DNA of 64,000 nt from Spongiibacter marinus (GTDB lineage: Bacteria > Pseudomonadota > Gammaproteobacteria > Pseudomonadales > Spongiibacteraceae), in the NCBI RefSeq assembly GCF_016906995.1, contig NZ_JAFBBD010000002.1, forward strand, positions 271,667 to 335,666, in the 5' to 3' direction. A program made the position numbers and the translations under genes. Every line of letters begins with the position of its first letter. Position 1 is the stretch's first letter. Below the pieces are notes generated by a model that was given only the letters and a program-made list of their open reading frames with translations, was not told the origin of the DNA and did not search any database. Shown here in pieces: positions 1-64,000 of this stretch.

Positions 1-2
1 AG

Positions 3-662
3 TCAGTTGTGGTTGAGCGTGTCGAGCCCGATTTGCCAGCATCACCGGAGGGCTTCAATTTTAAGGAAGCCTTGCTGCGCATGGGGAATAATCGCGGCTT
101 GCTGGCCACACAGGCGCGACGATTTGCCGACAGGCATTGCGGCGATCTCAAACTGGTTGAGAAAAGTCTGCGTGGAAATAACGCGCCGCTGGCAACTCGT
201 GAACTGCATACCGTGCGCGGTGTTGCTGCCACGCTGGGGGCTTCGGCGCTGGCGCAGATGCTGGGTGATCTTGAGGATGCTTGTAAACAGGGGGCAAGTG
301 CCGATGCCCTTGCTGAGGATCTTCAGCGTGCAGACGCCGAATTAAAACGCGCGTGTGCCGTTTTTAGTGAGTTGGCGAACCAGTTGACGCCCGCGCCCAG
401 TGCGGGCGATGAAGGGCATACCAAGGTGGATGCCGCGCAGCTACTCAAGGGTTGTGAGGAGCTAGAAGCCCTCCTTCGGGACAGTAATATGCGCGCGATG
501 GCCGTGCACGATACGCTCCGCGCGGAAGGGGGCTTGGCAGCGGTCGCCGGAGCCGAGATACTGGCGGAATCCATAGCGAGTCTCGATTTTGCCGGCGCCC
601 TTGCTGCGCTGGAGCGTGTTAAGGCAGAGCTCGACGCACAAAACAGTAATACGGAGCTGTAA
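3..662 (+). CDS. C-terminal part of a hybrid sensor kinase (HPt domain), 5' truncated
   Basis: The frame is open from base 3, so this is the tail of a gene that begins before the window. It carries a histidine phosphotransfer (HPt) domain with the motif LHTVRGVAATLGA, whose histidine would be the phosphoacceptor. It is followed by a second helical stretch of the kind found at the end of large hybrid kinases. HPt domains shuttle phosphate between receiver domains in phosphorelays. The stop is 3 bp before the diguanylate cyclase start, so the two genes are probably one operon and one signalling pathway. An ATG-independent start at GTG 9 is possible, but an open frame upstream and no ribosome site argue for truncation by the window edge. 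Confidence 0.75.
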   Translation, partial: SVVVERVEPDLPASPEGFNFKEALLRMGNNRGLLATQARRFADRHCGDLKLVEKSLRGNNAPLATRELHTVRGVAATLGASALAQMLGDLEDACKQGASADALAEDLQRADAELKRACAVFSELANQLTPAPSAGDEGHTKVDAAQLLKGCEELEALLRDSNMRAMAVHDTLRAEGGLAAVAGAEILAESIASLDFAGALAALERVKAELDAQNSNTEL

Positions 663-665
663 ACA

Positions 666-1631
666 ATGACGGAAAAGGCACTCGACTGGGTGAAGCCGAT
701 GTTGCGGTCGCTGCCAAAGCTACTGCTCGTCGACGACCAGCCGGTGAATATCCAGACCCTCTATCAGATTTTCGCTGACGATCACGAAGTGTTCATGGCG
801 ACGAGTGGCGAGCAAGCGCTGGCGCTGTGTCGAGACAAACAGCCCGATCTGGTATTGCTGGACGTGATCATGCCGGGTATGGATGGCCTGGAAACCTGCC
901 AACGCTTGAAAGAGGATGCCGATACCGCCGACATTCCTGTGATTTTTGTGACCTCGCAAAATAGCCCCGAAGAGGAGACCCACGGCCTGGAGGTGGGGGC
1001 TGTCGACTTTATTAGCAAGCCAGTAAACCCCGCAGTGGTTAGAGCTCGGGTAAAAACGCAGCTCACACTGAAAGCGCAAACCGATGCGCTGCGCATGCTT
1101 GCTTCCCTGGATGGTTTGACCGGCGTGCCCAATCGACGCATTTTCGATGAGCGGCTGGATGCCGAGTGGCGGGCATGTCGCCGTTCAGGGTCGCCCCTTT
1201 CGTTGCTGATGGTTGATGTTGATCACTTCAAACTCTACAACGACCACTATGGCCACTTGGACGGTGACCAGTGTTTGAAGGCAATAGCATCGGCGTTGGC
1301 TTCCAGTGTTGAGCGCGGACGCGATATGCTCGCCCGTTTCGGCGGTGAGGAATTTGTCTGCCTGTTACCGGATACCGACCTGGAGGGCGCCAAACATATT
1401 GCCGAAAAATTGCGTCAGGCCGTTGAAGGGCTGGCGATCCCCCACGTTGAATCGAAAACGGCGGCAACGGTAACGGTGAGTCTCGGGGTTGCCACCACCG
1501 CCGAGTGCGATGCACTGGAGCCGCCGGACCTGCTCAAAATTGCCGATGAGCAGTTGTATCTTGCCAAGCAATCTGGCCGCAACCGCGTCTGTGGCGTGCA
1601 ATTTCCGCTAGCTCAGCAAGCCGAGTCGTGA
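666..1631 (+). CDS. REC-GGDEF response regulator, diguanylate cyclase
   Basis: This 321-residue cytoplasmic protein has an N-terminal receiver domain (acidic pair D23/D24, phosphoacceptor D66 in LLDVIMPG, conserved K118) and a C-terminal GGDEF domain with the active-site loop GGEEF at 226-230. An RxxD inhibitory site (R217-D220) lies exactly five residues before that loop, so product feedback by c-di-GMP is expected. Phosphorylation should trigger dimerisation and synthesis of c-di-GMP from two GTP, as in PleD/WspR-type enzymes. It follows the HPt gene by 3 bp, and phosphate from that kinase is the likely input. The output (biofilm or motility) is inferred only from the family. Confidence 0.92.
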   Translation: MTEKALDWVKPMLRSLPKLLLVDDQPVNIQTLYQIFADDHEVFMATSGEQALALCRDKQPDLVLLDVIMPGMDGLETCQRLKEDADTADIPVIFVTSQNSPEEETHGLEVGAVDFISKPVNPAVVRARVKTQLTLKAQTDALRMLASLDGLTGVPNRRIFDERLDAEWRACRRSGSPLSLLMVDVDHFKLYNDHYGHLDGDQCLKAIASALASSVERGRDMLARFGGEEFVCLLPDTDLEGAKHIAEKLRQAVEGLAIPHVESKTAATVTVSLGVATTAECDALEPPDLLKIADEQLYLAKQSGRNRVCGVQFPLAQQAES

Positions 1632-1632
1632 C

Positions 1633-2925
1633 ATGAACCCGCTAATGCCCCACCTTGCCCGGGTGCTTTCAAGTACGTCCTTACTTTCCTTGCGGCGGGG
1701 CTACCACAGCGCGAAGCGGCGTTTGGCAGGTAGGCCGCATACGCTCGATGTGTTCATTCGCGTTGATGACCCCTACAGCTATTTACTATTGCAGGTGATG
1801 GACGATGTCTGCTCGCGCTTTAATGTCGAGGTAAAGTGGTGGGTGATCGTCGAGTCGCCCGAGGACATGTACCCGGAAAAAACCATGTGGCGGGAGTATG
1901 CCTGTCGCGACGCTGAACATCTTGCCAGGCTATACAACTTAGACTTTCCCTCACAATTGCCCGCGTTAGAGCAGGCCGCTATCGACCATACGGCGGTATC
2001 CCTTCTATCGTTACCCGTAGACGATTTTCCGCGGCAAGCGCGCGGCCTGCTGGCGGCGCTCTGGCAGGGACGGATGCCGACGCAATTACTCGCGTTGGAT
2101 TCCTGGGCCCGTCAGTGCCTGGCGGAAAATTCTCAACGCTTACAAACGCTGGGGCATTACGCTGGGGCGATGATTTACTGTGCGCCGGAATGGTATTGGG
2201 GCGTGGACCGGCTGGATCACCTTGAACGGCGGCTTATTACCGAAGGCGGCGCAAAGCGGCCGGATGAAAAGGCGGTGTATACGCGCAGCTACAGCGGTTT
2301 TTGTCGCGGTGAGCGCGCCGATGTTGTCGATCCCGATCTGCCCTTAGTGCTCTACTGGTCTGCGCGCAGCCCCTATTCATACTTGGCGCTAGAGAAGGCG
2401 GCGCAGCTGAGTGAGCACTACGGCATCGCGCTTGAGGTGAAGCCGGTGCTGCCGATGATGATGCGCGGGATGCCTGTACCTCCTGACAAGAAAATGTATA
2501 TTTTTCATGACACGGTTCGGGAGGCGGAAAAGCAGGGCCTGGAGTACGGTTTTGTTGCCGACCCGCTGGGCGATGCCGTGGAGCGTTGCTATGCACTTTG
2601 TGACTACGCGGAGTCTAGCGGACGCTTGCTACCGTTTTTGCTTAGTTTTGCCCGCGGCGTAAATGCTCAAGGCATTGATGCCGCCAGCGATCGTGGATTG
2701 AAGCGTATTATTCAGCGCTGTGGTTTGGATTGGGAGACGGCGCGACAGCAACTCGGCAATGACCACTGGCGGGGCGCGGTGCAAAAAAACCTGGAAGAGA
2801 TGTATGCCATGGGTTGCTGGGGCGTGCCGAGTTTTCGCTATGGCGAGTTAGTGCTATGGGGGCAGGACCGCATTGGCATTGTGGAAAATGCCATGATAGG
2901 TAGCGCGGCCCTGCATCGCTGCTAA
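1633..2925 (+). CDS. Tandem DsbA-family / HCCA-isomerase-like protein
   Basis: The 430-residue product contains two thioredoxin-fold units of the DsbA/2-hydroxychromene-2-carboxylate isomerase (kappa-GST) type. Each has a characteristic start (DDPYSYL near residue 45; SPYSYLA near residue 246). The second ends in the typical GCWGVPSFRYGE...WGQDR block. No CxxC dithiol motif is visible at the N-terminal end of either fold, which favours a glutathione-dependent isomerase or transferase role over disulfide oxidation. No signal peptide is evident. The start is 1 bp after the cyclase stop, so it is co-transcribed with the signalling genes, although no functional link is obvious. The substrate is unknown. 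Confidence 0.75.
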   Translation: MNPLMPHLARVLSSTSLLSLRRGYHSAKRRLAGRPHTLDVFIRVDDPYSYLLLQVMDDVCSRFNVEVKWWVIVESPEDMYPEKTMWREYACRDAEHLARLYNLDFPSQLPALEQAAIDHTAVSLLSLPVDDFPRQARGLLAALWQGRMPTQLLALDSWARQCLAENSQRLQTLGHYAGAMIYCAPEWYWGVDRLDHLERRLITEGGAKRPDEKAVYTRSYSGFCRGERADVVDPDLPLVLYWSARSPYSYLALEKAAQLSEHYGIALEVKPVLPMMMRGMPVPPDKKMYIFHDTVREAEKQGLEYGFVADPLGDAVERCYALCDYAESSGRLLPFLLSFARGVNAQGIDAASDRGLKRIIQRCGLDWETARQQLGNDHWRGAVQKNLEEMYAMGCWGVPSFRYGELVLWGQDRIGIVENAMIGSAALHRC

Positions 2926-2942
2926 GCGACCTGTCGCTTAGC
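2921..2942. terminator. 9-bp hairpin shared by two convergent genes
   Basis: GCTAAGCGA (2921-2929) pairs perfectly with TCGCTTAGC (2934-2942) across a 4-nt loop. The left arm contains the stop codon of the DsbA-like gene and the right arm contains the stop of the convergent SDR gene. It could work as a bidirectional terminator or 3'-end stabiliser. There is no strong T-run, so intrinsic termination is not certain. Confidence 0.55.
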
Positions 2943-3750
2943 TTAGGCGAGCAAATGTTTTTGCCAGCAGCTGTGATAACAGGCCGGGAAATGCGCCGCT
3001 GACAATTTTAAATACCCTCGCGTCGACGCCAATGCAAATACTGCGCTTGTTGCGCTCTATCGCGCCTACAATGCGCTGCGCGGCGTAGTGTGCACTCACG
3101 CCAACGCGCTGCGCCAGTCGCATATTTTTCTCTGCCTGCTGTACATCGTCCGATTCTTTGAGTGTGGCCAGAATCATATCGGTCTTAATGGCTCCCGGAT
3201 GAATACAGCTGACGCCGATTCCCTCGCCACTCAGTTCCGCGCGTAACGAATCACTGAATTTTTGCAGGGCCGCTTTGCTACTGCTGTACGAACACTGGCT
3301 GGGAAGACCGAAGAATGCTGCCATGCTAGATAGGTTGACGATGTGTCCTTGTCCGCTGTTTCTGAGCAGCGGCAGCAATTCTCGACTGAGAAACACAGCA
3401 CTAAAAAAATTCAGTTGGAAGACCTTTTCCCAATCCGCTTGGCGGTGATTTTCAGTACTCTTCTGCAGAGTTATCCCTGCGTTGTTAATCAGAATATCAA
3501 GCGATGTGTACTGCTCTTTCAGTGCATCGACTAGATCAATCAGCTGATGGCGGTCGCAGAGGTCGGCGGTGTGACAAGAAATTGTGGCACCTTGTCCCTC
3601 CAGTGAATCCGCTAACTGTTTGAGTGCGTCGCCGTTGATATCAACCAGTGCGAGGTGGCAGCCTTTACTGGCCAGAAGCGCCGCCAGCGCACTGCCGAGG
3701 CCACCGGCGGCGCCAGTGATCAAGGCCGTTTTAGCTGTAAAAGAGTTCAT
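2938..3750 (-). CDS. Short-chain dehydrogenase/reductase
   Basis: A 270-residue classical SDR: cofactor motif TGAAGGLGSA near residue 12, the NNAG structural motif, catalytic Ser in NLSSMA and YSSSK as the Tyr/Lys active site. It should reduce or oxidise a carbonyl/hydroxyl with NAD(P)(H). I place the start at ATG 3750 (MNSFTAK) because the Rossmann fold begins directly after it. The frame extends upstream, but those residues are unlike an SDR. The gene lies 66 bp downstream of the TonB receptor on the same strand and is probably the last gene of that operon. The substrate cannot be read from the sequence. Confidence 0.85.
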   Translation of the reverse strand: MNSFTAKTALITGAAGGLGSALAALLASKGCHLALVDINGDALKQLADSLEGQGATISCHTADLCDRHQLIDLVDALKEQYTSLDILINNAGITLQKSTENHRQADWEKVFQLNFFSAVFLSRELLPLLRNSGQGHIVNLSSMAAFFGLPSQCSYSSSKAALQKFSDSLRAELSGEGIGVSCIHPGAIKTDMILATLKESDDVQQAEKNMRLAQRVGVSAHYAAQRIVGAIERNKRSICIGVDARVFKIVSGAFPGLLSQLLAKTFARLS

Positions 3751-3816
3751 CAATTCGCTCGTAAAAAAAGGGCGGTGGCCGGAGGGTGGGCCGGACACCA
3801 CCTAATAACAGGAAGG

Positions 3817-6414
3817 TTAGAAGGTTTTACGAAGTTCTATGCCGTAGGTGCGCGGGTCGCCGAGCACAGTAGTGAGTGTGCCGATACTGTCTCCGGCGGC
3901 TACCGCACCAATGTCGTAGCGCTCGTCGGTCAGGTTTTTCACATAGGCGGCAATGCTCAGGTCATCGGCGTCGTTGCTCCAGCTCAGGCGCGCGTCGAAG
4001 AGCACATAGGCATCGGCATACGTGAGTGCTTCCTTGCGTTTTGACGCCTCCCACGCGCCTCGGTCCAGGCCGAGGTAAATATCGCTCTTATAGCTGGCGT
4101 CTAGTCGGGGCACGAAGCGACCGAACTCGGTATTGAGCGTGTACTGGATACCCAGTGCCGCTGTTTCTTCCGGCGATACTGCAAATTCTTCGTCAGAACG
4201 GTCGATGGGAACAAACTCACCACGAAGCGCCAGGGATTTCAGGTCGTTATCCATGAATTCTTCATAGCGATAATTGTTGTTGCTGTAAGTGAAGTTGACC
4301 ATGGTATTCATTGACGGGAACCACATTACCTCCAGTTCGGCACCTTCGATTACTGATTCACCCGCATTTTGCGAGCCAACTACCAAGGTGTTGTTCGAAT
4401 CAACATTTACAGTGATTAGGTGCATGTTCTCAAACGTCATGGAGTAGGCCGCAAGATTGATCCGCAGAGAGCGTTCTAGCGCATCGATCTTGATACCGAT
4501 TTCGCGGTTTTCGAGCTCTTCGGGTTCAACTACGCTCAGGCCGTCTAAGCCAAATGGCTCCTGGAAGCCTGACTTAAAACCGTTGCTCCATGTTGCGTAA
4601 ACCATCGCCGAGTTGATGATGCTGCCGTCAAGCAGTTCCTCGGGGAAGATATAGGCGGCAGAAGCCATCGGTGTGAATTGACGGAAGGTGTCTTCTCGCT
4701 GGTCGATTTTCGCATCGCCTAAGGGCGCTCGAATATCGCCAGTGAAACGTTCGCGCAAGATGTTGTTGGCAATGGTGAGTGGGTCTTGTGACCAACGCCC
4801 CAAAAATGCCATGGCCCCCATATCTGGCAATACCGGAACAAAGCGTGGGTCTGCACTAGAAATGATGGAGGTCACTTCAGCGAGGTCGGCGCTGCGGGTA
4901 ACCAAGTAGGAGTCGCGCGTCTCTTCGGTGTAGCGCCCGCCCAGCGTAACCTCTAGGTTGTCGGTGATGTGCCATGTGGCTTGAGTAAACGCAGCAAAGG
5001 TTTCACCGTCGATTTCAAAGTCCTGAACGGTTGCCAATGGCAGTGCGCCCGCGACCAAAGGTAGTGTGCCACCGGGAACAAGACCAGTCAGTGTGTTGAG
5101 CAAGTCACCGACAACGCCAATGTCTACACCTTGCTGGCCAGCTGCCAAACCAAGAAATTTGGTGGGCTCGGCACCGACGAGTGGGTTGGCAGTGTTAAAG
5201 CGCTCGGACTTGTATTCGTCTTGCCAGAAGATACCCGCCGCGTAGTCGACACTGTCGAACAAAACGCCGTTGAATTGCAGTTCAAAGGTAAGCGATTCTT
5301 GCAGGCTGTCGTCGAGTAGGTCTGCTCGCAAAAACTCAGCTGGCCCGCCTTCGTCTGCGGTCGTTTGCGGGTTGAATTTCGTTGCGTCGCGGTAGCCCAG
5401 AATAGACTTCATGCTGTGGTCTGCACTGAACTGGTAGTCAAAGGTCAGGCCGAGCATAAGCTCGTCTTGGTCTTTTTTCTGACGCTGACTATCGCCTTGA
5501 TTGGTGTGCAGGTCTGCCTGTGACTCGCGGGAGTTTGCCTCACAATTGTCTTTGTAGGCCGAGGGGTTGTTTGGGTCTGTGTCACCGGGCCAAAGTATGC
5601 CGAGGCCGTTCACAAAGAGGGCATCTTCGTTGACAATCCGACAGTTGTACGAGGGGAAATTTTCCCGCGTGCGGCCGACAAAGGCAAAACCGTCGATGGT
5701 TAAATCATCGCTTGCCAGCCAGCGCGTTTGGAAAATGGCAGACAGCCGATCGATCGACTGATTTTCCCGGCCGGTGGCGTCCTTCAGGAAGCCGTCGCGG
5801 CGGCGGGTGTTTACCGATATGCGGGTCAGCAATTCATCATTGATGGGTAAGTCGACCGCGGCCTGCAGGCGCTGCTCATTGTAGTTACCGAGACTGCCCT
5901 CAATATAGCCGCCGAATTCTTCTCCCGGTTTTGTCAGGGTGAAGACCAGGGCACCCCCGGTATTGTTCTTACCGAACAGCGTTCCCTGCGGCCCACGCAG
6001 AACCTGAACGCTGTCTACATCGATGGTATCCAAAAGCTGGCCATCCGGACGTGGGATGAAAATACCGTCTAAATACACGCTCACTGACGGGTCGAAGCGC
6101 GCAAAGGGCGCTCGCTGGCCGATGCCGCGAATAAAAATTTGTGGCGATGTGCTGTTATTGATTTGCAGGCTGGGCACCGACTTACTCAACTCCTGAGCGC
6201 CGAGTATGCCCTGCTCACGTAGCGAGTCCCCGGTGATCGCGGTGACGGCGACCGGCGTTTCCTGAATGCTCTCAGCGCGTTTTCGCGCGGTGACGATCAC
6301 TTCTTCAATCACGCCCGCGGAGCTGCCTTGGTTCGCCGCCACGGCGGGGGGCAGGGTTGCCGCCATGAGTCCTGCCAGTGTGAGAGGAAGGCGGTGGTTT
6401 TTCTGCGTTTTCAT
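3817..6414 (-). CDS. TonB-dependent outer-membrane receptor
   Basis: The 865-residue product begins with a signal peptide ending near AVAA, then a TonB box (EEVIVTARKR, about residues 37-46), a plug domain (QETPVAVTAITG, RGPQGTLFGKNNTGGAL) and a long beta-barrel ending in the C-terminal Phe typical of outer-membrane proteins. It belongs to the large TonB receptor group common in sphingomonads and marine gammaproteobacteria, which imports siderophores, glycans or hydrophobic carbon compounds. The true start is ATG 6414; the open frame upstream of it lacks a signal peptide. It lies between an epimerase and an SDR gene in an apparent operon, so an organic substrate is more likely than iron, but this is inference. 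Confidence 0.93.
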   Translation of the reverse strand: MKTQKNHRLPLTLAGLMAATLPPAVAANQGSSAGVIEEVIVTARKRAESIQETPVAVTAITGDSLREQGILGAQELSKSVPSLQINNSTSPQIFIRGIGQRAPFARFDPSVSVYLDGIFIPRPDGQLLDTIDVDSVQVLRGPQGTLFGKNNTGGALVFTLTKPGEEFGGYIEGSLGNYNEQRLQAAVDLPINDELLTRISVNTRRRDGFLKDATGRENQSIDRLSAIFQTRWLASDDLTIDGFAFVGRTRENFPSYNCRIVNEDALFVNGLGILWPGDTDPNNPSAYKDNCEANSRESQADLHTNQGDSQRQKKDQDELMLGLTFDYQFSADHSMKSILGYRDATKFNPQTTADEGGPAEFLRADLLDDSLQESLTFELQFNGVLFDSVDYAAGIFWQDEYKSERFNTANPLVGAEPTKFLGLAAGQQGVDIGVVGDLLNTLTGLVPGGTLPLVAGALPLATVQDFEIDGETFAAFTQATWHITDNLEVTLGGRYTEETRDSYLVTRSADLAEVTSIISSADPRFVPVLPDMGAMAFLGRWSQDPLTIANNILRERFTGDIRAPLGDAKIDQREDTFRQFTPMASAAYIFPEELLDGSIINSAMVYATWSNGFKSGFQEPFGLDGLSVVEPEELENREIGIKIDALERSLRINLAAYSMTFENMHLITVNVDSNNTLVVGSQNAGESVIEGAELEVMWFPSMNTMVNFTYSNNNYRYEEFMDNDLKSLALRGEFVPIDRSDEEFAVSPEETAALGIQYTLNTEFGRFVPRLDASYKSDIYLGLDRGAWEASKRKEALTYADAYVLFDARLSWSNDADDLSIAAYVKNLTDERYDIGAVAAGDSIGTLTTVLGDPRTYGIELRKTF

Positions 6415-6452
6415 AGAACACACCTTTATCATTATCTGCATAGGTTTAAGGG

Positions 6453-7400
6453 TTAAAGTTGCTTGAGTACCGTTGGCAGAAGCGGCCGCAATATCGGCCG
6501 AAGTGGCCAGAGTAGACGCCTGACGCTGGCAAAGAGCGTGTGCATTTCCTGCTGGTAGTCTTCGAAGCTGTGCCGTTGATAATTCAGCAGTGCCTGGGAC
6601 TCGCGCGTATCCATCCAATGGGTGTAGAAATTTGCCTGTCCGTGAATACCCTCTGGTAGTGGCAATCCCAGCGCTTGAAACGCGGTATTGATGAATTGCC
6701 GTTGATTGATTTGGCAGCGTTCCCCGCCACCGAGTAAAAGTGTTTTGGCTTGCGCGGCGGGGCAGCTCAGTGCTCGACTAATCGCTAGCGCGACATCGCG
6801 GGGGTGAATGTATTCCAGCGGCGTGTCAGGGTGAATCTCCAGCAGCTGTCGAAGCACCTCGCGCTCTGTTCGCGTGGTGCGAGCATCTACCGAAACCCCC
6901 ACTCGCATAATCACCCAGGGAATAGCCGATTGCTGAAGGTATTGCTCAACTGCCAGCTTGTGCTCGGTGTATTGGTCAGTGGCGATCACCGGGTCTGCAC
7001 AATGGCGCAGTGGCGCCTGGCGTTGTGAGTGCCCGAACACGGTTACCGACGATGGAAAGATAAACAGCGGGGCCCGCGACTGCGCTTGCGCCTGGTCGAT
7101 AAGTGAACAGCTAGCGTCGACGTTTACCCGATGAGCGACAGCGGGTGCACGCTCGGTTAAGGGGGGCAGTATTGAGGCGAGGTGGACGATGGCATCCATG
7201 TCGTCGACTAGCGCCGCGTGCTGGGTGCTATCAGTGATATCGCCCAGCAGGATTTCACAGCGTGCTTGATAGGGTTTGGCTAATTGCCGCTGTTGTGGCG
7301 CATCCAGGTCGCAGCAGCGCAGCTGATGGCCGTCGGCCAATAGCTGTTCCACCACCAATTGCCCCAGGTTACCAAACGCCCCTGTTACCAGTACTTTCAT
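6453..7400 (-). CDS. NAD-dependent epimerase/dehydratase family protein
   Basis: 315 residues with an extended-SDR Rossmann start (VTGAFGNLGQL, GxxGxxG) and an acidic NAD-selective end of beta-2 (CCDLD). The family's catalytic YxxxK is recognisable as YTEHK. Such enzymes act on nucleotide sugars or other hydroxy-carbonyl compounds. This is the first gene of an operon with the TonB receptor (38-bp gap) and the downstream SDR. A good promoter and a repeated 10-mer lie just upstream. The substrate is unknown. Confidence 0.8.
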   Translation of the reverse strand: MKVLVTGAFGNLGQLVVEQLLADGHQLRCCDLDAPQQRQLAKPYQARCEILLGDITDSTQHAALVDDMDAIVHLASILPPLTERAPAVAHRVNVDASCSLIDQAQAQSRAPLFIFPSSVTVFGHSQRQAPLRHCADPVIATDQYTEHKLAVEQYLQQSAIPWVIMRVGVSVDARTTRTEREVLRQLLEIHPDTPLEYIHPRDVALAISRALSCPAAQAKTLLLGGGERCQINQRQFINTAFQALGLPLPEGIHGQANFYTHWMDTRESQALLNYQRHSFEDYQQEMHTLFASVRRLLWPLRPILRPLLPTVLKQL

Positions 7401-7477
7401 CGGGCGAGGCCTTTGCCTTTACGGCGAGCTTGTGAACAGTGCGACTGCATAATGTCTCGTTATTTTTTGTAACTGGT

Positions 7478-7521
7478 TTACATAAGTTGCTCGGCAAGAT
7501 ATATAATTGCGTTACATAAGT
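7478..7521. repeat. Two direct copies of TTACATAAGT, candidate operator
   Basis: TTACATAAGT occurs at 7478-7487 and again at 7512-7521, with a start-to-start distance of 34 bp. The upstream copy overlaps the predicted -35 box of the epimerase/receptor operon and the other lies at the predicted transcription start. That is the geometry of a repressor operator pair. No regulator gene is adjacent, so the binding protein is unknown. Confidence 0.5.
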
Positions 7522-7524
7522 CAA
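7496..7524 (-). promoter_or_regulatory. Sigma-70 promoter for the epimerase-TonB receptor-SDR operon
   Basis: On the minus strand, TTGACT (7519-7524) and TATCTT (7496-7501) are separated by exactly 17 bp. The predicted start is near 7489, giving a leader of about 90 nt before ATG 7400. Confidence 0.6.
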
Positions 7525-7594
7525 CGTCGCGGCGTCGACGCCACGCTCGCCATACAAGGCGTGCATAGGAAGAAATAGGCTGGGTTAGACGAGG

Positions 7595-8185
7595 TTAGGC
7601 GGGATAGTTTTTGCGAAAGGTGGCGGCGCCCATGGCGGCAATTTGGTAATCGATCATTCGATCGAAGGCGGCGAGGATGTCGGTATAGTTGCTACTGTGG
7701 TCAAGCGCATTCAGCGCGGCCACCGCGGCCTCGATGGTTGATAGACCGTCACTGCGGGGGGACTTTCGGATGCGGTATTGGCTGGGCGCCGAAGGGCTAA
7801 TAGCGAGGCAGGGCAACTCTGTGAGCCAGGGGTTCAAGTGCAACAGTCGCCGTACTTTTCGCCAGCTGCCATCGAGCAACAGTATTTGGGAGAACTGACG
7901 TTGCTGTGCTTGCGCCGCGCTGAGCGGGTTTTCGCCGGGAAAGATTAGCAGGCATTGCTTGCGCCAGTCTGGGCCCAACAAGGCCTCGGGCTGAAAATAC
8001 TCGCCGACGACTAATCGACTATCTTGTATGGAGCGCTGCAGTACCGGGGCCGAGGAGAGAGCATGCCGTGCCTCTTTCGGGTCTTGTAGAATAATCAGCT
8101 CATATGCACAGCGGCGCGTGACAATAACGTCGCACAGGCAGGTTTTCGTTGGGCGGTTGCATGCGTCGCAGTGTGAGCGTGCCAA
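7595..8185 (-). CDS. DTW-domain tRNA-uridine aminocarboxypropyltransferase
   Basis: 196 residues with the zinc-binding-like N-terminus C6-C9-C16-C18 (CDACNRPTKTCLC), the family signature as DGSW at 105-108 (a Ser variant of DxTW) and the C-terminal KSPRSDGLSTIEA block. Members such as E. coli TapT (YfiP) transfer the 3-amino-3-carboxypropyl group of S-adenosylmethionine to a uridine in tRNA, forming acp3U at position 47. The length matches the bacterial family. It is transcribed away from the SDR at 8248, with only about 60 bp between the starts. Family assignment is firm; orthology to TapT is likely but not proven. Confidence 0.82.
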   Translation of the reverse strand: MARSHCDACNRPTKTCLCDVIVTRRCAYELIILQDPKEARHALSSAPVLQRSIQDSRLVVGEYFQPEALLGPDWRKQCLLIFPGENPLSAAQAQQRQFSQILLLDGSWRKVRRLLHLNPWLTELPCLAISPSAPSQYRIRKSPRSDGLSTIEAAVAALNALDHSSNYTDILAAFDRMIDYQIAAMGAATFRKNYPA

Positions 8186-8247
8186 TGGAGTCTCCGGTTA
8201 AGATGTCGCGCGTCGTTGAGGCTACCACTATAGAGGAAAAGGAATTC

Positions 8248-9180
8248 ATGGCGCACTGGACCCCGAATGAAATTGCCGACTTGTCGGGCAAAACTGTGCT
8301 GATCACTGGCGCGAATAGCGGCATCGGCTTTGAAACGGCGGCGCAGTTGGCGGCGCGCTCAGCGCGGGTAGTCGTCAGTTGCCGCAGCCAGGAAAAGGCC
8401 GATCAAACGCTGCAGCGCATTCAGCAGCTTGTGCCTGGCGCGCAGCTATCGGCGATAACCATGGAGCTGTCTGACCTGGATTCAGTTGCCCGTGCGGCTG
8501 ACGCGTTTTTGTCCACACATGGGCAACTCGACTGTTTGGTAAACAATGCAGGGGTGATGGGCCTGCCGCTGCTGCGCAATGCGCGCGGCCACGAAATGGT
8601 GTTTGCTGTCAGCCACCTTGGTCATTTTGCACTTACCGCGCAACTGTTGCCGGCACTGCGCGCGGCGACACAGGCGAGGGTGGTCACGGTTTCCAGCCTC
8701 GCTGCGCGCAAGGGGCAGTTGCTAATGAATGATCTGCATTGGCAGCACACGCCTTACTCCAAAGTCGCGGCATACGGGCGAGCCAAATTAGCGAATCTGA
8801 GTTTTGCACTGGAGTTACAGCGTCGCTTTGACGCCGCGGGCATGGATGCCCTCAGTCTTGCCGCCCACCCGGGCTATGCGGCAACCAACGTCGCCTATGC
8901 CAGCGATGCGCCGGCGGGGTTGCGGCGGCGTCTGTGGGAGTGGATTGCGTATTTGGGTAATCGAATTTTGGCGCAGCCAGCAGAGCAGGGAGCCTGGCCA
9001 ACGCTGTATGCGGCGACCTCGCCAGCGGTGAGCGGTGGTGACTATATCGGCCCAGCCGGCCCCTTTGAATTTCGCGGCCCGCCCACCAAGGTGGCGGCGG
9101 TGGCGGCAGCGCAGGATCCGGCGTTGGCAGCGGAGCTATGGCGCCAGTCTGAAGACTTATGTGGTGTGAGGTTGTTATGA
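8248..9180 (+). CDS. Short-chain dehydrogenase, retinol-dehydrogenase/WW-oxidoreductase type
   Basis: 310 residues. The N-terminus (ADLSGKTVLITGANSGIG) with TGANSGIG, followed by NNAGVM and the active site S...YGRAK, matches the retinol dehydrogenase/light-dependent protochlorophyllide reductase-like SDR group. The start is ATG 8248, preceded by GAGGAAAAGGA; in-frame upstream starts overlap the divergent DTW gene and look unlike SDR sequence. Its stop overlaps the start of the steroid-5-alpha-reductase-like gene (ATGA), so the two proteins are made together and may act on the same hydrophobic alcohol or ketone. Confidence 0.87.
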   Translation: MAHWTPNEIADLSGKTVLITGANSGIGFETAAQLAARSARVVVSCRSQEKADQTLQRIQQLVPGAQLSAITMELSDLDSVARAADAFLSTHGQLDCLVNNAGVMGLPLLRNARGHEMVFAVSHLGHFALTAQLLPALRAATQARVVTVSSLAARKGQLLMNDLHWQHTPYSKVAAYGRAKLANLSFALELQRRFDAAGMDALSLAAHPGYAATNVAYASDAPAGLRRRLWEWIAYLGNRILAQPAEQGAWPTLYAATSPAVSGGDYIGPAGPFEFRGPPTKVAAVAAAQDPALAAELWRQSEDLCGVRLL

Positions 9181-9962
9181 CGGTTATACAGTGGCACGAC
9201 GGCCTGCTAATGGCCTACGCGGCAATGTCGGTGTTGGTATTTGTGGTACTGCAGTTTTTTATTAAGGCATCGTACGGTCGCCACGATACCGAGGATCGCG
9301 CCTGGTGGTGGGGGCCGGGAGTGCCGACGCGCGTGGCATGGGTGATCATGGAGGCGCCGTCGTCAATCGGCTTTGCGGTGATCTATTTTCTGGGTGACAA
9401 CGCTTGGCAGCCCGTGCCGTTATTACTGTTTGCGCTGTGGCAGGTACATTACTTCCAGCGCAGTTTTATCTACCCGTTTAAGCGCAGCGTTAAGCCGGGC
9501 GATAAAACTCCCTTGTTACTGCCGCTGATCGCGCTGTTCACCAACTTTGGCATTTCGTTTCTCAATGCCAGCATACTGTCTTGGTCGTCGTTGGCGATGG
9601 ATTACACCGCGGCATGGATTACCGACCCGCGCTTGATCTTAGGTGTTGCGCTGTTTTTCGTCGGCTATTACGTCAATCGTCGCAGCGATGCCATGTTGGC
9701 CGCGCTGCGCAAACCGGGAGAGAGCGGTTACAAAATACCGCGTGGCTGGTTGTATGAGTGGGTGTCGTGTCCCAATTACCTGGGAGAAATCATGGTGTGG
9801 TGTGGTTGGGCGCTCGCAACGTGGTCGTCGGCGGGGGCCGTTTTCCTATTGTGGACCTTGGCGAACTTGCTTCCCCGTGCTCTCAGTAATCACCAGTGGT
9901 ATCGGCAGACCTTCGACAATTACCCGGCACACCGCAAAGCGGTATTTCCGGGTATTTTGTAG
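9177..9962 (+). CDS. Steroid 5-alpha-reductase family membrane enzyme
   Basis: 261 residues with about six hydrophobic segments. The C-terminal half carries hallmarks of eukaryotic 3-oxo-5-alpha-steroid 4-dehydrogenases: YKIPRGWLYEWVSCPNYLGE and the terminal NHQWYRQTFDNYP block. These contain the NADPH- and substrate-binding residues of the family. It should reduce the double bond of an alpha,beta-unsaturated ketone in a sterol- or lipid-like substrate in the inner membrane. ATG 9177 overlaps the SDR stop, so translation is coupled. The resemblance to human SRD5A1-type sequence is closer than that of the DUF1295 protein at 42114. Confidence 0.85.
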   Translation: MTVIQWHDGLLMAYAAMSVLVFVVLQFFIKASYGRHDTEDRAWWWGPGVPTRVAWVIMEAPSSIGFAVIYFLGDNAWQPVPLLLFALWQVHYFQRSFIYPFKRSVKPGDKTPLLLPLIALFTNFGISFLNASILSWSSLAMDYTAAWITDPRLILGVALFFVGYYVNRRSDAMLAALRKPGESGYKIPRGWLYEWVSCPNYLGEIMVWCGWALATWSSAGAVFLLWTLANLLPRALSNHQWYRQTFDNYPAHRKAVFPGIL

Positions 9963-9976
9963 AGGGCGACCTCGCG

Positions 9977-11926
9977 TTACTGGAGTTCTGGCAAATCTTT
10001 GAAGAGGGCCAGCGCATCGGGGTTGGCCAGAGCATCGACGTTTTTCACGGTTTTACCATGAACCACATCGCGCACCGCCAACTCGACAATCTTGCCGCTG
10101 ATCGTGCGTGGAATTTCTGCCACCGCGATAATTTTTGCCGGTACATGGCGCGGCGTGGTTTCCTGACGAATGGTATTGCGGATGGTATTGCGCAGGGAGT
10201 CGTCCAGCGTGCAGCCTTCACGCAGCACTACAAATAGTACAACTCGCACATCGCCTTGATATTGTTGCCCGATGCAGATGCTGTCGACAACGTCGGCAAC
10301 CTTTTCAACTTGGCGGTAAATTTCCGCGGTACCAATGCGCACGCCGCCGGGGTTGAGCACGGCGTCGGAGCGGCCGTGAATAATCATGCCGCCGTGTTCG
10401 GTGATCTCGCCGTAATCTCCGTGGGCCCAGACATTGGGGTAGGTGTCGAAGTAGGCCGCGCGGTATTTGGCATTGTCGGGGTCATTCCAAAACCCGATGG
10501 GGGCGCTGGGGAAGGGGCGAGTGCAGACCATTTCGCCCTTTTCACCGACAACGGCGTTGCCATCATCGTCCCAAACCTCTACTGCCATACCCAAGCCGAG
10601 ACACTGAATCTCACCCTCATAGACGGGAAGGCAGGGATTGCCGAGAACAAAGCAAGACAGGATGTCCGTGCCGCCGGAAATCGATGACAGGCAAATATCC
10701 GGTTTAATGTGCCGGTACACATAGCGAAAGCTCTCGTCGGACAATGGCGAACCGGTTGATAACACGGCTTTTAAAGCACTGAGTTGATGGCTTTCAGCGG
10801 GCTTTACCCCGGCTTTTTGTAGCGCTTCGATGTACTTGGCGCTGGTGCCAAAAATAGAAATGCCTTCCTCGTCGGCCATGTCCATCAGCGATTGCGGCTG
10901 TGGGTAAAAGGGAGAGCCGTCGTATAGAACAAGGGTCGCTTCGCAAGCGAGGCCGCTTACCAGCCAGTTCCACATCATCCAGCCACAGGTGGAAAAGTAA
11001 AACAGCGTGTCCTCACTGCCCAGATCAGTGTGTAAGCGGTGCTCCTTCATGTGCTGAATGAGGCTGCCGCCGGCGCTGTGGACGATGCACTTCGGTACCC
11101 CAGTGGTGCCCGACGAATACATGATGTAAAGCGGGTGGTCGAAGGGCAGCTGCTCGAACTCAATATCGTTCGGCGAATACGCGGCGAGTGTCTCCGCCCA
11201 CAATGTTGCCCCTTCGGGCAGCGATATTTCCTCGGCGGTGCGGCTGACAGGAACAATGATCAGCGTCTCTATGCTGCTGATCTGCGCCTTGATCTGCGAC
11301 ACGCGGGGTAAGCTGTCGAGGGTTTTTCCGCCGTAGAAATAGCCGTCGCAGGCAAACAGTACTTTGGGTTGGATTTGGCCAAAGCGATCCATCACGCCAT
11401 TAATGCCAAAGTCCGGGGAACACGATGACCAGACTGCGCCAATACTGGCGCTCGCCAGCATGGCGATGACGGTTTCGCTGATATTAGGCATAAAGCCGGC
11501 AACGCGGTCGCCGCGACCAACACCGGCATTGCGCAGCGCCTGGGCTAACTGGCTGACTTGTTGGTAGAGGCCGGCGTAGCTGATCGTCTCGCGCCGGCCG
11601 TTCTCCAGCCGGGAAATCAGCGCGGTTTTATCACTGCGGTTACGCAGCAAGTTTTCAGCGAAATTCAGGCGAGCATCGGGAAACCATCGCGCACCGGGAA
11701 ATTGGTTCCCGTCTACCAGAACCTGGTCGCTCGTTTGTGAGGCGCGAATATCGCAAAAGTCCCACACCGATTGCCAAAAAGCCTCGGGGGACTCCACCGA
11801 CCAGCGGTGCAGGTCGGCGTAGTTGTCGAACTGGCGTTGCTGCTCTCGGTCGAGCTGCTGCAAGAATTGGCTCAATTGGCTGCGCTGAATGCGCGCCGCC
11901 GAAGGTTCCCAAAGACAGTTTTTCAT
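9977..11926 (-). CDS. Acetoacetate-CoA ligase (acetoacetyl-CoA synthetase)
   Basis: 649 residues, the usual length for this enzyme. It has an ACS-type N-terminal extension, the P-loop-like [10 protein letters not shown], the GGTDI motif, [14 protein letters not shown] and the catalytic Lys region [10 protein letters not shown] near the C-terminus. It activates acetoacetate with ATP and CoA to acetoacetyl-CoA, linking ketone-body or PHB breakdown and lipid synthesis. It is transcribed divergently from a LysR regulator over an AT-rich spacer with clear dyads, so that regulator is the likely controller. It converges with the 5-alpha-reductase gene with a 14-bp gap. Confidence 0.92.
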
Positions 11927-11994
11927 TATTCGATGTCTCTATAGCTGGAGCGAGTGATAGGGTAATTGACGTAGACTGCCTTGTTGAGATATTT

Positions 11995-12027
11995 TTATCA
12001 AATTGATAATAATTATTAATTAATAAT
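11995..12027. promoter_or_regulatory. Dyads in the LysR/acetoacetyl-CoA synthetase divergent spacer
   Basis: TTATCA-AAT-TGATAA (11995-12009) is a perfect inverted repeat with a 3-nt spacer and fits the LysR T-N11-A rule (T11996 to A12008). Just downstream, ATTATTAATTAATAAT (12012-12027) is a perfect 16-bp palindrome. Both lie in the very AT-rich stretch immediately before the LysR start and are candidate regulator sites. Confidence 0.55.
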
Positions 12028-12035
12028 ATTTTCTT

Positions 12036-12917
12036 ATGAATGTAAGTGTAAAACAGTTGCGCGCCTTCGTCGCTGTGGCCGAGACAGGCAGCTTCGCGCA
12101 GGCATGCGAACAATTGAATATATCGCAACCGGCGCTGAGCATGGCGGTGAAGAACCTCGAGGATGAAGTGGGTGGAAGCCTGTTTCTGCGCTCGACCCGG
12201 TCGCTGAGTTTAAGCCCCGAGGGCAGTGCATTTTTGCCAACCGCTCAGCGCCTGCTGCGGGACTGGTCCGATGCCTTTACCGACTTGCAGCGTTTGTATA
12301 GCTTACAACAGGGCAAGTTGACCATCGCGGCAATGCCCTCGTTTGCCAGCACACGCCTGCCTGCTGTGTTGGCGACCTACCGGCAGAAGTTCCCCAATAT
12401 TGATATCGCGGTGCGCGATATTGTGATGGAAGAGCTTATTGAAGCGGTACGCGCTGGCCGTGTTGAACTTGGCGTGGCCTTTGAGCCAGACGATAGCGAA
12501 GGGCTGGAATTTGAAGCGCTTTTCACCGACCGCTTTGTGGCGGTATTCCCAGAGGCACACCCCTTACTGACGCGCAGTCGTCTGCGGATAAAAGACCTGC
12601 TCGGCGATACGGTGATTACCCTGAACAGGGGCTCCAGCACCCGCCGCTGGACCGAAGATGCCTTTGCCAGGGAGTCACTTTCGCCCCCGGCGATCTTTGA
12701 GGCGTTCCAGCTCACTACCGTGGGTGCAATGGTGGCCGCTGGTCTGGGGGTGGCGCTAGTACCCGCGTTGTGTGAGGAGCAGATGCATCAATTGGGCGCC
12801 TGCTGTAAGCCGATAAGCGGGCGATGCATCGAGCGCAGAGTGGGTATTATCAGGCGCCGACGACAGCAGCTGTCATCCGCGGCAGTGGCAATGCGAGCGT
12901 TATTGATGGAGAGCTAG
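12036..12917 (+). CDS. LysR-family transcriptional regulator
   Basis: 293 residues: an N-terminal winged helix-turn-helix (residues 1-60, with FVAVAETGSFAQACEQLNIS and QPALSMAVKNLE) and a LysR substrate-binding domain. The start is ATG 12036; no good Shine-Dalgarno is visible in the AT-rich leader, so initiation may be weak or leaderless-like. LysR proteins usually control the gene facing them, here acetoacetyl-CoA synthetase, and repress themselves. The inducer is unknown; a metabolite of ketone-body or fatty-acid metabolism would suit the context. Confidence 0.9.
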   Translation: MNVSVKQLRAFVAVAETGSFAQACEQLNISQPALSMAVKNLEDEVGGSLFLRSTRSLSLSPEGSAFLPTAQRLLRDWSDAFTDLQRLYSLQQGKLTIAAMPSFASTRLPAVLATYRQKFPNIDIAVRDIVMEELIEAVRAGRVELGVAFEPDDSEGLEFEALFTDRFVAVFPEAHPLLTRSRLRIKDLLGDTVITLNRGSSTRRWTEDAFARESLSPPAIFEAFQLTTVGAMVAAGLGVALVPALCEEQMHQLGACCKPISGRCIERRVGIIRRRRQQLSSAAVAMRALLMES

Positions 12918-13045
12918 GGGCTTGCCGAGGTCGGTGATGTTAGCAGCGCTACCTTCCCCCGCGGGGATACCCTAAAATACGGCCGCGACCCAGTGACAAC
13001 TAGGGTGATAGCTGGGGTGATGACAACAATAGAGGGGAAGGACGG

Positions 13046-13939
13046 ATGCTCGGTTTTTTACCGCCTGTGGTAAAGGGATTTCTCGCTGCGTGCCTGTTGG
13101 CCATGAATACCGTTGTACTGGCGCCGTTTTTGATGGCGGTATCGCTACTTCGCTTTCTTGTGCCGCTAGTGGGCTTTCAACGCCGCTGCACGGCGGCGGC
13201 AGTGTGGATCGCCGAATTGTGGATCGCGATCAACTCTCAGTGGATGCGCTTAACCCAGCGCATGCAGTGGGAAGTGGATGGTATTGAACAACTCGATAAG
13301 GACCAGTGGTATCTGGTGACCTCTAATCATCAGTCCTGGGCCGATATCTTTATTCTTCAGCATTTGCTGAATCGAAAAATTCCAATGCTCAAGTTCTTTC
13401 TGAAGCAGGAGCTCATCTGGGTGCCGGTAATAGGCTTGTGCTGGTGGGCGTTGGACTTCCCGTTTATGAAACGCTACAGCAAGGAATACCTGGAGAAGCA
13501 CCCAGAAAAGCGTGGCCAAGACTTTGAAAGCACCCGCCGCGCCTGTGAGAAGTTTGAGCATTTACCCGTGTCGGTCTTCAATTTCCTGGAAGGTACGCGC
13601 TATACCCCTGCCAAACATGACGCGCAGCAGTCCCCTTATAAATGGCTGCTAAAACCCAAGGCAGGTGGCATCGGCTTTGTTGTGGGAGCAATGGGCTCAA
13701 GTGTCAAAACCTTGGTCGATATTACCATTGCTTATCCCGGCCATACACAGCCGTCCTTTGGCGACTTCCTTTGCGGACGGGTGGATAACGTTAAGGTTCG
13801 CGTGCAGAAACGAGAGATTCCCAGCGAATTTTTGGGTCGTAGCTACAGCGACGATGAGGACTTCCGCTATGAGTTCCAGCAATGGGTTAGCGCACTGTGG
13901 AAGGAAAAAGACCAATTGATGGAAGAGCTGCACCGATGA
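13046..13939 (+). CDS. PlsC/YihG-type lysophospholipid acyltransferase
   Basis: 297 residues with an N-terminal hydrophobic region (about 10-45), the catalytic HxxxxD box as NHQSWAD (H95, D100) and the glycerol-phosphate-binding EGTR at 182-185. Family members transfer an acyl chain from acyl-CoA or acyl-ACP to lysophosphatidic acid. The length and the FNFLEGTRYT context resemble E. coli YihG more than PlsC. A strong AGGGGAAGGA site precedes ATG 13046. It stands alone or leads into the oxidoreductase gene 56 bp downstream. Confidence 0.85.
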   Translation: MLGFLPPVVKGFLAACLLAMNTVVLAPFLMAVSLLRFLVPLVGFQRRCTAAAVWIAELWIAINSQWMRLTQRMQWEVDGIEQLDKDQWYLVTSNHQSWADIFILQHLLNRKIPMLKFFLKQELIWVPVIGLCWWALDFPFMKRYSKEYLEKHPEKRGQDFESTRRACEKFEHLPVSVFNFLEGTRYTPAKHDAQQSPYKWLLKPKAGGIGFVVGAMGSSVKTLVDITIAYPGHTQPSFGDFLCGRVDNVKVRVQKREIPSEFLGRSYSDDEDFRYEFQQWVSALWKEKDQLMEELHR

Positions 13940-13995
13940 CTCTCTGAGGTGAAAAGACCCATGGCCAATAACAATAAAATAGGGGCAGGCAGAAT

Positions 13996-14490
13996 ATGAA
14001 ATTCGACTATGTAAAAACACGGCGCGAGGATGTGGCCAGTATTCCAGAGAGCTGGTCCGGCGCAATAAAGACCGTTATGCGTCACTACACCCGTTTCAAT
14101 GTCTGGGTGTATAAGAAAAGTGGCGGGAGGTTGATGAAAAACTTTCCCGGCGGTTATCCCATTTGTCTCGTTGGTATGACGGGCAAAAAAACGGGTAAAG
14201 CCAGAGAGATCGCACTGATCCATCTGCCGCTGGGTGACAAGAAGCTACTGGTCGCCTCCCAAGGAGGCATGGCATCGCACCCTTTGTGGTATCACAATAT
14301 CAAGGCGAACCCTGCGATTACGATTCAAGTTGGGCGCGAGCGACTCGCCTACACGGCGCGAGAAGTGGACGCTGATACCAAGCGGGAACTCTGGCCTCAC
14401 TTAGTTAGCTTATATCCCGATTTCGATGAATACCAGGCGCGAACTGACCGAGATATCCCCGTGTTTTGTTGCGAGCCGACAGCGCCATAA
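13996..14490 (+). CDS. Nitroreductase-family deazaflavin-dependent oxidoreductase (DUF385)
   Basis: 164 residues ending in the PF04075-type fold: GGYPICLVGMTGKKTGKAREI followed by HPLWYHNIKANPAITI. In actinobacteria these split-barrel enzymes use cofactor F420 or flavin to reduce quinones or nitro compounds. In proteobacteria F420 is usually absent, so FMN/FAD or haem binding must be considered. There is no signal peptide. It follows the acyltransferase closely and may be co-transcribed. The name is secure at family level; the cofactor is not. Confidence 0.75.
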   Translation: MKFDYVKTRREDVASIPESWSGAIKTVMRHYTRFNVWVYKKSGGRLMKNFPGGYPICLVGMTGKKTGKAREIALIHLPLGDKKLLVASQGGMASHPLWYHNIKANPAITIQVGRERLAYTAREVDADTKRELWPHLVSLYPDFDEYQARTDRDIPVFCCEPTAP

Positions 14491-14535
14491 ACGGCGCAAT
14501 GGTAGGGGCTGCTTTACGCCCCTGATCTGTTGTTG

Positions 14536-14661
14536 CTAAGCCGCCTTCTTCAGCTTTTTCTTGAGTTTGGCGAGTTTGCCTTCGTGCTTGGCGATTTTCG
14601 ATTTACGCTGCTTGATGGCTTTTTTCAGGCTGGTGATTTTCTTTTTCGCTTTCTTCGACAT
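14536..14661 (-). CDS. 41-residue lysine-rich helical protein
   Basis: The gene has a textbook ribosome site (AGAGGA, 7 nt before ATG 14661) and encodes MSKKAKKKITSLKKAIKQ followed by two more Lys-rich repeats ending KKLKKAA. Nearly half the residues are lysine, there is no proline, and hydrophobic residues recur every 3-4 positions, so a long basic amphipathic helix or coiled coil is expected. A role in nucleic-acid or polyphosphate binding is only a guess. The size and composition recall the small basic protein at 45314, which is not the same sequence. Confidence 0.7.
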   Translation of the reverse strand: MSKKAKKKITSLKKAIKQRKSKIAKHEGKLAKLKKKLKKAA

Positions 14662-14792
14662 GATGTCTTCCTCTGCATAAATGTCACTGGGTATGGTGGG
14701 AAAAACGGCGTGCCCACCGATGCTAACGAGTAACAGTATAGTCGAGTATATTCAGGCTACTGGTGTGTGCGCACGATTCGATGCGCAGGGTT

Positions 14793-15212
14793 TTAGTGGG
14801 GCAGTTTAACGCCGTGGCTAAGCAGCCACTCCTCGTCAAGCTTCCAGATAACGCGGCTGATGCCCTCCTGAGCCATAACCTGCTCTCTGGCGTAGGCTTG
14901 CAGGTCGGCCAAGGTTTGCTGAGCCTCAAAAAAACGCTCTTCGCTGACAGAGACGTTCTGCAAAGAAGGGTCAATAACCTTAATGATGACGGGCACTGGC
15001 ACATCTGCTGAGCGAGGTGACGTCATTACCGCGACGCCATTTTTTACCGCTAAAACGCGAAAGCGGTAGGGGTAGCTATTGAGTTTGGCGTCTTGCTTCA
15101 ACACCGCATTCAATGCGCGAACCTCTGAGGGCTCGTAAAAGATATTTACCATTACGGTGAGGGCGAGCGCGGCGCTAAAAAACGCGTAAATCTTCATGCC
15201 TCGTGACATAGA
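14793..15212 (-). CDS. Hypothetical protein with N-terminal membrane anchor
   Basis: About 139 residues from ATG 15212, which is preceded by AAGAGA at 9 nt; ATG 15197 (MKIYAFFS) is a less likely start because its SD-like GAGG is too close. A hydrophobic stretch (AFFSAALALTVMVNIFY) suggests a signal anchor, followed by a soluble domain of about 110 residues with no motif I know. It may be periplasmic. It lies between the EamA transporter and the small Lys-rich gene, all on the minus strand. Confidence 0.6.
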   Translation of the reverse strand, partial: SMSRGMKIYAFFSAALALTVMVNIFYEPSEVRALNAVLKQDAKLNSYPYRFRVLAVKNGVAVMTSPRSADVPVPVIIKVIDPSLQNVSVSEERFFEAQQTLADLQAYAREQVMAQEGISRVIWKLDEEWLLSHGVKLPH

Positions 15213-15297
15213 CAATCTCTTCAGCGGCAAGTGAGTAAACGCGCACTTTAGCGCATTTTCGCCGGAAGTATCTTGATGCGGCTCAACACAGAGTGGG

Positions 15298-16269
15298 TTA
15301 AGGGCTTCGGCGTTTGCGAAAAACAGATTTCAGTAAACCTTGGAGTGCTCGCCAGCGAGTAATCATCAGCGCGAGGAATATCATCAGGCAGCCTAGCAAT
15401 TGCGTTGCACTAAGGCGCTCCATAAACCATGCCGCCGCGATCAGCGCCGTCCACACAGGCTCAAGCACCATGATAATAACGCCGTTGCTATACGGCGACA
15501 GGCTCTGTGCGTAGGTTTGCAGGTAAAAGCGCAGCGCCGTGCCAACGGTTGCGGAGAGCGTGACCCATAACCAGACCATCGGTTGCCCGGCCAATACGCT
15601 GATGTGCCAGGTCTCGAGTAGTGTTGAGAGTAGTCCGGTAACCGCCGCGACGGTGGTCAATACCAAGGTCGTTAGTGCCAATACCGGCACCTTTGGAACG
15701 TGTTGAGCGTGTCCGTGTTTATCGGCGCGTGACATCGGATTGGCCGCGCGCGTGTTCAAATTGAAATACAGCGCAAATAGCGCCGCGGCGCAGAGTAATA
15801 GCAGTTGCGATAACTCTAGCCGCAATTGCTGATTCAGAGAAAGGAGGGCGAGCCCAACACAGGCAACTGGCAGCGCGACCCAGGTGCTGCGCGGAACCGA
15901 CTCCTTGAATAACAGCGCCGCAATGACCGGCACTAGAATGACGCCCAAACTGACGATGAACGCCGCTTCACCGACGTGGTTGGAGGCCGCGAGCCCTTCG
16001 ACCCATAGGCTCATGGCTATGCCAAAGACCACCCCGACCTTCACGCAGCGAATAAAGTGCGCGCGGCTGAGAACCCGCAACTCCGCTCTTGCCACCATCG
16101 CCAGAATGACGGCGGCGATAAGGAAGCGTGCCGACATGAACAGCAGCGGCGGCATGATAGCGACGGCTTCCTTGGAGAAGATCCAGCTGATGGCTGCCAA
16201 CAGCGTAACGATGATGAAAATGGCATCTGCGGGCAGCTTGTTGGATGCATTGGCCGTATTTTCAATCAT
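15298..16269 (-). CDS. EamA/DMT-superfamily transporter
   Basis: 323 residues with about ten hydrophobic helices arranged as two EamA repeats (the second contains LEPVWTALIAAAWFMERL, a classic DMT signature). Such inner-membrane carriers export metabolites or amino acids. AGGA lies 6 nt before ATG 16269. The substrate cannot be inferred; the basic C-terminus (KSVFRKRRSP) is consistent with a cytoplasmic tail. Confidence 0.87.
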   Translation of the reverse strand: MIENTANASNKLPADAIFIIVTLLAAISWIFSKEAVAIMPPLLFMSARFLIAAVILAMVARAELRVLSRAHFIRCVKVGVVFGIAMSLWVEGLAASNHVGEAAFIVSLGVILVPVIAALLFKESVPRSTWVALPVACVGLALLSLNQQLRLELSQLLLLCAAALFALYFNLNTRAANPMSRADKHGHAQHVPKVPVLALTTLVLTTVAAVTGLLSTLLETWHISVLAGQPMVWLWVTLSATVGTALRFYLQTYAQSLSPYSNGVIIMVLEPVWTALIAAAWFMERLSATQLLGCLMIFLALMITRWRALQGLLKSVFRKRRSP

Positions 16270-16394
16270 TGGAACGTCCTAATAGAGGTTTGCTCGGGTG
16301 GATAGCACGCTGTTAGCAGGCGCTCATCGCTGCTTAGACGAAATGGCCTTTCACGCTTTGCGTCGATACGACCCTGTTCGCGTTGTAGGTTGCT

Positions 16395-16407
16395 TCGCAA
16401 AATGCGA
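16395..16407. promoter_or_regulatory. Exopolysaccharide dyad site 1 (upstream of wzx)
   Basis: TCGCA-AAA-TGCGA, a perfect inverted repeat of the TYGCA-AAA-TGCRA family. It lies about 110 bp upstream of the -24 box at 16511. Confidence 0.7.
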
Positions 16408-16434
16408 ATCAAGCCAGATTTATCCGCGCTTGGC

Positions 16435-16447
16435 TAGCATTTTGCCG
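16435..16447. promoter_or_regulatory. Exopolysaccharide dyad site 2 (upstream of wzx)
   Basis: The core GCATTTTGC at 16437-16445 is in opposite orientation to site 1, 40 bp away, with degenerate flanks. It is about 70 bp upstream of the sigma-54 promoter. The remainder of the 16270-16572 interval holds no convincing gene. Confidence 0.6.
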
Positions 16448-16510
16448 GACGTTTCGGGTTCAACGCCCGTGGTAATGGCCTTTAGCGCCAATTTTCAATC
16501 AGGAAAAGGT

Positions 16511-16526
16511 TGGCCTGGTTTTTGCT
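16511..16526 (+). promoter_or_regulatory. Sigma-54 promoter of wzx
   Basis: TGGCCT-N5-TTGCT: the invariant GG and GC are 10 bp apart, as sigma-54 requires. The predicted start near 16537 gives a leader of about 36 nt to ATG 16573. Confidence 0.65.
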
Positions 16527-16572
16527 GAGTAAACGGACCAGTCATTTATTAGTGGTGTTTCAGGGCAAGGGC

Positions 16573-17820
16573 ATGAAATCAGCAAGCAGTTTTCGGCGTA
16601 ATCTCAGTTGGCTGGCAACCGGCGAACTGATGGTTCGCGTGTCGCGATTGATCACGACACTCATCCTGGCTCGCTGCTTGAGTTTGCAGGACTACGGACT
16701 CGCAGCGCTCGCGCTAGCGACCGCGGAGATTGTGAGAATTCTTGCTGCCAATGGCATTGGCAATCTAATCGTCAAAGCCGAGGAGCACAAACTGGGGCGG
16801 GTTTCGCAGACGGTGTTTTGGCTTAACCTGTCTATCGGCATTGTGATGTTTGCGCTGCAGTTTTTCCTCGCCCCCCTTATCGCCGACCTTTACCAATCTC
16901 CCGTTTTGGCCTCGCTGTTACAGGCGCTGGCTTTTAGTCACTTAATTTACCCCTTTGCGATGGTTCAATTTAACCTCTTGCAGCGTGATAGCCGGATGAA
17001 GGAAGCGGGTCTGATTATGGGGGCCACGGTGACAATGGATAACTTGATCAGTGCCGCACTGGCGCTGAGCGGATTCGGTGTCTGGTCGGTCATTTGGCCG
17101 AAGTTATTCGCCGCTGTGGTGTGGGTAGTGGTGATTAATCGGCGCATCCGCTGGGTGCCGAAGCTGCAATTTTCATTGCAGGAACTGGTGACCGCGCGAC
17201 GCTATTCCGGAGGGGTATTGCTCGCAGAGTGCTTAAAAAACGGCCGCGGTCAATTTGACTTATTTATCCTCGGCCGCCTGTTACCAGCTGACCTGTTTGG
17301 GCTTTATGCCTTTGCGCGCAATGCCGGTCTGGGAATAAGTCTGTCGCTGACAAACAGCTTTAATACTGCCTTGCTGCCGAAACTGTGTGATACCCGTCGC
17401 GAGGGTGGTGCACTGGAACTGAGTTATTACTCAAGTTTAAAAACGGCGATGCGACTCATCGCGCCAGTGATTCTTTGCCAGGCACTATTGGCGCCGTTAT
17501 ACGTGCCGTTACTGTTCGGCGAGAAATGGGCGCCAGCCAGTGTGCTTGTTGCGCTTTTGTGTCTGTCGGCGGTTCCGCGAATGGTGTTTGAGTCTGCCAG
17601 TATGTATTTTCGTGCGGCTGACAACTTACGCGGTGAAAATCACATTGCCGTGGCCTTCACCGCGCTGTTTTGTGCGGTGATCGCGGCGTCGAGTTTTCTG
17701 GGAGCGCAAGCCGTCGCCCTGGCAATGATTATTTGCTATCTCGGCGGCGCGTGGGCGGTACTCGTGATGATACACCGCGCACCTCGCGGTGTTATTCGCG
17801 CGCCCTTATCTGCCGCATAG
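16573..17820 (+). CDS. Wzx-type polysaccharide flippase
   Basis: 415 residues with 10-12 hydrophobic helices and the early LSLQDYGLAALALA block typical of the oligosaccharide flippase/MOP family. It would flip undecaprenyl-linked repeat units across the inner membrane for Wzy-dependent polymerisation. I choose ATG 16573 (MKSASSF): the frame is open further upstream, but those codons cover the sigma-54 promoter, and AAGGG precedes 16573. This is the first gene of the plus-strand arm of the exopolysaccharide locus and has two enhancer-like dyads upstream. Confidence 0.87.
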   Translation: MKSASSFRRNLSWLATGELMVRVSRLITTLILARCLSLQDYGLAALALATAEIVRILAANGIGNLIVKAEEHKLGRVSQTVFWLNLSIGIVMFALQFFLAPLIADLYQSPVLASLLQALAFSHLIYPFAMVQFNLLQRDSRMKEAGLIMGATVTMDNLISAALALSGFGVWSVIWPKLFAAVVWVVVINRRIRWVPKLQFSLQELVTARRYSGGVLLAECLKNGRGQFDLFILGRLLPADLFGLYAFARNAGLGISLSLTNSFNTALLPKLCDTRREGGALELSYYSSLKTAMRLIAPVILCQALLAPLYVPLLFGEKWAPASVLVALLCLSAVPRMVFESASMYFRAADNLRGENHIAVAFTALFCAVIAASSFLGAQAVALAMIICYLGGAWAVLVMIHRAPRGVIRAPLSAA

Positions 17821-17892
17821 CGCCACTGCGCTCGGCGTGCTTACCCCTTTTTATTTTCCCCTGATGATCGTCGCTTTAGTCGGCAAGCTGCC

Positions 17893-17905
17893 TTGCAAAA
17901 TGCGA
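17893..17905. promoter_or_regulatory. Exopolysaccharide dyad site 3 (upstream of the initiating transferase)
   Basis: TTGCA-AAA-TGCGA, one mismatch from perfect symmetry. It lies about 92 bp upstream of the -24 box at 17990; the DNA between is very AT-rich and probably easily bent. Confidence 0.72.
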
Positions 17906-17989
17906 ATAGCTTTGCAGTAGCGGTAAAGCTATTTAGCGATAATTTTTAAAAAATATAATAAAAACATAAAGTTAATTTATTTTTTTGTT

Positions 17990-18005
17990 TGGCATAGCGG
18001 TTGCA
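17990..18005 (+). promoter_or_regulatory. Sigma-54 promoter of the ExoY-like gene
   Basis: TGGCAT-AGCGG-TTGCA is a near-consensus -24/-12 element preceded by a T-rich stretch. The predicted start near 18016 is about 27 nt before ATG 18043. This is one of the best matches in the window. Confidence 0.78.
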
Positions 18006-18042
18006 ATTTCCCTGGAAAGCGAACACCAACGGGGTAATTGAT

Positions 18043-18732
18043 ATGCAAGCAATAAAGAATCAGGTCTCCAGTGCCTACCTAATTTTTATTTCCAGCCTGT
18101 TCATGCCCGCCGGGTTATCTCTGCGGAAATTTCTACGCAGTGGTTATAAGCGTAGCTACGACATTGTATTAAGTGGCGGATTGCTATTGCTGCTGTCACC
18201 GCTACTCGTCGTCACAGCGGCGGCCATTCTTTTTGAAAGCCGCGGCCCAATTTTCTTCCGTCAGCAGCGTGTCGGAAAGAATGGCGAGCAGTTTTCAATT
18301 TATAAGTTTCGGTCGATGTGTACTGACAGAGCACTGCATAGACAAGTGGAATCAATGTCAGGTGACCGGGATGGTATCTGCAAGAAATTCGTAAACGACC
18401 CTCGCGTGACACGGGTAGGGCAGTTTATTCGCAAATACTCAATCGATGAGTTACCGCAGCTGATTAATGTACTGCGCGGCGAAATGTCGATGATCGGCCC
18501 GCGCCCGGCACTGCCTGCAGAAGTGGCTCAATACAGCGAGTATCAGCGCGGACGTTTGAAGGCATTACCTGGAATTTCAGGCCTATGGCAGGTGTCTGGC
18601 CGAGCGGATTTGAATTTTGATCAGCAGGTGGAGCTGGATCTGCAGTATATCCGCCAACAAAGCCTGGCCACTGATTTGCGAATAGCGTTGAAAACAGTAC
18701 CTGCGGTGTTGTCGGGAAGCGGGGCGTATTGA
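18043..18732 (+). CDS. ExoY/WcaJ-type initiating sugar-phosphate transferase
   Basis: 229 residues of the bacterial sugar-transferase (polyprenol-phosphate phosphoglycosyltransferase) family. A membrane segment (about 41-64) precedes the catalytic domain with YKFRSM (87-92), the DE pair at 135-136 (SIDELPQL), IGPRP (151-155) and the LPGISGLWQVSGR block (175-187). It transfers a hexose-1-phosphate to undecaprenyl phosphate to start each repeat unit. The protein is the short, single-hydrophobic-domain form rather than the five-helix WbaP form. It has its own sigma-54 promoter and dyad, and leads a tight run of glycosyltransferase genes. Confidence 0.92.
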   Translation: MQAIKNQVSSAYLIFISSLFMPAGLSLRKFLRSGYKRSYDIVLSGGLLLLLSPLLVVTAAAILFESRGPIFFRQQRVGKNGEQFSIYKFRSMCTDRALHRQVESMSGDRDGICKKFVNDPRVTRVGQFIRKYSIDELPQLINVLRGEMSMIGPRPALPAEVAQYSEYQRGRLKALPGISGLWQVSGRADLNFDQQVELDLQYIRQQSLATDLRIALKTVPAVLSGSGAY

Positions 18733-18791
18733 AGAGCGGGCCGTCGGGTATCTGCCCGGCACTGCCAGTAATAGCGAATGAGGAACCAGCG

Positions 18792-19808
18792 ATGAAAAAT
18801 AATCACTCAGCACACCGCGATCAGCCCTTAGTGAGCGTTGTTATTCCAATGTATAACGCAGCGGCCTATCTTCGCGAATGTATTGACTCTGTTATTGCGC
18901 AGAGCTATCCACACCTGGAGATAATTGCGGTGGATGACGGGTCTCCGGACAACGGTGCCGACATCGTGCGGGGCTACCAGGACTCGCGCATTGTGGTTAT
19001 TCAGCAAGAAAACAGGGGCTTGGCCGGTGCGCGCAATACCGGTATTCGCCACGCGCACGGCGCATTTATTGCCCTGCTAGACGCTGACGACAGTTGGCAT
19101 TCAACGAAAATTGCCAGGCACGTAGATCATCTCCTGTCCGACCCTGAAATCGGTGTTAGCTACAGTGCATCGCGGTTTATGAACGAAGCCAGTGTCGATA
19201 TGGGGATCGGCCAGTACCCGAAAACAACGGGCGTCACGGCAGTCGATATATTTTGTAGAAACCCGGTGGGCAATGGCTCTGCGCCCGTCTTCCGCGCAGG
19301 CGTATTTAAGGACATCGCCTTCACGAACGCCGCTGTTGGCCATCGCGACCCGCAATTCTTCGATGAATCCTTTAGACAGTCCGAGGATGTGGAATGCTGG
19401 TTACGGATTGCGCTCTCGACGTCGTGGCGATTCGAGGGGCTGGCGGAGGCCTTAACGAACTACCGCGTAAATGGAGACGGCTTATCGGCGAACTGGGTCA
19501 AGCAATTGGCCGCCTGGGAGCGCAATGTCGACAAAAATCGCGCACTGTCGCCATCATTTTTTAACGACCATGAAGGCTTGGCGCGTGCCTACCAGTATCG
19601 CTACCTTTGCCGGCGTGCCATTCAATCGAGAGATGCGAAGAATGCGGCGCTGTTATTGGTGAAATCACTGCGCAGTGACTGGACGATCTCGCTTAGGGAT
19701 CCTTTAAAAACGGTGCTAACGGCCGGGTGCGCATCGCTGTTGCTGATTCTTCCCACTCGCGGATACGACACCGTTGAGCGACTGATTATGTCGTCAATGC
19801 CGTCATAG
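18792..19808 (+). CDS. Family-2 glycosyltransferase
   Basis: 338 residues with a GT-A fold: start LVSVVIPMYNAAAYL, VDDGS near residue 48-51 and the metal-binding DADD at 97-100. It probably adds one sugar of the repeat unit on the cytoplasmic face. ATG 18792 has AGGA upstream and is preferred over the in-frame codons overlapping the ExoY stop. It is a paralogue of the minus-strand enzyme at 21361, which has the same layout. Confidence 0.88.
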   Translation: MKNNHSAHRDQPLVSVVIPMYNAAAYLRECIDSVIAQSYPHLEIIAVDDGSPDNGADIVRGYQDSRIVVIQQENRGLAGARNTGIRHAHGAFIALLDADDSWHSTKIARHVDHLLSDPEIGVSYSASRFMNEASVDMGIGQYPKTTGVTAVDIFCRNPVGNGSAPVFRAGVFKDIAFTNAAVGHRDPQFFDESFRQSEDVECWLRIALSTSWRFEGLAEALTNYRVNGDGLSANWVKQLAAWERNVDKNRALSPSFFNDHEGLARAYQYRYLCRRAIQSRDAKNAALLLVKSLRSDWTISLRDPLKTVLTAGCASLLLILPTRGYDTVERLIMSSMPS

Positions 19809-19820
19809 GTGCGCCTACAA

Positions 19821-20534
19821 ATGGAGTCCTTAACAAAGCTTGTTGTTAGGCGCGCCCCGCATTATCGGCGGTGGCTCGCTTTGCCCTCCTTGTGGCCACT
19901 GACATTGAGCCTGGCGATTTTATTCTCGGTACTGATGCTGTCGAATACCCTGGGCGTGTCGCCAGAGGCGCTCATAGATGGCCGCACCGGCAGCAGAGGC
20001 CAAGCGGATTGGTACGATGGTTTGCTGGCGAAACTCAGTACCATAGTCTTGGGTATGAGTGCCGCCATATTGCTATTTGCCGTGTATCTACGGCGGCAGG
20101 ATGAGCGCTTCCATTGTCGCAGTAGCGCCAGCTTTTGGTTTGCAAGTTATACCCTGTTATTGCTTTTGCATGATTTATTCTCTGCGCCGATGACAACCGA
20201 CAGTATTCTGGTTGATGTTATCCGAGCCTGTTTCCAAGCGACGTTGGGTTTGTTAGCACTTCTTCTACTTTGGCTGTTTCGTGGGGTTGTCGGCCGGTCG
20301 CGACGCTATGCACTGACTGCGGCGATGTGCTGGGGTATTTCCGTTAGCGTTGATGTACTGATCGACAGTGGTATCAGCAATGGTGTTGCGCTATTGCAGC
20401 TAGAGGAGGGTGCGAAACTGCTGGGTATTTTTTTCTGGGGTCAGTTCTGTGTAGAGCTTTCCAGCCGCAGTATTCGCGAGCCGGCACATATTGGCCGTCG
20501 TACTCCACCGCCTCTGGATGACCACTATGAATAA
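19821..20534 (+). CDS. Hypothetical inner-membrane protein of the exopolysaccharide arm
   Basis: About 237 residues with roughly five hydrophobic helices, separated by short charged loops. I recognise no family. It lies 12 bp after one glycosyltransferase and overlaps the next by 8 bp, so it is made with them. A role in polymer modification, anchoring or regulation at the membrane is possible. GTG 19809 is an alternative start; ATG 19821 is chosen because AGGTG precedes it. Confidence 0.6.
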   Translation: MESLTKLVVRRAPHYRRWLALPSLWPLTLSLAILFSVLMLSNTLGVSPEALIDGRTGSRGQADWYDGLLAKLSTIVLGMSAAILLFAVYLRRQDERFHCRSSASFWFASYTLLLLLHDLFSAPMTTDSILVDVIRACFQATLGLLALLLLWLFRGVVGRSRRYALTAAMCWGISVSVDVLIDSGISNGVALLQLEEGAKLLGIFFWGQFCVELSSRSIREPAHIGRRTPPPLDDHYE

Positions 20535-21321
20535 ACCACGCTTAATCTTCACGTTGGCCCTTAACGGTTATCACTTGCGCTATCGGCAGTGCATTGCTGC
20601 TCAGCGGCGATACGCCGAGCGTGTCGGCGCGGAGTACCTAGCCGTTACCAAGCCAAGTGTGCACTCGCTGTGCAATGAGGTGGCCTGGCTAAAGTTGTAC
20701 TTGATTCGAGACGCATTGCATTGCGGCTACGCCGAGGTCATGTTTATAGATGCCGATGCGCAGCCGCGTGCAGACGCCCCTGACTTTAGCGAGGCTATGT
20801 CCGTCGGAAAATCGATATTTGCGGCGAACGGGTATTCGGGGCGTATTAATTCTGGGGTGTTGGTATTTCGCGCTGGGCCCGAATCACTGGCGTTTCTAAA
20901 CCGTGTAATCGCCGCAATGACAATGACACTGCCAGAAGAGGATGAGGTGGGCTGGGGCGAAAACGGGCACATTATTCATTTCCTGAAAACGGAGAGCCGG
21001 TTTCAGCGTATCTCGTCGCGCTGGAATAATAATTATTGCCCGCAGATGGATGACTATATTCGCCACTACAGCGCTGGCCCGCTGCGCGATATGTTCAAGC
21101 CGCGATTAAGCGAAGTCATTGGCTTTTATGGCTATCGTATAATCATGCGATTGTTACGCAGTATCGCAAAGGCTGAACCGGGCGGCTCTCCCTCGCAGCA
21201 GCTGGAAGCGTTGTGCAAAGCTGTCCGCAAAAACCTTCCCCACAACAGTGCGCTGTCGACAGCCACTTCCCGGATTACGCCGCACATTTATTGCGAAAAT
21301 AGTTTGCCCCACAAAAAGTAA
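20527..21321 (+). CDS. GT-A-fold glycosyltransferase, GMA12/MNN10-like
   Basis: 264 residues with the DxD motif as FIDADAQP (D75, D77), preceded by EVAWLKLYLIRDAL, the usual helix in alpha-galactosyl/mannosyl transferases related to PF05637. The later SGRINSGVLVFR block and a nearby Glu/Asn-rich loop fit an acceptor site. It probably extends the repeat unit. ATG 20527 overlaps the previous stop by 8 bp. It is the last gene of the plus arm and converges with the minus arm about 40 bp away. Confidence 0.72.
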   Translation: MNKPRLIFTLALNGYHLRYRQCIAAQRRYAERVGAEYLAVTKPSVHSLCNEVAWLKLYLIRDALHCGYAEVMFIDADAQPRADAPDFSEAMSVGKSIFAANGYSGRINSGVLVFRAGPESLAFLNRVIAAMTMTLPEEDEVGWGENGHIIHFLKTESRFQRISSRWNNNYCPQMDDYIRHYSAGPLRDMFKPRLSEVIGFYGYRIIMRLLRSIAKAEPGGSPSQQLEALCKAVRKNLPHNSALSTATSRITPHIYCENSLPHKK

Positions 21322-21360
21322 CGCCGTGGCTAAATAGCGCCCGCCAATGGACGGTGCAGG

Positions 21361-22302
21361 CTAGCGCTTCAGTAGCAAGGCAAGTTCCCATTTCAATTTC
21401 CGTTTTGGTAGTAGCCAGCAACGTTTGTCACGTAGTAAGGCCCGCGCTTTATCATATTCGCCGGCCTGTATGTTTAGCTGCGCGATGTGAAGAATATGGT
21501 TAGCGGTTAGCCGTAGCATTGCCTTGCTTCGCGGATCGTTGCTTGCCTCGGCTGTGGCTCGCAGGCGCAGGCTGAATGGGCACTCCTGATCGGGGGGATT
21601 ACTAATACACGCACGATTGTCGGCATCCTGTCGGTAGAGTGCTTTGTATGACCGGGAAAAGGCCATTGGGTATTTATAGGCGATTCTCACCCAAAGGTCC
21701 TGATCTTCTCCCATTGGCTCGTGCAAAGGAAATGCACCAATCTCCTCGAATACGGATTTTGGAATGCAGCAGCTCGACGGGGTAATGGGTAGCTCGCCCC
21801 GACTGGCGACTTCGAAAAAATCATAGCTGAACTGGCTGTGATTTTTTGTGCTCGCTGGAAAGCGCGGATGGATGGGGCGCTCTGTTCCGCTGTTTTCGTA
21901 ATAGTGGGAGTAGGCCGTTGAGTAGGCGCCGCATTCGGGGAATAGGTGAATAAGCGCCTCGATTTCTTGTATTAACCCGGGTTTCCATAGGTCATCGGCG
22001 TCCAGAAACAACAGGTAGTCGGCGGTTGCTGCACTGATGGCAGTATTTCGAGCGGCGGAAACACCGGCGTTCTCTTGTTCGATAAGGCGAATACGCGAGT
22101 CCGATGTCGCCATGCTGCGAACTTTCTCCGGGCCATCGTCGCTGGAGCCGTCATCGACAACAATAATTTCCAAGTTGTCGTAGTTCTGCGCCTGTATGGA
22201 ACGCAGCGCATCGCCAATGTGTGCAGCCTTGTTGTACAAGGGAATAAGAACGGAAAACCGAGGTTGTTTGTCTGTGCTGCTGTCAACATTTGAGGTCGTC
22301 AT
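21361..22302 (-). CDS. Family-2 glycosyltransferase
   Basis: 313 residues: FSVLIPLYNKAAHI at the start, VVDDGSSDDG around 48-57 and DADD at 101-104 form a standard GT-A nucleotide and metal site. The C-terminal half carries a helical tail. It is the last gene of the minus arm and begins 2 bp after the pyruvyl transferase stop. It should add a sugar in the cytoplasm. Confidence 0.88.
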   Translation of the reverse strand: MTTSNVDSSTDKQPRFSVLIPLYNKAAHIGDALRSIQAQNYDNLEIIVVDDGSSDDGPEKVRSMATSDSRIRLIEQENAGVSAARNTAISAATADYLLFLDADDLWKPGLIQEIEALIHLFPECGAYSTAYSHYYENSGTERPIHPRFPASTKNHSQFSYDFFEVASRGELPITPSSCCIPKSVFEEIGAFPLHEPMGEDQDLWVRIAYKYPMAFSRSYKALYRQDADNRACISNPPDQECPFSLRLRATAEASNDPRSKAMLRLTANHILHIAQLNIQAGEYDKARALLRDKRCWLLPKRKLKWELALLLKR

Positions 22303-22304
22303 GG

Positions 22305-23396
22305 CTAGTGAGTCCAGTTACTGAGGGCCATTTTTTCCGCGTCGGCAAGGGGCAAACGGGGCGGGACATAGTCGCCCCGATGTATCGTCGCTATTGCGGT
22401 ACTTAGCGAGTCTTTGTCGACATGCCGACTATCAATGGCAAAGTCAGTCGATTGCTGAATATCGCGGCACCAATTTTCGCATTTGCGGTGATAGTTCAGG
22501 GAAATACACGGGGTATTGCTGAGGTAGGCAAAGACCGCCGCATGGAGTCGCATCGCCACGATCATTGATAGCTTGCTGATTTCCCTAACGGCCTCATAGG
22601 GGGTTGGGTTGTAGGGAATAATCTTGCAGGGCGTCTCGCCAAGTCGCGCGCATAAATCACGGTGTACTTGTTGATCTCCTAATGTGGGGTGCCCATTGAA
22701 GTCGATCAAGCGTATCTCCGCGCCGGTTTCGCGATGATGTTGAATCAAGGCGTCGGCGAGTATCTGGTTGCGCACATGTTCAGCGTTCTCATCGCCGGTG
22801 AGCCGTTCGACGGGACAAAGGGCAACGCCGATAGCGTTGTCGCGCTCGGGCATTAGCGCCTGCTGGAACGCGGGCTGGCTGATCATACTAGGGGCCAGGT
22901 CGAAGGTCAGTGCGGTATTGGCGTTGGGAGCGATACTGCGGGCGATATCGAGACTGGTTTTGTCTCTCAGCCCGGTAAAGGTGCAGGCATTTAGGAATGT
23001 TGCGCAGGCTTTTTCTGCCGCTACGTCATTGAATGGGCCCAGGCCGACGCCTGCTGCACAATGCTGGTTGCTGGTAGCGAGTTTTAAATAGTGGGTTTTT
23101 TGCGCAATATCTTTTGCGGTATGGAAGACAGATCCGCCGCCGATGATAATGTGCTCGCTGCGCGCCGCGGCCCAATACTTGAGCAGCCGGTCCTGGCCTT
23201 TGAAGCGTTGCTTTTTTGCCTGCACGGCGCTTAGCTGCAGTTGCTGCAAGGCCTCACTGCCGCTGGCGCCAGTGGCGGCAATATGCCGGCTGTGATATCG
23301 ACGGCGCGCGCCCTCGGCAGCGGCGGCCATGAGCATATCATCGCCGGTATTTTGCATGCCGTAATAGCCGATTAGCAGGGTGTCGAAGGCAGCCAT
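22305..23396 (-). CDS. Polysaccharide pyruvyl transferase family protein
   Basis: 363 residues with the PF04230 pattern: an N-terminal GYYGMQNTGDDM nucleotide-like loop, the IIGGGSVFH glycine motif in the first third, and the C-terminal MIVAMRLHAAVFAYLSNTPCISLNYHRK block typical of CsaB/WcaK/ExoV proteins. It transfers pyruvate from phosphoenolpyruvate to a sugar as a ketal, adding negative charge to the polymer. It sits between the polymerase and the last glycosyltransferase. The chemistry is inferred from the family. Confidence 0.85.
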   Translation of the reverse strand: MAAFDTLLIGYYGMQNTGDDMLMAAAAEGARRRYHSRHIAATGASGSEALQQLQLSAVQAKKQRFKGQDRLLKYWAAARSEHIIIGGGSVFHTAKDIAQKTHYLKLATSNQHCAAGVGLGPFNDVAAEKACATFLNACTFTGLRDKTSLDIARSIAPNANTALTFDLAPSMISQPAFQQALMPERDNAIGVALCPVERLTGDENAEHVRNQILADALIQHHRETGAEIRLIDFNGHPTLGDQQVHRDLCARLGETPCKIIPYNPTPYEAVREISKLSMIVAMRLHAAVFAYLSNTPCISLNYHRKCENWCRDIQQSTDFAIDSRHVDKDSLSTAIATIHRGDYVPPRLPLADAEKMALSNWTH

Positions 23397-23411
23397 TTTC
23401 TTGGTTCCTAA

Positions 23412-24719
23412 TCAGTGATGCGTTGCCGAAGAACGCTGGCGGAGAATACTTTGTGCGATGGTGTCATTGCGAAAGGCGATGCCGATTAACACCAGCGCCG
23501 GCCAAAACAGATACGCAAGAATTTCCAGGTTTTCACCAAAGCTGAACATAATGAGTATTAGCATACAGGCTAAGCCCGCGCGAGATACGCAGCACCGCTG
23601 GGCCTGCATGAGTAACAGTAATAGGGTGACAAGCATGGGAATCAGCAACGCCAGAAAGCCAACGGCGCCCTTGACGAATAGTAGGCCGTACCAGCTGTGG
23701 TGGGAGCCAATAGGCATATATTCCACCAGGTGAGGCCCTCTTTCTACAACGCCGTGTCCCCAAACAGGCGCTTCATCTCGCCAGCGCTGTATTGCAATTC
23801 TTGCCAGCGCCGAGCGGACTCGGCTCGAGCCTGCGCGGGCAGCTTTGAATTCCGCAATGGAGCTTTCAGCGAAGGCCATGAGTTGGGTGGCTACAACGGC
23901 CACTGCTGATATGCCCACACCGCCAGTTAGCCACAGTGCCGGTGAGTTGAGGCGGGAAATGAAAAAGACCGCTGGCGATACGAAAAGCATTGCAACCAGT
24001 CCGGCGCGAGACTGGCACATAAGCACCATCGCGACACTGCCGATAATGCCGATCCAGCGCCAGCGGATATTTTTTTCCTGCAGTGCAAAGACTAAGTAGA
24101 AATTGGCCAGTAGGCCGGCAGCCGGTGCCCAGGGGGTGAAAAAGCGCCAGCGGGGGCCGAGGGATTCGGGGTTAATGCCATAGAGCTGGAACTCGAAGAA
24201 CTCCGGGCCGGGGCCACCAATTGCTTTGAGTGGCGAAATATAGATAGTGCCCGGAATGGGGGTATACGCGGCGATAACAAATAGCGGAATTAACAACAGC
24301 GTATGCAGGCAAATAACGCAGCAGGCGCGATAAACCAGCTCTGCACGGATAGGTAAGGTGGCGCCAATTAGTATGAAAATGGCCAGTAGTGCCCAGCCCT
24401 TTGCCCAGCCGATCGTGGACTTGATCATCGCGGGCAGGCCGAGATAGAAATCCAAATGCCCCATAATCAAGGCCACTTCCATCACCAGCATGGCGACCAC
24501 CCACAGTATAACCACGGGGTGCGGTTCAACTTGAATCGATCTGGCGCGCATCGGCGCAGGTAGCCACAGGTTGTAGGCCCAGTAGCCGAGCAGAATCCAA
24601 CCGAGCACCGGCGCAATAATGTATACCGCGCCGAGGGCGTAAAAGGGATAGGTAAGAATTAGAGCGTACCAAATCCACTTTTCGATAATATTTTCTGGAG
24701 CAATTGCTTGCGTTTCCAC
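23412..24719 (-). CDS. Wzy-type polysaccharide polymerase / O-antigen ligase family
   Basis: 435 residues with about ten to twelve membrane helices and one large periplasmic loop carrying the WGHGVVERGPH and GSHHSWYGLL segments characteristic of the Wzy_C (O-antigen ligase/polymerase) domain. It would join repeat units at the periplasmic face. The only good start is GTG 24719, which lies 61 nt inside the 3' end of the co-polymerase gene and has no obvious SD, so translation is probably coupled to it. Confidence 0.85.
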   Translation of the reverse strand: METQAIAPENIIEKWIWYALILTYPFYALGAVYIIAPVLGWILLGYWAYNLWLPAPMRARSIQVEPHPVVILWVVAMLVMEVALIMGHLDFYLGLPAMIKSTIGWAKGWALLAIFILIGATLPIRAELVYRACCVICLHTLLLIPLFVIAAYTPIPGTIYISPLKAIGGPGPEFFEFQLYGINPESLGPRWRFFTPWAPAAGLLANFYLVFALQEKNIRWRWIGIIGSVAMVLMCQSRAGLVAMLFVSPAVFFISRLNSPALWLTGGVGISAVAVVATQLMAFAESSIAEFKAARAGSSRVRSALARIAIQRWRDEAPVWGHGVVERGPHLVEYMPIGSHHSWYGLLFVKGAVGFLALLIPMLVTLLLLLMQAQRCCVSRAGLACMLILIMFSFGENLEILAYLFWPALVLIGIAFRNDTIAQSILRQRSSATHH

Positions 24720-26065
24720 AGAAGAAATAATCCGAATAAAGCCATGCCGCTACCCAGCACACCGCCAATAATGGCCAGTAATTTATTGGGTGACGCCGGT
24801 TGGCTGGGAAGAGAAGGGGCTGCAAGTACCTGAATTAGCGGGTAGGACGCAAAGATATCGGTTTTGCTGGTATCGATCTGCGTGATCGCCGAGGTATAAA
24901 CCGCTTCGGCTATTTGATAGTCGCGCTCGAGGTTCTCAAGGATCGCTGCTTCTTCAGCGTAGCGCTTTAAGTTCAGACCATGCTTAGTGATAGCACTTGA
25001 GAGCTGTTGAATTTTGCCAATGAGGCCTTCAATTTTGGCGAAGGACACCAGCAAATCTTGAAAGAGAGCGCTCTGTTTGCCGGCATCATTCATGCTGATC
25101 AGCTTGATGGTGCCCATGTCGTTGTGGCCGACCAATTCTAAGCTGCGCTGTTGCAGGGCTTTGAGCGTGTTGTCTTGTCTCGCGCTTTCTTTTACCACCT
25201 GAGGGTGAGCCTGTCCCCACTTTGAGCGATACACCGCCAGCGTTGTTGTCGCGTTTTGATAATTTTCTAAATGCTCCCGAAACTGTTGGTCGGCATTCAG
25301 GATAAACGCGCTCGCTGCCAGCTGCGGAGTAATGCCTAAGTTGCGAGAAAGTTGGTCGACGTAATTGCTGACTCGGTCGCGCTCGGCCTCGGCTCGTACT
25401 TGCTCTTCTTTCAAACGCTCTAGGCGCAGGCTGAGCTCTTCATACTGACGACCAGACACATATTCAGAGCTTTGCTTGTGCAATACCAAGGCGCGTTGCG
25501 CGGCTTCCAATCGCTCTTTATAGCTTTTTAGCGCTTGCGCAATACCTGCCTCGCGGCGGTCGAGCTCATCAGCGCGGAGGATTTCTATTCGGGTGTTAAA
25601 CGCCGAAATTAGCGCCTGTGCCTGGTCCTGTGCGAGGCGGGGAGAGCCCGCTTTGGTTGCCACTTGGATAATGGTGGTCTCGTCTACGAGCTTTACCACA
25701 GGCTTGCGAAAATCCGCGTAGTCGATATTCAGGGCTTTCGCCGCGCCACCAATCACGCTGGTGCTCAGCAGGATTTCCTTGTAATTCACTCTCGGGTTAA
25801 CACCCCTGGTGCCAAACGGTGAGCTACTACTGCTGCTGGCCTCACCGATGCTTTCCAAATTAACTTTGGTGGATACTGCCTTGCCCGGCAGCATAAACGC
25901 GAATTTACTGACGTACTGGGGCGCCGAGGCAATGTAGAGAAATACCATTCCCCAAATCATTGCAAAGGAGATCACCCCCACCACGATGTATCGCGTCCAG
26001 CGCGGTTTGTCAGCGGGCGCCTTGTAGAGTTGCAGCTCTTGATTTGGCTGTATCGTCGGTGTCAT
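24659..26065 (-). CDS. Wzz/Wzc-like chain-length determinant, no kinase domain
   Basis: 468 residues: a cytoplasmic N-terminus, TM1 at about 28-47, a long periplasmic coiled-coil domain (about 150-400, rich in Glu/Arg/Gln heptads), and TM2 near 432-452 preceded by the Pro-rich PSLPSQPASPNK motif. This is the polysaccharide co-polymerase fold that sets chain length. A Ser-rich insert (SSSSSSP) follows TM1. The C-terminus stops about 15 residues after TM2, so the Wzc/CapB tyrosine-kinase domain is absent. It follows the Wza gene by 21 bp. Confidence 0.88.
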   Translation of the reverse strand: MTPTIQPNQELQLYKAPADKPRWTRYIVVGVISFAMIWGMVFLYIASAPQYVSKFAFMLPGKAVSTKVNLESIGEASSSSSSPFGTRGVNPRVNYKEILLSTSVIGGAAKALNIDYADFRKPVVKLVDETTIIQVATKAGSPRLAQDQAQALISAFNTRIEILRADELDRREAGIAQALKSYKERLEAAQRALVLHKQSSEYVSGRQYEELSLRLERLKEEQVRAEAERDRVSNYVDQLSRNLGITPQLAASAFILNADQQFREHLENYQNATTTLAVYRSKWGQAHPQVVKESARQDNTLKALQQRSLELVGHNDMGTIKLISMNDAGKQSALFQDLLVSFAKIEGLIGKIQQLSSAITKHGLNLKRYAEEAAILENLERDYQIAEAVYTSAITQIDTSKTDIFASYPLIQVLAAPSLPSQPASPNKLLAIIGGVLGSGMALFGLFLLWKRKQLLQKILSKSGFGTL

Positions 26066-26086
26066 GTCACTTCTCAGCCGCGCAGA

Positions 26087-27364
26087 TCAAAAGAGTGAAA
26101 AGGGAGTGGCGACGTCGACAATCGCTCTGGCGATATCACGCCAATTCCCTATTGTAGAGTCATAGCAGCTAACGGTGTCGTTGGGTAGTAAATAGGGATT
26201 GATATCGTCGGAATCTGGATTGCGCAGCAGTTCTTCGACATTGCGTTTCATAATTTCGCTCTCGCCACTGATGGGGTTAGTGCCCACCAACACGACGTAG
26301 CGTGAGGCATTGGTGAATTGCGTGCCGCCACTGCAGTTGCCCGATACCACAGCCTGGTGTAGCCGCGTGCCGTAGGGCATGCTGCTGCTGTATTTCCCTA
26401 CGGCGGCAGAGGCGTTGTTGCTTGCTGGATTGGTCAAATTTGAAATGAACACCCGTATTCCCTTTGGCGTGATTTGACTCGGGCGAATCAGCTCGGCTTG
26501 CATGCAGCCTGCTGAGGGAACGATCACTTGATCGCCTGCAATCAACGGCACGTCGTGGGTGTGCTGGCCCGAAAATATCCCTGCGAGATTGATTTCTTGC
26601 TGCCAGCCGTCGCGAATCAGCAAAACTTTGTCTACACGCGCGTCAGGGCGTGCACCCGCTGCTGCGCGTATGGCTTCACTGAGATAGCGTTTGGTGGGGT
26701 AGTCGCCGCTGATGCGAATTTTACTGTCGTCGGTCTGCGCGGGAATCAGGTCGTTGATGAGTACGCGGCCAGGCTCAAATACCGCGCCTGACACCGAAAC
26801 CATAATGGGGGCCCACTGAAGCGGGCGCACACTGATGTGAAGGGTGTGGGCGAGAAACATCTGTTGGGCAACCAGCATGATGCGCAGGCGGTTCTCCACT
26901 TCTTCGGTGTCCAGTCCAACCACCTGCACCGGGGCGAGGTAGGGAAGCTCAATATTGCCATCGTGGTTAACCAAGTACTCGCCGCTGAACTCCTCCCCTT
27001 CATGGATGCGAATTTCGATTCTGTCGCCCGGTGACAGTGGCAGCAAGCGCCGGCCTTGGCTGTTTAACGATCGCGGGGTACCGGGATTTCGCCACTGCTG
27101 CGCTAAGGGTTCATCGACACGATAGTCCGCACTGTTCAGCGCCATGCCGCTGCCATCGGTCGAGCAGGTATTCACCGCCATGCGACTGCTAAACTCGTGG
27201 CGTTGTTCCACCTCTGGCGTGTCGCGCTCAGGCAGGCTTGTCGAAATATCCGGCATCGACGCACAGGCCGCCAGTGTTAATGCGACACTGGCGAGGACGG
27301 CGCGGCGGTAGCGTCGCGGCGTGAAAAGGCGGTGTGCAGATAGGGTCCATTTGGCAATGTTCAT
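26087..27364 (-). CDS. Wza-like outer-membrane polysaccharide export lipoprotein
   Basis: 425 residues. The N-terminus has a basic region and hydrophobic core ending in the lipobox LAAC, so the mature protein is lipidated. The Poly_export domain is clear (LSPGDRIEIRIHEGEEFSGE, GNIELPYL), followed by SLBB-like folds (VDKVLLIRDG... and the DVPLIAGDQVIVPS block). The C-terminal 130 residues are longer than in a minimal exporter. It forms the outer-membrane channel. This is the first gene of the five-gene minus arm and has a near-perfect sigma-54 promoter and two dyads upstream. Confidence 0.9.
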   Translation of the reverse strand: MNIAKWTLSAHRLFTPRRYRRAVLASVALTLAACASMPDISTSLPERDTPEVEQRHEFSSRMAVNTCSTDGSGMALNSADYRVDEPLAQQWRNPGTPRSLNSQGRRLLPLSPGDRIEIRIHEGEEFSGEYLVNHDGNIELPYLAPVQVVGLDTEEVENRLRIMLVAQQMFLAHTLHISVRPLQWAPIMVSVSGAVFEPGRVLINDLIPAQTDDSKIRISGDYPTKRYLSEAIRAAAGARPDARVDKVLLIRDGWQQEINLAGIFSGQHTHDVPLIAGDQVIVPSAGCMQAELIRPSQITPKGIRVFISNLTNPASNNASAAVGKYSSSMPYGTRLHQAVVSGNCSGGTQFTNASRYVVLVGTNPISGESEIMKRNVEELLRNPDSDDINPYLLPNDTVSCYDSTIGNWRDIARAIVDVATPFSLF

Positions 27365-27428
27365 AGCGCTTTCCTGCTGCTGATTGGGTTGATCTCACTG
27401 CTATTGTGAGACGGCATATCTTGAATAT

Positions 27429-27444
27429 TGCAGGGGGCGTGCCA
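27429..27444 (-). promoter_or_regulatory. Sigma-54 promoter of the wza-wzz-wzy arm
   Basis: On the minus strand, TGGCAC-GCCCC-CTGCA: the -24 box is a perfect consensus TGGCAC(G) and the -12 GC is at the right spacing. The predicted start near 27417 is about 53 nt before ATG 27364. Confidence 0.78.
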
Positions 27445-27508
27445 GCTGGCGTGAATAAAAATATGCTTTGAAAACAGTAGGATAGTGTTTTTTGTCGACG
27501 GCGGGAAA

Positions 27509-27521
27509 TTGCAAAATGCAA
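27509..27521. promoter_or_regulatory. Exopolysaccharide dyad site 4 (upstream of wza)
   Basis: TTGCA-AAA-TGCAA, perfectly symmetric, about 72 bp upstream of the -24 box of the wza promoter. Confidence 0.75.
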
Positions 27522-27535
27522 ATCGTGCCTTGCGT

Positions 27536-27548
27536 TTGCATTTTGCGA
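27536..27548. promoter_or_regulatory. Exopolysaccharide dyad site 5 (upstream of wza)
   Basis: TTGCA-TTT-TGCGA, 27 bp centre-to-centre from site 4 and in inverted orientation. It is about 99 bp upstream of the -24 box. The two sites together form a classic double enhancer. The rest of the 27365-27610 spacer shows no gene. Confidence 0.75.
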
Positions 27549-27610
27549 ATCATATTGCTGGAGGGTGCGCCACCGCAGTGGCGGTATACGATGTGGTGCG
27601 ATCCTTAGCT

Positions 27611-28846
27611 CTAGCTGGCCTGCCGCAGCCTGAGTAGAAACAGAGGGTTGCCAATGATGTAGCGCTTCCACATCCGGCCCGGTTCTTGTAGTAGCCGCCA
27701 GATCCATTCCATACCCAGCTCACGCAGCCACAGGGGCGCCCGGGATACCTTCTCGGCATAGAAGTCGAATAAGCCGCCAACGGCGATGACGACTGGGCTA
27801 TTCAGTTGCTCCCGGTGGGCGATAATCCACTGTTCCTGGAGGGGTTGACCCATGCCGACCAGCAGCACGTCCGCCCCGCTATCGTTAATTTTATCGACGA
27901 TGTCCTGGCAGTGCTGTTTGTCGAAATAGCCGTGCTGTGTGCCGGCGCTTCGCAAGTGTGGCTGTTGCTTCAACATTGCCTGCATCGCGGCATCGGCAAT
28001 TCCGTCTTCACCGCCGAGCATGAACAGGCGCTGGCCGCGTTGGGCGAGTTGCTCGCACAGCAAAGGCAGCATATCGGTGCCGTTTACATTGCCCTTACGG
28101 CGAATACCGTTGCGCCGACAGGCCATTTCGATACCGCTGCCATCGGGCAGCATATAGTCTGCTTGATTCAGTTGTGATCGCAGTTCGCTGTTGTTGTAGG
28201 CGAGATTTAAGGTGTGGGCGTTCGCGAAGAAAACTGTCGCACGATGTCGATGTGTCACGTGCTTATTAATCACCGAAAGTGCGTTTTCCATTGAGATGTT
28301 GGCGATGTTTACGCCAAAAATCGTAAAACTGTCGACGTCTTTCAGAGTTTTGCCGCCGCTGTACAACAGGCCTGCTAGCAGCGATTTGCCGATGATGGCA
28401 GCGTCTGTTTTGAATCCCTGCTTGTCGGCGTATTCGAGATTGCAGGCCTCTTCGTCGATAAAGTCGATACCAGAAATTCGTCGCAGTTCGAACAGTGAAA
28501 ACATACCTGGATTCAGGGTTTCGGTACCCGCTGCAGCGGGCTCTTGCTCGGTGCGCGCTCGGTAACCGACCAGTGCCAGCTCGCCTTTAATGACGTTTAG
28601 GAGCAACGGCAGGCGACTGAGGTTTGCCTGATCGTGCAGCAGTAGGGCGGGCACGCCATCACCGGCAGCGCTGTGCAAGGTAACGCGGTCAACGATTTTT
28701 TTGCCTTTAATCAGGCGAAACAGAGTATGAGCGAAAAGCCACGGAGCGAAGGCTAACGCGGCTGCCACTGCCAATATACGGTCTGTTTTTTTTACACAGC
28801 GTAGCTGGGCGTTGAGCGATTTGTTGTAAACGGTGTGATGGCGCAT
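27611..28846 (-). CDS. WecG/TagA/CpsF glycosyltransferase fused to a degenerate sugar-transferase domain
   Basis: 411 residues. The C-terminal 235 residues are a GT26 (WecG/TagA) enzyme: ANAHTLNLA (T212), LPDGSGI (D235), NGTDM and the GMGQPLQEQWI and VGGLFDFYAEK blocks. The N-terminal 165 residues resemble the ExoY-type initiating transferase (a hydrophobic start, then LPLLLNVIKGELALVGYRA), but the DE catalytic pair and the PRP and LPGITG motifs are lost. The active part would add an N-acetylmannosaminuronate-like sugar. AGAGGA precedes ATG 28846. It is transcribed alone upstream of wza, from its own sigma-54 promoter. Confidence 0.85.
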   Translation of the reverse strand: MRHHTVYNKSLNAQLRCVKKTDRILAVAAALAFAPWLFAHTLFRLIKGKKIVDRVTLHSAAGDGVPALLLHDQANLSRLPLLLNVIKGELALVGYRARTEQEPAAAGTETLNPGMFSLFELRRISGIDFIDEEACNLEYADKQGFKTDAAIIGKSLLAGLLYSGGKTLKDVDSFTIFGVNIANISMENALSVINKHVTHRHRATVFFANAHTLNLAYNNSELRSQLNQADYMLPDGSGIEMACRRNGIRRKGNVNGTDMLPLLCEQLAQRGQRLFMLGGEDGIADAAMQAMLKQQPHLRSAGTQHGYFDKQHCQDIVDKINDSGADVLLVGMGQPLQEQWIIAHREQLNSPVVIAVGGLFDFYAEKVSRAPLWLRELGMEWIWRLLQEPGRMWKRYIIGNPLFLLRLRQAS

Positions 28847-28879
28847 GCTGGCATCCTCTCGGCTGTTTAGAGCTAAAGG

Positions 28880-28895
28880 GGCAATGCCTGTGCCA
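28880..28895 (-). promoter_or_regulatory. Sigma-54 promoter of the WecG fusion gene
   Basis: TGGCAC-AGGCA-TTGCC on the minus strand: a perfect -24 box and TTGC at the -12. The predicted start near 28868 is about 22 nt before ATG 28846. Confidence 0.78.
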
Positions 28896-28994
28896 GACGC
28901 GTAAAATTATTTTAAGTCTATGATTTATAAGTGCTTGTCAAAGGATTAGGTGGGTTTTTAACGGCGCAGAGAGTGGTTCGATAGCCAGCATGAT

Positions 28995-29007
28995 TTGCAT
29001 TTTGCAA
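28995..29007. promoter_or_regulatory. Exopolysaccharide dyad site 6 (upstream of the WecG fusion)
   Basis: TTGCA-TTT-TGCAA, perfectly symmetric, about 107 bp upstream of the -24 box of the promoter at 28880. It lies between that gene and the end of the hybrid kinase. Confidence 0.75.
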
Positions 29008-29057
29008 TGCAACTGGCTTGCCGGTGATGCTAAGCCGCACTGCGAGAAACATTAGGC

Positions 29058-31781
29058 TTAGAATGACCGCGCTTCTAACTCAGCGACCGCATGATTGAGG
29101 GCCTCTTTGCCCGACGAGAATTTCTCGCCGGATACCGAAAGTAGCTCCATAAGAAGCTGGGTATTTTCAGCATCGCAGCATTTTTCGATCTGCAAACAAT
29201 AGTCCTGCAACGACGTTGCGCCGCAATAACCAAGATTACTTTTCGCGGAGTGCACGGCGTCGCGAAGCCCGGCGAGTGCTGGTTGATCGACGGAGTCCGC
29301 AATCGCTGCAGTCAGAGACTGCAACTTATCAAGCTGCTCCACGACCATTTTTAAAATAATGAGCGCGGTCTCTAACCCTGTATCGACAACGAGTTGTTCA
29401 AGGATCGTGGTGTCTATCTCCGCGGCATACAGGGCTGCAGTGAGTGTTGCGGTGTTGCCCACGTCATCTTGGGAGCTGGACGCAGCGGTTTGTTCAACAG
29501 GCAGCCAGGACTCAAGTGTGTTCAGCAATTCATCGCGGTTTACCGGTTTAGACAGGAAACCATCCATGCCCGCGTCTTCACAGCGCTTTACATCGGTATC
29601 GAAGGCATTGGCGGTCATTGCGATAATTGGGGTGTTGCGCTCTTTACCGGGCAATTGGCGGATGTGTCGGGTTGCCTCTAAACCGTCCATTTCAGGCATG
29701 CGCAAATCCATTAGCACCAAGTCGTAGCGGCCACTGGTTACGGCCATTAATGCCTCAATGCCGTTGGCGACGATGTCGACTTGATAGCCGGCGCGCAACA
29801 ACAGAGTCTTCGCGACTAACTGGTTTGCTTCGTTATCCTCTGCGAGTAGGAGCTTGTGCCGGCTTGGGTTTATTTCGTCGGTGGTGTGTTCATCGGCGGG
29901 CTCCGATTCGGCGTCGCCGTCGAGAATGGCAAGGAGCTGGCTCGGCCGAAAGGGGCGATACATCATATGTTGGAAGCCGGCCTTGCTACTGTGTTGCAAG
30001 AGTTCCGCCGAAAAATTGCGGTTGTACAGCACCACTTGTTGAATGGGGATCTGCTGCGCCATCAATAACGTGCTCAATTTTTCCGGTGTGGCAAAGCAGC
30101 GCATGTCCACGATCAGTATGTCGCGTGCAGATAATTTCGGAAGGTTCTCTAAGGCACGAATTGCGATGGCTTCTATGCCCAGCCAGTCCGCTTGTTGCAG
30201 TATGCTGGCAAGCAGTGTTTTGTTGTCGCTCCGCAAAAACAGCCTGCCTGGTGCGCGTTTTGGCTTTGCCAGGCTGGGAAGGCTAGTGCTACTTGCATTG
30301 ACCGGTATCTCAACGCGGAACCGGCAGCCTTCGCCTTTTTTGCTCGTCAGCGAGATTCTGCCGTCGAGCAATTCAGTCAGTTTTTTACATATGACTAAGC
30401 CAAGGCCCGTGCCGCCGTGAACGGCGCTGTCACTATTATCTACTTGAGAGAATTCATTAAATAACTTCTCTTGATCCTCTTCTGAAATCCCAACCCCAGA
30501 GTCGCGCACTTCAAGTACCAGTCCGAGTCGGCCGTCAGCCAGTTTTTCATCGGTTTGAGAGATTTTTAGATTTACGCCGCCAGAGTCAGTGAACTTAATC
30601 GCGTTATCGAGAAGGTTGGTGACGATACGCCGTACAAAGCTCAGGTCACTGATTACCGTTTTCGGTATGCGGGGGTCGATGCAGGCGGAGATCTCGATAT
30701 CTTTATTTACCGCGCGAATGGTTGATACCTCCATCACGCGCTCACATTGCTCTAATAAACTGAACTTGCTGGAGTGAATTTCTTGTTGCCCGGACTCGAT
30801 TTTTGAAAAGTCCAGCACGTCTTCTATGACGCTTAATAAACTATTGCCTGCCGCAAGTGAGGTCTCTGCCAGCATGCGTTGCTCGGTGGATAAATCGCCT
30901 TCAAGCAGCAGGTCCATACAGCCAATAACGGCGTTCAGGGGCGAGCGAATCTCGTGGCTCATATGCGCGAGAAAGCTGGATTTAGCCTTACTGCTTGCGA
31001 CTGCGGTTTCCCTTGCCTGAGTAAGCGCTTTTTCCCGCTCGATGCGCGTTGTAATGTCTCGAATGGTTGCGGTAAAGAAGGTTTGCCCTTCGAATTCGGC
31101 AGTGGGAACAACGGTTAGCTCGCAGGGGAAGAGGCTGCCATCTCGCCGGATAGCTTCTACTTCTATCCGCGTATTCAGAACAGGCCCCTGCCGGGTCTTA
31201 TTGAAGTTGGCCATGCCCTCGTTGTGAGATTTTCTCATGCCGTGGGGAATGACGATGTCCGCCACATGTTTACCGACCACCTCTTCCCGGGTGTAGCCAA
31301 AGAGTTGTTCCGCAGAGCTGCCAAATTCATGGATGACGCTCTTGTCATCAATGGTAATGATGGCGTCGAGGCTGGACTCGTACAGTGAGCGGGAGATGAT
31401 TTCCAGGTGCTTTTGCTGGCGTTGAATACGACTCAGCCCCAATCGATCGGGGTAGATCGTCAGTAGAAAACGCCCCGCCGGCTCATCAGAGGCCGTAAGG
31501 TGGAGGATAAGCGGCTCGCCATCCATGGTTGCGGCAAAGCTTTGCGATGCGACGCCAGCCGCCGCCCCGGATTTGAGTGAATGCAGCGCAGCACTGGGCA
31601 GGCGGTCACGTAGTTTGTCTCCCGGACTGACTGACGCGAGAGACCGAAGTGTATCGATAGGGCCGCGGTGCAGAATGCGGGTAATGGTGCCCTCGTGGTC
31701 GATCTCAAATTCAGCCCAGCTTTCAATACTTCTGCTGCCAGCCTGCGGCTGCTTTGAGGGACGATCGTCAGTCATAAGCAT
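29058..31781 (-). CDS. Hybrid histidine kinase PAS-HisKA-HATPase-(pseudoREC)-REC-HPt
   Basis: 907 residues with no membrane helix, hence a cytoplasmic sensor. Domains in order: an unassigned PAS-like N-terminus, PAS (133-245, LFGYTREEVVGKHV), HisKA with H276 in FLAHMSHEIRSPLN, HATPase with N393 and GGTGLGL near 457, a degenerate receiver (512-625) without the normal acidic pocket, a true receiver with D692 (LMDLRMPEMDG), and HPt with H844 (AVHSAKSNLGYCGA). This is an ArcB/SypF-style four-step phosphorelay. It faces the REC-HPt/bEBP pair, which it most likely feeds. No sigma-54 promoter is visible for it. The AT-rich leader gives no strong SD; ATG 31775 is an alternative start. Confidence 0.9.
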   Translation of the reverse strand: MLMTDDRPSKQPQAGSRSIESWAEFEIDHEGTITRILHRGPIDTLRSLASVSPGDKLRDRLPSAALHSLKSGAAAGVASQSFAATMDGEPLILHLTASDEPAGRFLLTIYPDRLGLSRIQRQQKHLEIISRSLYESSLDAIITIDDKSVIHEFGSSAEQLFGYTREEVVGKHVADIVIPHGMRKSHNEGMANFNKTRQGPVLNTRIEVEAIRRDGSLFPCELTVVPTAEFEGQTFFTATIRDITTRIEREKALTQARETAVASSKAKSSFLAHMSHEIRSPLNAVIGCMDLLLEGDLSTEQRMLAETSLAAGNSLLSVIEDVLDFSKIESGQQEIHSSKFSLLEQCERVMEVSTIRAVNKDIEISACIDPRIPKTVISDLSFVRRIVTNLLDNAIKFTDSGGVNLKISQTDEKLADGRLGLVLEVRDSGVGISEEDQEKLFNEFSQVDNSDSAVHGGTGLGLVICKKLTELLDGRISLTSKKGEGCRFRVEIPVNASSTSLPSLAKPKRAPGRLFLRSDNKTLLASILQQADWLGIEAIAIRALENLPKLSARDILIVDMRCFATPEKLSTLLMAQQIPIQQVVLYNRNFSAELLQHSSKAGFQHMMYRPFRPSQLLAILDGDAESEPADEHTTDEINPSRHKLLLAEDNEANQLVAKTLLLRAGYQVDIVANGIEALMAVTSGRYDLVLMDLRMPEMDGLEATRHIRQLPGKERNTPIIAMTANAFDTDVKRCEDAGMDGFLSKPVNRDELLNTLESWLPVEQTAASSSQDDVGNTATLTAALYAAEIDTTILEQLVVDTGLETALIILKMVVEQLDKLQSLTAAIADSVDQPALAGLRDAVHSAKSNLGYCGATSLQDYCLQIEKCCDAENTQLLMELLSVSGEKFSSGKEALNHAVAELEARSF

Positions 31782-31875
31782 TTACGTAGTCGCGAAAGGT
31801 AATCTGAGTATTTGATATCTGGTCGGCGCAGTCAATTTCCGCCTGGCTGGCCATATTGCTGAGTTGCAGAACAGT

Positions 31876-31888
31876 TTGCATTTTGCAA
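31876..31888. promoter_or_regulatory. Exopolysaccharide dyad site 7 (kinase / REC-HPt spacer)
   Basis: TTGCA-TTT-TGCAA, perfectly symmetric, within TTTGCATTTTGCAAA. It is about 95 bp upstream of the kinase start and about 115 bp upstream of the plus-strand sigma-54-like element at 31996, so it may regulate either or both. Confidence 0.72.
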
Positions 31889-31995
31889 AGCAATATAGGA
31901 TGTTGGTGATAAAAATTGTCGCTGTTCTGGCTGTCGTTCGCCGCAAAGCAGGCTAACAACATGATAGTTATAACAAAGTTGCTGTTGTAAGTACT

Positions 31996-32011
31996 TGGTG
32001 CCGATATTGCG
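31996..32011 (+). promoter_or_regulatory. Possible sigma-54 promoter of the REC-HPt/bEBP operon
   Basis: TGGTGC-CGATA-TTGCG keeps the invariant GG-N10-GC and the TTGC -12 box but has a weaker -24 box than the other four. The predicted start near 32022 is about 38 nt before ATG 32060. Confidence 0.5.
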
Positions 32012-32059
32012 TGGTCATGGAAGAAAATTATTTTCGCCACCGCAGCGCAGAGGTAAAAA

Positions 32060-32839
32060 ATGATGGCCCGACCGCAAAGCCACTCACTAGTGACACGCAA
32101 AGTCTTGGTCGCCGATGATAGCTTGCCCGGCTTATTGGCAGTAAAGGCCATGCTTGAGGCTGAGGGCATCATCTGCGATACCGCCAATGATGGAAGCAGC
32201 GCACTGGCAAAAGCGCAACACGAGCGTTACGACGCACTGTTGTTAGACGAGCACATGCCGGGGCTGCAGGGGTCGGCGATATGCGTTGCGCTGCGAGGGG
32301 AGTCGGGCCCTAACCAGCATGCCATGATTATTTCGCTCAGCGGCGAACAAGGGAGCGGGCACCGCGCGGTAATGGACGCAGCGGGCTTTGACGCGATGTT
32401 GGCGAAGCCGGTCAGTAAGCTGGCGCTGGTGTCCGTACTGAGCGAATCGGGCGACAGTGAGTCATCCATCAAGGGCGATGACATAGCCGGCTTCGGCGGT
32501 GACGAAGCGTTGCTCGATGTAGCAGTGCATCGCGATATGCAGGAACAGTTCGACCCGGCTACAGTTGCGCGTTTGTTTGGGCTGTTTATTGACGAATTAT
32601 CAGTATTGTCGGCGCGTTTAAGTACCGCTATCGATCATAATTCAGAGACTGAAGTAATGGCCGTGGCGCATATTCTAAAAAACTCGGCGGAGTTGTACGG
32701 CGCCAAGCACCTGTCGTGTCTGGCCCGCTATATCAATGAAGCGCCACCAAGTGGCCGAGAGCAAATCATCGAACTTGCCGAACAGTTGCTGGCGGTGTGT
32801 CATGAAACACGTCAGAAAGTTCAGGTAGAGCTGCTGTAG
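32060..32839 (+). CDS. Response regulator with C-terminal HPt domain
   Basis: 259 residues. A receiver domain (D19/D20, phosphoacceptor D63 in LLLDEHMPG, K116) is joined by a linker to an HPt domain with H204 in AHILKNSAELYGA. It has no DNA-binding or enzymatic output, so it should relay phosphate or act as a phosphate sink between the hybrid kinase and the sigma-54 activator. AGAGGTAAAAA precedes ATG 32060. The bEBP gene follows 36 bp downstream in the same direction. Confidence 0.87.
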   Translation: MMARPQSHSLVTRKVLVADDSLPGLLAVKAMLEAEGIICDTANDGSSALAKAQHERYDALLLDEHMPGLQGSAICVALRGESGPNQHAMIISLSGEQGSGHRAVMDAAGFDAMLAKPVSKLALVSVLSESGDSESSIKGDDIAGFGGDEALLDVAVHRDMQEQFDPATVARLFGLFIDELSVLSARLSTAIDHNSETEVMAVAHILKNSAELYGAKHLSCLARYINEAPPSGREQIIELAEQLLAVCHETRQKVQVELL

Positions 32840-32875
32840 TCGTGTTATTTTTTAAAAATCTGCGGAGGGCATTCA

Positions 32876-34315
32876 ATGTCTGAGGGATCGCAAAAGCTGG
32901 TATATGTTGTGGAAGACAGTGTGTCCAGCGGGGCCCTTTATAGCAGTTACCTCGAGGCCGCTGGTTATGCGGTGTCGCATTTTATTGACGGCCATTCCGC
33001 CCTGGTAGCTATCAAGGAAAAGATGCCAGATATCTTGGTGCAGGATGTCTGCCTACCCGACATCAGTGGTATGGAGGTAATGCGCTTTACCAAAGCGCGT
33101 GCCGATATTCCGGTGATCATTATTACCGCTAACAGCTCCATCGATATCGCCGTTGAGGCGATGCGCGATGGCGGCTTCGATTTTATAGAAAAGCCGTTTT
33201 CCAAGGACAGACTGATCGCCGCTGTTGCCGATGCCGCGCAGCAGTCGACCTTAGATCAGGGACAAGTCACTGCTGGTGCCACGGCGGCATCAAAACCCCG
33301 GCCAATCCGAGCTGTAAGAGAGCATTTTGTCGGCGAGTCCTCGGTAATGGAGAGCATTTATCAGCTTCTCGACAGCGCGGCCCGCAGTAAGGCGAGTGTG
33401 TTTGTCACTGGCGAAAGTGGCACCGGCAAGGAAGTGTGTGCGCAAGCGCTGCACGATGCCAGCTCGCGCGCTTCTGGGCCGTTTATTCCCGTTAACTGCG
33501 CGGCGATCCCCGCTGAGTTATTCGAGTCGGAAATTTTTGGCCATGAAAAAGGCGCCTTCAGCGGCGCGGTGTCCCAGCGCAAAGGTGCGGCCGAATTAGC
33601 CAATGGTGGCACCCTGTTTCTCGACGAGATCGGCGAAATGGATTTGGCCTTGCAAGCAAAACTGCTTCGCTTTTTGCAAACCGGGACGTTTAGTCGAGTC
33701 GGTGGCCAAAAAATGATGCACTCAGATATACGCATTGTGTGCGCCACAAACCGCGATCCAGAAGACGCTGTTCGACAGGGGCAGTTCAGGGAAGACCTCT
33801 ACTATCGTTTAAATGTTATTCCGGTTAAGTTGCCGCCCTTGCGTGACAGGGGCAGGGATATTATCGCCTTGGCGACGCATTTTCTGGCAGAGAAGTCCGC
33901 GGCAAATAACAAAGTATTTCGTGGGTTTACCGATGCGGCGATGGAGCTGTTACTCAGCTACGAGTGGCCTGGCAACATTCGCCAATTACAAAATGTTATC
34001 GAAAATATCGTTGTGGTCCACGATGAAGAATTCGTCAATGATGAAATGCTGCGAGTGGTGACGAGCAGCGTTGTGCCAACGCCACTGACGACTTCGTCTC
34101 CTGCACCGCAATCGTTAACGGGTACCGACTCCATGCCGCCAGGCGTCGTAGCGGCTAAGCCGGGTATTCGTCCATTGTGGATGGTGGAGAAAGAAACCAT
34201 AGAATCGGCGATTGAGCAGTGTGATGGCAATATCCCGCTTGCTGCGGCATGCCTTGGCGTGAGTGCATCGACAATCTATCGAAAAATAAAAGCCTGGGAG
34301 AAAGATGAGGCATAG
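32876..34315 (+). CDS. Sigma-54-dependent response regulator (NtrC/LuxO/SypG type)
   Basis: 479 residues: a receiver with phosphoacceptor D57 (VQDVCLPD), an AAA+ domain with Walker A GESGTGKE (179-186) and Walker B GTLFLDEIGE (245-254), and a C-terminal Fis-type helix-turn-helix (GNIPLAAACLGVSASTIYRKI). The sigma-54-contacting loop reads GAFSGA (226-231) instead of GAFTGA. When phosphorylated it would form a hexamer, bind enhancers and open sigma-54 promoters. A strong GGAGG precedes ATG 32876. Its setting, with TYGCA-AAA-TGCRA dyads upstream of five sigma-54-type promoters in the exopolysaccharide locus, makes it the obvious reader of those dyads. Confidence 0.93.
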   Translation: MSEGSQKLVYVVEDSVSSGALYSSYLEAAGYAVSHFIDGHSALVAIKEKMPDILVQDVCLPDISGMEVMRFTKARADIPVIIITANSSIDIAVEAMRDGGFDFIEKPFSKDRLIAAVADAAQQSTLDQGQVTAGATAASKPRPIRAVREHFVGESSVMESIYQLLDSAARSKASVFVTGESGTGKEVCAQALHDASSRASGPFIPVNCAAIPAELFESEIFGHEKGAFSGAVSQRKGAAELANGGTLFLDEIGEMDLALQAKLLRFLQTGTFSRVGGQKMMHSDIRIVCATNRDPEDAVRQGQFREDLYYRLNVIPVKLPPLRDRGRDIIALATHFLAEKSAANNKVFRGFTDAAMELLLSYEWPGNIRQLQNVIENIVVVHDEEFVNDEMLRVVTSSVVPTPLTTSSPAPQSLTGTDSMPPGVVAAKPGIRPLWMVEKETIESAIEQCDGNIPLAAACLGVSASTIYRKIKAWEKDEA

Positions 34316-34351
34316 CCTTGTGCGACCTCAACGGCATGCAGATGGTGTTGT

Positions 34352-34753
34352 TTACCAACTGCTAAGCCAGTCCCAGAGCCCCAGAGACTGCTCGCTAAAA
34401 ATGTTGATGCCAACAGCAGACTTGGCAATATACAGCAGCAATAGCCCCACGCTTACGGCGACAGTTAGCGCCATCGCCGCCACGAATAGAAATGCCATTG
34501 CCGACGCGGCTTGCTCGCGCGGCGATAGCGTGCGCTGGTTTCGCCCCGCCAACAACACGATAAAAAGACTGCTCGGTATCAGCGGTAATTTCAGTGTCAG
34601 GCGGAGGTCGACAGGGAGTTTTCCCCCTTGCCGACCGGCAATCGCCTGTTGAATCCCGAGCAGCTGTTCGGTGCTGAAACTGTTCGCCGCACTGGCGGGC
34701 ATAGACTGTAAAAAGCGTTGTACAGCAGGGTCGCTATTTGGGTGATCCACCAA
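34352..34753 (-). CDS. Conserved hypothetical protein with C-terminal membrane helices
   Basis: 133 residues if translation starts at TTG 34753, which is preceded by TAGGAG at an ideal 7 nt; longer in-frame starts lack a ribosome site. The N-terminal half is soluble (DPAVQRFLQSMPASAA, then VDLRLTLKLPL); the C-terminal part has a hydrophobic segment of about 25 residues (FLFVAAMALTVAVSVGLLLLY, split by small residues). I recall similar short bacterial proteins of unknown role but cannot name them. It converges with the sigma-54 regulator. Confidence 0.6.
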   Translation of the reverse strand: MVDHPNSDPAVQRFLQSMPASAANSFSTEQLLGIQQAIAGRQGGKLPVDLRLTLKLPLIPSSLFIVLLAGRNQRTLSPREQAASAMAFLFVAAMALTVAVSVGLLLLYIAKSAVGINIFSEQSLGLWDWLSSW

Positions 34754-35025
34754 GACTAAACTCCTACTCGCGTATATTTTGTAACAAGAGCCTTCACTGT
34801 GTAGCCAGTCTGACAAGTACGGCGGTGATGGCAATACGAACATATACGCGAAGCACCCTAGCAAACTGTTACCGTGAGTCGATCGTCGATGAACGGCGTG
34901 GCTGTCTTAGCCATCGATGTGTCGTGTTCAGGAAACAGAAGAGGGGCGGTGCTTTCGGGGTGGAATGACACCCGTAATCAATCAGATGGGGGCTGGCACA
35001 CTAAGCGTGTTTGTCTTTCGGGGAT

Positions 35026-35102
35026 TGGTCGGAATGAGAGGATTCGAACCTCCGACCCCTGCCTCCCGAAGGCAGTGCTCTACCAAGCTGAGCTACATTC
35101 CG
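35026..35102 (-). tRNA. proK: tRNA-Pro(CGG)
   Basis: On the minus strand the 77-nt sequence folds into a full cloverleaf: acceptor CGGAATG pairs with CATTCCG, the anticodon stem is CTGCC/GGCAG and the loop TTCGGGA gives anticodon CGG (reads CCG). The T arm contains GGTTCGAATCC. The terminal CCA is encoded. The D-arm GCTCAGCTTGGTAGAGC is canonical. Confidence 0.95.
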
Positions 35103-35136
35103 AGTGCATAATCGCGTGGCAACGACGAGGCGAATA

Positions 35137-35165
35137 ACTATATCAAAGCGCTATCGCCTGCTCAA
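35137..35165 (-). promoter_or_regulatory. Promoter of tRNA-Pro
   Basis: Minus strand: TTGAGC (35160-35165), 17-bp spacer, TATAGT (35137-35142). The start near 35130 leaves a leader of about 28 nt before the mature 5' end. Confidence 0.6.
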
Positions 35166-35173
35166 TATAGCCG

Positions 35174-36409
35174 CTAGTCACGACCGATAATTAGGCTGGC
35201 GCAGGTGGTTGCGCTGCCGCCGAGGTTGAAGGTCATGATGTTTTTGGCTCCCGCTATTTGGTAGCCGCCGGCGGTCTGACGAACCTGTTTGCTGGCGTCC
35301 AATGCCATGCGTACTCCGGTGGCCCCAACCGGGTGCCCAAGGCCGATTAATCCGCCACTCATGTTCACCGGCAGCTTGCCGCCGGGGGCGATATCGCCAT
35401 TTTCAATGGCTTTCCACGCTTCCCCCGGCGAATACAGACCGCAGTGGTCGATAATCATATATTCGGTGATGCTGAAGCAGTCGTGCACTTCCAGGCCGTC
35501 GACGTCGTTGATACTTGTCATGCCTGCCCGTTGCAGGGTTTGGGAGAACAATTGCTGTATATGCGGGAAGATGGCCGGCTGGCCTGCGCCCAAGCGCAGT
35601 TTTTCGGCGAAGGCGATGGGGGCATTGATATGGCCCCAGCCCTTGATATACGGCAGCGATTCCAGGGCGATACCGCGCTGCTTGGCATAGTCCCTCGCGC
35701 GCTGTTCGCTGGCCAAAAACACCACCGCCGCCCCATCGGTAATTTGTCCGCAGTCCTGGCGACGAATATTGCCACTGATCCTTGGGTTAGCGGTGTCGTC
35801 GTCGCTGAAGCTGTCTGGGCCAAACTGCCAGTTCCGGCTTTGGGCATTGGGATTGAGCTTAGCGTTGTCAAAATTTTGCTGGGCAATGGCGTAGAGGTGC
35901 TGTTTATCCAGGCCGTATCTCTGTTGGTACTCATCAATCATATTGTCGAAGGCGCAGGGCCACACATAGGGTGTGTCCTGCCATTCCTGGCTCGCCCAGG
36001 CGGCGGGGCGCAGATTGTTGGCGGCATCGTCCCCGGGCACATTGCGCATAACTTCGATGCCAACTACGCAGGCCACGTCGTAGCGCTCAGCCTGCAGGTC
36101 TGCCATTGCCGCGAGCAGCGCCATAGAGCCGGAGGCGCAGGCCGCCTCGTGGCTAGAGGCGGGCAGGGTTGCCATAGCGGGATCGACATGACCGAAGAAG
36201 CCGCCCAGTTGAGACTGGCCGGTAAACAGCGATGAGACAAAGTTGCCTACGTGCCCCACCTCTACGTCTGCGGGGTCGAGCGCGCAGGCATCGAGCCCCT
36301 GCCGCACGGTATTGATAAAGAGCGATGCGATATCACCGCCACTGCGGTAGAGGTTGTTGGCAAAATCACTTTGCGTTCCCCCTAAAATGTAGACCCGTGG
36401 GCGGCTCAT
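35174..36409 (-). CDS. Thiolase-family acetyl-CoA acetyltransferase
   Basis: 411 residues of the thiolase fold. The nucleophile is C91 (AACASGSMA), the His of HDCFSITEYM is present, and NMSGGLIGLGHPVGATG supplies the second half of the active site. The HDCF variant is typical of SCP2-thiolase-like/acetyl-CoA acetyltransferases. It would cleave a 3-oxoacyl-CoA to acetyl-CoA (or propionyl-CoA) plus a shortened acyl-CoA. It follows fadD by 5 bp on the same strand, so the two are one operon. Confidence 0.9.
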   Translation of the reverse strand: MSRPRVYILGGTQSDFANNLYRSGGDIASLFINTVRQGLDACALDPADVEVGHVGNFVSSLFTGQSQLGGFFGHVDPAMATLPASSHEAACASGSMALLAAMADLQAERYDVACVVGIEVMRNVPGDDAANNLRPAAWASQEWQDTPYVWPCAFDNMIDEYQQRYGLDKQHLYAIAQQNFDNAKLNPNAQSRNWQFGPDSFSDDDTANPRISGNIRRQDCGQITDGAAVVFLASEQRARDYAKQRGIALESLPYIKGWGHINAPIAFAEKLRLGAGQPAIFPHIQQLFSQTLQRAGMTSINDVDGLEVHDCFSITEYMIIDHCGLYSPGEAWKAIENGDIAPGGKLPVNMSGGLIGLGHPVGATGVRMALDASKQVRQTAGGYQIAGAKNIMTFNLGGSATTCASLIIGRD

Positions 36410-36414
36410 GAACG

Positions 36415-38118
36415 TCAGGCCTCTTCCGTTTCTTTGCGCAGCTCCTTGCGCAGAACTTTACCCACCGGCGTCATCGGTAGCTCGTCACGAAACTCGATGT
36501 ACTTAGGAATTTTGTAGGCGGTTAGCTGTTCCCGACAATAGCTCAGCAGTGTTTCCTTCGTCAGCGTTGGGTCGGTGGGTACCACAAACAATTTGACGGC
36601 CTCGCCGGTTTTTTCGTCTTTCACACCAATGGCCGCAGCCAGTTCCACCTGAGGGTGCTCGAGTACCACGTTCTCGATTTCATTGGGGAAGACGTTAAAG
36701 CCTGATACCAGCACCATGTCTTTGAGGCGGTCGACGATGCGCACAATACCCTGCTCGTCGATGGTGGCGATATCACCGGTGTGGAACCAGCCGTCTTCAT
36801 CGATAACCTCGGCGGTGGCATCCGGGCGTTGCCAATAGCCCTGCATGACTTGTGGGCCTTTCACGCACAGCTCTCCCGGTTCGCCCAGTGCCGTTTCGTT
36901 GCCGTCGCTATCGACGGTTTTCAGGGCGGTGTTGGGTACCGGTAGCCCCACTGATTCGGGGTTAATGAAGGCGCCTGCGCCACTGGCGCTAACGACCGGC
37001 GAGCACTCTGTTAGGCCATAACCTTCCCCAATATTACAGCCGGTGAGTTCGCGCCAGCGGCTCGCCGTGTCGGGAACCAATGCTGTGCCACCTGAGTTCG
37101 TGGCCTTCAGCCCGCTGAAGTCGAGCTTGCGGAACTCGGGGTGTTTGAGCAGTGAAACAAACAGCGTGTTCAGGCCAATAAAGATGTTGATTTTCCAGGG
37201 CTTGAGCGCGCGCACAAAGGTGTTTGCGTCGCGTGGGTTAGCGATAAGAATATTGTGCTGACCATTATATGCCGCTGACATTAGGTGCATGGAGAACGCA
37301 TATATATGGTACAGCGGCAGCGGCGCAACGATGTTCTCGCTTTTGGTTTTATCAAACAGCGGCTGCCCGTGTTCGTTGTGCTGCTCCAGAATGCCATTTA
37401 TTTGTATCATATTGGCCACCAAATTTCCGTGGCTGAGCATTGCACCTTTTGCGGCGCCGGTCGTACCACCGGTGTATTGCAGCATGGCCAAGTCGTCGCG
37501 CTTGGGCGAAACGGGTTGGCGTGCCGGCGCTTTTTTGCCTTGTGCTAACACGTCGCGCAGCTGCAGTTGTTGTGGCAGGTGGTAGCTTGGCACCATCTTC
37601 TTCACGTGCTTGGCAACAAAGTTGAAAAGCAGGCGTTTACCGGTGGGCAGCAGGTCACCGAGATTGGTGACAATCACCGTTTCAATGTCGGTGTCGGCGA
37701 TGACTTCTGCGACGCTGTCACCAAATGTGCTCATGAAGATCAGCGCCTTGGCGCCCGAGTCTTTAAATTGATGACGCATTTCCCTGGCGGTGTAGAGTGG
37801 GTTGGTATTCACCACCACCAAGCCAGCGCGCAGCGCACCGTAAATCACCACGGGGTACTGCAACAGGTTGGCCATTTGGATGGCGATGCGGTCGCCGGGT
37901 TTAAGATTGGTATGGTGCTGAAGGTAGCGGCAGAAAGCGTCGCTAAGTTGATCAATCTCGGCGTAACTCAATGTGTGATTGATACCCGTAAAAGCAGGGC
38001 GCTGGGCGTGCTCGGCAAAGGCCTGCTCGATGATTTCCAGCACGTTGTTGTAGGCTTCAGTATCTACGGTATTTGGAATACCCGGCGCGCGAAGGCCGTC
38101 CCAGAATGCTGCGTCCAT
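36415..38118 (-). CDS. fadD: Long-chain fatty acid-CoA ligase
   Basis: 567 residues, very close in layout to E. coli FadD: VVNTNPLYTAREM, the AMP-binding loop YTGGTTGAAKGAML, GYGLTE, TGDIATID, the VDRLKDMVLVSGFNVFPNEIE block and the catalytic Lys in TPVGKVLRKEL. It activates long-chain fatty acids to acyl-CoA with ATP at the inner membrane. It sits directly before the thiolase and 72 bp after the carotenoid oxygenase, all in the same direction. Confidence 0.92.
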   Translation of the reverse strand: MDAAFWDGLRAPGIPNTVDTEAYNNVLEIIEQAFAEHAQRPAFTGINHTLSYAEIDQLSDAFCRYLQHHTNLKPGDRIAIQMANLLQYPVVIYGALRAGLVVVNTNPLYTAREMRHQFKDSGAKALIFMSTFGDSVAEVIADTDIETVIVTNLGDLLPTGKRLLFNFVAKHVKKMVPSYHLPQQLQLRDVLAQGKKAPARQPVSPKRDDLAMLQYTGGTTGAAKGAMLSHGNLVANMIQINGILEQHNEHGQPLFDKTKSENIVAPLPLYHIYAFSMHLMSAAYNGQHNILIANPRDANTFVRALKPWKINIFIGLNTLFVSLLKHPEFRKLDFSGLKATNSGGTALVPDTASRWRELTGCNIGEGYGLTECSPVVSASGAGAFINPESVGLPVPNTALKTVDSDGNETALGEPGELCVKGPQVMQGYWQRPDATAEVIDEDGWFHTGDIATIDEQGIVRIVDRLKDMVLVSGFNVFPNEIENVVLEHPQVELAAAIGVKDEKTGEAVKLFVVPTDPTLTKETLLSYCREQLTAYKIPKYIEFRDELPMTPVGKVLRKELRKETEEA

Positions 38119-38190
38119 ATGTTCCCCACTCTTTATTGTTGGTTGTTATGGCCGCCTAATGACGGCACGAGCATACAGACTACCAGCGCT

Positions 38191-39663
38191 TCAGCGGTTT
38201 TGGTATGAACGCACGGTATTACCGTCGGCCCAAGTCGCATGGGTGCCGCTGCAAATGCGGTGGGGGAGAATAATCCGGCAAACGGGGCCCGCTTCAATGT
38301 CTTTGGCGTCGATCAACACGCACTCAGAGCGGTCGGCTTTCATGTCGGTGATAAAGCTCACCAGGTAGCCATCGTCCTCGTCTTTGGCATTTACCCGGGG
38401 CGCGAACGGCGCTTCGCTGCCGTAGCGTTGTTCGCCAAAGGGCAGCTCCCAACTGTCGCCGGTTTCCAGATCGTGTTTGACCAGGCCGGAAAATAGGAAC
38501 ATGCCGGGCTCGTTCCATACGGAGTAAAGGTAGCGGGACTTGATGCCGGCATAGCGCTGGTTGAAGGTACCGAATTCCAGGGCGCGTTCGTCCAGATGTT
38601 GCTCCTTGACCTCGCCGGTTTTCAGGTTGAAACGCCAGCGATGCAGCCGTGTTTTTAGCGAGCACAGGTCGATGTTGGCCATCATTTTACCCGCAGCCGG
38701 CGGTAGGCCCGGCAGCGGCGCTGGATCTGGGTCATCCTGAAAGTAGCCGTCCAAAATAATTTCATCGCCGTCTTCGTAGGCGTTCATCCAATGCAGCACA
38801 TAGGTGGGCGACGCTTCAAACCAAATGACGTCTTCGGCAGTGCCATAGCGCGGCAAAATGGCAAAGCGCGTGGGTAGCTCGGGGTGGTACTCCGCGTGAT
38901 ATTTGCCTTGCTCGAGCAGAGTGGGATTCCAGAACATCGGCAGGTCGACCAGGATGGAGTAGTTCTCCGTGAACGCCATGTCGTGTGGAAGGCGCGGCCC
39001 CGGTGTTGGTACAGGTGTGTAGTGCACCAACTTGTTGTTGCTGTCCACCACGCCATAGTGTTGATAAGGCGGATAGGTGGAGTAATTAAAAAACAGCATT
39101 TCGCCACTGCGCTCGTCCACTTTTGGGTGGGCAGAGATGCCGTCCAGTGGCGTCCATCGCTCTGCACCGTGCTGTTCCAGGGTAAAAGGATCGAGGCGGT
39201 AGCCGTCGCCGCATTGCCAGAAGGTGGATAGAACCTGGCCGGCATGGACCACAACATCCGTCGATGAGGCGTCTTTTAAATAGCCCTGGGCGCCCCAGCC
39301 AGGGCGTTTGGATTCCTTCGGGTTATTGGCAATGCCCGCCCAAATGGCCTCGCCAGCTTCTTTTTCCGCGTCAAAGCCTTTGGTGCGAACAAAGCGATTC
39401 CTGTACTCAGCTTTCCCGTCTTTAAACACCATCGCGTGCAGCATGCCGTCGCCGTCAAAGGGGTGATAGTGGCCGATAGCTTCGTGGACGGGATTCTCGG
39501 TATTTCGAATATAAACACCGTCGATATCGCTGGGAATGGTGCCAATCACCTCGAGGTCGGTGGCTGTGAGTTCGTCAAAGTTGGGTGTCCAGGCACCGTT
39601 GAGGTAGGGGTGTAGGCTCGGTTTGAGCGTGTGTTTGACGGTGTTTTTATAGCTTATCGTCAC
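38191..39663 (-). CDS. Carotenoid cleavage/lignostilbene dioxygenase family enzyme
   Basis: 490 residues of the retinal-pigment-epithelium/carotenoid oxygenase family. Four iron-ligand histidines are visible in their usual settings: ISAHPKVD, LPHDMAFTENY, LHWMNAYEDG and the C-terminal SGTHATW. It should cleave a C=C bond of a carotenoid, apocarotenoid or stilbene using Fe(II) and O2. I place the start at GTG 39663 because AAGGA lies 8 nt upstream and a strong promoter overlaps the only upstream ATG (39714). No signal peptide is visible. It is divergent from the tandem HxlR regulator. Confidence 0.88.
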   Translation of the reverse strand: MTISYKNTVKHTLKPSLHPYLNGAWTPNFDELTATDLEVIGTIPSDIDGVYIRNTENPVHEAIGHYHPFDGDGMLHAMVFKDGKAEYRNRFVRTKGFDAEKEAGEAIWAGIANNPKESKRPGWGAQGYLKDASSTDVVVHAGQVLSTFWQCGDGYRLDPFTLEQHGAERWTPLDGISAHPKVDERSGEMLFFNYSTYPPYQHYGVVDSNNKLVHYTPVPTPGPRLPHDMAFTENYSILVDLPMFWNPTLLEQGKYHAEYHPELPTRFAILPRYGTAEDVIWFEASPTYVLHWMNAYEDGDEIILDGYFQDDPDPAPLPGLPPAAGKMMANIDLCSLKTRLHRWRFNLKTGEVKEQHLDERALEFGTFNQRYAGIKSRYLYSVWNEPGMFLFSGLVKHDLETGDSWELPFGEQRYGSEAPFAPRVNAKDEDDGYLVSFITDMKADRSECVLIDAKDIEAGPVCRIILPHRICSGTHATWADGNTVRSYQNR

Positions 39664-39712
39664 AGCGGTATTCCTTGTTGGGCTTGCCAAATCAATCGAT
39701 ATAGTGAGTTGC

Positions 39713-39740
39713 ATTATGATACTGAAATTTGTGCTGTCAA
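39713..39740 (-). promoter_or_regulatory. Sigma-70 promoter of the carotenoid oxygenase
   Basis: Perfect TTGACA (39735-39740) and CATAAT (39713-39718) with a 16-bp spacer on the minus strand. The start near 39706 excludes the ATG at 39714 and supports GTG 39663. Confidence 0.65.
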
Positions 39741-39804
39741 TGCTTTCGACTGTTGCGACGGTGGCTTTGGCCCTATACTGCTGCTTCTCGGGTATAGAGA
39801 ATCT

Positions 39805-40779
39805 ATGAATATCAATCACTTAGTTGTTAACAGCAGTATTGCGCAGGGTTTGGATGTGATCGGCGACCGCTGGTCGTTGTTGATCCTGCGCGATGCCTTT
39901 TTGGGGCGCCAGCGGTTTGAAGAGTTTCGGCGTCACACCGGAGCCAGCCGAGCGACCCTGAGTCGCCGGCTCAATGCCCTTGTTGCAGAGGGTGTGCTGC
40001 AAAAGCATGCCTACGGCGAAGGCTCCAGCCGCTTTGAATACCGCCTCAGCGAGAAAGGCCGGGCGTTGTTTCCCGTTTCACTATTGGCATGGCAATGGGA
40101 GTTGGAGTGGGGCGGGGCTGCGTATCGCGATGCCCTGCCTTACACATTGCTGCACACGCATTGTGGGCAGCCGATGCACCCCGTTGCTGTGTGCGGACAC
40201 TGCCATGAGCCAATAACCCTGGGTTCAATGGCTTTGCCCACCGTGGCGCGAGATACCGAGCAACAAATCGCCGCGATTAAGTCGCTCAGCGGTCAACGGC
40301 GTGTGCGGGTTTCTCAGTCTACCGGTGAAGAGGATCTGGCCATGGCGGGGATTAGTGATCTGATCGGCGATCGCTGGACCTTACTCATACTGATTTGTGC
40401 GTTTTTCGGCACGCGCCGCTACGACGGTTTTCTGAAACAGTTGGGTATTGCATCGAATATATTAACGGACCGCCTCAACCTGTTGTCTGCAGTGAATGTG
40501 TTTGAGCGCAAAAGTTACCAGACCAATCCGCCGCGCTATGAGTACCAACTGAGCAAAAAAGGCTTGTCGTTGTATCCAATCATCATTGCCTTGCGGCAGT
40601 GGGCGGTGGACTGGCGGCCACAGGGCGAGGTTCTGACGCTAACGCATAAATCTTGTGGGCAGGCCCTGAAAATTGAGGTGCAGTGCGGCAGTTGCGAGAT
40701 GCTTGCCGAACAACAGGATGTGCAATTTGCCGCCAGCAGCCCAGCTGCACAGGAAACGGAAGGAGAGCTGCCCGCATGA
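39805..40779 (+). CDS. Tandem HxlR winged-helix regulator with CxxC knuckles
   Basis: 324 residues made of two complete HxlR repeats. Each has the hallmark DVIGDRWSLLILRDAF or DLIGDRWTLLILICAF helix, the R(F/Y)E/DGF segment and a wing with RFEYRLSEKG or RYEYQLSKKG. Each repeat ends in a small Cys-rich knuckle (CGQPMHPVAVCGHC; CGQALKIEVQCGSC) that could bind zinc. HxlR proteins are normally about 110-150-residue dimers, so this is an internal duplication that carries a built-in dimer. It faces the carotenoid oxygenase and should regulate it. A TATACT -10 precedes the start. Confidence 0.88.
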   Translation: MNINHLVVNSSIAQGLDVIGDRWSLLILRDAFLGRQRFEEFRRHTGASRATLSRRLNALVAEGVLQKHAYGEGSSRFEYRLSEKGRALFPVSLLAWQWELEWGGAAYRDALPYTLLHTHCGQPMHPVAVCGHCHEPITLGSMALPTVARDTEQQIAAIKSLSGQRRVRVSQSTGEEDLAMAGISDLIGDRWTLLILICAFFGTRRYDGFLKQLGIASNILTDRLNLLSAVNVFERKSYQTNPPRYEYQLSKKGLSLYPIIIALRQWAVDWRPQGEVLTLTHKSCGQALKIEVQCGSCEMLAEQQDVQFAASSPAAQETEGELPA

Positions 40780-41753
40780 AAAGCCCACTCTTGCTGTTAA
40801 GTTTGCTAATGATGACCGCCTGTAATGACAGTAGCACTGGCGGTGGCAGCGCAAACACGACGTTCACGCCGAGCTGTGTCACGGCACAATGCCGCAGCAA
40901 GCAGCGTTTATTGGAGATCCCCGGCGCGGAGAATGTGTTTTTTACCGACGGTGGCCGTTTGTTTGTCACGGGTAACGCCAATATCTATGAAGTGGTAAAA
41001 GAGTCTGGTGAGTTTCGCGCGCTGCCTCGTTCGGTGGGTACAGACGGTGGCAGTGGTTTTGGTGGTATGGCTCAGCGTGGCGACACGCTCTATGTCAACG
41101 TATTCGACGACGGCGGATTGTGGGCCGCGCGGCTTACCGAAGCCCCTGAGTTTTCTCTTATCCATCCGCTCGGTCTGACTATGCCCAATGGCTTGGCTGC
41201 CGGGCCGAGTGGGGAGCTATATGTTGTTAACGGGCCGCTTGAACTGGGTTTGACGCTGCCTGACCCCAAGGTGGTTAGGGTTCAGTTTTCAGCCAGTGAT
41301 GCCATGCAGGTTGTTGAGCAGAGCGACTGGATCTCGCTAACAGGCTATCAACCCAATGGTATTGCGAGTGTCGGGCGCAGTTTGTTTATTACGGCAAGCC
41401 GACTACTGCCGCCAGCACTCGGTGTGCTACTGCGGGTAGACATTGCCGCTGATGGCTCCGCCGGCGAGCCGGAAGAGCTGTTTCAGTTCACCAGCATTCC
41501 CGACGACTTGAGTGTCGCAGGCGATGCACTGTTGCTCAGTTTTTTCAGTGAGGGCGCTGTCGCGCTGGTCAGTCAGGACGGCGACTTGCTTAGTCGCAGC
41601 GAGCCTCTCAGCTTTGATAGCCCCAGCCAGTTACGCCTGGGTCGCCCACCGCTTTTTGAACCGACAGACATACTCGTCAGTGAGAAAGGCTTACTCATTC
41701 CTAACCCCTTGCCCTACGGCAATGCGCTGTCTCTTTATCGGCTTATTCCCTAG
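40776..41753 (+). CDS. Lipoprotein with beta-propeller (SMP-30/NHL-like) fold
   Basis: 325 residues. A signal peptide ends in the lipobox MTAC, followed by a short Ser/Gly linker. The body repeats short beta-strand motifs of the type (GDTLYVNVFD; SGELYVVNGP; GRSLFITAS), as in NHL/gluconolactonase-type six-bladed propellers. A hydrolase or lactonase role is possible, but no metal ligands can be assigned with confidence. The ATG overlaps the HxlR stop (ATGA), so the regulator and the lipoprotein are made together. Confidence 0.72.
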   Translation: MKSPLLLLSLLMMTACNDSSTGGGSANTTFTPSCVTAQCRSKQRLLEIPGAENVFFTDGGRLFVTGNANIYEVVKESGEFRALPRSVGTDGGSGFGGMAQRGDTLYVNVFDDGGLWAARLTEAPEFSLIHPLGLTMPNGLAAGPSGELYVVNGPLELGLTLPDPKVVRVQFSASDAMQVVEQSDWISLTGYQPNGIASVGRSLFITASRLLPPALGVLLRVDIAADGSAGEPEELFQFTSIPDDLSVAGDALLLSFFSEGAVALVSQDGDLLSRSEPLSFDSPSQLRLGRPPLFEPTDILVSEKGLLIPNPLPYGNALSLYRLIP

Positions 41754-42113
41754 GCGGGACGCATCCATTTTATCGCTGCGTACGTAGACCTTCTTTGGCT
41801 GGCTTACCTAATGCACGCATCTTGCATTGAGTAACTTACTTGCATTTGCCGGTTCGCTGGCAAATGATGTGCGAGCCTTGCTTCAGAAATAATGACGAAG
41901 AATAAAAGTCGAGGTGTCAGGAGAATTGGTCGCTCGGTGTGCGCCTGTGCCCACGGGTAAGCCGCTCAATATCCCATTGAACCGCGATGTTTCGGCAGCG
42001 TCATTTGGCAGCGTAGTCACTGCCAGGAGCAGGCAGCTTAATCGTTCATCATAGAAGTATGCATGTAGTTAACGTCTGGTGCTCAGCCGGTGGATAGCTG
42101 AAGGAGATGCTCC
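41754..42113. other. 360-bp intergenic region, no gene seen
   Basis: No frame with a plausible start and ribosome site is present. The octamer CTTGCATT occurs twice, at 41821-41828 and 41839-41846 (18-bp offset), and a good AAGGAGATGCTCC lies at the 3' end for the following gene. The region could hold a regulated promoter for the DUF1295/TonB receptor operon. Confidence 0.4.
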
Positions 42114-42998
42114 ATGAAGAAGAAATTAATTGCGCTGGCGGTGATCCTGGTGTCGGTGCTGATTGCCGTGGCAATTGCCCTTGCTGGCGGCGATGGTGGC
42201 CTGGAGGTTGCCGGTGTTCCGCTGATGTTGGCCTGCGCGGGGTTGGCGTTTTTCGTGCAGTGGCTGATTTTTGTTCCATCGTATATTTTCCAAACCGAGC
42301 ACTACTACGACCTTACCGGCAGTCTTACCTACCTGGCTGTTATTACGCTTGCGCTGCTGGCGTCGTCGGCCTCATTGGCAGAGGCCGCTCCCCGGTCGAT
42401 ACTGCTCAGTGCAATGGTATTCATTTGGGCATTGCGCCTCGGGCCTTTCTTATTTCGCCGAGTAAAACGTGCGGGTAAAGATGGCCGCTTCGATGAAATT
42501 AAACCTATTTGGTCTCGCTTCTTGGTTACCTGGACGCTGCAGGGACTTTGGGTGTTCGTCACTCTGGCGGCAGCGCTCGCGGCGATCACCAGCTCGCGAG
42601 CGCCTGACATCGATAGTTGGGCGATTGCTGGTGGCTTGGTGTGGCTGGCGGGCTTGTCGATAGAAGCGATCGCCGACGCGCAGAAAACCCGTTTTAACCA
42701 GCAAGCAGAGAACGCCGGTAAATTTATAAATGTTGGCCTGTGGCGTTGGTCGCGCCACCCCAATTACTTCGGCGAGATTGTGCTCTGGCTGGGTGTCGCG
42801 ATTGTGGCGATTCCCAGTTTGCAGGGCTGGCAGTGGGTGACGATGATTTCGCCGTTGTTTGTCGTGGTGCTGCTCACGCGTATTAGCGGCGTACCGCTGC
42901 TTGAGAAACGCGCCGACGATAAGTGGGGTGGTCAAGTGGACTATGAACAATACAAAGCCAATACACCGGTATTGGTGATGCGCCCGCCAGCGCGATAA
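42114..42998 (+). CDS. DUF1295 (steroid-reductase-related) membrane protein
   Basis: 294 residues with seven to eight hydrophobic helices. The family motif is clear: SRHPNYFGEIVLWLGV, with a preceding RFNQQAENAGKFI, and a terminal YEQYKANT. The family is distantly related to steroid 5-alpha-reductases and isoprenylcysteine methyltransferases. Reaction and substrate are unknown. The gene is followed 19 bp later by a TonB receptor, so a role in the metabolism of the imported compound is a reasonable inference. Confidence 0.85.
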   Translation: MKKKLIALAVILVSVLIAVAIALAGGDGGLEVAGVPLMLACAGLAFFVQWLIFVPSYIFQTEHYYDLTGSLTYLAVITLALLASSASLAEAAPRSILLSAMVFIWALRLGPFLFRRVKRAGKDGRFDEIKPIWSRFLVTWTLQGLWVFVTLAAALAAITSSRAPDIDSWAIAGGLVWLAGLSIEAIADAQKTRFNQQAENAGKFINVGLWRWSRHPNYFGEIVLWLGVAIVAIPSLQGWQWVTMISPLFVVVLLTRISGVPLLEKRADDKWGGQVDYEQYKANTPVLVMRPPAR

Positions 42999-43017
42999 GA
43001 CTGAGGCCAGTGGATAA

Positions 43018-45279
43018 ATGATGAAGAAGCGATTGCTTGCTAGTGTATTTTGTCTGTTGAGCACAGACTTGATGGCGCGCTCACCGGTGCTCGAAGAGAT
43101 CGTTATTACCGCGCAAAAACGTGAAGAAAGCCTCCAGGAGGTGCCGATATCGGTGGTGGCGATGTCGGCGGAAATGATGGCAGATGCCAATATTGGCAAT
43201 ATGGAAGACATCTCCAACTTCACGCCTAATCTCAGCGTTTTTAGTCATGCGCCTTTTACCAGCCTGCAGGTGCGGGGCTTGGGCTCGCCCTTTGATAAAG
43301 GCTTTGAACAATCGGCTGGCCTGTTTTTGGATGGGGTCTACCTCGGCCGCCTGGCGTTTCTTGATGCGGCCTTTCTCGATGTGGCCTCGGTGGAAATTCT
43401 GCGAGGCCCTCAGGGCACACTTTTTGGTAAAAATACGATCTCAGGTGCGATCAGTATTCGCTCCAACCAGCCCAGCCAGGAGTTGGAATTCTCAGGTGAG
43501 CTGGTAACGGGCGAAGAAGACCTCGATAAATACAGCGTAACCGCGAACATTCCTATTAACGACAGGCTGGCATTACGCGCCTCTGGCTTAATTAACCAGC
43601 GCGATGGCGCCGTGTACAACACCACCCTGGACCGCGATGAGGGCAGTGTCGATGCGCGTATTGGTCGCGTGCAGCTGCGCTGGGATATTGCCGACTGGCT
43701 GGATGTTACCTTCGCCGCGGCCGATACTAATCAGGAGTTTCGTCTCGGTAGTTTTCAGGTGCAAATCGCAACGCCCGAGCAGTTTCAGCTGATGCAGTTC
43801 TATGACCCGCGTGTTGAATTGGACCCCTCCAATGAGTTGAGCTCGCAGGACTATCCTGCTGAGACTTACCAAAATGGCAATAAATACGATATCCGGTTCA
43901 ACGCCCAGCTGTGGGGGCATGAATTTGCCTGGATAAATTCGCTGACCACCATCGCAGAGGAGTCCAATAGCGACTTGGATTTTTCACCTATTCCTCTGCT
44001 GTATTTTTTGAACGCTGAGGATTATGAACAGCTGAGCAGCGAGCTGCGCATTGTCTCTCCGCTGGGCATGTTTGACGGTAAGTTTGATTACGTGGCGGGT
44101 ATTTACGCCGCCACCAGCGATACCCGTATTCGCGTGATTATCGACGCCGCGCCGAATCCTGAAGATTTGTTGACAGGACTATCGGCAACCAGTGGACTGC
44201 TGGCGAGTCTCGACCCCATTTTGGCCTCAGTGATTGGCGGTGGGCCGGGAGAGAGGCTGTTGATTGACGGCTACCAGGAAAACCTCAGTACGGCGGCTTA
44301 CGCGCAGGCAAGCTGGCATTTTTCGCCGGAGTGGACGTTAACCGGTGGTATTCGTGTGTCGCGTGAAGAGAAGGACGTCGACCAACAGCTGCAAATGTTC
44401 ACCGCGGGCACCGATATCGATGGCCCCATCTTTACTCAGCTGGTCACCGCTGAGGAATATCGCCTTATCGATAAACGCGTCGATGAAGATGTTAGCCCCA
44501 AGTTGTCGCTCAGTTGGATTCCGGGTGACGATATTACGTTTTATGGCAGCGCGGCGGCGGGGTTTAAAAGCGGTGGCTACAGTGGTTCTGCGGTTCGCGC
44601 TGAAATAACCGAAGTAGAACCTGAGTCCTCGCTGACCTATGAGCTAGGCGCGAAAGCCCGTTTCTTCGGTGGCGCAGCTTCACTCAATTTCGCCACGTTT
44701 TACACGGAATTCGAAGACCTTCAGCTTACTATTTTTGAAGGCAATGTCAGTCGCATCTCCAATGCAGCGGGGGCGATCTCCAAAGGTGCCGAGTTGGAAT
44801 CGGCCTTCGTGACGCCCTGGGGTATTTCAGGCAACCTCGCCGTTGCCTATCTTGATGCCAGTTTTACCGACTATGAAAATGGCCCTTGTCCCGCTGGTGA
44901 AGACACGCCCTGTGACCTAACCGGGCGACCGTTGGCGAATGCGCCGTTGTGGAAAGCAAATTTCAGCGTGAATTATTTTCATGACCTCGGTGAATGGCCG
45001 GTGAACGTGCTGTTTGGCGTCGACGTGCTATATGAAGACGATAAGTACCTGCAGGCCGACCAGGATCCGATAGATTTTCAAAGTGAGTTTGGTACCTATA
45101 ATCTGCGCCTGCGCGTCGCCGATGACGACGAGCAGTGGTCATTGCAGGCATTTTTGCGCAATGCCGGTGACAAACATGCGCTGGAAGGCAGCGGCGATAT
45201 TCCCACACTCAGTGGCGCGCATTTTGGAAAGGCAATTGCGCCGCGTCAGTTAGATGTCAGCCTGAAGTATCGGCTTTAA
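43018..45279 (+). CDS. TonB-dependent outer-membrane receptor
   Basis: 753 residues. A short signal peptide (ending around DLMARS) precedes the TonB box EEIVITAQKREES, then a plug with QEVPISVVAM and the LRGPQGTLFGKNTISGA block, and a beta-barrel whose final strand ends LKYRL. It is the same family as the receptor at 3817 but clearly diverged. ATG 43018 is immediately followed by a second ATG. Partnership with the DUF1295 gene suggests uptake of a hydrophobic organic compound; iron transport is less likely because no Fur-type site is apparent. Confidence 0.93.
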   Translation: MMKKRLLASVFCLLSTDLMARSPVLEEIVITAQKREESLQEVPISVVAMSAEMMADANIGNMEDISNFTPNLSVFSHAPFTSLQVRGLGSPFDKGFEQSAGLFLDGVYLGRLAFLDAAFLDVASVEILRGPQGTLFGKNTISGAISIRSNQPSQELEFSGELVTGEEDLDKYSVTANIPINDRLALRASGLINQRDGAVYNTTLDRDEGSVDARIGRVQLRWDIADWLDVTFAAADTNQEFRLGSFQVQIATPEQFQLMQFYDPRVELDPSNELSSQDYPAETYQNGNKYDIRFNAQLWGHEFAWINSLTTIAEESNSDLDFSPIPLLYFLNAEDYEQLSSELRIVSPLGMFDGKFDYVAGIYAATSDTRIRVIIDAAPNPEDLLTGLSATSGLLASLDPILASVIGGGPGERLLIDGYQENLSTAAYAQASWHFSPEWTLTGGIRVSREEKDVDQQLQMFTAGTDIDGPIFTQLVTAEEYRLIDKRVDEDVSPKLSLSWIPGDDITFYGSAAAGFKSGGYSGSAVRAEITEVEPESSLTYELGAKARFFGGAASLNFATFYTEFEDLQLTIFEGNVSRISNAAGAISKGAELESAFVTPWGISGNLAVAYLDASFTDYENGPCPAGEDTPCDLTGRPLANAPLWKANFSVNYFHDLGEWPVNVLFGVDVLYEDDKYLQADQDPIDFQSEFGTYNLRLRVADDDEQWSLQAFLRNAGDKHALEGSGDIPTLSGAHFGKAIAPRQLDVSLKYRL

Positions 45280-45283
45280 TAAC

Positions 45284-45302
45284 GGCGCCGCGGGGCGGCG
45301 CC
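45284..45302 (+). terminator. GC-rich hairpin after the TonB receptor
   Basis: GGCGCCG-CGGGG-CGGCGCC is a perfect 7-bp stem with a 5-nt loop, directly after the receptor stop. No T-tract follows, so it may be a Rho-related or processing hairpin rather than an intrinsic terminator. Confidence 0.45.
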
Positions 45303-45313
45303 GAATGGCTGAG

Positions 45314-45403
45314 TTAATCGCTGTTTCTGCGTTTTTCGCGCTTCTCGCGGCGTTTATCCTTCAGCGATTTTTGGGCGGTTTTTTTCGGCTTTTCTTTGGC
45401 CAT
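45314..45403 (-). CDS. 29-residue basic protein
   Basis: GGGAG lies 7 nt before ATG 45403 and the frame encodes MAKEKPKKTAQKSLKDKR followed by an Arg/Lys/Glu-rich tail. About half the residues are charged and there is no hydrophobic core, so it would be disordered or nucleic-acid bound. Similar small KR-rich proteins are annotated near other genes in marine gammaproteobacteria, but I cannot name this one. Confidence 0.6.
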   Translation of the reverse strand: MAKEKPKKTAQKSLKDKRREKREKRRNSD

Positions 45404-45529
45404 GTTTATTCTCCCACGATCCAGCGCCATGCTGCGCCGCGTTGCGAGCGCTGCTGATCGCATTCATGTATGAATAAAAAAGCGTGCGGCGCGATAAACG
45501 CTCCATAACGGGTTTCCCTCCATCGATGA

Positions 45530-45925
45530 TTAGCGGTAGAAATGCAGCAGTCGGAACGTTACCGAGCGGCGGGCCATCTTGATGGACAGCTCTGCGCCGA
45601 GTGGCTGTTGGTAAACGGCCCTGCCCAGCGGCGAAAACACAGAAAGGTGGTAGTGCCTGAGTGTCACGTCTTTTGGTAACACCAATTTGACGCACAGTAA
45701 TTCGTTAAATTCGCCGCATTCAAGTAGAACGTGATCACCCAGTTGTACCCGGTTATCTCCCACAGATGCCTGCTCGAGCCGGCACAATATTGCCAGTAAC
45801 TCAGCGGGCTGGCTGAAAATTGGCGTGTCGGACAGAAGCCCGGATAAGCGTTGTACAGGGAGCAGCGATTCACGTTTGTCGGCGATGTTGCGCTTGGTAG
45901 TTTGGGTAGTCTCGCGAGAAGACAT
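45530..45925 (-). CDS. GreA/GreB-family (Rnk-like) protein
   Basis: 131 residues with the C-terminal FKBP-like domain of GreA/Rnk: VQLGDHVLLECGEF, LCVKLVLPKDV and the signature SVFSPLGRAVYQQPLGAE. The N-terminal coiled-coil of GreA is missing, as in Rnk, the nucleoside-diphosphate-kinase regulator that binds RNA polymerase. GGAGG precedes ATG 45925. It probably binds the RNA polymerase secondary channel or regulates metabolism in that way. Confidence 0.78.
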   Translation of the reverse strand: MSSRETTQTTKRNIADKRESLLPVQRLSGLLSDTPIFSQPAELLAILCRLEQASVGDNRVQLGDHVLLECGEFNELLCVKLVLPKDVTLRHYHLSVFSPLGRAVYQQPLGAELSIKMARRSVTFRLLHFYR

Positions 45926-46116
45926 GTCGACCCTCCAATGGTGAAAACAAGGTGTTTGCCTTCATGCCGGAGAGCGAACTAACTCCCCGGCTTAGGAGAG
46001 AAATTTGAGTGGTGTTGTGCAGGTCTTGAGCTTGCGTTTCATGGTTGCCGGGAAGTCGATGAGTGAGCTGACAGCATAGCCCGGCCAAAATAAAAGGCAA
46101 GGGCGCGGTTGGGGAG

Positions 46117-46152
46117 TTGACGCCACTTACAAATTAAATGATAATAGTTCGC
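46117..46152 (+). promoter_or_regulatory. Promoter with overlapping Fur box for the haem operon
   Basis: TTGACG (46117-46122), 17 bp, GATAAT (46140-46145). The -10 box lies inside TTAAATGATAATAGTTCGC (46134-46152), which matches 12 of 19 positions of the E. coli Fur-box consensus. Fur-Fe would block RNA polymerase here. Confidence 0.72.
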
Positions 46153-46174
46153 ATTAACGTTTAGGGAGTTTGAT

Positions 46175-46339
46175 GTGGAACCGGATCGCCGCTCAAGCCA
46201 GCGCTATGTCACGATTCGTGACAACGTTGTGCAGAGTTCGCAGTTGCTTTGCAAGGAAGGCCCGTTGCGTATTTTGCACGCCGGCGAGCAATATCAACTG
46301 CGAATTACTCGTCAGGGAAAATTGATTTTAACCAAGTAA
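46175..46339 (+). CDS. hemP: Haemin uptake protein HemP
   Basis: 54 residues from GTG 46175, with AGGGAG upstream. The C-terminus matches the HemP/HmuP family exactly in pattern: SSQLL, then ILHAGEQYQLRITRQGKLILTK. This small protein usually activates or is required for haem-receptor expression or uptake. It is the first gene after the Fur-regulated promoter and is 62 bp upstream of the haem receptor. The overlapping ATG at 46173 is in another frame. The gene is short enough to be missed by most gene callers. Confidence 0.88.
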   Translation: MEPDRRSSQRYVTIRDNVVQSSQLLCKEGPLRILHAGEQYQLRITRQGKLILTK

Positions 46340-46401
46340 TTTCATCTCAAAATTAGGCCAGCCAGCACGTCGCCAGCAACGCCATCGTATTTGGAGCAAC
46401 T

Positions 46402-48531
46402 ATGCGAATTGCGCGACTGGGGCTGCTGGCAGGCAGTCTTACTATTCTTCCTGTGCTCGCCGATAGTCAAGGTGAGCCCGCCGATACGGCACTGCTTAGC
46501 ACCGATAAATTAACCGTGTACGCCACCCGCTCAGCGCGCGACAGCCATCGCTTGCCGCTGATGAGCAACGTTGTTGATGCGCGTTCGGCTGAGCATGCCT
46601 CTGCCTCACGAGTGGCCGATATTTTCGATAGCCTGGCGTCGGTAGAGGTTGCGGGCAGTGCGCGCCGCAATGGTCAAACACTGGTGATGCGCGGTTACGA
46701 CAGCGACGGCGTGCTCGTGTTGCTCGACGGTGTTCGCCAGCGTTTTGAATCCGGGCACGACGGTGCCTTCTTTGTCGACCCCGCGCTGTTGCGGCGGGTG
46801 GAGGTGATACGCGGAGCGAGTTCCATGCTCTATGGCTCCGGCGGGCTCGGCGGTGTGGTGGCGATGGAAACGGTCGACGCGGTGGATTTGCTGGCGCCGG
46901 GCGAGCAGGTCGGCGGTCAGCTGGCGGCGGGTTATCAGTCTGTCGACAACGAACGCAGCCAGACCGCCAGTGTATTTGGTCGCACCGCCGCCATGGATGG
47001 TTTGCTGTCAGTGAGTCGACGCGAGTCGGGTGACGTCGATCTTTCTGACGGCAGCACACTGCCGGCCGATGATGAGGTGCTCAGCGGCTTGTTCAAGCTG
47101 GGCATAACACTGGCAGATTTTCACAGCTTGAAACTCAGTGCCCAGCACTATCGCGGCGACGCTGAAGAGCCTAACAATCCCCAGCTGGGAGTTGGCGACG
47201 ATCACAGTGAGGAGCTGGTGGATAAACGCATTGACTCGACCTTGTGGCGCCTCGGTTATCGCTATGAGAACCCAGACCACGAGGGCGTTAATCTCGACGC
47301 TCAGATCTATCGCGTAGACACGGACCTGGAGGAAACACTGACCGTCGCCACCGGCATGGGTGCGCAGGGTGACGAGCGTCGACGTCAATTGATCACCGAT
47401 GGTGTGAAGTTGGAAAACAAACAGCTGTGGCAGTCGGGTGACAGCGTCACGGTGTATGGCATTGAGGCCTACCGAGAGGAGCAGCGCGGTTCAGATTCCG
47501 CAAACGGTGAAGCCAACGGTATCCCCGACGCCAAGGCGGACTTTGCCGCCGTGTACGCCCAGCAAGAGTGGCAGTGGCAGAATGCGGCGGGGCAGTGGTT
47601 GCTGCTCGCCGGTGCTCGCTACGACCGCTACCGCTCCAAACGTCAGGGCGAGGGGGCTGTATCGGGTGGCGCGGGCTGGCCGTTGCCATTTCCTCTGCCG
47701 GGCAGTGCGAGTGATCCGGATCCGGCGAGCTCAATTGATGCGTCCAAGTGGTCGCCAAGGTTTGGTGTCAGCCTTGCGCCAAAGGACTGGCTGCTGCTGT
47801 TTGCCAATTATACCGGGGCATTTCGCGCGCCGACGATGACCGAAATTTACGCGACGGGAAATCACTTCTGCTTAAACATTCCCGGTGCGGGCGGTTGTAA
47901 CCGCTTTGTGCCTAACCCAAACCTAAAGCCGGAAACCAATTTGACCGCAGAGCTGGGGATGGGCTTGAGCTTTCAAAATGTTTGGCGAGAGGGGGATGCC
48001 CTGAATGTTAAAGCGGCTTACTTCAATGTTGATGCCGAAGACTACATCGACCTGGAGGTGAACTTCGTTCCGCCGTTTTCTGGTCAACCCTGTTGCGGCA
48101 CAACACAATCTCGCAATATTTCTGATGCGGTTATTCGGGGTTGGGATGCCACTGCCGACTACCGACTTGGGCCCTGGCAACTGGGTTTGAGTGTGGCATA
48201 TAGCACGGGTAAGAACAGCCGAACCGACGAGTATCTGGTTAGCAATCAGCCGCGTACCGCCGCGATCAGTCTGGCCTACGAGGTCGCTGCGATTAACACC
48301 GAGATCGGTTTGCGTAGTCGCTTTGCTGACTCCACCAGCAAGGTGCCACAGGACGAGCTGCGGCGCGATAGCTACCAGGTTCACGATGTTTATGCTCGCT
48401 GGTCACCGGTGGAGTCGCTGACGGTTGATCTCGGCGTTAACAACCTTACCGACGAGACCTACCAACGGCCCGTTGCACTCACTGCCGCGCCGGAGCGTAA
48501 CCTAACGGCGAGAGTGAGTTATCAATGGTAG
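46402..48531 (+). CDS. hmuR: TonB-dependent haem/haemoglobin receptor
   Basis: 709 residues: a signal peptide, a TonB-box region (LTVYATRSARD), a plug (RGYDSDGVLVLLDGVRQ, IRGASSMLYGSGGLGG) and a barrel that carries both FRAPTMTEIY and VPNPNLKPE. The FRAP and NPNL motifs flank the conserved His loop of haem receptors (HuvA, PhuR, HmuR). It transports haem across the outer membrane, energised by the TonB-ExbBD encoded in the same operon. The stop overlaps the tonB start by 7 bp. Confidence 0.92.
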   Translation: MRIARLGLLAGSLTILPVLADSQGEPADTALLSTDKLTVYATRSARDSHRLPLMSNVVDARSAEHASASRVADIFDSLASVEVAGSARRNGQTLVMRGYDSDGVLVLLDGVRQRFESGHDGAFFVDPALLRRVEVIRGASSMLYGSGGLGGVVAMETVDAVDLLAPGEQVGGQLAAGYQSVDNERSQTASVFGRTAAMDGLLSVSRRESGDVDLSDGSTLPADDEVLSGLFKLGITLADFHSLKLSAQHYRGDAEEPNNPQLGVGDDHSEELVDKRIDSTLWRLGYRYENPDHEGVNLDAQIYRVDTDLEETLTVATGMGAQGDERRRQLITDGVKLENKQLWQSGDSVTVYGIEAYREEQRGSDSANGEANGIPDAKADFAAVYAQQEWQWQNAAGQWLLLAGARYDRYRSKRQGEGAVSGGAGWPLPFPLPGSASDPDPASSIDASKWSPRFGVSLAPKDWLLLFANYTGAFRAPTMTEIYATGNHFCLNIPGAGGCNRFVPNPNLKPETNLTAELGMGLSFQNVWREGDALNVKAAYFNVDAEDYIDLEVNFVPPFSGQPCCGTTQSRNISDAVIRGWDATADYRLGPWQLGLSVAYSTGKNSRTDEYLVSNQPRTAAISLAYEVAAINTEIGLRSRFADSTSKVPQDELRRDSYQVHDVYARWSPVESLTVDLGVNNLTDETYQRPVALTAAPERNLTARVSYQW

Positions 48532-49235
48532 TGTCGTCGGGCACCTACCCAGCGCGGGTGTGCCAGGGGCTTAGTGCCGCTGGCGCACTTGCGGCGTTGT
48601 GGCTAATGCACGTACTTGCGCCGGCGTTGCTACCCGACACGGCGCCGGTTTCCGTCGCTGTTCCCGTGGGTGTAAATCTGGTGTCACCATCATTTCAGCC
48701 GGAATCAGAAAACACGGCGGATAACGCAACAGCAAACGAGCCAGCATCGCAGGCGTCGCCGCCGGTTCAACAAGCGCTCGCTGCGCCCCCGCGAGAAAAA
48801 TCGTTTGCACAGCCCGCCCGCCATCGATCACCACCGGCACCGCGGCGCACCCGACGTGAGGCCCAACAAACTCAGCAGCGCGAACCAATATCACAAGCCT
48901 CACCGCAGGAAAGCGAGGTAGCCGATGCCGTTGCCGCGCAACAGCAAACCCAAAATCAGGCGTCGACGCCCACCGCGTTGGCCGAGGCTGAGGTGGTTGA
49001 GCGACGAGCGCCGCGCTATCCGCGCCGTGCCGTTGAGCTGGGTATGCAGGGCATGGTGGTTCTGCATGTGTTGATCGACAGTGGTGGTGCGCTGCGCGAT
49101 GTGAAGGTGGCTGAGTCTTCTGGTTTTGGTTTGCTGGATAAGGCCGCGCTTGCCGCGGTATCTCGGTGGCGCTTTGCCCCAGGCCCCATGCAGGGACAGT
49201 GGATGCGAGTACCCATCGAATTTTTACTCAATTGA
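48525..49235 (+). CDS. tonB: TonB energy transducer
   Basis: 236 residues. An N-terminal anchor is followed by a periplasmic spacer rich in Pro, Gln, Ala and Arg, and by the C-terminal TonB domain (APRYPRRAVELGMQGMVVL, then SSGFGLLDKAALAAV and WRFAPG). It transmits the proton-motive force from ExbB/ExbD to the haem receptor. Gene order and overlaps show it is dedicated to this operon, although it could also serve other receptors in the window. Confidence 0.92.
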   Translation: MVVSSGTYPARVCQGLSAAGALAALWLMHVLAPALLPDTAPVSVAVPVGVNLVSPSFQPESENTADNATANEPASQASPPVQQALAAPPREKSFAQPARHRSPPAPRRTRREAQQTQQREPISQASPQESEVADAVAAQQQTQNQASTPTALAEAEVVERRAPRYPRRAVELGMQGMVVLHVLIDSGGALRDVKVAESSGFGLLDKAALAAVSRWRFAPGPMQGQWMRVPIEFLLN

Positions 49236-49247
49236 TATGGAGGGTGT

Positions 49248-50282
49248 ATGGATACCTTAGTAAAGGACGGCCAGAGTTTGCTGCAGCGCTACGAAGCACT
49301 GCAGCAACAAGGGAAAACACTTCGTGCGCGCAATGCCGCTGAATCGCTGGGAGTGTCAGAGGCGGAGTTGGTCGCCAGTCGTATTGGCCTTGGCGTCACA
49401 CGTTTACGCAATGATGCGAAGGCGATACTGAAAGAGGTAAAAACACTGGGCGAGGTAATGGCCCTGACCCGTAATGAACACTGTGTGCATGAACGCAAAG
49501 GCTGCTACCAAAAAATCGGTTTCAACGGCAGCATGGGCCTTGCTGTAAACGAAGAGATTGACCTGCGACTATTCATGCACCATTGGTCGAGTATTTTCGC
49601 GGTCGAGGAATCTGGCCGTCACAGTCTGCAGTTTTTTGATCGTTCGGGAACCGCGGCCCACAAAATCTATTTGACCGACGCTTCGGACGCCGCCGCGTAT
49701 CGAGCCCTGGTCAGCAAATTTTCTGACTGCCCTCAGGTTGAAGAGCTGGCGTTGGAGGCCTACCCCGAGCCGTCGCCGCCTCTCGCTGACAGTGACATTG
49801 ATATTCAGGGACTCGAGAGCGCGTGGCGGGCGCTGAAAGACACCCACGATTTTCACGCCTTACTCGCGACCTACAAGGTGCAGCGTGAGCAGGCCTTGCG
49901 CTTGGTCAGCGACGATCTTGCGAAGCCGCTCAGCACAGAATCTCCCTGTCGTCTGCTTGAAGCGGCGCGCGATAGCCAATGTGAAATTATGGTGTTTGTA
50001 GGCAACCGCGCCTGCATTCAGATTCACAGTGGCCCGGTTACTAATCTGCGCGCGACACCGGGGTGGTTTAACGTATTGGATCCACGTTTCAATCTTCACC
50101 TTAAGGAAGATGCGGTCGCCGCGTGCTGGCTTACTCGCAAGCCCACCGTCGATGGTGTGGTCTCCGCGTTGGAGGTCTATGGCGCGGGCGGTGAACTGAT
50201 CGTCACATTCTTTGGGCGCCGCAAACCCGGTCAACCCGAATTGCCGCTGTGGCGCGAATTGTTGCAGACCTTGGCTGACTGA
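49248..50282 (+). CDS. hmuS: HmuS/HemS/ChuS-type haemin-degrading factor
   Basis: 344 residues, the normal length for this cytoplasmic haem-binding protein, which is a two-fold repeat. The family features are visible: NEHCVHERKGCYQKI, LFMHHWSSIFAVEE, FFDRSGTAAHKIY, IQIHSGPVTNL and the LHLKEDAV segment. It traffics or breaks open haem, releasing iron. GGAGGGTGT precedes ATG 49248, and the stop overlaps the exbB start. Confidence 0.9.
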   Translation: MDTLVKDGQSLLQRYEALQQQGKTLRARNAAESLGVSEAELVASRIGLGVTRLRNDAKAILKEVKTLGEVMALTRNEHCVHERKGCYQKIGFNGSMGLAVNEEIDLRLFMHHWSSIFAVEESGRHSLQFFDRSGTAAHKIYLTDASDAAAYRALVSKFSDCPQVEELALEAYPEPSPPLADSDIDIQGLESAWRALKDTHDFHALLATYKVQREQALRLVSDDLAKPLSTESPCRLLEAARDSQCEIMVFVGNRACIQIHSGPVTNLRATPGWFNVLDPRFNLHLKEDAVAACWLTRKPTVDGVVSALEVYGAGGELIVTFFGRRKPGQPELPLWRELLQTLAD

Positions 50283-50851
50283 TGATGGCAATGTTTTCCA
50301 TTGATACTCTCGGCGTACTCGCGTGGCCGTTAATCTGCTGCGCCTTACTGTTGTTCGCTGTAGCGGGAGAGCGCCTGTGTTTTGCGGTGTGGGCAGTTTG
50401 GCATCGGCAACAAACCTATAGTGATGCCCTGAATTTGCTAGACAGTAACCGCGAGTGTGACAAAGCGTTGCGCGATGAAGTGCTGGCCCTGCATTTACAA
50501 ATGCTCTCCACGCAGTGGTTGCGCGGTCAAAACGTATTGCGTGGCCTGGCCACGGTAAGCCCGCTGCTGGGAATGCTGGGCACCATCATCGGTGTGATGG
50601 CCGCGTTTCACCGCCTTAGTGAACACCGCGGCGCGGTGAATCCCGCACTGCTTGCCGATGGCCTGTGGCAGGCGCTAACAACGACCGCTGTGGGTTTGTC
50701 CATCGCACTGCTTGCCGCCGTGCTGGCAGCATTGCAAAACAGTGTTTGCCGAGTGGTACTGCAGAACTGGGCCGCAAAACTCAATCAGCGATCGCTGGAT
50801 ATGGCTGGAGCCAAAGTGGCAGCGCCGACGCTGCGCGTGGAGCTTGCATGA
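50282..50851 (+). CDS. exbB: ExbB biopolymer transport protein
   Basis: 189 residues of the MotA/TolQ/ExbB proton-channel family: TM1 near the N-terminus, then a cytoplasmic domain, and two later helices with the conserved ATVSPLLGMLGTIIGVM and ALTTTAVGLSIALLA motifs. With ExbD it forms the motor that drives TonB. Its ATG overlaps the hmuS stop and its stop overlaps the exbD start. Confidence 0.93.
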   Translation: MMAMFSIDTLGVLAWPLICCALLLFAVAGERLCFAVWAVWHRQQTYSDALNLLDSNRECDKALRDEVLALHLQMLSTQWLRGQNVLRGLATVSPLLGMLGTIIGVMAAFHRLSEHRGAVNPALLADGLWQALTTTAVGLSIALLAAVLAALQNSVCRVVLQNWAAKLNQRSLDMAGAKVAAPTLRVELA

Positions 50852-51270
50852 TCAAACTGCCTGACTCTGCAGAGCCCGCAGCGATGGAGCTGATGCCGTT
50901 GATGGATATTCTCTTCATTCTGCTGTTGTTTTTCTTACTTACTGCCGGCGCTGCAGTGGCGCCAATGCCCGTAGCACTGGTGGAGGCCGAGGGCAGCGAG
51001 TCGTCGCCGATGCCCGATAGCCCGCTGCAGTTAAGCGTGGATGCGACAGGCGTTTATGTATTGGACGAGCGCCGCTATTCCACCACCGCAGAGCTGATGC
51101 CCAAACTTCTGGCGCGTTATCAGGCGAGTGCGGATGCCACCTTGCTCATCGCCGGCGACCAGCAGGCGCCATTACAGGCCTTGGTCAGTCTGCTCGATGC
51201 CCTGCAAAAAGCGCAGGTCGAGCGCGTTCAATTATTGCACCAAAGGGAAATGTTTAATGAGAATAAATAA
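50848..51270 (+). CDS. exbD: ExbD biopolymer transport protein
   Basis: 140 residues with the N-terminal helix carrying the essential Asp (ELMPLMDILFILLLFFLL) and a periplasmic domain. The MDILF aspartate is the proton-carrying residue of the family. ATG 50848 overlaps the exbB stop as ATGA. Confidence 0.93.
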   Translation: MIKLPDSAEPAAMELMPLMDILFILLLFFLLTAGAAVAPMPVALVEAEGSESSPMPDSPLQLSVDATGVYVLDERRYSTTAELMPKLLARYQASADATLLIAGDQQAPLQALVSLLDALQKAQVERVQLLHQREMFNENK

Positions 51271-52126
51271 GCGCGCCGTGGCACTGGCCTTTGGCGCGGC
51301 ATTGCTCTCCAGTCTGGGTAACGCGAGTGAGCGCCTGGTCACCTTGGGCGGAGATGTAACAGAAATTGTATTTGCGCTCGGCGCCGGTGATCGCGTGGTG
51401 GCAGTAGATAGCTCCAGCGTTTACCCGCCGAAGGTGCGTCAGCTACCCCAGCTGGGTTACCTTCGCGCCCTGTCCGCCGAGGGCGTATTGTCGGTGTCGG
51501 CAGATCGTATCATCGCGAATGCCGACATTGGCCCGCCTGCAGTAAAGCAGCAGATCCAGGCCGCTGGTCAGCAACTGGAGCTAGTGGAGGCAACGCCGAC
51601 ACCTGAGCAGTTGTATGACAAGATTCGCCGGCTAGCATCGTTGCTGGGAGCCGTGGCCGCCGGCGAGGATATTATTGCAACGCTCAAAGCGGATTTCGCC
51701 GCGCTTGCCGAGCGGCGTCAGCGGTTATCGCATCGCCCTGGGGTGCTGTTTGTGATGAATCACGGTGGTGGCGCACCGATGATAGCGGGGCGTAATACCG
51801 CTGCCGACAGCATGATTCAACTGATGGGCGGGCGGAATGTTGCCGACGCGATACGCGCATACAAACCCATGACGGCAGAGGCGTTAGTGAGTGCAGCGCC
51901 AGACTGGATTGTGGTGACTGACCAGGGACTGGAGCAGTTTGGTGGTGTCGACGGCTTGTTGCGCCAGCCCGGGATGGCGTTAACACCGGCCGCTGAGTCG
52001 CGGCGCATTCTCAGCATGGATGCATTGCTATTGCTGGGTTTTGGTCCGCGTACGGCTGACGCCGCCACCACTCTGTTCAATGCACTACACGGCGAACCCG
52101 AAAATGATGCCCAGCGCGATTACTGA
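51257..52126 (+). CDS. hmuT: Periplasmic haem-binding protein HmuT
   Basis: 289 residues with a cleavable signal peptide (ending SSLGNAS) and a class-III substrate-binding fold: ERLVTLGGDVTEIVFALG, VVAVDSSSVYPP, LPQLGYLRALSAEGVLSV and a closing ALLLLGFGPRTADA. It delivers haem to HmuUV. The start is 14 nt inside the exbD 3' end, a translational coupling pattern. Confidence 0.9.
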   Translation: MRINKRAVALAFGAALLSSLGNASERLVTLGGDVTEIVFALGAGDRVVAVDSSSVYPPKVRQLPQLGYLRALSAEGVLSVSADRIIANADIGPPAVKQQIQAAGQQLELVEATPTPEQLYDKIRRLASLLGAVAAGEDIIATLKADFAALAERRQRLSHRPGVLFVMNHGGGAPMIAGRNTAADSMIQLMGGRNVADAIRAYKPMTAEALVSAAPDWIVVTDQGLEQFGGVDGLLRQPGMALTPAAESRRILSMDALLLLGFGPRTADAATTLFNALHGEPENDAQRDY

Positions 52127-53126
52127 AACGCGTCATCCAAATGCGGCGTATCGCGTGCTGGGCTTATTAATGGCCTGCTTATTGGCTGCGTTGATGCTGG
52201 CTGCCTTCGTCGGTGCGGCCAGTGTCGAGTGGCAGCACTGGCAGTGGCGGGCGTGGCAGAATCCAGAGGCCGCCATACTCTGGCATATCCGGCTACCGCG
52301 CTTGTGTTTGGCGGCCATCGTTGGGGCAGGACTCGGCGCATCGGGCGCGGCGATGCAGGGCTTGTTTCGCAACCCGCTTGCTGACCCCGGCCTGCTGGGC
52401 ATTGCCAACGGTGCGGCGCTCGCCGTGGCCATCAGTTTAATTGCCATTCCGTCCAGCTGGGGTTTGCTGGGACTGTACAGCATAAGCATCGCCGCATTTA
52501 GCGGCGGTTTGATTTGCTGCATCGTTATATTTCTTTTTGCTCGTCGCAGCGGCGGCGGTGTTGCGGCGCTGCTGCTGGCGGGGTTGGCGATAAACGCCCT
52601 TTGTGGTGCAGCTATTGGGTTTCTCACGTATTTGAGCGATGACCAGCAATTGCGCAGCCTCAGCTTCTGGACAATGGGTAGCCTGGGCGGCGCGCTGTGG
52701 ACGCAAATTGCCGTGTGTTGCAGTGTATTGATCCCCGCCTTGTTGCTGCTAACACGAAGTGCTCGGCAATTGGATGTCTTGCAGTTGGGTGATCGCAGCG
52801 CCGAATACCTCGGTATTGACCCCCGCCAGTTACAGCGTCGCACCGTTATACTGGCGGCATTAATTGTTGGCAGTTGTGTGGCAGTGAGCGGCGTTATCGG
52901 TTTTGTTGGTCTATTGGTGCCACACCTGCTTCGTATGCTTATCGGCCCTCAACATCGATGGCTATTGCCGGGCAGTGCCCTGCTAGGTGCATTGTTGCTA
53001 TTGGCTGCCGACACGCTGGCGAGGACGGTGGTTGCGCCTGCGGAGCTGCCTGTGGGCGTTATTACCAGCCTGCTTGGCGCACCGTATTTCCTGTATTTGC
53101 TGATTTCTCAGGGAAGGCGGCTATGA
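52104..53126 (+). CDS. hmuU: Haem ABC transporter permease HmuU
   Basis: 340 residues of the FecCD permease family with about ten membrane helices: RLPRLCLAAIVGAGLGASGAAMQGLFRNPLADP is interrupted by the usual glycine clusters, then GFVGLLVPHLLRMLIG (the ATPase-contact EAA-like loop) and LPVGVITSLLGAPYF. It moves haem through the inner membrane. The start is 23 nt inside hmuT. Confidence 0.92.
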   Translation: MMPSAITETRHPNAAYRVLGLLMACLLAALMLAAFVGAASVEWQHWQWRAWQNPEAAILWHIRLPRLCLAAIVGAGLGASGAAMQGLFRNPLADPGLLGIANGAALAVAISLIAIPSSWGLLGLYSISIAAFSGGLICCIVIFLFARRSGGGVAALLLAGLAINALCGAAIGFLTYLSDDQQLRSLSFWTMGSLGGALWTQIAVCCSVLIPALLLLTRSARQLDVLQLGDRSAEYLGIDPRQLQRRTVILAALIVGSCVAVSGVIGFVGLLVPHLLRMLIGPQHRWLLPGSALLGALLLLAADTLARTVVAPAELPVGVITSLLGAPYFLYLLISQGRRL

Positions 53127-53884
53127 GTTTGCTGGCAGAGAGACTGGGGTGGGCGCAAAAAGGCAAACATATCCTAAACGATGTCAGCGGCGAGTTAGCG
53201 CCGGGAACATTGCTGGCCATTGTTGGCCCCAACGGCGCGGGTAAATCGTCGTTGCTGCATTTGTTAGCCGGTGGTGAACGGCCGGATACCGGAACAGTGA
53301 GTTTAGATGGGCAATTACTATCCACCTATAGTGCAGCGTCTTTAGCGCGGCGCAGGGCAGTGTTGACCCAGGAGCAAAGCTTGCTCTTTCCGTTCACGGT
53401 CAGGGATGTTGTGGCAATGGGGAGTTTACTCGCTGCCAACGACGAGGATATCGAACACTGCCTGCAATACTTTTCGGCCGCTGAGCTTATTAATCGCCAG
53501 TATTTGTCCCTGTCTGGCGGCGAGCGTCAGCGGGTTCAGATAGCGCGGGTGCTGTTGCAGTTGCTGCCATCATTAAAGGCAGGTGACCCCGCTTATCTGT
53601 TTCTCGATGAGCCGCTCAATGCCTTGGATTTGAATCACCAATTTGCGCTGATGGCCTTACTTGAGTCGCTGCGAGATCGCGGCTTTGCTATTGCCTGTGT
53701 GATTCATGACTTGGTGCTGGCGCACCGTTTTGCCGATCAGGTTTGGGTATTAAGCAATGGCCGGCTCGTCGCCCAGGGCGGTGCTGCGGCGGTGATTAAC
53801 GAGCGCTTGCTCGACGAGGTGTTTATGTTGCCCGCGCAGCCCCGCAAAGTGATGGCATCACTGCTGGACTGCGCGGCGAGGTAG
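53123..53884 (+). CDS. hmuV: Haem ABC transporter ATPase HmuV
   Basis: 253 residues with a complete ABC cassette: Walker A GPNGAGKSS, Q-loop, signature LSGGERQRV, Walker B LFLDEPLNALD and switch His in VIHDL. ATG 53123 overlaps the hmuU stop (ATGA). It completes the haem importer and closes the operon, converging with ybiT. Confidence 0.93.
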   Translation: MSLLAERLGWAQKGKHILNDVSGELAPGTLLAIVGPNGAGKSSLLHLLAGGERPDTGTVSLDGQLLSTYSAASLARRRAVLTQEQSLLFPFTVRDVVAMGSLLAANDEDIEHCLQYFSAAELINRQYLSLSGGERQRVQIARVLLQLLPSLKAGDPAYLFLDEPLNALDLNHQFALMALLESLRDRGFAIACVIHDLVLAHRFADQVWVLSNGRLVAQGGAAAVINERLLDEVFMLPAQPRKVMASLLDCAAR

Positions 53885-53898
53885 GCACTCGTCCTCGC

Positions 53899-55491
53899 TC
53901 AGCCGATGAGCTGCTGACTGGCCAAGTACTCCTCGTAGCTACCCTGGAAGTCGTTGAGCTTCTGGTCTTTGATTTCAACAACACGGGTGGCCAGCGACGA
54001 TACGAATTCGCGGTCGTGGCTGGCAAAGATTAGTGTGCCTTCAAAGTATTCCAGCGCCAGGTTCAGGGCTTCAATCGACTCCATATCCAAGTGGTTAGTC
54101 GGCTCGTCCATAATCAGAACATTGCAGTCCATCATCATCAGCTTGCCAAATAGCAGGCGGTTCTTCTCACCGCCTGAACAGACCTTAACCTGCTTTTTGA
54201 AGTCGTCGGAAGAGAACAGTAAGCGCCCAAGCGTTGCGCGCACAATCTGGTCGTCGTGACTGGGCTTTTGCCACTGCGCCATCCAGTCGAACAGATTGAG
54301 GTCGTTGTCAAAGTCATTGCTGCTGTCCTGAGGGCAGTAGCCCAGGCTGGCATTTTCGGCCCACTTAATATTGCCTTCGTTGGCTGCTAACTCCTTCATT
54401 AAGCAGCGCAAAAAAGTCGTTTTACCGGCGCCGTTCTCACCGATGACTGCCAGGCGAGTGCCCGCTTCAATAATCATGGTGGCGTCGCTAAATAGCTTGT
54501 CATCGAAGCCGTGGCCAACGCTCTCAAGCGTCAGCGCTTGGCGGTGCAGCTTCTTCTCCTGCTTGAAGCGGATATAGGGCGAGACCCTGCTGGAGGCTTT
54601 GATTTCATCCAGTTGGATTTTTTCAATTTGCTTAGCGCGGGAGGTCGCCTGCTTAGCCTTGGAGGCATTGGCGGAGAAGCGGCTTACAAATTGCTGAAGT
54701 TCGGCAATTTGTGCAGACTTCTTCGCATTCTGGGCCTGTAAGCGCTCGCGCGCCGCGGTCGCCGCCATCATAAAGTCGTCGTAGTTACCGGGGTAGACGC
54801 GCAGCTCGCCATAGTCGATATCCGCCATGTGCGTGCAAACGGCATTGAGAAAATGCCGGTCGTGGGAAATGATCACCATCGTGCTCTTGCGCTCATTCAG
54901 TAGCTCTTCCAGCCAGCGAATGGTGTTGATATCGAGGTTGTTGGTGGGCTCGTCCAGCAGCAGAATATCGGGGTCGGAGAACAGGGCTTGCGCTAGCAAT
55001 ACCCGCAATTTCCAGCCGGGGGCGACTTCACTCATTGGGCCGAAGTGCAGGCTTTGGTCGATGCCCGCGCCCAGCAAAATTTCACCGGCGCGGCTCTCGG
55101 CGCTGTAGCCATCCATTTCCATGAAACGGGTTTCCAGCTCGGCGACTTTCATTCCGTCTTCTTCTGACATTTCGCTCTGCGAATAAATGCGGTCGCGCTC
55201 TTGTTTCACTTCCCAAAGCTCGGTGTGACCCATGATCACGGTATCGATCACTGAATACTGCTCGAAGGCGAACTGGTCTTGGTGCAGCTTGCCGATGCGC
55301 TCGTTCGGATCTAACGACACATTGCCAGAGGTGGGCTTGAGGCTGCCGTCGAGGATTTTCATAAACGTGGATTTGCCGCTGCCATTCGCGCCAATAAGCC
55401 CGTAGCGGTTGCCGTTGCCAAACTTCACTGAGATGTTTTCAAACAGCGGCTTGGCACCAAATTGCATGGTGATGTTTGCAGTAGAGATCAA
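53899..55491 (-). CDS. ybiT: ABC-F ribosome-associated ATPase YbiT
   Basis: 530 residues, the exact length of E. coli YbiT. There are two ABC cassettes: Walker [10 protein letters not shown] and GENGAGKTT, signatures (the first degenerate, APGWK; the second CSGGEKNRL) and Walker [12 protein letters not shown] and [11 protein letters not shown]. The linker (about 240-320) contains a charged helix that would reach the ribosomal P site. It regulates translation or rescues stalled ribosomes and is not a transporter: there is no membrane domain. Confidence 0.93.
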
Positions 55492-55614
55492 CAGAGTATC
55501 CTGAGCCTGCGCGTGGCAGTGCGTAAATCGATGAGCAGAGAGGCGCGCACTATAAGCCTTTCAGCGCGCGAGGTCGAACGCCCAGGGCGATTTGGCGCAT
55601 TATTTCCGCAGCGT

Positions 55615-57039
55615 TTAGCCCTTAAGGGGTTGCGCCAGAATCCACAGGCCGAAGCCGGTAAATACAATCATCAGTGCCAGCATCGGGAATTGACTGAGTG
55701 TGGCCTGGCGGCGGCTATTGAAGCAGCGCAGAGCTTCGACATGAGCCAACCAAACGCTGGCCACGTGACCGATCAGTATCAGCCAAACCTGGCTATCCCA
55801 GACCACGCCCATATCGGGAATGATAGGCAGGCGGCCAGTAATGGCATTGCCAAAAATGTTCCAGCCCCAGCCAAAGGGATCGGAGATCAGCCCGCGAATT
55901 TTCACCCCCTGATTCAGCAGCAAGGTGTAGTAGTGGGTGATGTGATAGACCAGTGCGATGGGTAGCAGGCTATAGCTGAACCGGGCGGTAAGCTCAGTGA
56001 GTGGGAGGTCGCTGCGGCTGAGCATCTTGCCCAGCCATAAAAAGCCGAGAAACAATCCCAAATACAGCAGTGGCGACAGCAGCAACCAAAACACTTCGTA
56101 CGCGATGAACCAGGGCCGCAAATAGGGGTAGGCGTAGATTGGGTGCTCGCCGAGCAGCGGGGTGAGAATATTCCAAGGGTCTTTCCAGAATAGGTTGAAC
56201 CACAGCTGCGTTTCTTTTAATCCGTCGAAGGCGGTGGACGACAGCATAAACAGAATGAAGATCAGCAAACTCGGGTGCGTGGCGCGCTGGCCGATTAAGC
56301 CGGCAAACGGCCACTGCAGCACCCAACGCTGCTCAGCATTTTTTTGCAGCGGTGCCATATGGCCGATCACACGAAATAGCACTGAGAACAGGTCGGCGTA
56401 GTAAAACCACTGGCGACTCCCGACCAGCCAGCTACCCAGCAGGGTTAAGGCCGTGTACGCGAGCAGAATGACTGACAGTGAAAACGGCCGTGTATCGCCG
56501 AACAGCTCGATAATGATAAACACCATGTACTGGGCCAGTGCCGGCCAGTAGGCGAGGCGCTTTGGGTAGGCGATGTAGCCGCTGCCAAAAACGGGCCAGC
56601 GTTTTGACAGCACTTCTACAGACACCTTCCAGGGGTTTACGGCGTCGTACCAGCCACCCACCAGCGCGCTCAAATAGCAGCCGCCCAGGGCAAACACGAT
56701 CCAGAAGTAGGTCATGTTGATATTGCGATAGCTGTCCTGATTACCGATGAGGCCGGCAACAATGGCCAACACGATGCTGGCAAACATAGCGGTCTGAAAC
56801 AGCCGCTGCAGCCACGGCATCTTGAGCTGGCCAAGCAGCAGGTGTCGCGGTTGCTGAGCGTTGGGGGTTTCTCTCAGGAAAAACGCCAGCACAACAAAGG
56901 AAAGTGCCAGCGCTGCCATTGCCCCGTAGATGTACATCCAGTAGGGCATGGGTAACTGGTAGGGCTGGGCGAAGGAGTGGGCGTGCACGGCGGTGCTGCC
57001 CACACTGACGGCGAAAGCCGTTGCGAGTCGAATTTTCAC
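55615..57039 (-). CDS. Polytopic membrane protein of unknown function
   Basis: 474 residues with a signal-like start (VHAHSFAQPYQLPMPYWMY) and about ten to twelve hydrophobic helices. Histidines and aromatic residues are frequent in the predicted loops (VYHITHYYTLL; GHVASVWLAHVEA), which might bind a metal or haem. I vaguely recall similar proteins annotated as FedB-like, but I cannot confirm it. GTG 57039 overlaps the cupredoxin stop (GTGA), so the pair is translationally coupled. Confidence 0.65.
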   Translation of the reverse strand: MKIRLATAFAVSVGSTAVHAHSFAQPYQLPMPYWMYIYGAMAALALSFVVLAFFLRETPNAQQPRHLLLGQLKMPWLQRLFQTAMFASIVLAIVAGLIGNQDSYRNINMTYFWIVFALGGCYLSALVGGWYDAVNPWKVSVEVLSKRWPVFGSGYIAYPKRLAYWPALAQYMVFIIIELFGDTRPFSLSVILLAYTALTLLGSWLVGSRQWFYYADLFSVLFRVIGHMAPLQKNAEQRWVLQWPFAGLIGQRATHPSLLIFILFMLSSTAFDGLKETQLWFNLFWKDPWNILTPLLGEHPIYAYPYLRPWFIAYEVFWLLLSPLLYLGLFLGFLWLGKMLSRSDLPLTELTARFSYSLLPIALVYHITHYYTLLLNQGVKIRGLISDPFGWGWNIFGNAITGRLPIIPDMGVVWDSQVWLILIGHVASVWLAHVEALRCFNSRRQATLSQFPMLALMIVFTGFGLWILAQPLKG

Positions 57040-57398
57040 TGCCGAGGGTACACTTCCAAGGTGCCAAACTGCAGGTCGTTACCATGTAGCTCAAGCATAA
57101 AACGACCGGTGCTATCGGCGGTGAACTCCAGTGTGGTCAGTTCGCCGGCTGGCAGCACCAGGTGTTTTTCGTAGCCGTGTACGTGCATCGCATCGTCGCT
57201 GTCGCTGACGACGTTCAAACGTAACGTGTCGCCGGCATAAGCGGTGAGCGTTGCCGGGCCTTGGTACTGTTGGCCACTGAACACCAGTGAATACTGTCGC
57301 AACTGTGGTTCGCTCGGTGCTGAGGTGGTGGGTTTCAGCCCCCACCACAGCGCCACCAGCACCACCGCACTACTGAGAACTAATGCAACTGTGCGCAT
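57036..57398 (-). CDS. Cupredoxin-like periplasmic protein
   Basis: 120 residues with an N-terminal signal anchor and a beta-sandwich domain: PATLTAYAGDTLRLNV, MHVHGYEKHLVLPAG and FMLELHGNDLQFGTLEV. The HVHGY histidines and the late LHG could be metal ligands, but the type-1 copper Cys is absent, so it is more like the cupredoxin domain of EfeO. It lies between the M19-like lipoprotein (9 bp) and the membrane protein, and would hand metal or electrons to one of them. Confidence 0.75.
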   Translation of the reverse strand: MRTVALVLSSAVVLVALWWGLKPTTSAPSEPQLRQYSLVFSGQQYQGPATLTAYAGDTLRLNVVSDSDDAMHVHGYEKHLVLPAGELTTLEFTADSTGRFMLELHGNDLQFGTLEVYPRQ

Positions 57399-57407
57399 GG
57401 TGGCAGC

Positions 57408-59597
57408 CTACTGCGCATTGCGCGGATTGTATGAGCGCTCCCAGGTTTGTAGATAGGCCTCCGCCGAGTTGAACAGGGCATCGATAGCTTCTTGACCGCC
57501 CTCGAGTCGGACCTCTTCAACGTAGTCGGCAACAAGGCCGTAATGGGCCATGCCCACTTCATCGATATGCCAGTACTTACCGCTTTCGGGAATGGTCAGC
57601 ATTTGCACGGTGACGGGCTCGGCGCCTTGGAACTGTGGCCCCCAGTCGTCACCCTGGAACAGTACAAAGGGATATTGCACTGGTTCGGAGTCGCCACCGC
57701 GTGGTCCGGCGTGGCCGCCAAAGCCGTTGCCGTCAGCGCCATAACCCAGTGCCATCAGGGAGTCGCTAACACCGGCTTTTTCGCGCCAGAATTTCAGCTT
57801 TTCCATAAACTCTTTGTGCTTAACACCATTGCCCTTGTAGGGGTAGATTACGCCGCCATTTTTAAGGATGCGCGCGGCCTGATCACTGGTCAGGCCGCCG
57901 TGGGCGTCGTGTGACGATACCATCGGGTAGGCGGGCGTTCGCTGTTCCGCAAGGTCGAGCATAATATCCTTGCTGTGGTAGGCGGCGTGGTCGATATCCA
58001 TCACCATGCCGCGATCCATCATTGCGTTGAGCGCATAGTTACCCAGCTCGGTTACTGTGCGGGCGTTGCAGCGAAGCCCCTCGGGGTAGATTGGTAATGC
58101 GCCGCCGGTGATGTCGAGTACCATGCTGGATAGCGGGTCATTGCCGCTGCCAGGCAGCGCAGTTGCAATGGCGAGGCCGGGATCGCGCACGGTGGGTTCT
58201 TCGCTGGGGTAGTCGCGGCACTCAGAGGTTTTCCAGAAAGAGCCGGTATCCAACAAATTGAGGAAGTTCATAATGTCGCTGAACAGGCCGGTGCCGCCCA
58301 GCGCTGTGTCGATATCGTGGTAGGCGTAGAGATGGCGCACGCCAAGATCCCACAGCTCCTGTAGCTTGGCGTCGATCTGTGCTTCATCACACTTGGGAAT
58401 TTCGATATTGCCCGCGATCATGGTCATGCCGCAGTCGAAGACCTGTGCGGCCTCCATTCCCAGTACCACTGCTAACTTACCCTCGTTAATCACCTCGCGT
58501 GCCTGCTGGGGGCTTGTAACTATGCGGTACCACCCTTTACCAGGGCCGCCGTGCTGGGCGTCGACGTAGTCCTGAATTTCATACATGTATTTGATTTGTT
58601 TGATGGCGATGCTCATATCGTTGCAGTCGGCATCGGGCGTCAGTGAATAAATAGAGCCCACGGTGCACAAACCAGCAATATTGGTGCCGTGGTTGACCAT
58701 CAAACGCAATCCGGCCAGCCAGGCGCGCTCCACCCAGCGGTAATACAGCACGGTATGAGACAGGGACTTGTTGCGCGGCCAGTCGACAAAGGTCGGCCAG
58801 CCCTGCGTTTCATGGTTGGGCGATGCGCCGGTTTCCAGGATGAGGTCGGGACCGCGAATACCGTTGGGGCCGTGGAGTTCTTCGCAGTCTTCGAGTGCGT
58901 GAGTAACGCCAAAGCGATGGAAGGCCTCCCCGTAGAGTACGCCGCCAGCAGAGGGACCAACGTCACCGGCGTAGGACAGCTCGCTGCTCATGCCCATGTG
59001 ATTGTGGATGTCGGCAAAGCCGATAGCGGGTTGGTCAATACCGCGACCTTTGAAGGTTTCGCCAGCCACCGAGGTGGGCATTTCCGGGTAGCCACTGCAA
59101 CCTGCTGTGGGGGCAAACAGGAATTGGCTGGCTGCGCCGCCGGCGTCGCCTGTGCTTAGCGCGCCATCGGCAGCAACGCTCAGTGTTTGTCCGCTGTGGC
59201 TTTGCAGGCTAAAGGTTTTGGCGCTGGCATCGCGCTCAATGGTCCAGATGGCGTCGTCGCTGGGCTCCGTCGCGGCGGTGATATTGCCGCCGCTGGCAGT
59301 AATAAAGCGCTCGTCGCTGGTATAGAGCAAGTATTTGCCGAGAGTTGCCGGCCTCATATAGAAGCGTTCGGCGCTGGTTTTCGCGCTGTCCATGCGCAAG
59401 GTGCTGTCGCTGAGAGCAGCGTATTGCTTGGTCGCATTGGATTGCAGAGAGTAGCAGCCGTTGGCCATGGCAAAGCGGGTTTCGGGAATACCGCGTTGGC
59501 TGGTGTTGTTATTGTTGTTACTCGATGATGAGCTTGAGCCGCCGCATGCGGCGAGCAGCACGGCGGCGAGAAGCGTGATAGAGAGCTTGGCGTTCAT
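57408..59597 (-). CDS. Lipoprotein with beta-trefoil and M19-like metallohydrolase domains
   Basis: 729 residues. The lipobox LAAC is followed by a Ser/Asn tract (SSSSSSNNNNN). Residues about 40-160 look like a beta-trefoil (repeated YSLQS, LLYTSDERFITAS, FSLQSHSG). The C-terminal part has amidohydrolase/membrane-dipeptidase-like metal motifs: ADIHNHMG (HxH), a later GMEAAQ, DIDHAAYHSKD and SSHDAHGG. It is probably surface or periplasmic and hydrolyses a peptide or related amide. ATG 59597 is chosen because it begins the signal peptide. It heads the operon with the cupredoxin. Confidence 0.75.
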   Translation of the reverse strand: MNAKLSITLLAAVLLAACGGSSSSSSNNNNNTSQRGIPETRFAMANGCYSLQSNATKQYAALSDSTLRMDSAKTSAERFYMRPATLGKYLLYTSDERFITASGGNITAATEPSDDAIWTIERDASAKTFSLQSHSGQTLSVAADGALSTGDAGGAASQFLFAPTAGCSGYPEMPTSVAGETFKGRGIDQPAIGFADIHNHMGMSSELSYAGDVGPSAGGVLYGEAFHRFGVTHALEDCEELHGPNGIRGPDLILETGASPNHETQGWPTFVDWPRNKSLSHTVLYYRWVERAWLAGLRLMVNHGTNIAGLCTVGSIYSLTPDADCNDMSIAIKQIKYMYEIQDYVDAQHGGPGKGWYRIVTSPQQAREVINEGKLAVVLGMEAAQVFDCGMTMIAGNIEIPKCDEAQIDAKLQELWDLGVRHLYAYHDIDTALGGTGLFSDIMNFLNLLDTGSFWKTSECRDYPSEEPTVRDPGLAIATALPGSGNDPLSSMVLDITGGALPIYPEGLRCNARTVTELGNYALNAMMDRGMVMDIDHAAYHSKDIMLDLAEQRTPAYPMVSSHDAHGGLTSDQAARILKNGGVIYPYKGNGVKHKEFMEKLKFWREKAGVSDSLMALGYGADGNGFGGHAGPRGGDSEPVQYPFVLFQGDDWGPQFQGAEPVTVQMLTIPESGKYWHIDEVGMAHYGLVADYVEEVRLEGGQEAIDALFNSAEAYLQTWERSYNPRNAQ

Positions 59598-59636
59598 ACG
59601 TATTACCCGGGTTGTTATGGTTTTGCCTTCCTGGCG

Positions 59637-59652
59637 CACTGCGATCGCAGTG
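59637..59652. promoter_or_regulatory. Perfect 16-bp palindrome upstream of the M19-like lipoprotein
   Basis: CACTGCGATCGCAGTG is a perfect palindrome 40 bp before the start codon of the minus-strand gene. It could be an operator or a leader hairpin. No regulator gene adjoins it. Confidence 0.45.
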
Positions 59653-59746
59653 GACAAATTCTAAGCAATAAGAACTCGTCGACACCCTAGTGTGCAATAG
59701 TATGTTGTCACTGTCATCTATCTAACAGTAATTTAAAGTTTGCGGT

Positions 59747-60559
59747 TTAATTTTGTCGCTGTGCGGCGATTTTCATTTCTGTGGCAAGGGGCTCACCCAG
59801 GTAGCGGTCGATGGCGTAGTGCGCCGCATAAATTACCGGGGTGAGCGCAATGGCCATGGTAAATTTGTACAGGTAGTTCACGACACCGATGGCGAGCACC
59901 AGCGATAGTCCCCAATCGGCGCCGAGATAAAAGGCAACAAACAATACAACAAAGCTGTCGATAAACTGGCTCACGAGTGTGGAGCCCGTCGCGCGCAACC
60001 AGATCAAGCGCTCGCCGGTACTGGCTTTGATGCGGTGAAATACCGCGACGTCGATAATTTGGCCGATAAGAAATGCCACCAAAGAGCCGATAATGATCCA
60101 CAGCCCTTGGCCGAAAACCAGCCGGTAGGCGTAGTCATAATCGGAGACCTTGCTGGCAATTGCCTGCTGCTCCGCGCTGGGTAGTGCAGGGCTGATATGA
60201 GACTGGGGCCAAAAGTCGGCAGGGGTGAGCTCAATGCCCACGTAGAACATTGCAAAGGCGTATAGAATCAGGCCGACGGTGAGGTAGGAGAGCAGCTTCA
60301 CGCCGCGTTGCCCGTAGTATTCGTTGATCAGGTCGGTGAGCACAAACACAAAGGGCCACAGCAGCACCCCGGCGGTTAAGTTGAAGGAGAGGTTGTCGAC
60401 GCCGAACAGGCTCAGCGACAGTGGTTCAATCCCCAGGCTGTGCTCCAGCGAGAAAATTTTAACGCCAATAAACTCAGCAATTAATGCATTGGCGACAAAA
60501 AAGCCCGCCATTAAGATGAAGAGTTTGATAGCTTTGTTATTAACAATATTGTCGATCAT
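59747..60559 (-). CDS. yhhQ: Queuosine precursor transporter, YhhQ/DUF165 family
   Basis: 270 residues with six to seven hydrophobic helices. The family signature is present: WPFVFVLTDLINEYYGQRG, followed by IGQIIDVAVFHRI and the LRATGSTLVSQFIDSF block. It imports preQ0/preQ1, precursors of the queuosine wobble modification of tRNA. It is longer than E. coli YhhQ (221) because of an extra periplasmic loop (about 105-140). ATG 60559 starts the canonical sequence. Confidence 0.85.
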   Translation of the reverse strand: MIDNIVNNKAIKLFILMAGFFVANALIAEFIGVKIFSLEHSLGIEPLSLSLFGVDNLSFNLTAGVLLWPFVFVLTDLINEYYGQRGVKLLSYLTVGLILYAFAMFYVGIELTPADFWPQSHISPALPSAEQQAIASKVSDYDYAYRLVFGQGLWIIIGSLVAFLIGQIIDVAVFHRIKASTGERLIWLRATGSTLVSQFIDSFVVLFVAFYLGADWGLSLVLAIGVVNYLYKFTMAIALTPVIYAAHYAIDRYLGEPLATEMKIAAQRQN

Positions 60560-60617
60560 TCGTGGCCTGCTGCTTGGGGGCAAATGCGCTCGGCAGGACT
60601 GCCAAACAGGAAATAAC

Positions 60618-61352
60618 ATGACAGGAAGCGTTTCTGAGAACAAGTCGCCACTGCTGCTGATAAGCGGTGCCTCCCAGGGTATAGGCGCAGCAATTGCCCG
60701 GGAGTTTAGCCGCCAGAAGCCCGCTATGCGGTTGGCATTAGTGGCGCGCAATGCCGATAAACTGGAACAGGTTGCCGCGCAGTGTAGCGGTTCCGCACGG
60801 GTTGAAATCTACCCCTGTGACGTGAGCGATGCGGCGGCTGTGCAGCGTCTTGGCCAGCAGCTACAGCGCGATATGGGCGCCGTCGATGTGCTGATAAATA
60901 ATGCGGGCAGCTGGCACGGAGAGCCGGTAGCGGACATGGCCGTAGAGGACTTTGACCGGATTATCGCCAGTAATTTACGCAGTGTCTTTTTGATGTGTCG
61001 CCAATTTTTGCCGGCCATGCTGGAGCGAGAAAGCGGTGATATTTTTAATATGGCCTCTACCGCTGGGCTGGAAGGCTATGCAGGCGTGTCCGCTTACTGT
61101 GCAGCCAAACATGGCGTACTGGGTTTTGCCAAGGCCTTGCGTGAAGAGATGCGCGGTAAAAATATTCGTGTATGCAGCGTTTCGCCGGGACCAACATGGT
61201 CGCCGTCGTGGGAAAATAGCGGTATCGCCGAGCAGGCCCTGATGCCAGCTGAAGATGTTGCGCGCGCGTTCTGGCACCTCTACGCGATGGATCGCAATGT
61301 CGTTACCGAGGACATTGTGCTGCGACCGCAGCAGGGGCACATCAGCAGCTAA
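60618..61352 (+). CDS. Short-chain dehydrogenase/reductase
   Basis: 244 residues: SGASQGIGAAIA cofactor loop, NNAGSWHGE, catalytic Ser in NMASTAG and YCAAK as Tyr/Lys. The fold is classical SDR, similar to 3-oxoacyl reductases and sepiapterin-type enzymes. AGGA lies 7 nt before ATG 60618. It is divergent from yhhQ and has no close partner downstream. The substrate is unknown. Confidence 0.85.
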   Translation: MTGSVSENKSPLLLISGASQGIGAAIAREFSRQKPAMRLALVARNADKLEQVAAQCSGSARVEIYPCDVSDAAAVQRLGQQLQRDMGAVDVLINNAGSWHGEPVADMAVEDFDRIIASNLRSVFLMCRQFLPAMLERESGDIFNMASTAGLEGYAGVSAYCAAKHGVLGFAKALREEMRGKNIRVCSVSPGPTWSPSWENSGIAEQALMPAEDVARAFWHLYAMDRNVVTEDIVLRPQQGHISS

Positions 61353-61401
61353 GCGACTCGTCCATTTGGGTTTTGCTGGCGGCAGGCGGAGCAGCGTAAG
61401 A

Positions 61402-61424
61402 TCACATTAATAACAATAATGTGA
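61402..61424. promoter_or_regulatory. Inverted repeat before the lipoprotein operon
   Basis: TCACATTA (61402-61409) and TAATGTGA (61417-61424) form an 8-bp perfect dyad around ATAACAA, just before ATG 61440. The half-site order is outward (TCACA...TGTGA), opposite to a CRP site. It is a good candidate operator; it could also form a weak leader hairpin. Confidence 0.55.
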
Positions 61425-61439
61425 CAAAAGGTTTTGCGT

Positions 61440-63716
61440 ATGCGCGCTCAGTTGTCGGTGCTTGCTGCACTGCTGTTCGGCCTAACCGCTTGCGGTGGGC
61501 AGTCCTCCTCATCATCAAATACCGTTTCGTCAGCGTTAGACACAGCCCTGACTCGTGGTGCTGTACCCAGTGGCGCGCCCGCGGCGGCGTTTGGGGACAT
61601 ACCCCAGCTCCACTCACCGGCAAGCTGGCCCTTTGAAGAGGGCGCGCCGCGAACGTCCGGCACGGGCCGCTATGCCCACGGCGCCTATTACTGGACCGAC
61701 TTTATTTACGACGCCAATGGCGCCAAGGGCCCCAATGTGCCGTTCTATCGCATTGGTACGCCCACCGGCGGTAGCCTGCATTACCCTGAGACAAATATGG
61801 CGGGTAACGGCGCCGATTTATTCGTTGTGGCGTTGGGCCGAAAAAATGGCGAATTATTTTTCCGGGTAGATTGGCAGACGCTAATAGACCACAGCGTGCC
61901 GGTGGCGGCCTTTGCCATCGACAACCAGGAAGGGGGTAGCGACGAGTGGCCGGGTATTGCAGGCCTGCGCAGCCCCGGGGTCGATGCTCTACTTATGTTA
62001 TCGGCGAATGGGGCCTTTATTGATTATAAAGATGGCAGTGGCCCGCAGTTTGTGGCGCCGGTCACTGTGGATATGGCGTCGCGATCGTTTATTGCGGCGC
62101 TGCCGCAGAGCAGCTTGGCGACGGGTCAGCCGTGGACGCTGTACGTTGCCTCGGGCATCAACAATGGCGAAGGTGGCTTCCTTAACGATAACGCGGGCTT
62201 TCGCAGCCTACCTCATCAGCCGCCGGTATTTAACCTGGCTTTTCGCGACTACGACGATGAGCCGGCGTTATTTAATTTCTGGTTTGATGAAAGTCAGTCG
62301 ACGGCGCTGAACACGGGCGATGTTTCCGCCTTTTCCCAGCAAATTGACTGGGCGCGAATGGGCGAGACGGAGCCCGAGCCGCTGCGCTATGGCTACAGTA
62401 ATCGCTGGTATCTGTCCTCGGTAGCGGGTACCGAGCTCGGGGATGGCAACTTCGCGGCGGGTGTTGATCGCAGCGAGGCGGGGGTGGTTGCCGACCCCGG
62501 TTACTACGATGCTGTTCAGCCCTACGGGATTTATATTCCCAGCAGTTACTCGCCATCTTCTGAGTCGCCGAGCCTGTTTACCTGGTTGCTGCACAGCTTT
62601 ACGCAGAACCACAACCAATACAGTGCCAGCGTCCCGAACTACTTGTTATCGGCCTGCGAAAATCTTCGCCAGTCGGTGTGTGTCACGCCGCTGGGCCGCG
62701 GTTCAGCCGGTTACTATGAGACCGCCGCAGAGCTGGATTTCTGGGAGGTGTGGCGCGATGTGGCGGCGCATTTCAATATCGACAGCGAAGCCGTGTTTAC
62801 CACCGGCTACTCGATGGGTGCGATTGGCTCGATCAATCTCATGGTGAAATACCCTGAGGTGTTTTTTGGCGGGGTGATCCTTGCCGGCTCCCATGCCAAC
62901 GCTAATCTGTTGCCGTGCTCGCTGGATAATAACGGCTGCGTCGAGCCCAAGGGGCCGGAGTTGATGGAGAACCTGAAATGGAACGGGTACTACCAGGCCC
63001 ACGGCACCTTTGACCAACTTGTGCCCTTTCCGGATGCGCGCGCCACGGCAGACGGCATGCGCGACTTCGGCTATCGCTATGTCTTCGACCACTACTTAGT
63101 GGAGGACCATATTGTCTGGACCCTGAAAGATGCCGGCTACTCTGCCTTTGAAAAAGCCGCACAGTGGATGGTGGACTGGCAGGCATCAGAGGGTCAGCGT
63201 CGCGCTGCTCCCGGTGAGCTGGTTTATCGCTGGGAGCCAGATAAGGTGAATGCCGATTGGGGCATCGGGCCTACTGGGGCGTGGTGGTTGGAAGAACTTG
63301 AGGCCGTTGCAGGCGCCGAGTTTGCCGAAATTCGCGCCCAGTCCGGCGCCTTACCCGAGCCCAGTATTTCTTTGGAGCCCAGCGTAGGCGAGTTGATTTT
63401 TCCCGATGCGACGACCTTGAGCCCAGCCGTGCGCGACAGTCAGTTGTGGCAGCGAGGGAGTGCAGAGGCGGCGACCGGAGAGCTGCGGGCCAGCCTAGTT
63501 CAGGTGGCAGCGCTAACGATCAATTTGCGCGAGGCCGGTATTGCTGAGCGCGACAATAAACGTCTTGTGCTCAGTAGCGATAGTCCCTACCAGCTTCGCC
63601 TCACCGGTCTGGATGATGGCCAGAGCGTTGAGGTTGAGGGCAGTCGCTGGCAGGTGCGTAACGGCGAGCTTGTATTGAGTATGCCAGCGGGCGACAGCCA
63701 GGTGGTGTTCCCATGA
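61440..63716 (+). CDS. Large lipoprotein with alpha/beta-hydrolase (esterase-like) domain
   Basis: 758 residues. The lipobox LTAC is followed by GGQSSSSS. The first 300 residues are a beta-rich, Gly/Asp-rich domain without a clear name. The middle contains an alpha/beta-hydrolase core: YGIYIPSSY, nucleophile elbow GYSMGAIGS, HGTFDQLVPFPDA (Asp region) and VEDHIVW (His). This matches PHB-depolymerase/LpqC-type esterases. The C-terminal 150 residues are beta-rich and may bind a polymer. ATG 61440 is used; TTG 61434 is in frame but has no reason to be preferred. It is translationally coupled to the next gene. Confidence 0.75.
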   Translation: MRAQLSVLAALLFGLTACGGQSSSSSNTVSSALDTALTRGAVPSGAPAAAFGDIPQLHSPASWPFEEGAPRTSGTGRYAHGAYYWTDFIYDANGAKGPNVPFYRIGTPTGGSLHYPETNMAGNGADLFVVALGRKNGELFFRVDWQTLIDHSVPVAAFAIDNQEGGSDEWPGIAGLRSPGVDALLMLSANGAFIDYKDGSGPQFVAPVTVDMASRSFIAALPQSSLATGQPWTLYVASGINNGEGGFLNDNAGFRSLPHQPPVFNLAFRDYDDEPALFNFWFDESQSTALNTGDVSAFSQQIDWARMGETEPEPLRYGYSNRWYLSSVAGTELGDGNFAAGVDRSEAGVVADPGYYDAVQPYGIYIPSSYSPSSESPSLFTWLLHSFTQNHNQYSASVPNYLLSACENLRQSVCVTPLGRGSAGYYETAAELDFWEVWRDVAAHFNIDSEAVFTTGYSMGAIGSINLMVKYPEVFFGGVILAGSHANANLLPCSLDNNGCVEPKGPELMENLKWNGYYQAHGTFDQLVPFPDARATADGMRDFGYRYVFDHYLVEDHIVWTLKDAGYSAFEKAAQWMVDWQASEGQRRAAPGELVYRWEPDKVNADWGIGPTGAWWLEELEAVAGAEFAEIRAQSGALPEPSISLEPSVGELIFPDATTLSPAVRDSQLWQRGSAEAATGELRASLVQVAALTINLREAGIAERDNKRLVLSSDSPYQLRLTGLDDGQSVEVEGSRWQVRNGELVLSMPAGDSQVVFP

Positions 63717-64000
63717 AGTGTGGCTTCCCGGTTAATGGGCTAGTAATTCTCGCCGCTGTGAGCGCCCTGTTAGTCGCTTGCGGGGGCAGTTCTTCACCCT
63801 CTGAAACAACAACGCCAGACCCAATAAGCCAACATTGCGGCGAGCTTAGTGAACGACCGTGGTGTGACGCCTCGCTATCAGCCGCGCAGCGCGCGGAATT
63901 GTTGGTGTCTGCAATGAGCCTGGAGCAAAAAATCGATTACCTCGCGGGCGACGATCCCCAGGCCTCGGCCAGTGGCGACCCCTATGTCGGCATCGTTAAT
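63713..64000 (+). CDS. GH3-family lipoprotein, 3' truncated
   Basis: The first 96 residues are present and the frame runs off the window. A signal peptide ends in the lipobox LVAC, followed by a Ser/Thr/Pro-rich linker and then RPWCDASLSAAQRAELL and MSLEQKIDYLAG. The last two match the start of glycoside hydrolase family 3 (beta-glucosidase/xylosidase) domains. ATG 63713 overlaps the preceding stop (ATGA). The enzyme would act on glycosides at the cell surface, alongside the esterase-like lipoprotein. The catalytic Asp is outside the window. Confidence 0.7.
   Translation, partial: MKCGFPVNGLVILAAVSALLVACGGSSSPSETTTPDPISQHCGELSERPWCDASLSAAQRAELLVSAMSLEQKIDYLAGDDPQASASGDPYVGIVN

Follow-up and report, generated by a model that had tools for sequence, protein, structure and literature searches.

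Candidate LuxO-type upstream activating sequences at sigma-54 promoters of an exopolysaccharide locus in Spongiibacter marinus

Genes and control sites of the locus

The window analysed here, a 64,000-nucleotide stretch of the Spongiibacter marinus genome, carries an exopolysaccharide locus together with genes for a hybrid kinase, a receiver-Hpt protein and a sigma-54 activator (Table 1). On the forward strand, the open reading frames that follow the glycosylphosphotransferase gene extend to 21321; on the reverse strand, a run headed by a Wza-type gene includes matches to PF02563 and PF04230. The TTG start at 16510 given for the flippase gene in the ORF list is unlikely because a sigma-54 element sits at 16511–16526, and the same frame has an ATG at 16573. 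An Rfam scan of the window returned one tRNA and nothing else.

Sigma-54 −24/−12 elements were scored out of 12, with a threshold of 9. Scores of 10–11 were found in four of the five promoter regions and a score below 9 in the fifth. Each intergenic dyad lies 64–108 bp upstream of such an element, which is weak at one promoter; at the place matching this weak element (31996–32011), six relatives have GG-N10-GC, with a score of 9 in four of them. When five orthologous promoters were aligned, the conserved parts were mainly the dyad and GG-N10-GC. The pair of sites at the wza promoter also occurs in aligned relatives, both members not always being perfect, and a counterpart of the dyad at 16435–16447 is absent from three aligned relatives.

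Table 1. Genes and control elements of the locus, in window coordinates
Feature	Position	Strand	Basis or remark
LuxO-type dyad TCGCAAAATGCGA, perfect palindrome variant, upstream of wzx	16395–16407	.	motif count; kept in wzx promoters of G007, G002 and G008
Second dyad TAGCATTTTGCCG, imperfect	16435–16447	.	64 bp before sigma-54 element
Sigma-54 element TGGCCTGGTTTTTGCT, score 10 of 12	16511–16526	+	104 bp from dyad 16395–16407
Wzx-type polysaccharide flippase (start codon inferred)	16573–17820	+	PF13440, PF01943
LuxO-type dyad TTGCAAAATGCGA, upstream of sugar-phosphate transferase	17893–17905	.	13-mer match; conserved in aligned promoters
Sigma-54 element TGGCATAGCGGTTGCA, score 10	17990–18005	+	85 bp from dyad 17893–17905
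Polyprenyl glycosylphosphotransferase (start codon inferred)	18043–18732	+	PF02397; TIGR03025 slightly under cut-off
Glycosyltransferase-like (putative)	21361–22302	-	ORF order in Wza-headed run
Pyruvyl transferase	22305–23396	-	Wza-headed run
Wzy-like	23412–24719	-	Wza-headed run; Wzy_C match under Pfam cut-off
Wzc-like	24659–26065	-	second in Wza-headed run
Wza-type export protein, heads the run	26087–27364	-	Pfam, ORF order
Sigma-54 element TGGCACGCCCCCTGCA, score 11, highest in window	27429–27444	-	element scan, alignment
LuxO-type dyad TTGCAAAATGCAA, perfect	27509–27521	.	65 bp from sigma-54 element 27429–27444
LuxO-type dyad TTGCATTTTGCGA	27536–27548	.	92 bp from sigma-54 element 27429–27444
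WecG/TagA/CpsF glycosyltransferase with N-terminal partial sugar-transferase domain	27611–28846	-	PF03808, PF02397
Sigma-54 element TGGCACAGGCATTGCC, score 10	28880–28895	-	100 bp from dyad 28995–29007
LuxO-type dyad TTGCATTTTGCAA, perfect, upstream of WecG-type glycosyltransferase	28995–29007	.	13-mer match, alignment
Hybrid histidine kinase: PAS, HisKA (SHEIR from residue 275), HATPase, receiver, Hpt (VHSAKSN from 843)	29058–31781	-	
LuxO-type dyad TTGCATTTTGCAA, perfect, between kinase and RR-Hpt/activator genes	31876–31888	.	13-mer match, alignment
Weak sigma-54-like element TGGTGCCGATATTGCG, below threshold 9	31996–32011	+	108 bp from dyad 31876–31888
Receiver + Hpt protein (LLLDEHMP from residue 60; AHILKNS from 203)	32060–32839	+	
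LuxO-type sigma-54 activator: receiver (Asp57), AAA+ with GAFSGA at 226, Fis-type HTH with STIYRK at 465	32876–34315	+	

Occurrence of the dyads

The first-pass annotation of this DNA listed seven copies of a 9-bp core, always between genes, and all seven are present. The rule holds for those seven; an eighth copy that it overlooked (4364–4372) is coding, within the ORF at 3817–6618, so that 7 of 8 cores are intergenic in a window with an intergenic share of 8.8% by our own gene list (binomial P = 3e-7). Its chance expectation of about 0.5 copies per 64 kb was too low: shuffles give 1.75 copies of GCAAAATGC (sd 1.46, maximum 5, n = 100) compared with the 8 observed. The 13-mer TYGCANNNTGCRA, of which 0.59 copies are expected in the window, fits six of the seven proposed 13-bp dyads, as does the consensus TYGCA-N3-TGCRA; the exception in both cases is the imperfect copy TAGCATTTTGCCG at 16435–16447. 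The description of three dyads as perfect TTGCA palindromes and of one as TCGCA-AAA-TGCGA was accurate.

Genome-wide, the search for random occurrence that had been suggested divides the motif by length. The bare 9-mer is common and unspecific (85 copies versus 40 for the reversed pattern), whereas the 13-mer TYGCAWWWTGCRA is specific, with six of its eight copies in the 3.57-Mb genome concentrated in the window. The pattern TTGCANNNTGCAA occurs five times in the genome, and the three copies with a W3 spacer all lie inside the window.

Kinship of the motif and its regulator

LuxO is the textbook quorum-sensing activator. Its upstream activating sequence at sigma-54-dependent promoters has been given as TTGCAWWWTGCAA (PMC10162802), and the 13-mer is listed at the qrr genes of V. 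cholerae (PMC10328515). Three dyads in the window are exact copies of TTGCAWWWTGCAA, three differ by a change of the outer T/A pair or pairs to C/G at the second positions, and one is imperfect. The motif, which the first-pass annotation took to be undescribed, is already known as the published LuxO enhancer; its owner and its use in Spongiibacter are a new variation on it. The consensus was found printed in Vibrio literature only, and no LuxO-type sites outside Vibrio appeared in the literature searched, which was mostly without subscription journals and in part excerpted.

The activator encoded from 32876 has the architecture of the LuxO/SypG group (receiver, sigma-54 AAA+ and Fis HTH ending in ST-x-YRK). 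Its top family match is LuxO (NF041946, 560.8 bits, well under the curated cut-off of 800, which is passed in 29 of 394 genomes from the order of Psychromonas SP041), and its best PDB sequence match is also LuxO (5ep0, E 5.5e-120). The HTH GNIPLAAACLGVSASTIYRK retains the NIP and STIYRK of LuxO, which seven other NtrC-family rows do not. GAFSGA replaces GAFTGA, and is listed in PMC4641369 among the variants expected to remain active. In a tree that took in 8 of the 29 above-cut-off LuxO rows, the LuxO/SypG group is separated from the seven other NtrC-family rows at a node with 100/99 support, and the activator falls in its own clade (100/98), apart from the above-cut-off LuxO clade (100/100). 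The genome contains rpoN.

The resemblance to the qrr system of Vibrio covers the 13-bp site, sigma-54 dependence and the receiver-AAA+-Fis HTH architecture with STIYRK in the recognition helix. In contrast to that system, the Spongiibacter sites stand before structural surface genes, and the regulator belongs to a separate clade, has GAFSGA and scores under the LuxO cut-off. Qrr RNA (RF00378) had no match in the S. marinus genome (G000), and control genomes were equally silent.

Distribution in Spongiibacter and beyond

An orthologue of the activator is present in 7 of 18 genomes of the genus, and the 13-mer search in these related genomes that had been proposed earlier shows that TYGCAWWWTGCRA tracks it: 8, 10, 8, 6, 7, 8 and 5 copies in the genomes that carry the regulator compared with 3, 7, 3, 2, 1, 2, 1, 5, 3, 3 and 1 in the 11 genomes lacking a match at E 1e-120 (Mann–Whitney P = 7e-4); the regulator-less genome with seven dyads is G005. 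In the seven carriers, 39 of the 52 dyads lie in regulator loci or at two contig ends that are assumed to connect to such loci. A sigma-54 element (score of at least 9, at 60–135 bp) accompanies 36 of these 39, counted on trimmed, nonredundant stretches without L098 and L100, whereas the same criterion is satisfied at 4.7% of random and 12.9% of random intergenic positions. The three dyads without an element all precede the RR-Hpt gene. Of the 13 dyads outside the regulator loci, the 11 examined, all but two of G016, have no such element; in regulator-less G014, a score-11 site lies 94 bp from one of the two dyads examined (L197).

In the genus tally of 35 dyads from 17 loci, one dyad appears twice (overlap of L095 and L096); the tally also includes L098, which has one dyad, inside an ORF, with no sigma-54 site shown. 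Knowledge of the dyad positions guided the choice of these regions, so that dyad density there is not independent evidence, unlike the sigma-54 association and the TYGCAWWWTGCRA counts over whole genomes. Dyad-bearing units precede exopolysaccharide genes, the operon of the regulator itself and, in relatives, Tad-like pilus genes, which were identified by Pfam or NCBIfam scan in G008 and partly in G001 and Psychromonas, and were judged from gene order and lengths alone in G004, G016 and Pseudomaricurvus. The pilus genes, the sigma-54 promoters and the LuxO kinship of the regulator had all gone unnoticed in the first-pass annotation.

Beyond the genus, the association with sigma-54 elements is uneven. 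Among the closest relatives there (L009 Pseudomaricurvus, L010 Psychromonas and L011 UBA5109), an element by the same criterion stands at one of seven dyads; 15 LuxO-like loci of other gammaproteobacteria hold eight dyads, all eight with an element. More distant LuxO-like loci had no dyad in 9 of 15, 6 of 10 and 3 of 9 cases; several class loci are short contigs, and the group L008–L016 includes L008, which is the same place as L103. Among the loci of 29 above-cut-off LuxO genes, 27 have a dyad, and the neighbourhoods of 70 other NtrC-family activators hold no more dyads than chance predicts (1 versus 1.0).

Alternative explanations

SypG is a sigma-54 activator whose gene lies next to a kinase gene and to exopolysaccharide operons, every one of which has its own enhancer (PMC10804989), and it has the same kind of job; the gene content of the Spongiibacter locus would fit phosphorelay-driven exopolysaccharide control of that type. 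By analogy with syp of Vibrio fischeri, both systems may couple a sigma-54 activator that is supplied by a phosphorelay to enhancers preceding several operons within a single exopolysaccharide locus, and both sites have a 3-bp spacer. That the dyads are simply the enhancer of a SypG orthologue is nonetheless improbable. The SypG enhancer TTCTCANNNTGMDWN (PMC10162802) has the half-sites TTCTCA/TGAGA, unlike TTGCA/TGCAA in Spongiibacter; searched for as the palindrome TCTCAWWWTGAGA, it gave 17 sites in 10 of 10 SypG-candidate loci, in which there were no LuxO-type dyads, whereas the 18 loci of the Spongiibacter activator clade contain 46 distinct LuxO-type dyads (47 counted, the L095/L096 dyad twice) and no TCTCAWWWTGAGA. 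The ten candidates, labelled as SypG from their scores, clade and motif and from the genes present at one of their loci (L172), score close to our activator with the LuxO model (575–618 versus 561 bits), but form a separate clade (100/100) and have NVLN or NVIN in the HTH instead of NIPL. Motif and tree speak against SypG orthology.

The exopolysaccharide setting, with weak XrtA-system matches, a Fis-type activator and sigma-54 promoters, also resembles the PrsK/PrsR system of PEP-CTERM loci, in which an NtrC-type regulator is tied to exopolysaccharide. It is highly unlikely that the dyads belong to such a system (PMC9850573, PMC1569441), given the scores: TIGR02915 reaches 354.7 against a cut-off of 502.6 and covers residues 30–395 only, and the published PrsR motif 1 lay around TTTACA (PMC1569441). 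Eight further matches to the sigma-54 AAA+ region elsewhere in the genome leave a small chance that the dyads serve another protein (a repressor or a second bEBP) while the activator binds elsewhere; against this, the dyads follow the orthologue over 18 genomes, and LuxO, with a near-identical recognition helix, has been published at the same site. Despite the abundance of bare 9-mers, chance palindromes in intergenic DNA can be virtually dismissed: 0 of 100 shuffles reach the observed core or 13-mer counts, the reversed pattern is absent from the genus loci, and sigma-54 elements accompany most locus dyads.

Proposed mechanism and implications

On our preferred reading, to which we give a probability of roughly 0.87, the dyads serve as upstream activating sequences of the LuxO type for the activator from 32876, which would bind them and drive the exopolysaccharide units and its own operon through sigma-54. 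Dimers of the LuxO-like response regulator would bind the dyads through the Fis-type HTH. Phosphorylation would probably come from the adjacent phosphorelay, with the hybrid kinase and, as a possible intermediate in phosphotransfer, the receiver-Hpt protein. The phosphorylated regulator would then contact sigma-54 RNA polymerase at the −24/−12 promoters and turn on four exopolysaccharide transcription units, as well as its own RR-Hpt/activator operon in a positive feedback. The first-pass proposal of an exopolysaccharide-regulon dyad for a Fis-type HTH dimer, bound by this regulator, is probably right, and the association with sigma-54 and the regulator holds in the genus.

LuxO-type sites before exopolysaccharide, pilus and regulator targets therefore point to LuxO-type enhancers with a SypG-like job. 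The system looks like a surface-attachment switch because the same sites precede Tad-pilus-like genes in sister species. A broader scenario is tentative and, in our judgement, rather doubtful: LuxO-type enhancers might long have served gammaproteobacteria as a switch for surface matter, acting on exopolysaccharide, on Tad-like and usher pili and on the phosphorelay, and the Qrr quorum circuit of Vibrio would be one late use of this switch. The GAFSGA clade would form a third lineage alongside LuxO and SypG, one that moves between bacteria with its targets.

The same site and a near-identical recognition helix at Spongiibacter exopolysaccharide and pilus genes suggest a readable cis-code, in which TTGCA-type sites denote LuxO-like control and TCTCA-type sites SypG-like control. 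Such a code would allow regulons for surface attachment to be predicted from DNA, and the role of LuxO-type activators before Qrr RNAs becomes a testable question.

The dyad is the LuxO enhancer

The first-pass annotation proposed that the 13-bp dyad was an undescribed motif; it is the known LuxO enhancer, whose published site is TTGCAWWWTGCAA (PMC10162802). The three perfect dyads of the window are the strings ttgcaaaatgcaa and ttgcattttgcaa, which a Vibrio cholerae ChIP table places at qrr1 and qrr3, respectively (PMC10328515). As a positive control, TYGCAWWWTGCRA was found in 27 of 29 loci around LuxO genes that score above the curated NCBI family cut-off.

The seven core positions reported in that annotation are all correct and lie between genes; an eighth copy lies inside a gene. 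GCAAAATGC occurs 8 times in the window compared with 1.75 expected, and TYGCANNNTGCRA 6 times compared with 0.59; none of 100 shuffles reached either count. The bare core is common, with 85 copies in the whole 3.57-Mb genome. The search of the rest of the genome that had been suggested for the 13-mer returned 8 copies of TYGCAWWWTGCRA, 6 of them in the exopolysaccharide locus of the window, and 5 copies of TTGCANNNTGCAA; that locus holds all three of the latter whose spacer is A/T.

A GAFSGA-bearing activator

The activator encoded at 32876 combines a receiver with a sigma-54 AAA+ domain and a Fis-type helix–turn–helix (HTH). LuxO is its top NCBI family (560.8 bits, short of the 800-bit cut-off), followed by NtrC (405.3 bits), and LuxO 5ep0 is the top solved structure by sequence. 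The HTH stretch GNIPLAAACLGVSASTIYRK aligns with a 20-residue stretch of the above-cut-off LuxO rows; a proline at the position of Pro454 together with an ST-x-YRK helix was present in 29 of 29 of these rows and in none of 7 control rows. A 65-row tree places the protein in one clade (100/98) with Spongiibacter, Pseudomaricurvus, Psychromonas, UBA5109 and two more, separate from both the LuxO clade (100/100) and a clade of SypG candidates (100/100). Its sigma-54 contact loop reads GAFSGA, not GAFTGA. Every one of the 12 clade members in the tree has serine in place of this threonine (the Psychromonas loop reads GSFSGA), as does L108, a single row from elsewhere in the tree; the threonine is retained in the 29 LuxO and 10 SypG-candidate rows. 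A published list counts GAFSGA among the variants that are expected to remain active (PMC4641369). The link drawn earlier between the dyads and this regulator is probably right.

Sigma-54 elements beside the dyads

We scanned for −24/−12 promoters with an obligatory GG-N10-GC, scored out of 12. Predicted elements lie downstream of the dyads at wzx, the sugar-phosphate transferase gene, wza and wecG (see table), and that of wza has the highest score in the window. The fifth dyad region, between the hybrid kinase gene and the RR-Hpt–activator pair, has a weak element only; GG-N10-GC occurs at the matching position in six relatives, with a score of 9 in four of them. The start codons listed for the wzx and transferase ORFs overlap the promoters, and the in-frame ATGs in the table are therefore probably the real starts. 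The WecG-type glycosyltransferase carries a partial sugar-transferase domain (PF02397) at its N terminus.

Features of the window and of related loci, with sigma-54 element scores and distances from dyads
Feature	Position	Score	Distance (bp)
wzx promoter		10	104 and 64
Transferase promoter		10	85
wza promoter		11	65 and 92
wecG promoter		10	100
Kinase/RR-Hpt interval		weak	108
Probable starts (ATG)	16573; 18043		
Core inside a gene	4364		
EamA–wzx gap, two dyads only	16269–16573		
Polymerase-like gene	23412		
WecG-type glycosyltransferase	27611–28846		
GAFSGA (residues 226–231)	33551–33568		
G008 Tad-like module	L097:6302–16289 and L095:1–5918		
G001 duplicated unit	L089:5477–8332		
G014 dyad (L197)	G014:C13:202412–202424	11	94

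Dyads follow the regulator across the genus

The activator is present in 7 of 18 genomes of the genus, that of the window included, and the copies in the other six are 64–70% identical. Searching these genomes, as had also been suggested, showed more dyads where it is present (mean of 7.4 per genome compared with 2.8 in the 11 without it; P = 7 × 10−4), with the exception of G005, which has 7 dyads and no regulator. Regulator loci hold 39 of the 52 dyads in the seven genomes, counting two contig ends (G008:C7 and G004:C8) presumed from gene order to join them. A sigma-54 element scoring at least 9 lies 60–135 bp from 36 of these 39 dyads (at least 10 for 31), compared with 12.9% (9.2%) of random intergenic positions in the same stretches and 4.7% (1.2%) of random positions. 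The three dyads that lack one all precede the RR-Hpt gene. None of the 11 outside-locus dyads covered, of 13, had an element of at least 9 at this spacing, and 8 of the 11 are inside ORFs. Aligning 4 to 7 sequences for each of five orthologous promoters showed a diverged background from which the dyad and the −24/−12 letters stood out. The duplicated transferase plus glycosyltransferase unit of G001 has a dyad per copy (TTGCATTTTGCAA and GTGCATTTTGCAA, one imperfect) and an identical sigma-54 element in both. G014, which has no orthologue of the activator, also contains a LuxO-type dyad near a sigma-54 element (see table); this dyad may be bound by a different LuxO-like activator or be a leftover target.

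Dyad-promoter units lie upstream of exopolysaccharide genes orthologous to those of the window in G001, G002, G007 and G008, and the five genomes of the 18 that have the polymerase-like gene all carry the regulator too. Domain scans of G008, and partly of G001, placed units upstream of Tad-like pilus genes as well: a secretin with a pilus N-domain, a TPR protein, small pilin-like proteins, two T2SSF proteins, and a CpaB-like protein and TadA-type ATPase that are both below NCBI cut-offs. G004 and G016 have genes that resemble this set, judged from length and order alone. In G008 this module, with its own dyads, separates wzx from the EamA transporter gene, two genes with only a short gap between them in the window; a whole co-regulated module may have been gained or lost, presuming that the two G008 contigs join.

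The genome has rpoN, and His/Asp/Hpt motifs are present in the hybrid kinase and RR-Hpt protein. We infer a phosphorelay in which a signal would arrive at the hybrid kinase, Hpt domains would pass phosphate to Asp57 of the activator, and the dyad-bound activator would remodel sigma-54 polymerase, turning on the exopolysaccharide genes and its own operon jointly.

Relatives beyond the genus

In Psychromonas sp. SP041, whose activator is 59% identical, dyads lie upstream of an EAL-domain gene and a SAF/T2SSE set; in Pseudomaricurvus alcaniphilus (61%), of a kinase gene and of the activator gene; and in UBA5109, of a CS1-type usher gene cluster. Across whole genomes, 4 of 5 dyads in Psychromonas and 3 of 5 in Pseudomaricurvus lie no more than about 20 kb from the regulator; the sigma-54 threshold and spacing hold for 1 of 7 dyads from the three relatives together. 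Because the Psychromonas activator (L010) groups with those of Pseudomaricurvus and Spongiibacter, members of other families, and dyads cluster around it, this looks like horizontal transfer of a regulator together with its targets.

Fifteen LuxO-like loci of other gammaproteobacteria contain 8 dyads in 6 loci, all 8 with an element of at least 9 at 60–135 bp. The genes that follow these dyads include, at L121, a response regulator gene accompanied by sugar transferase and glycosyltransferase genes; at L123, neighbours of a phosphonate-type binding protein and a hybrid kinase; and, at L130, the gene of the activator itself. Ten further loci from the order of Psychromonas contain 5 dyads in 4 loci, and two of these dyads have such an element; one of the five precedes a STAS–OmpA–SLBB export operon (L176). 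The dyad is absent from the neighbourhoods of 9 of the 15 and 6 of the 10 loci, and the pairing of activator group and site is therefore not universal in these neighbourhoods.

Ten genomes with an above-cut-off LuxO have a second activator (575–618 bits). One such locus, L172, was scanned and has STAS, OmpA, SLBB export, Wzy and Wzz genes, which we take to be the content expected of syp; all ten are therefore regarded here as SypG candidates. The ten loci, 199 kb in total, contain no LuxO-type dyad and 17 TCTCAWWWTGAGA palindromes, distributed over all ten (L166–L175); the 18 loci of the 32876 clade contain 46 distinct LuxO-type sites and no SypG-type site. TCTCAWWWTGAGA shares the 3-bp spacer of the LuxO site and fits the published SypG enhancer, TTCTCANNNTGMDWN (PMC10162802). 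With the full palindrome of L166–L175, the syp enhancer would grow from its published form into a dyad.

A literature search with the LuxO consensus string returned three papers, all of them on Vibrio; other printed forms could escape such a search. Two things appear to be new: that the site belongs to a branch of the LuxO/SypG group with GAFSGA, and that it is used directly on genes for surface polysaccharide and pili.
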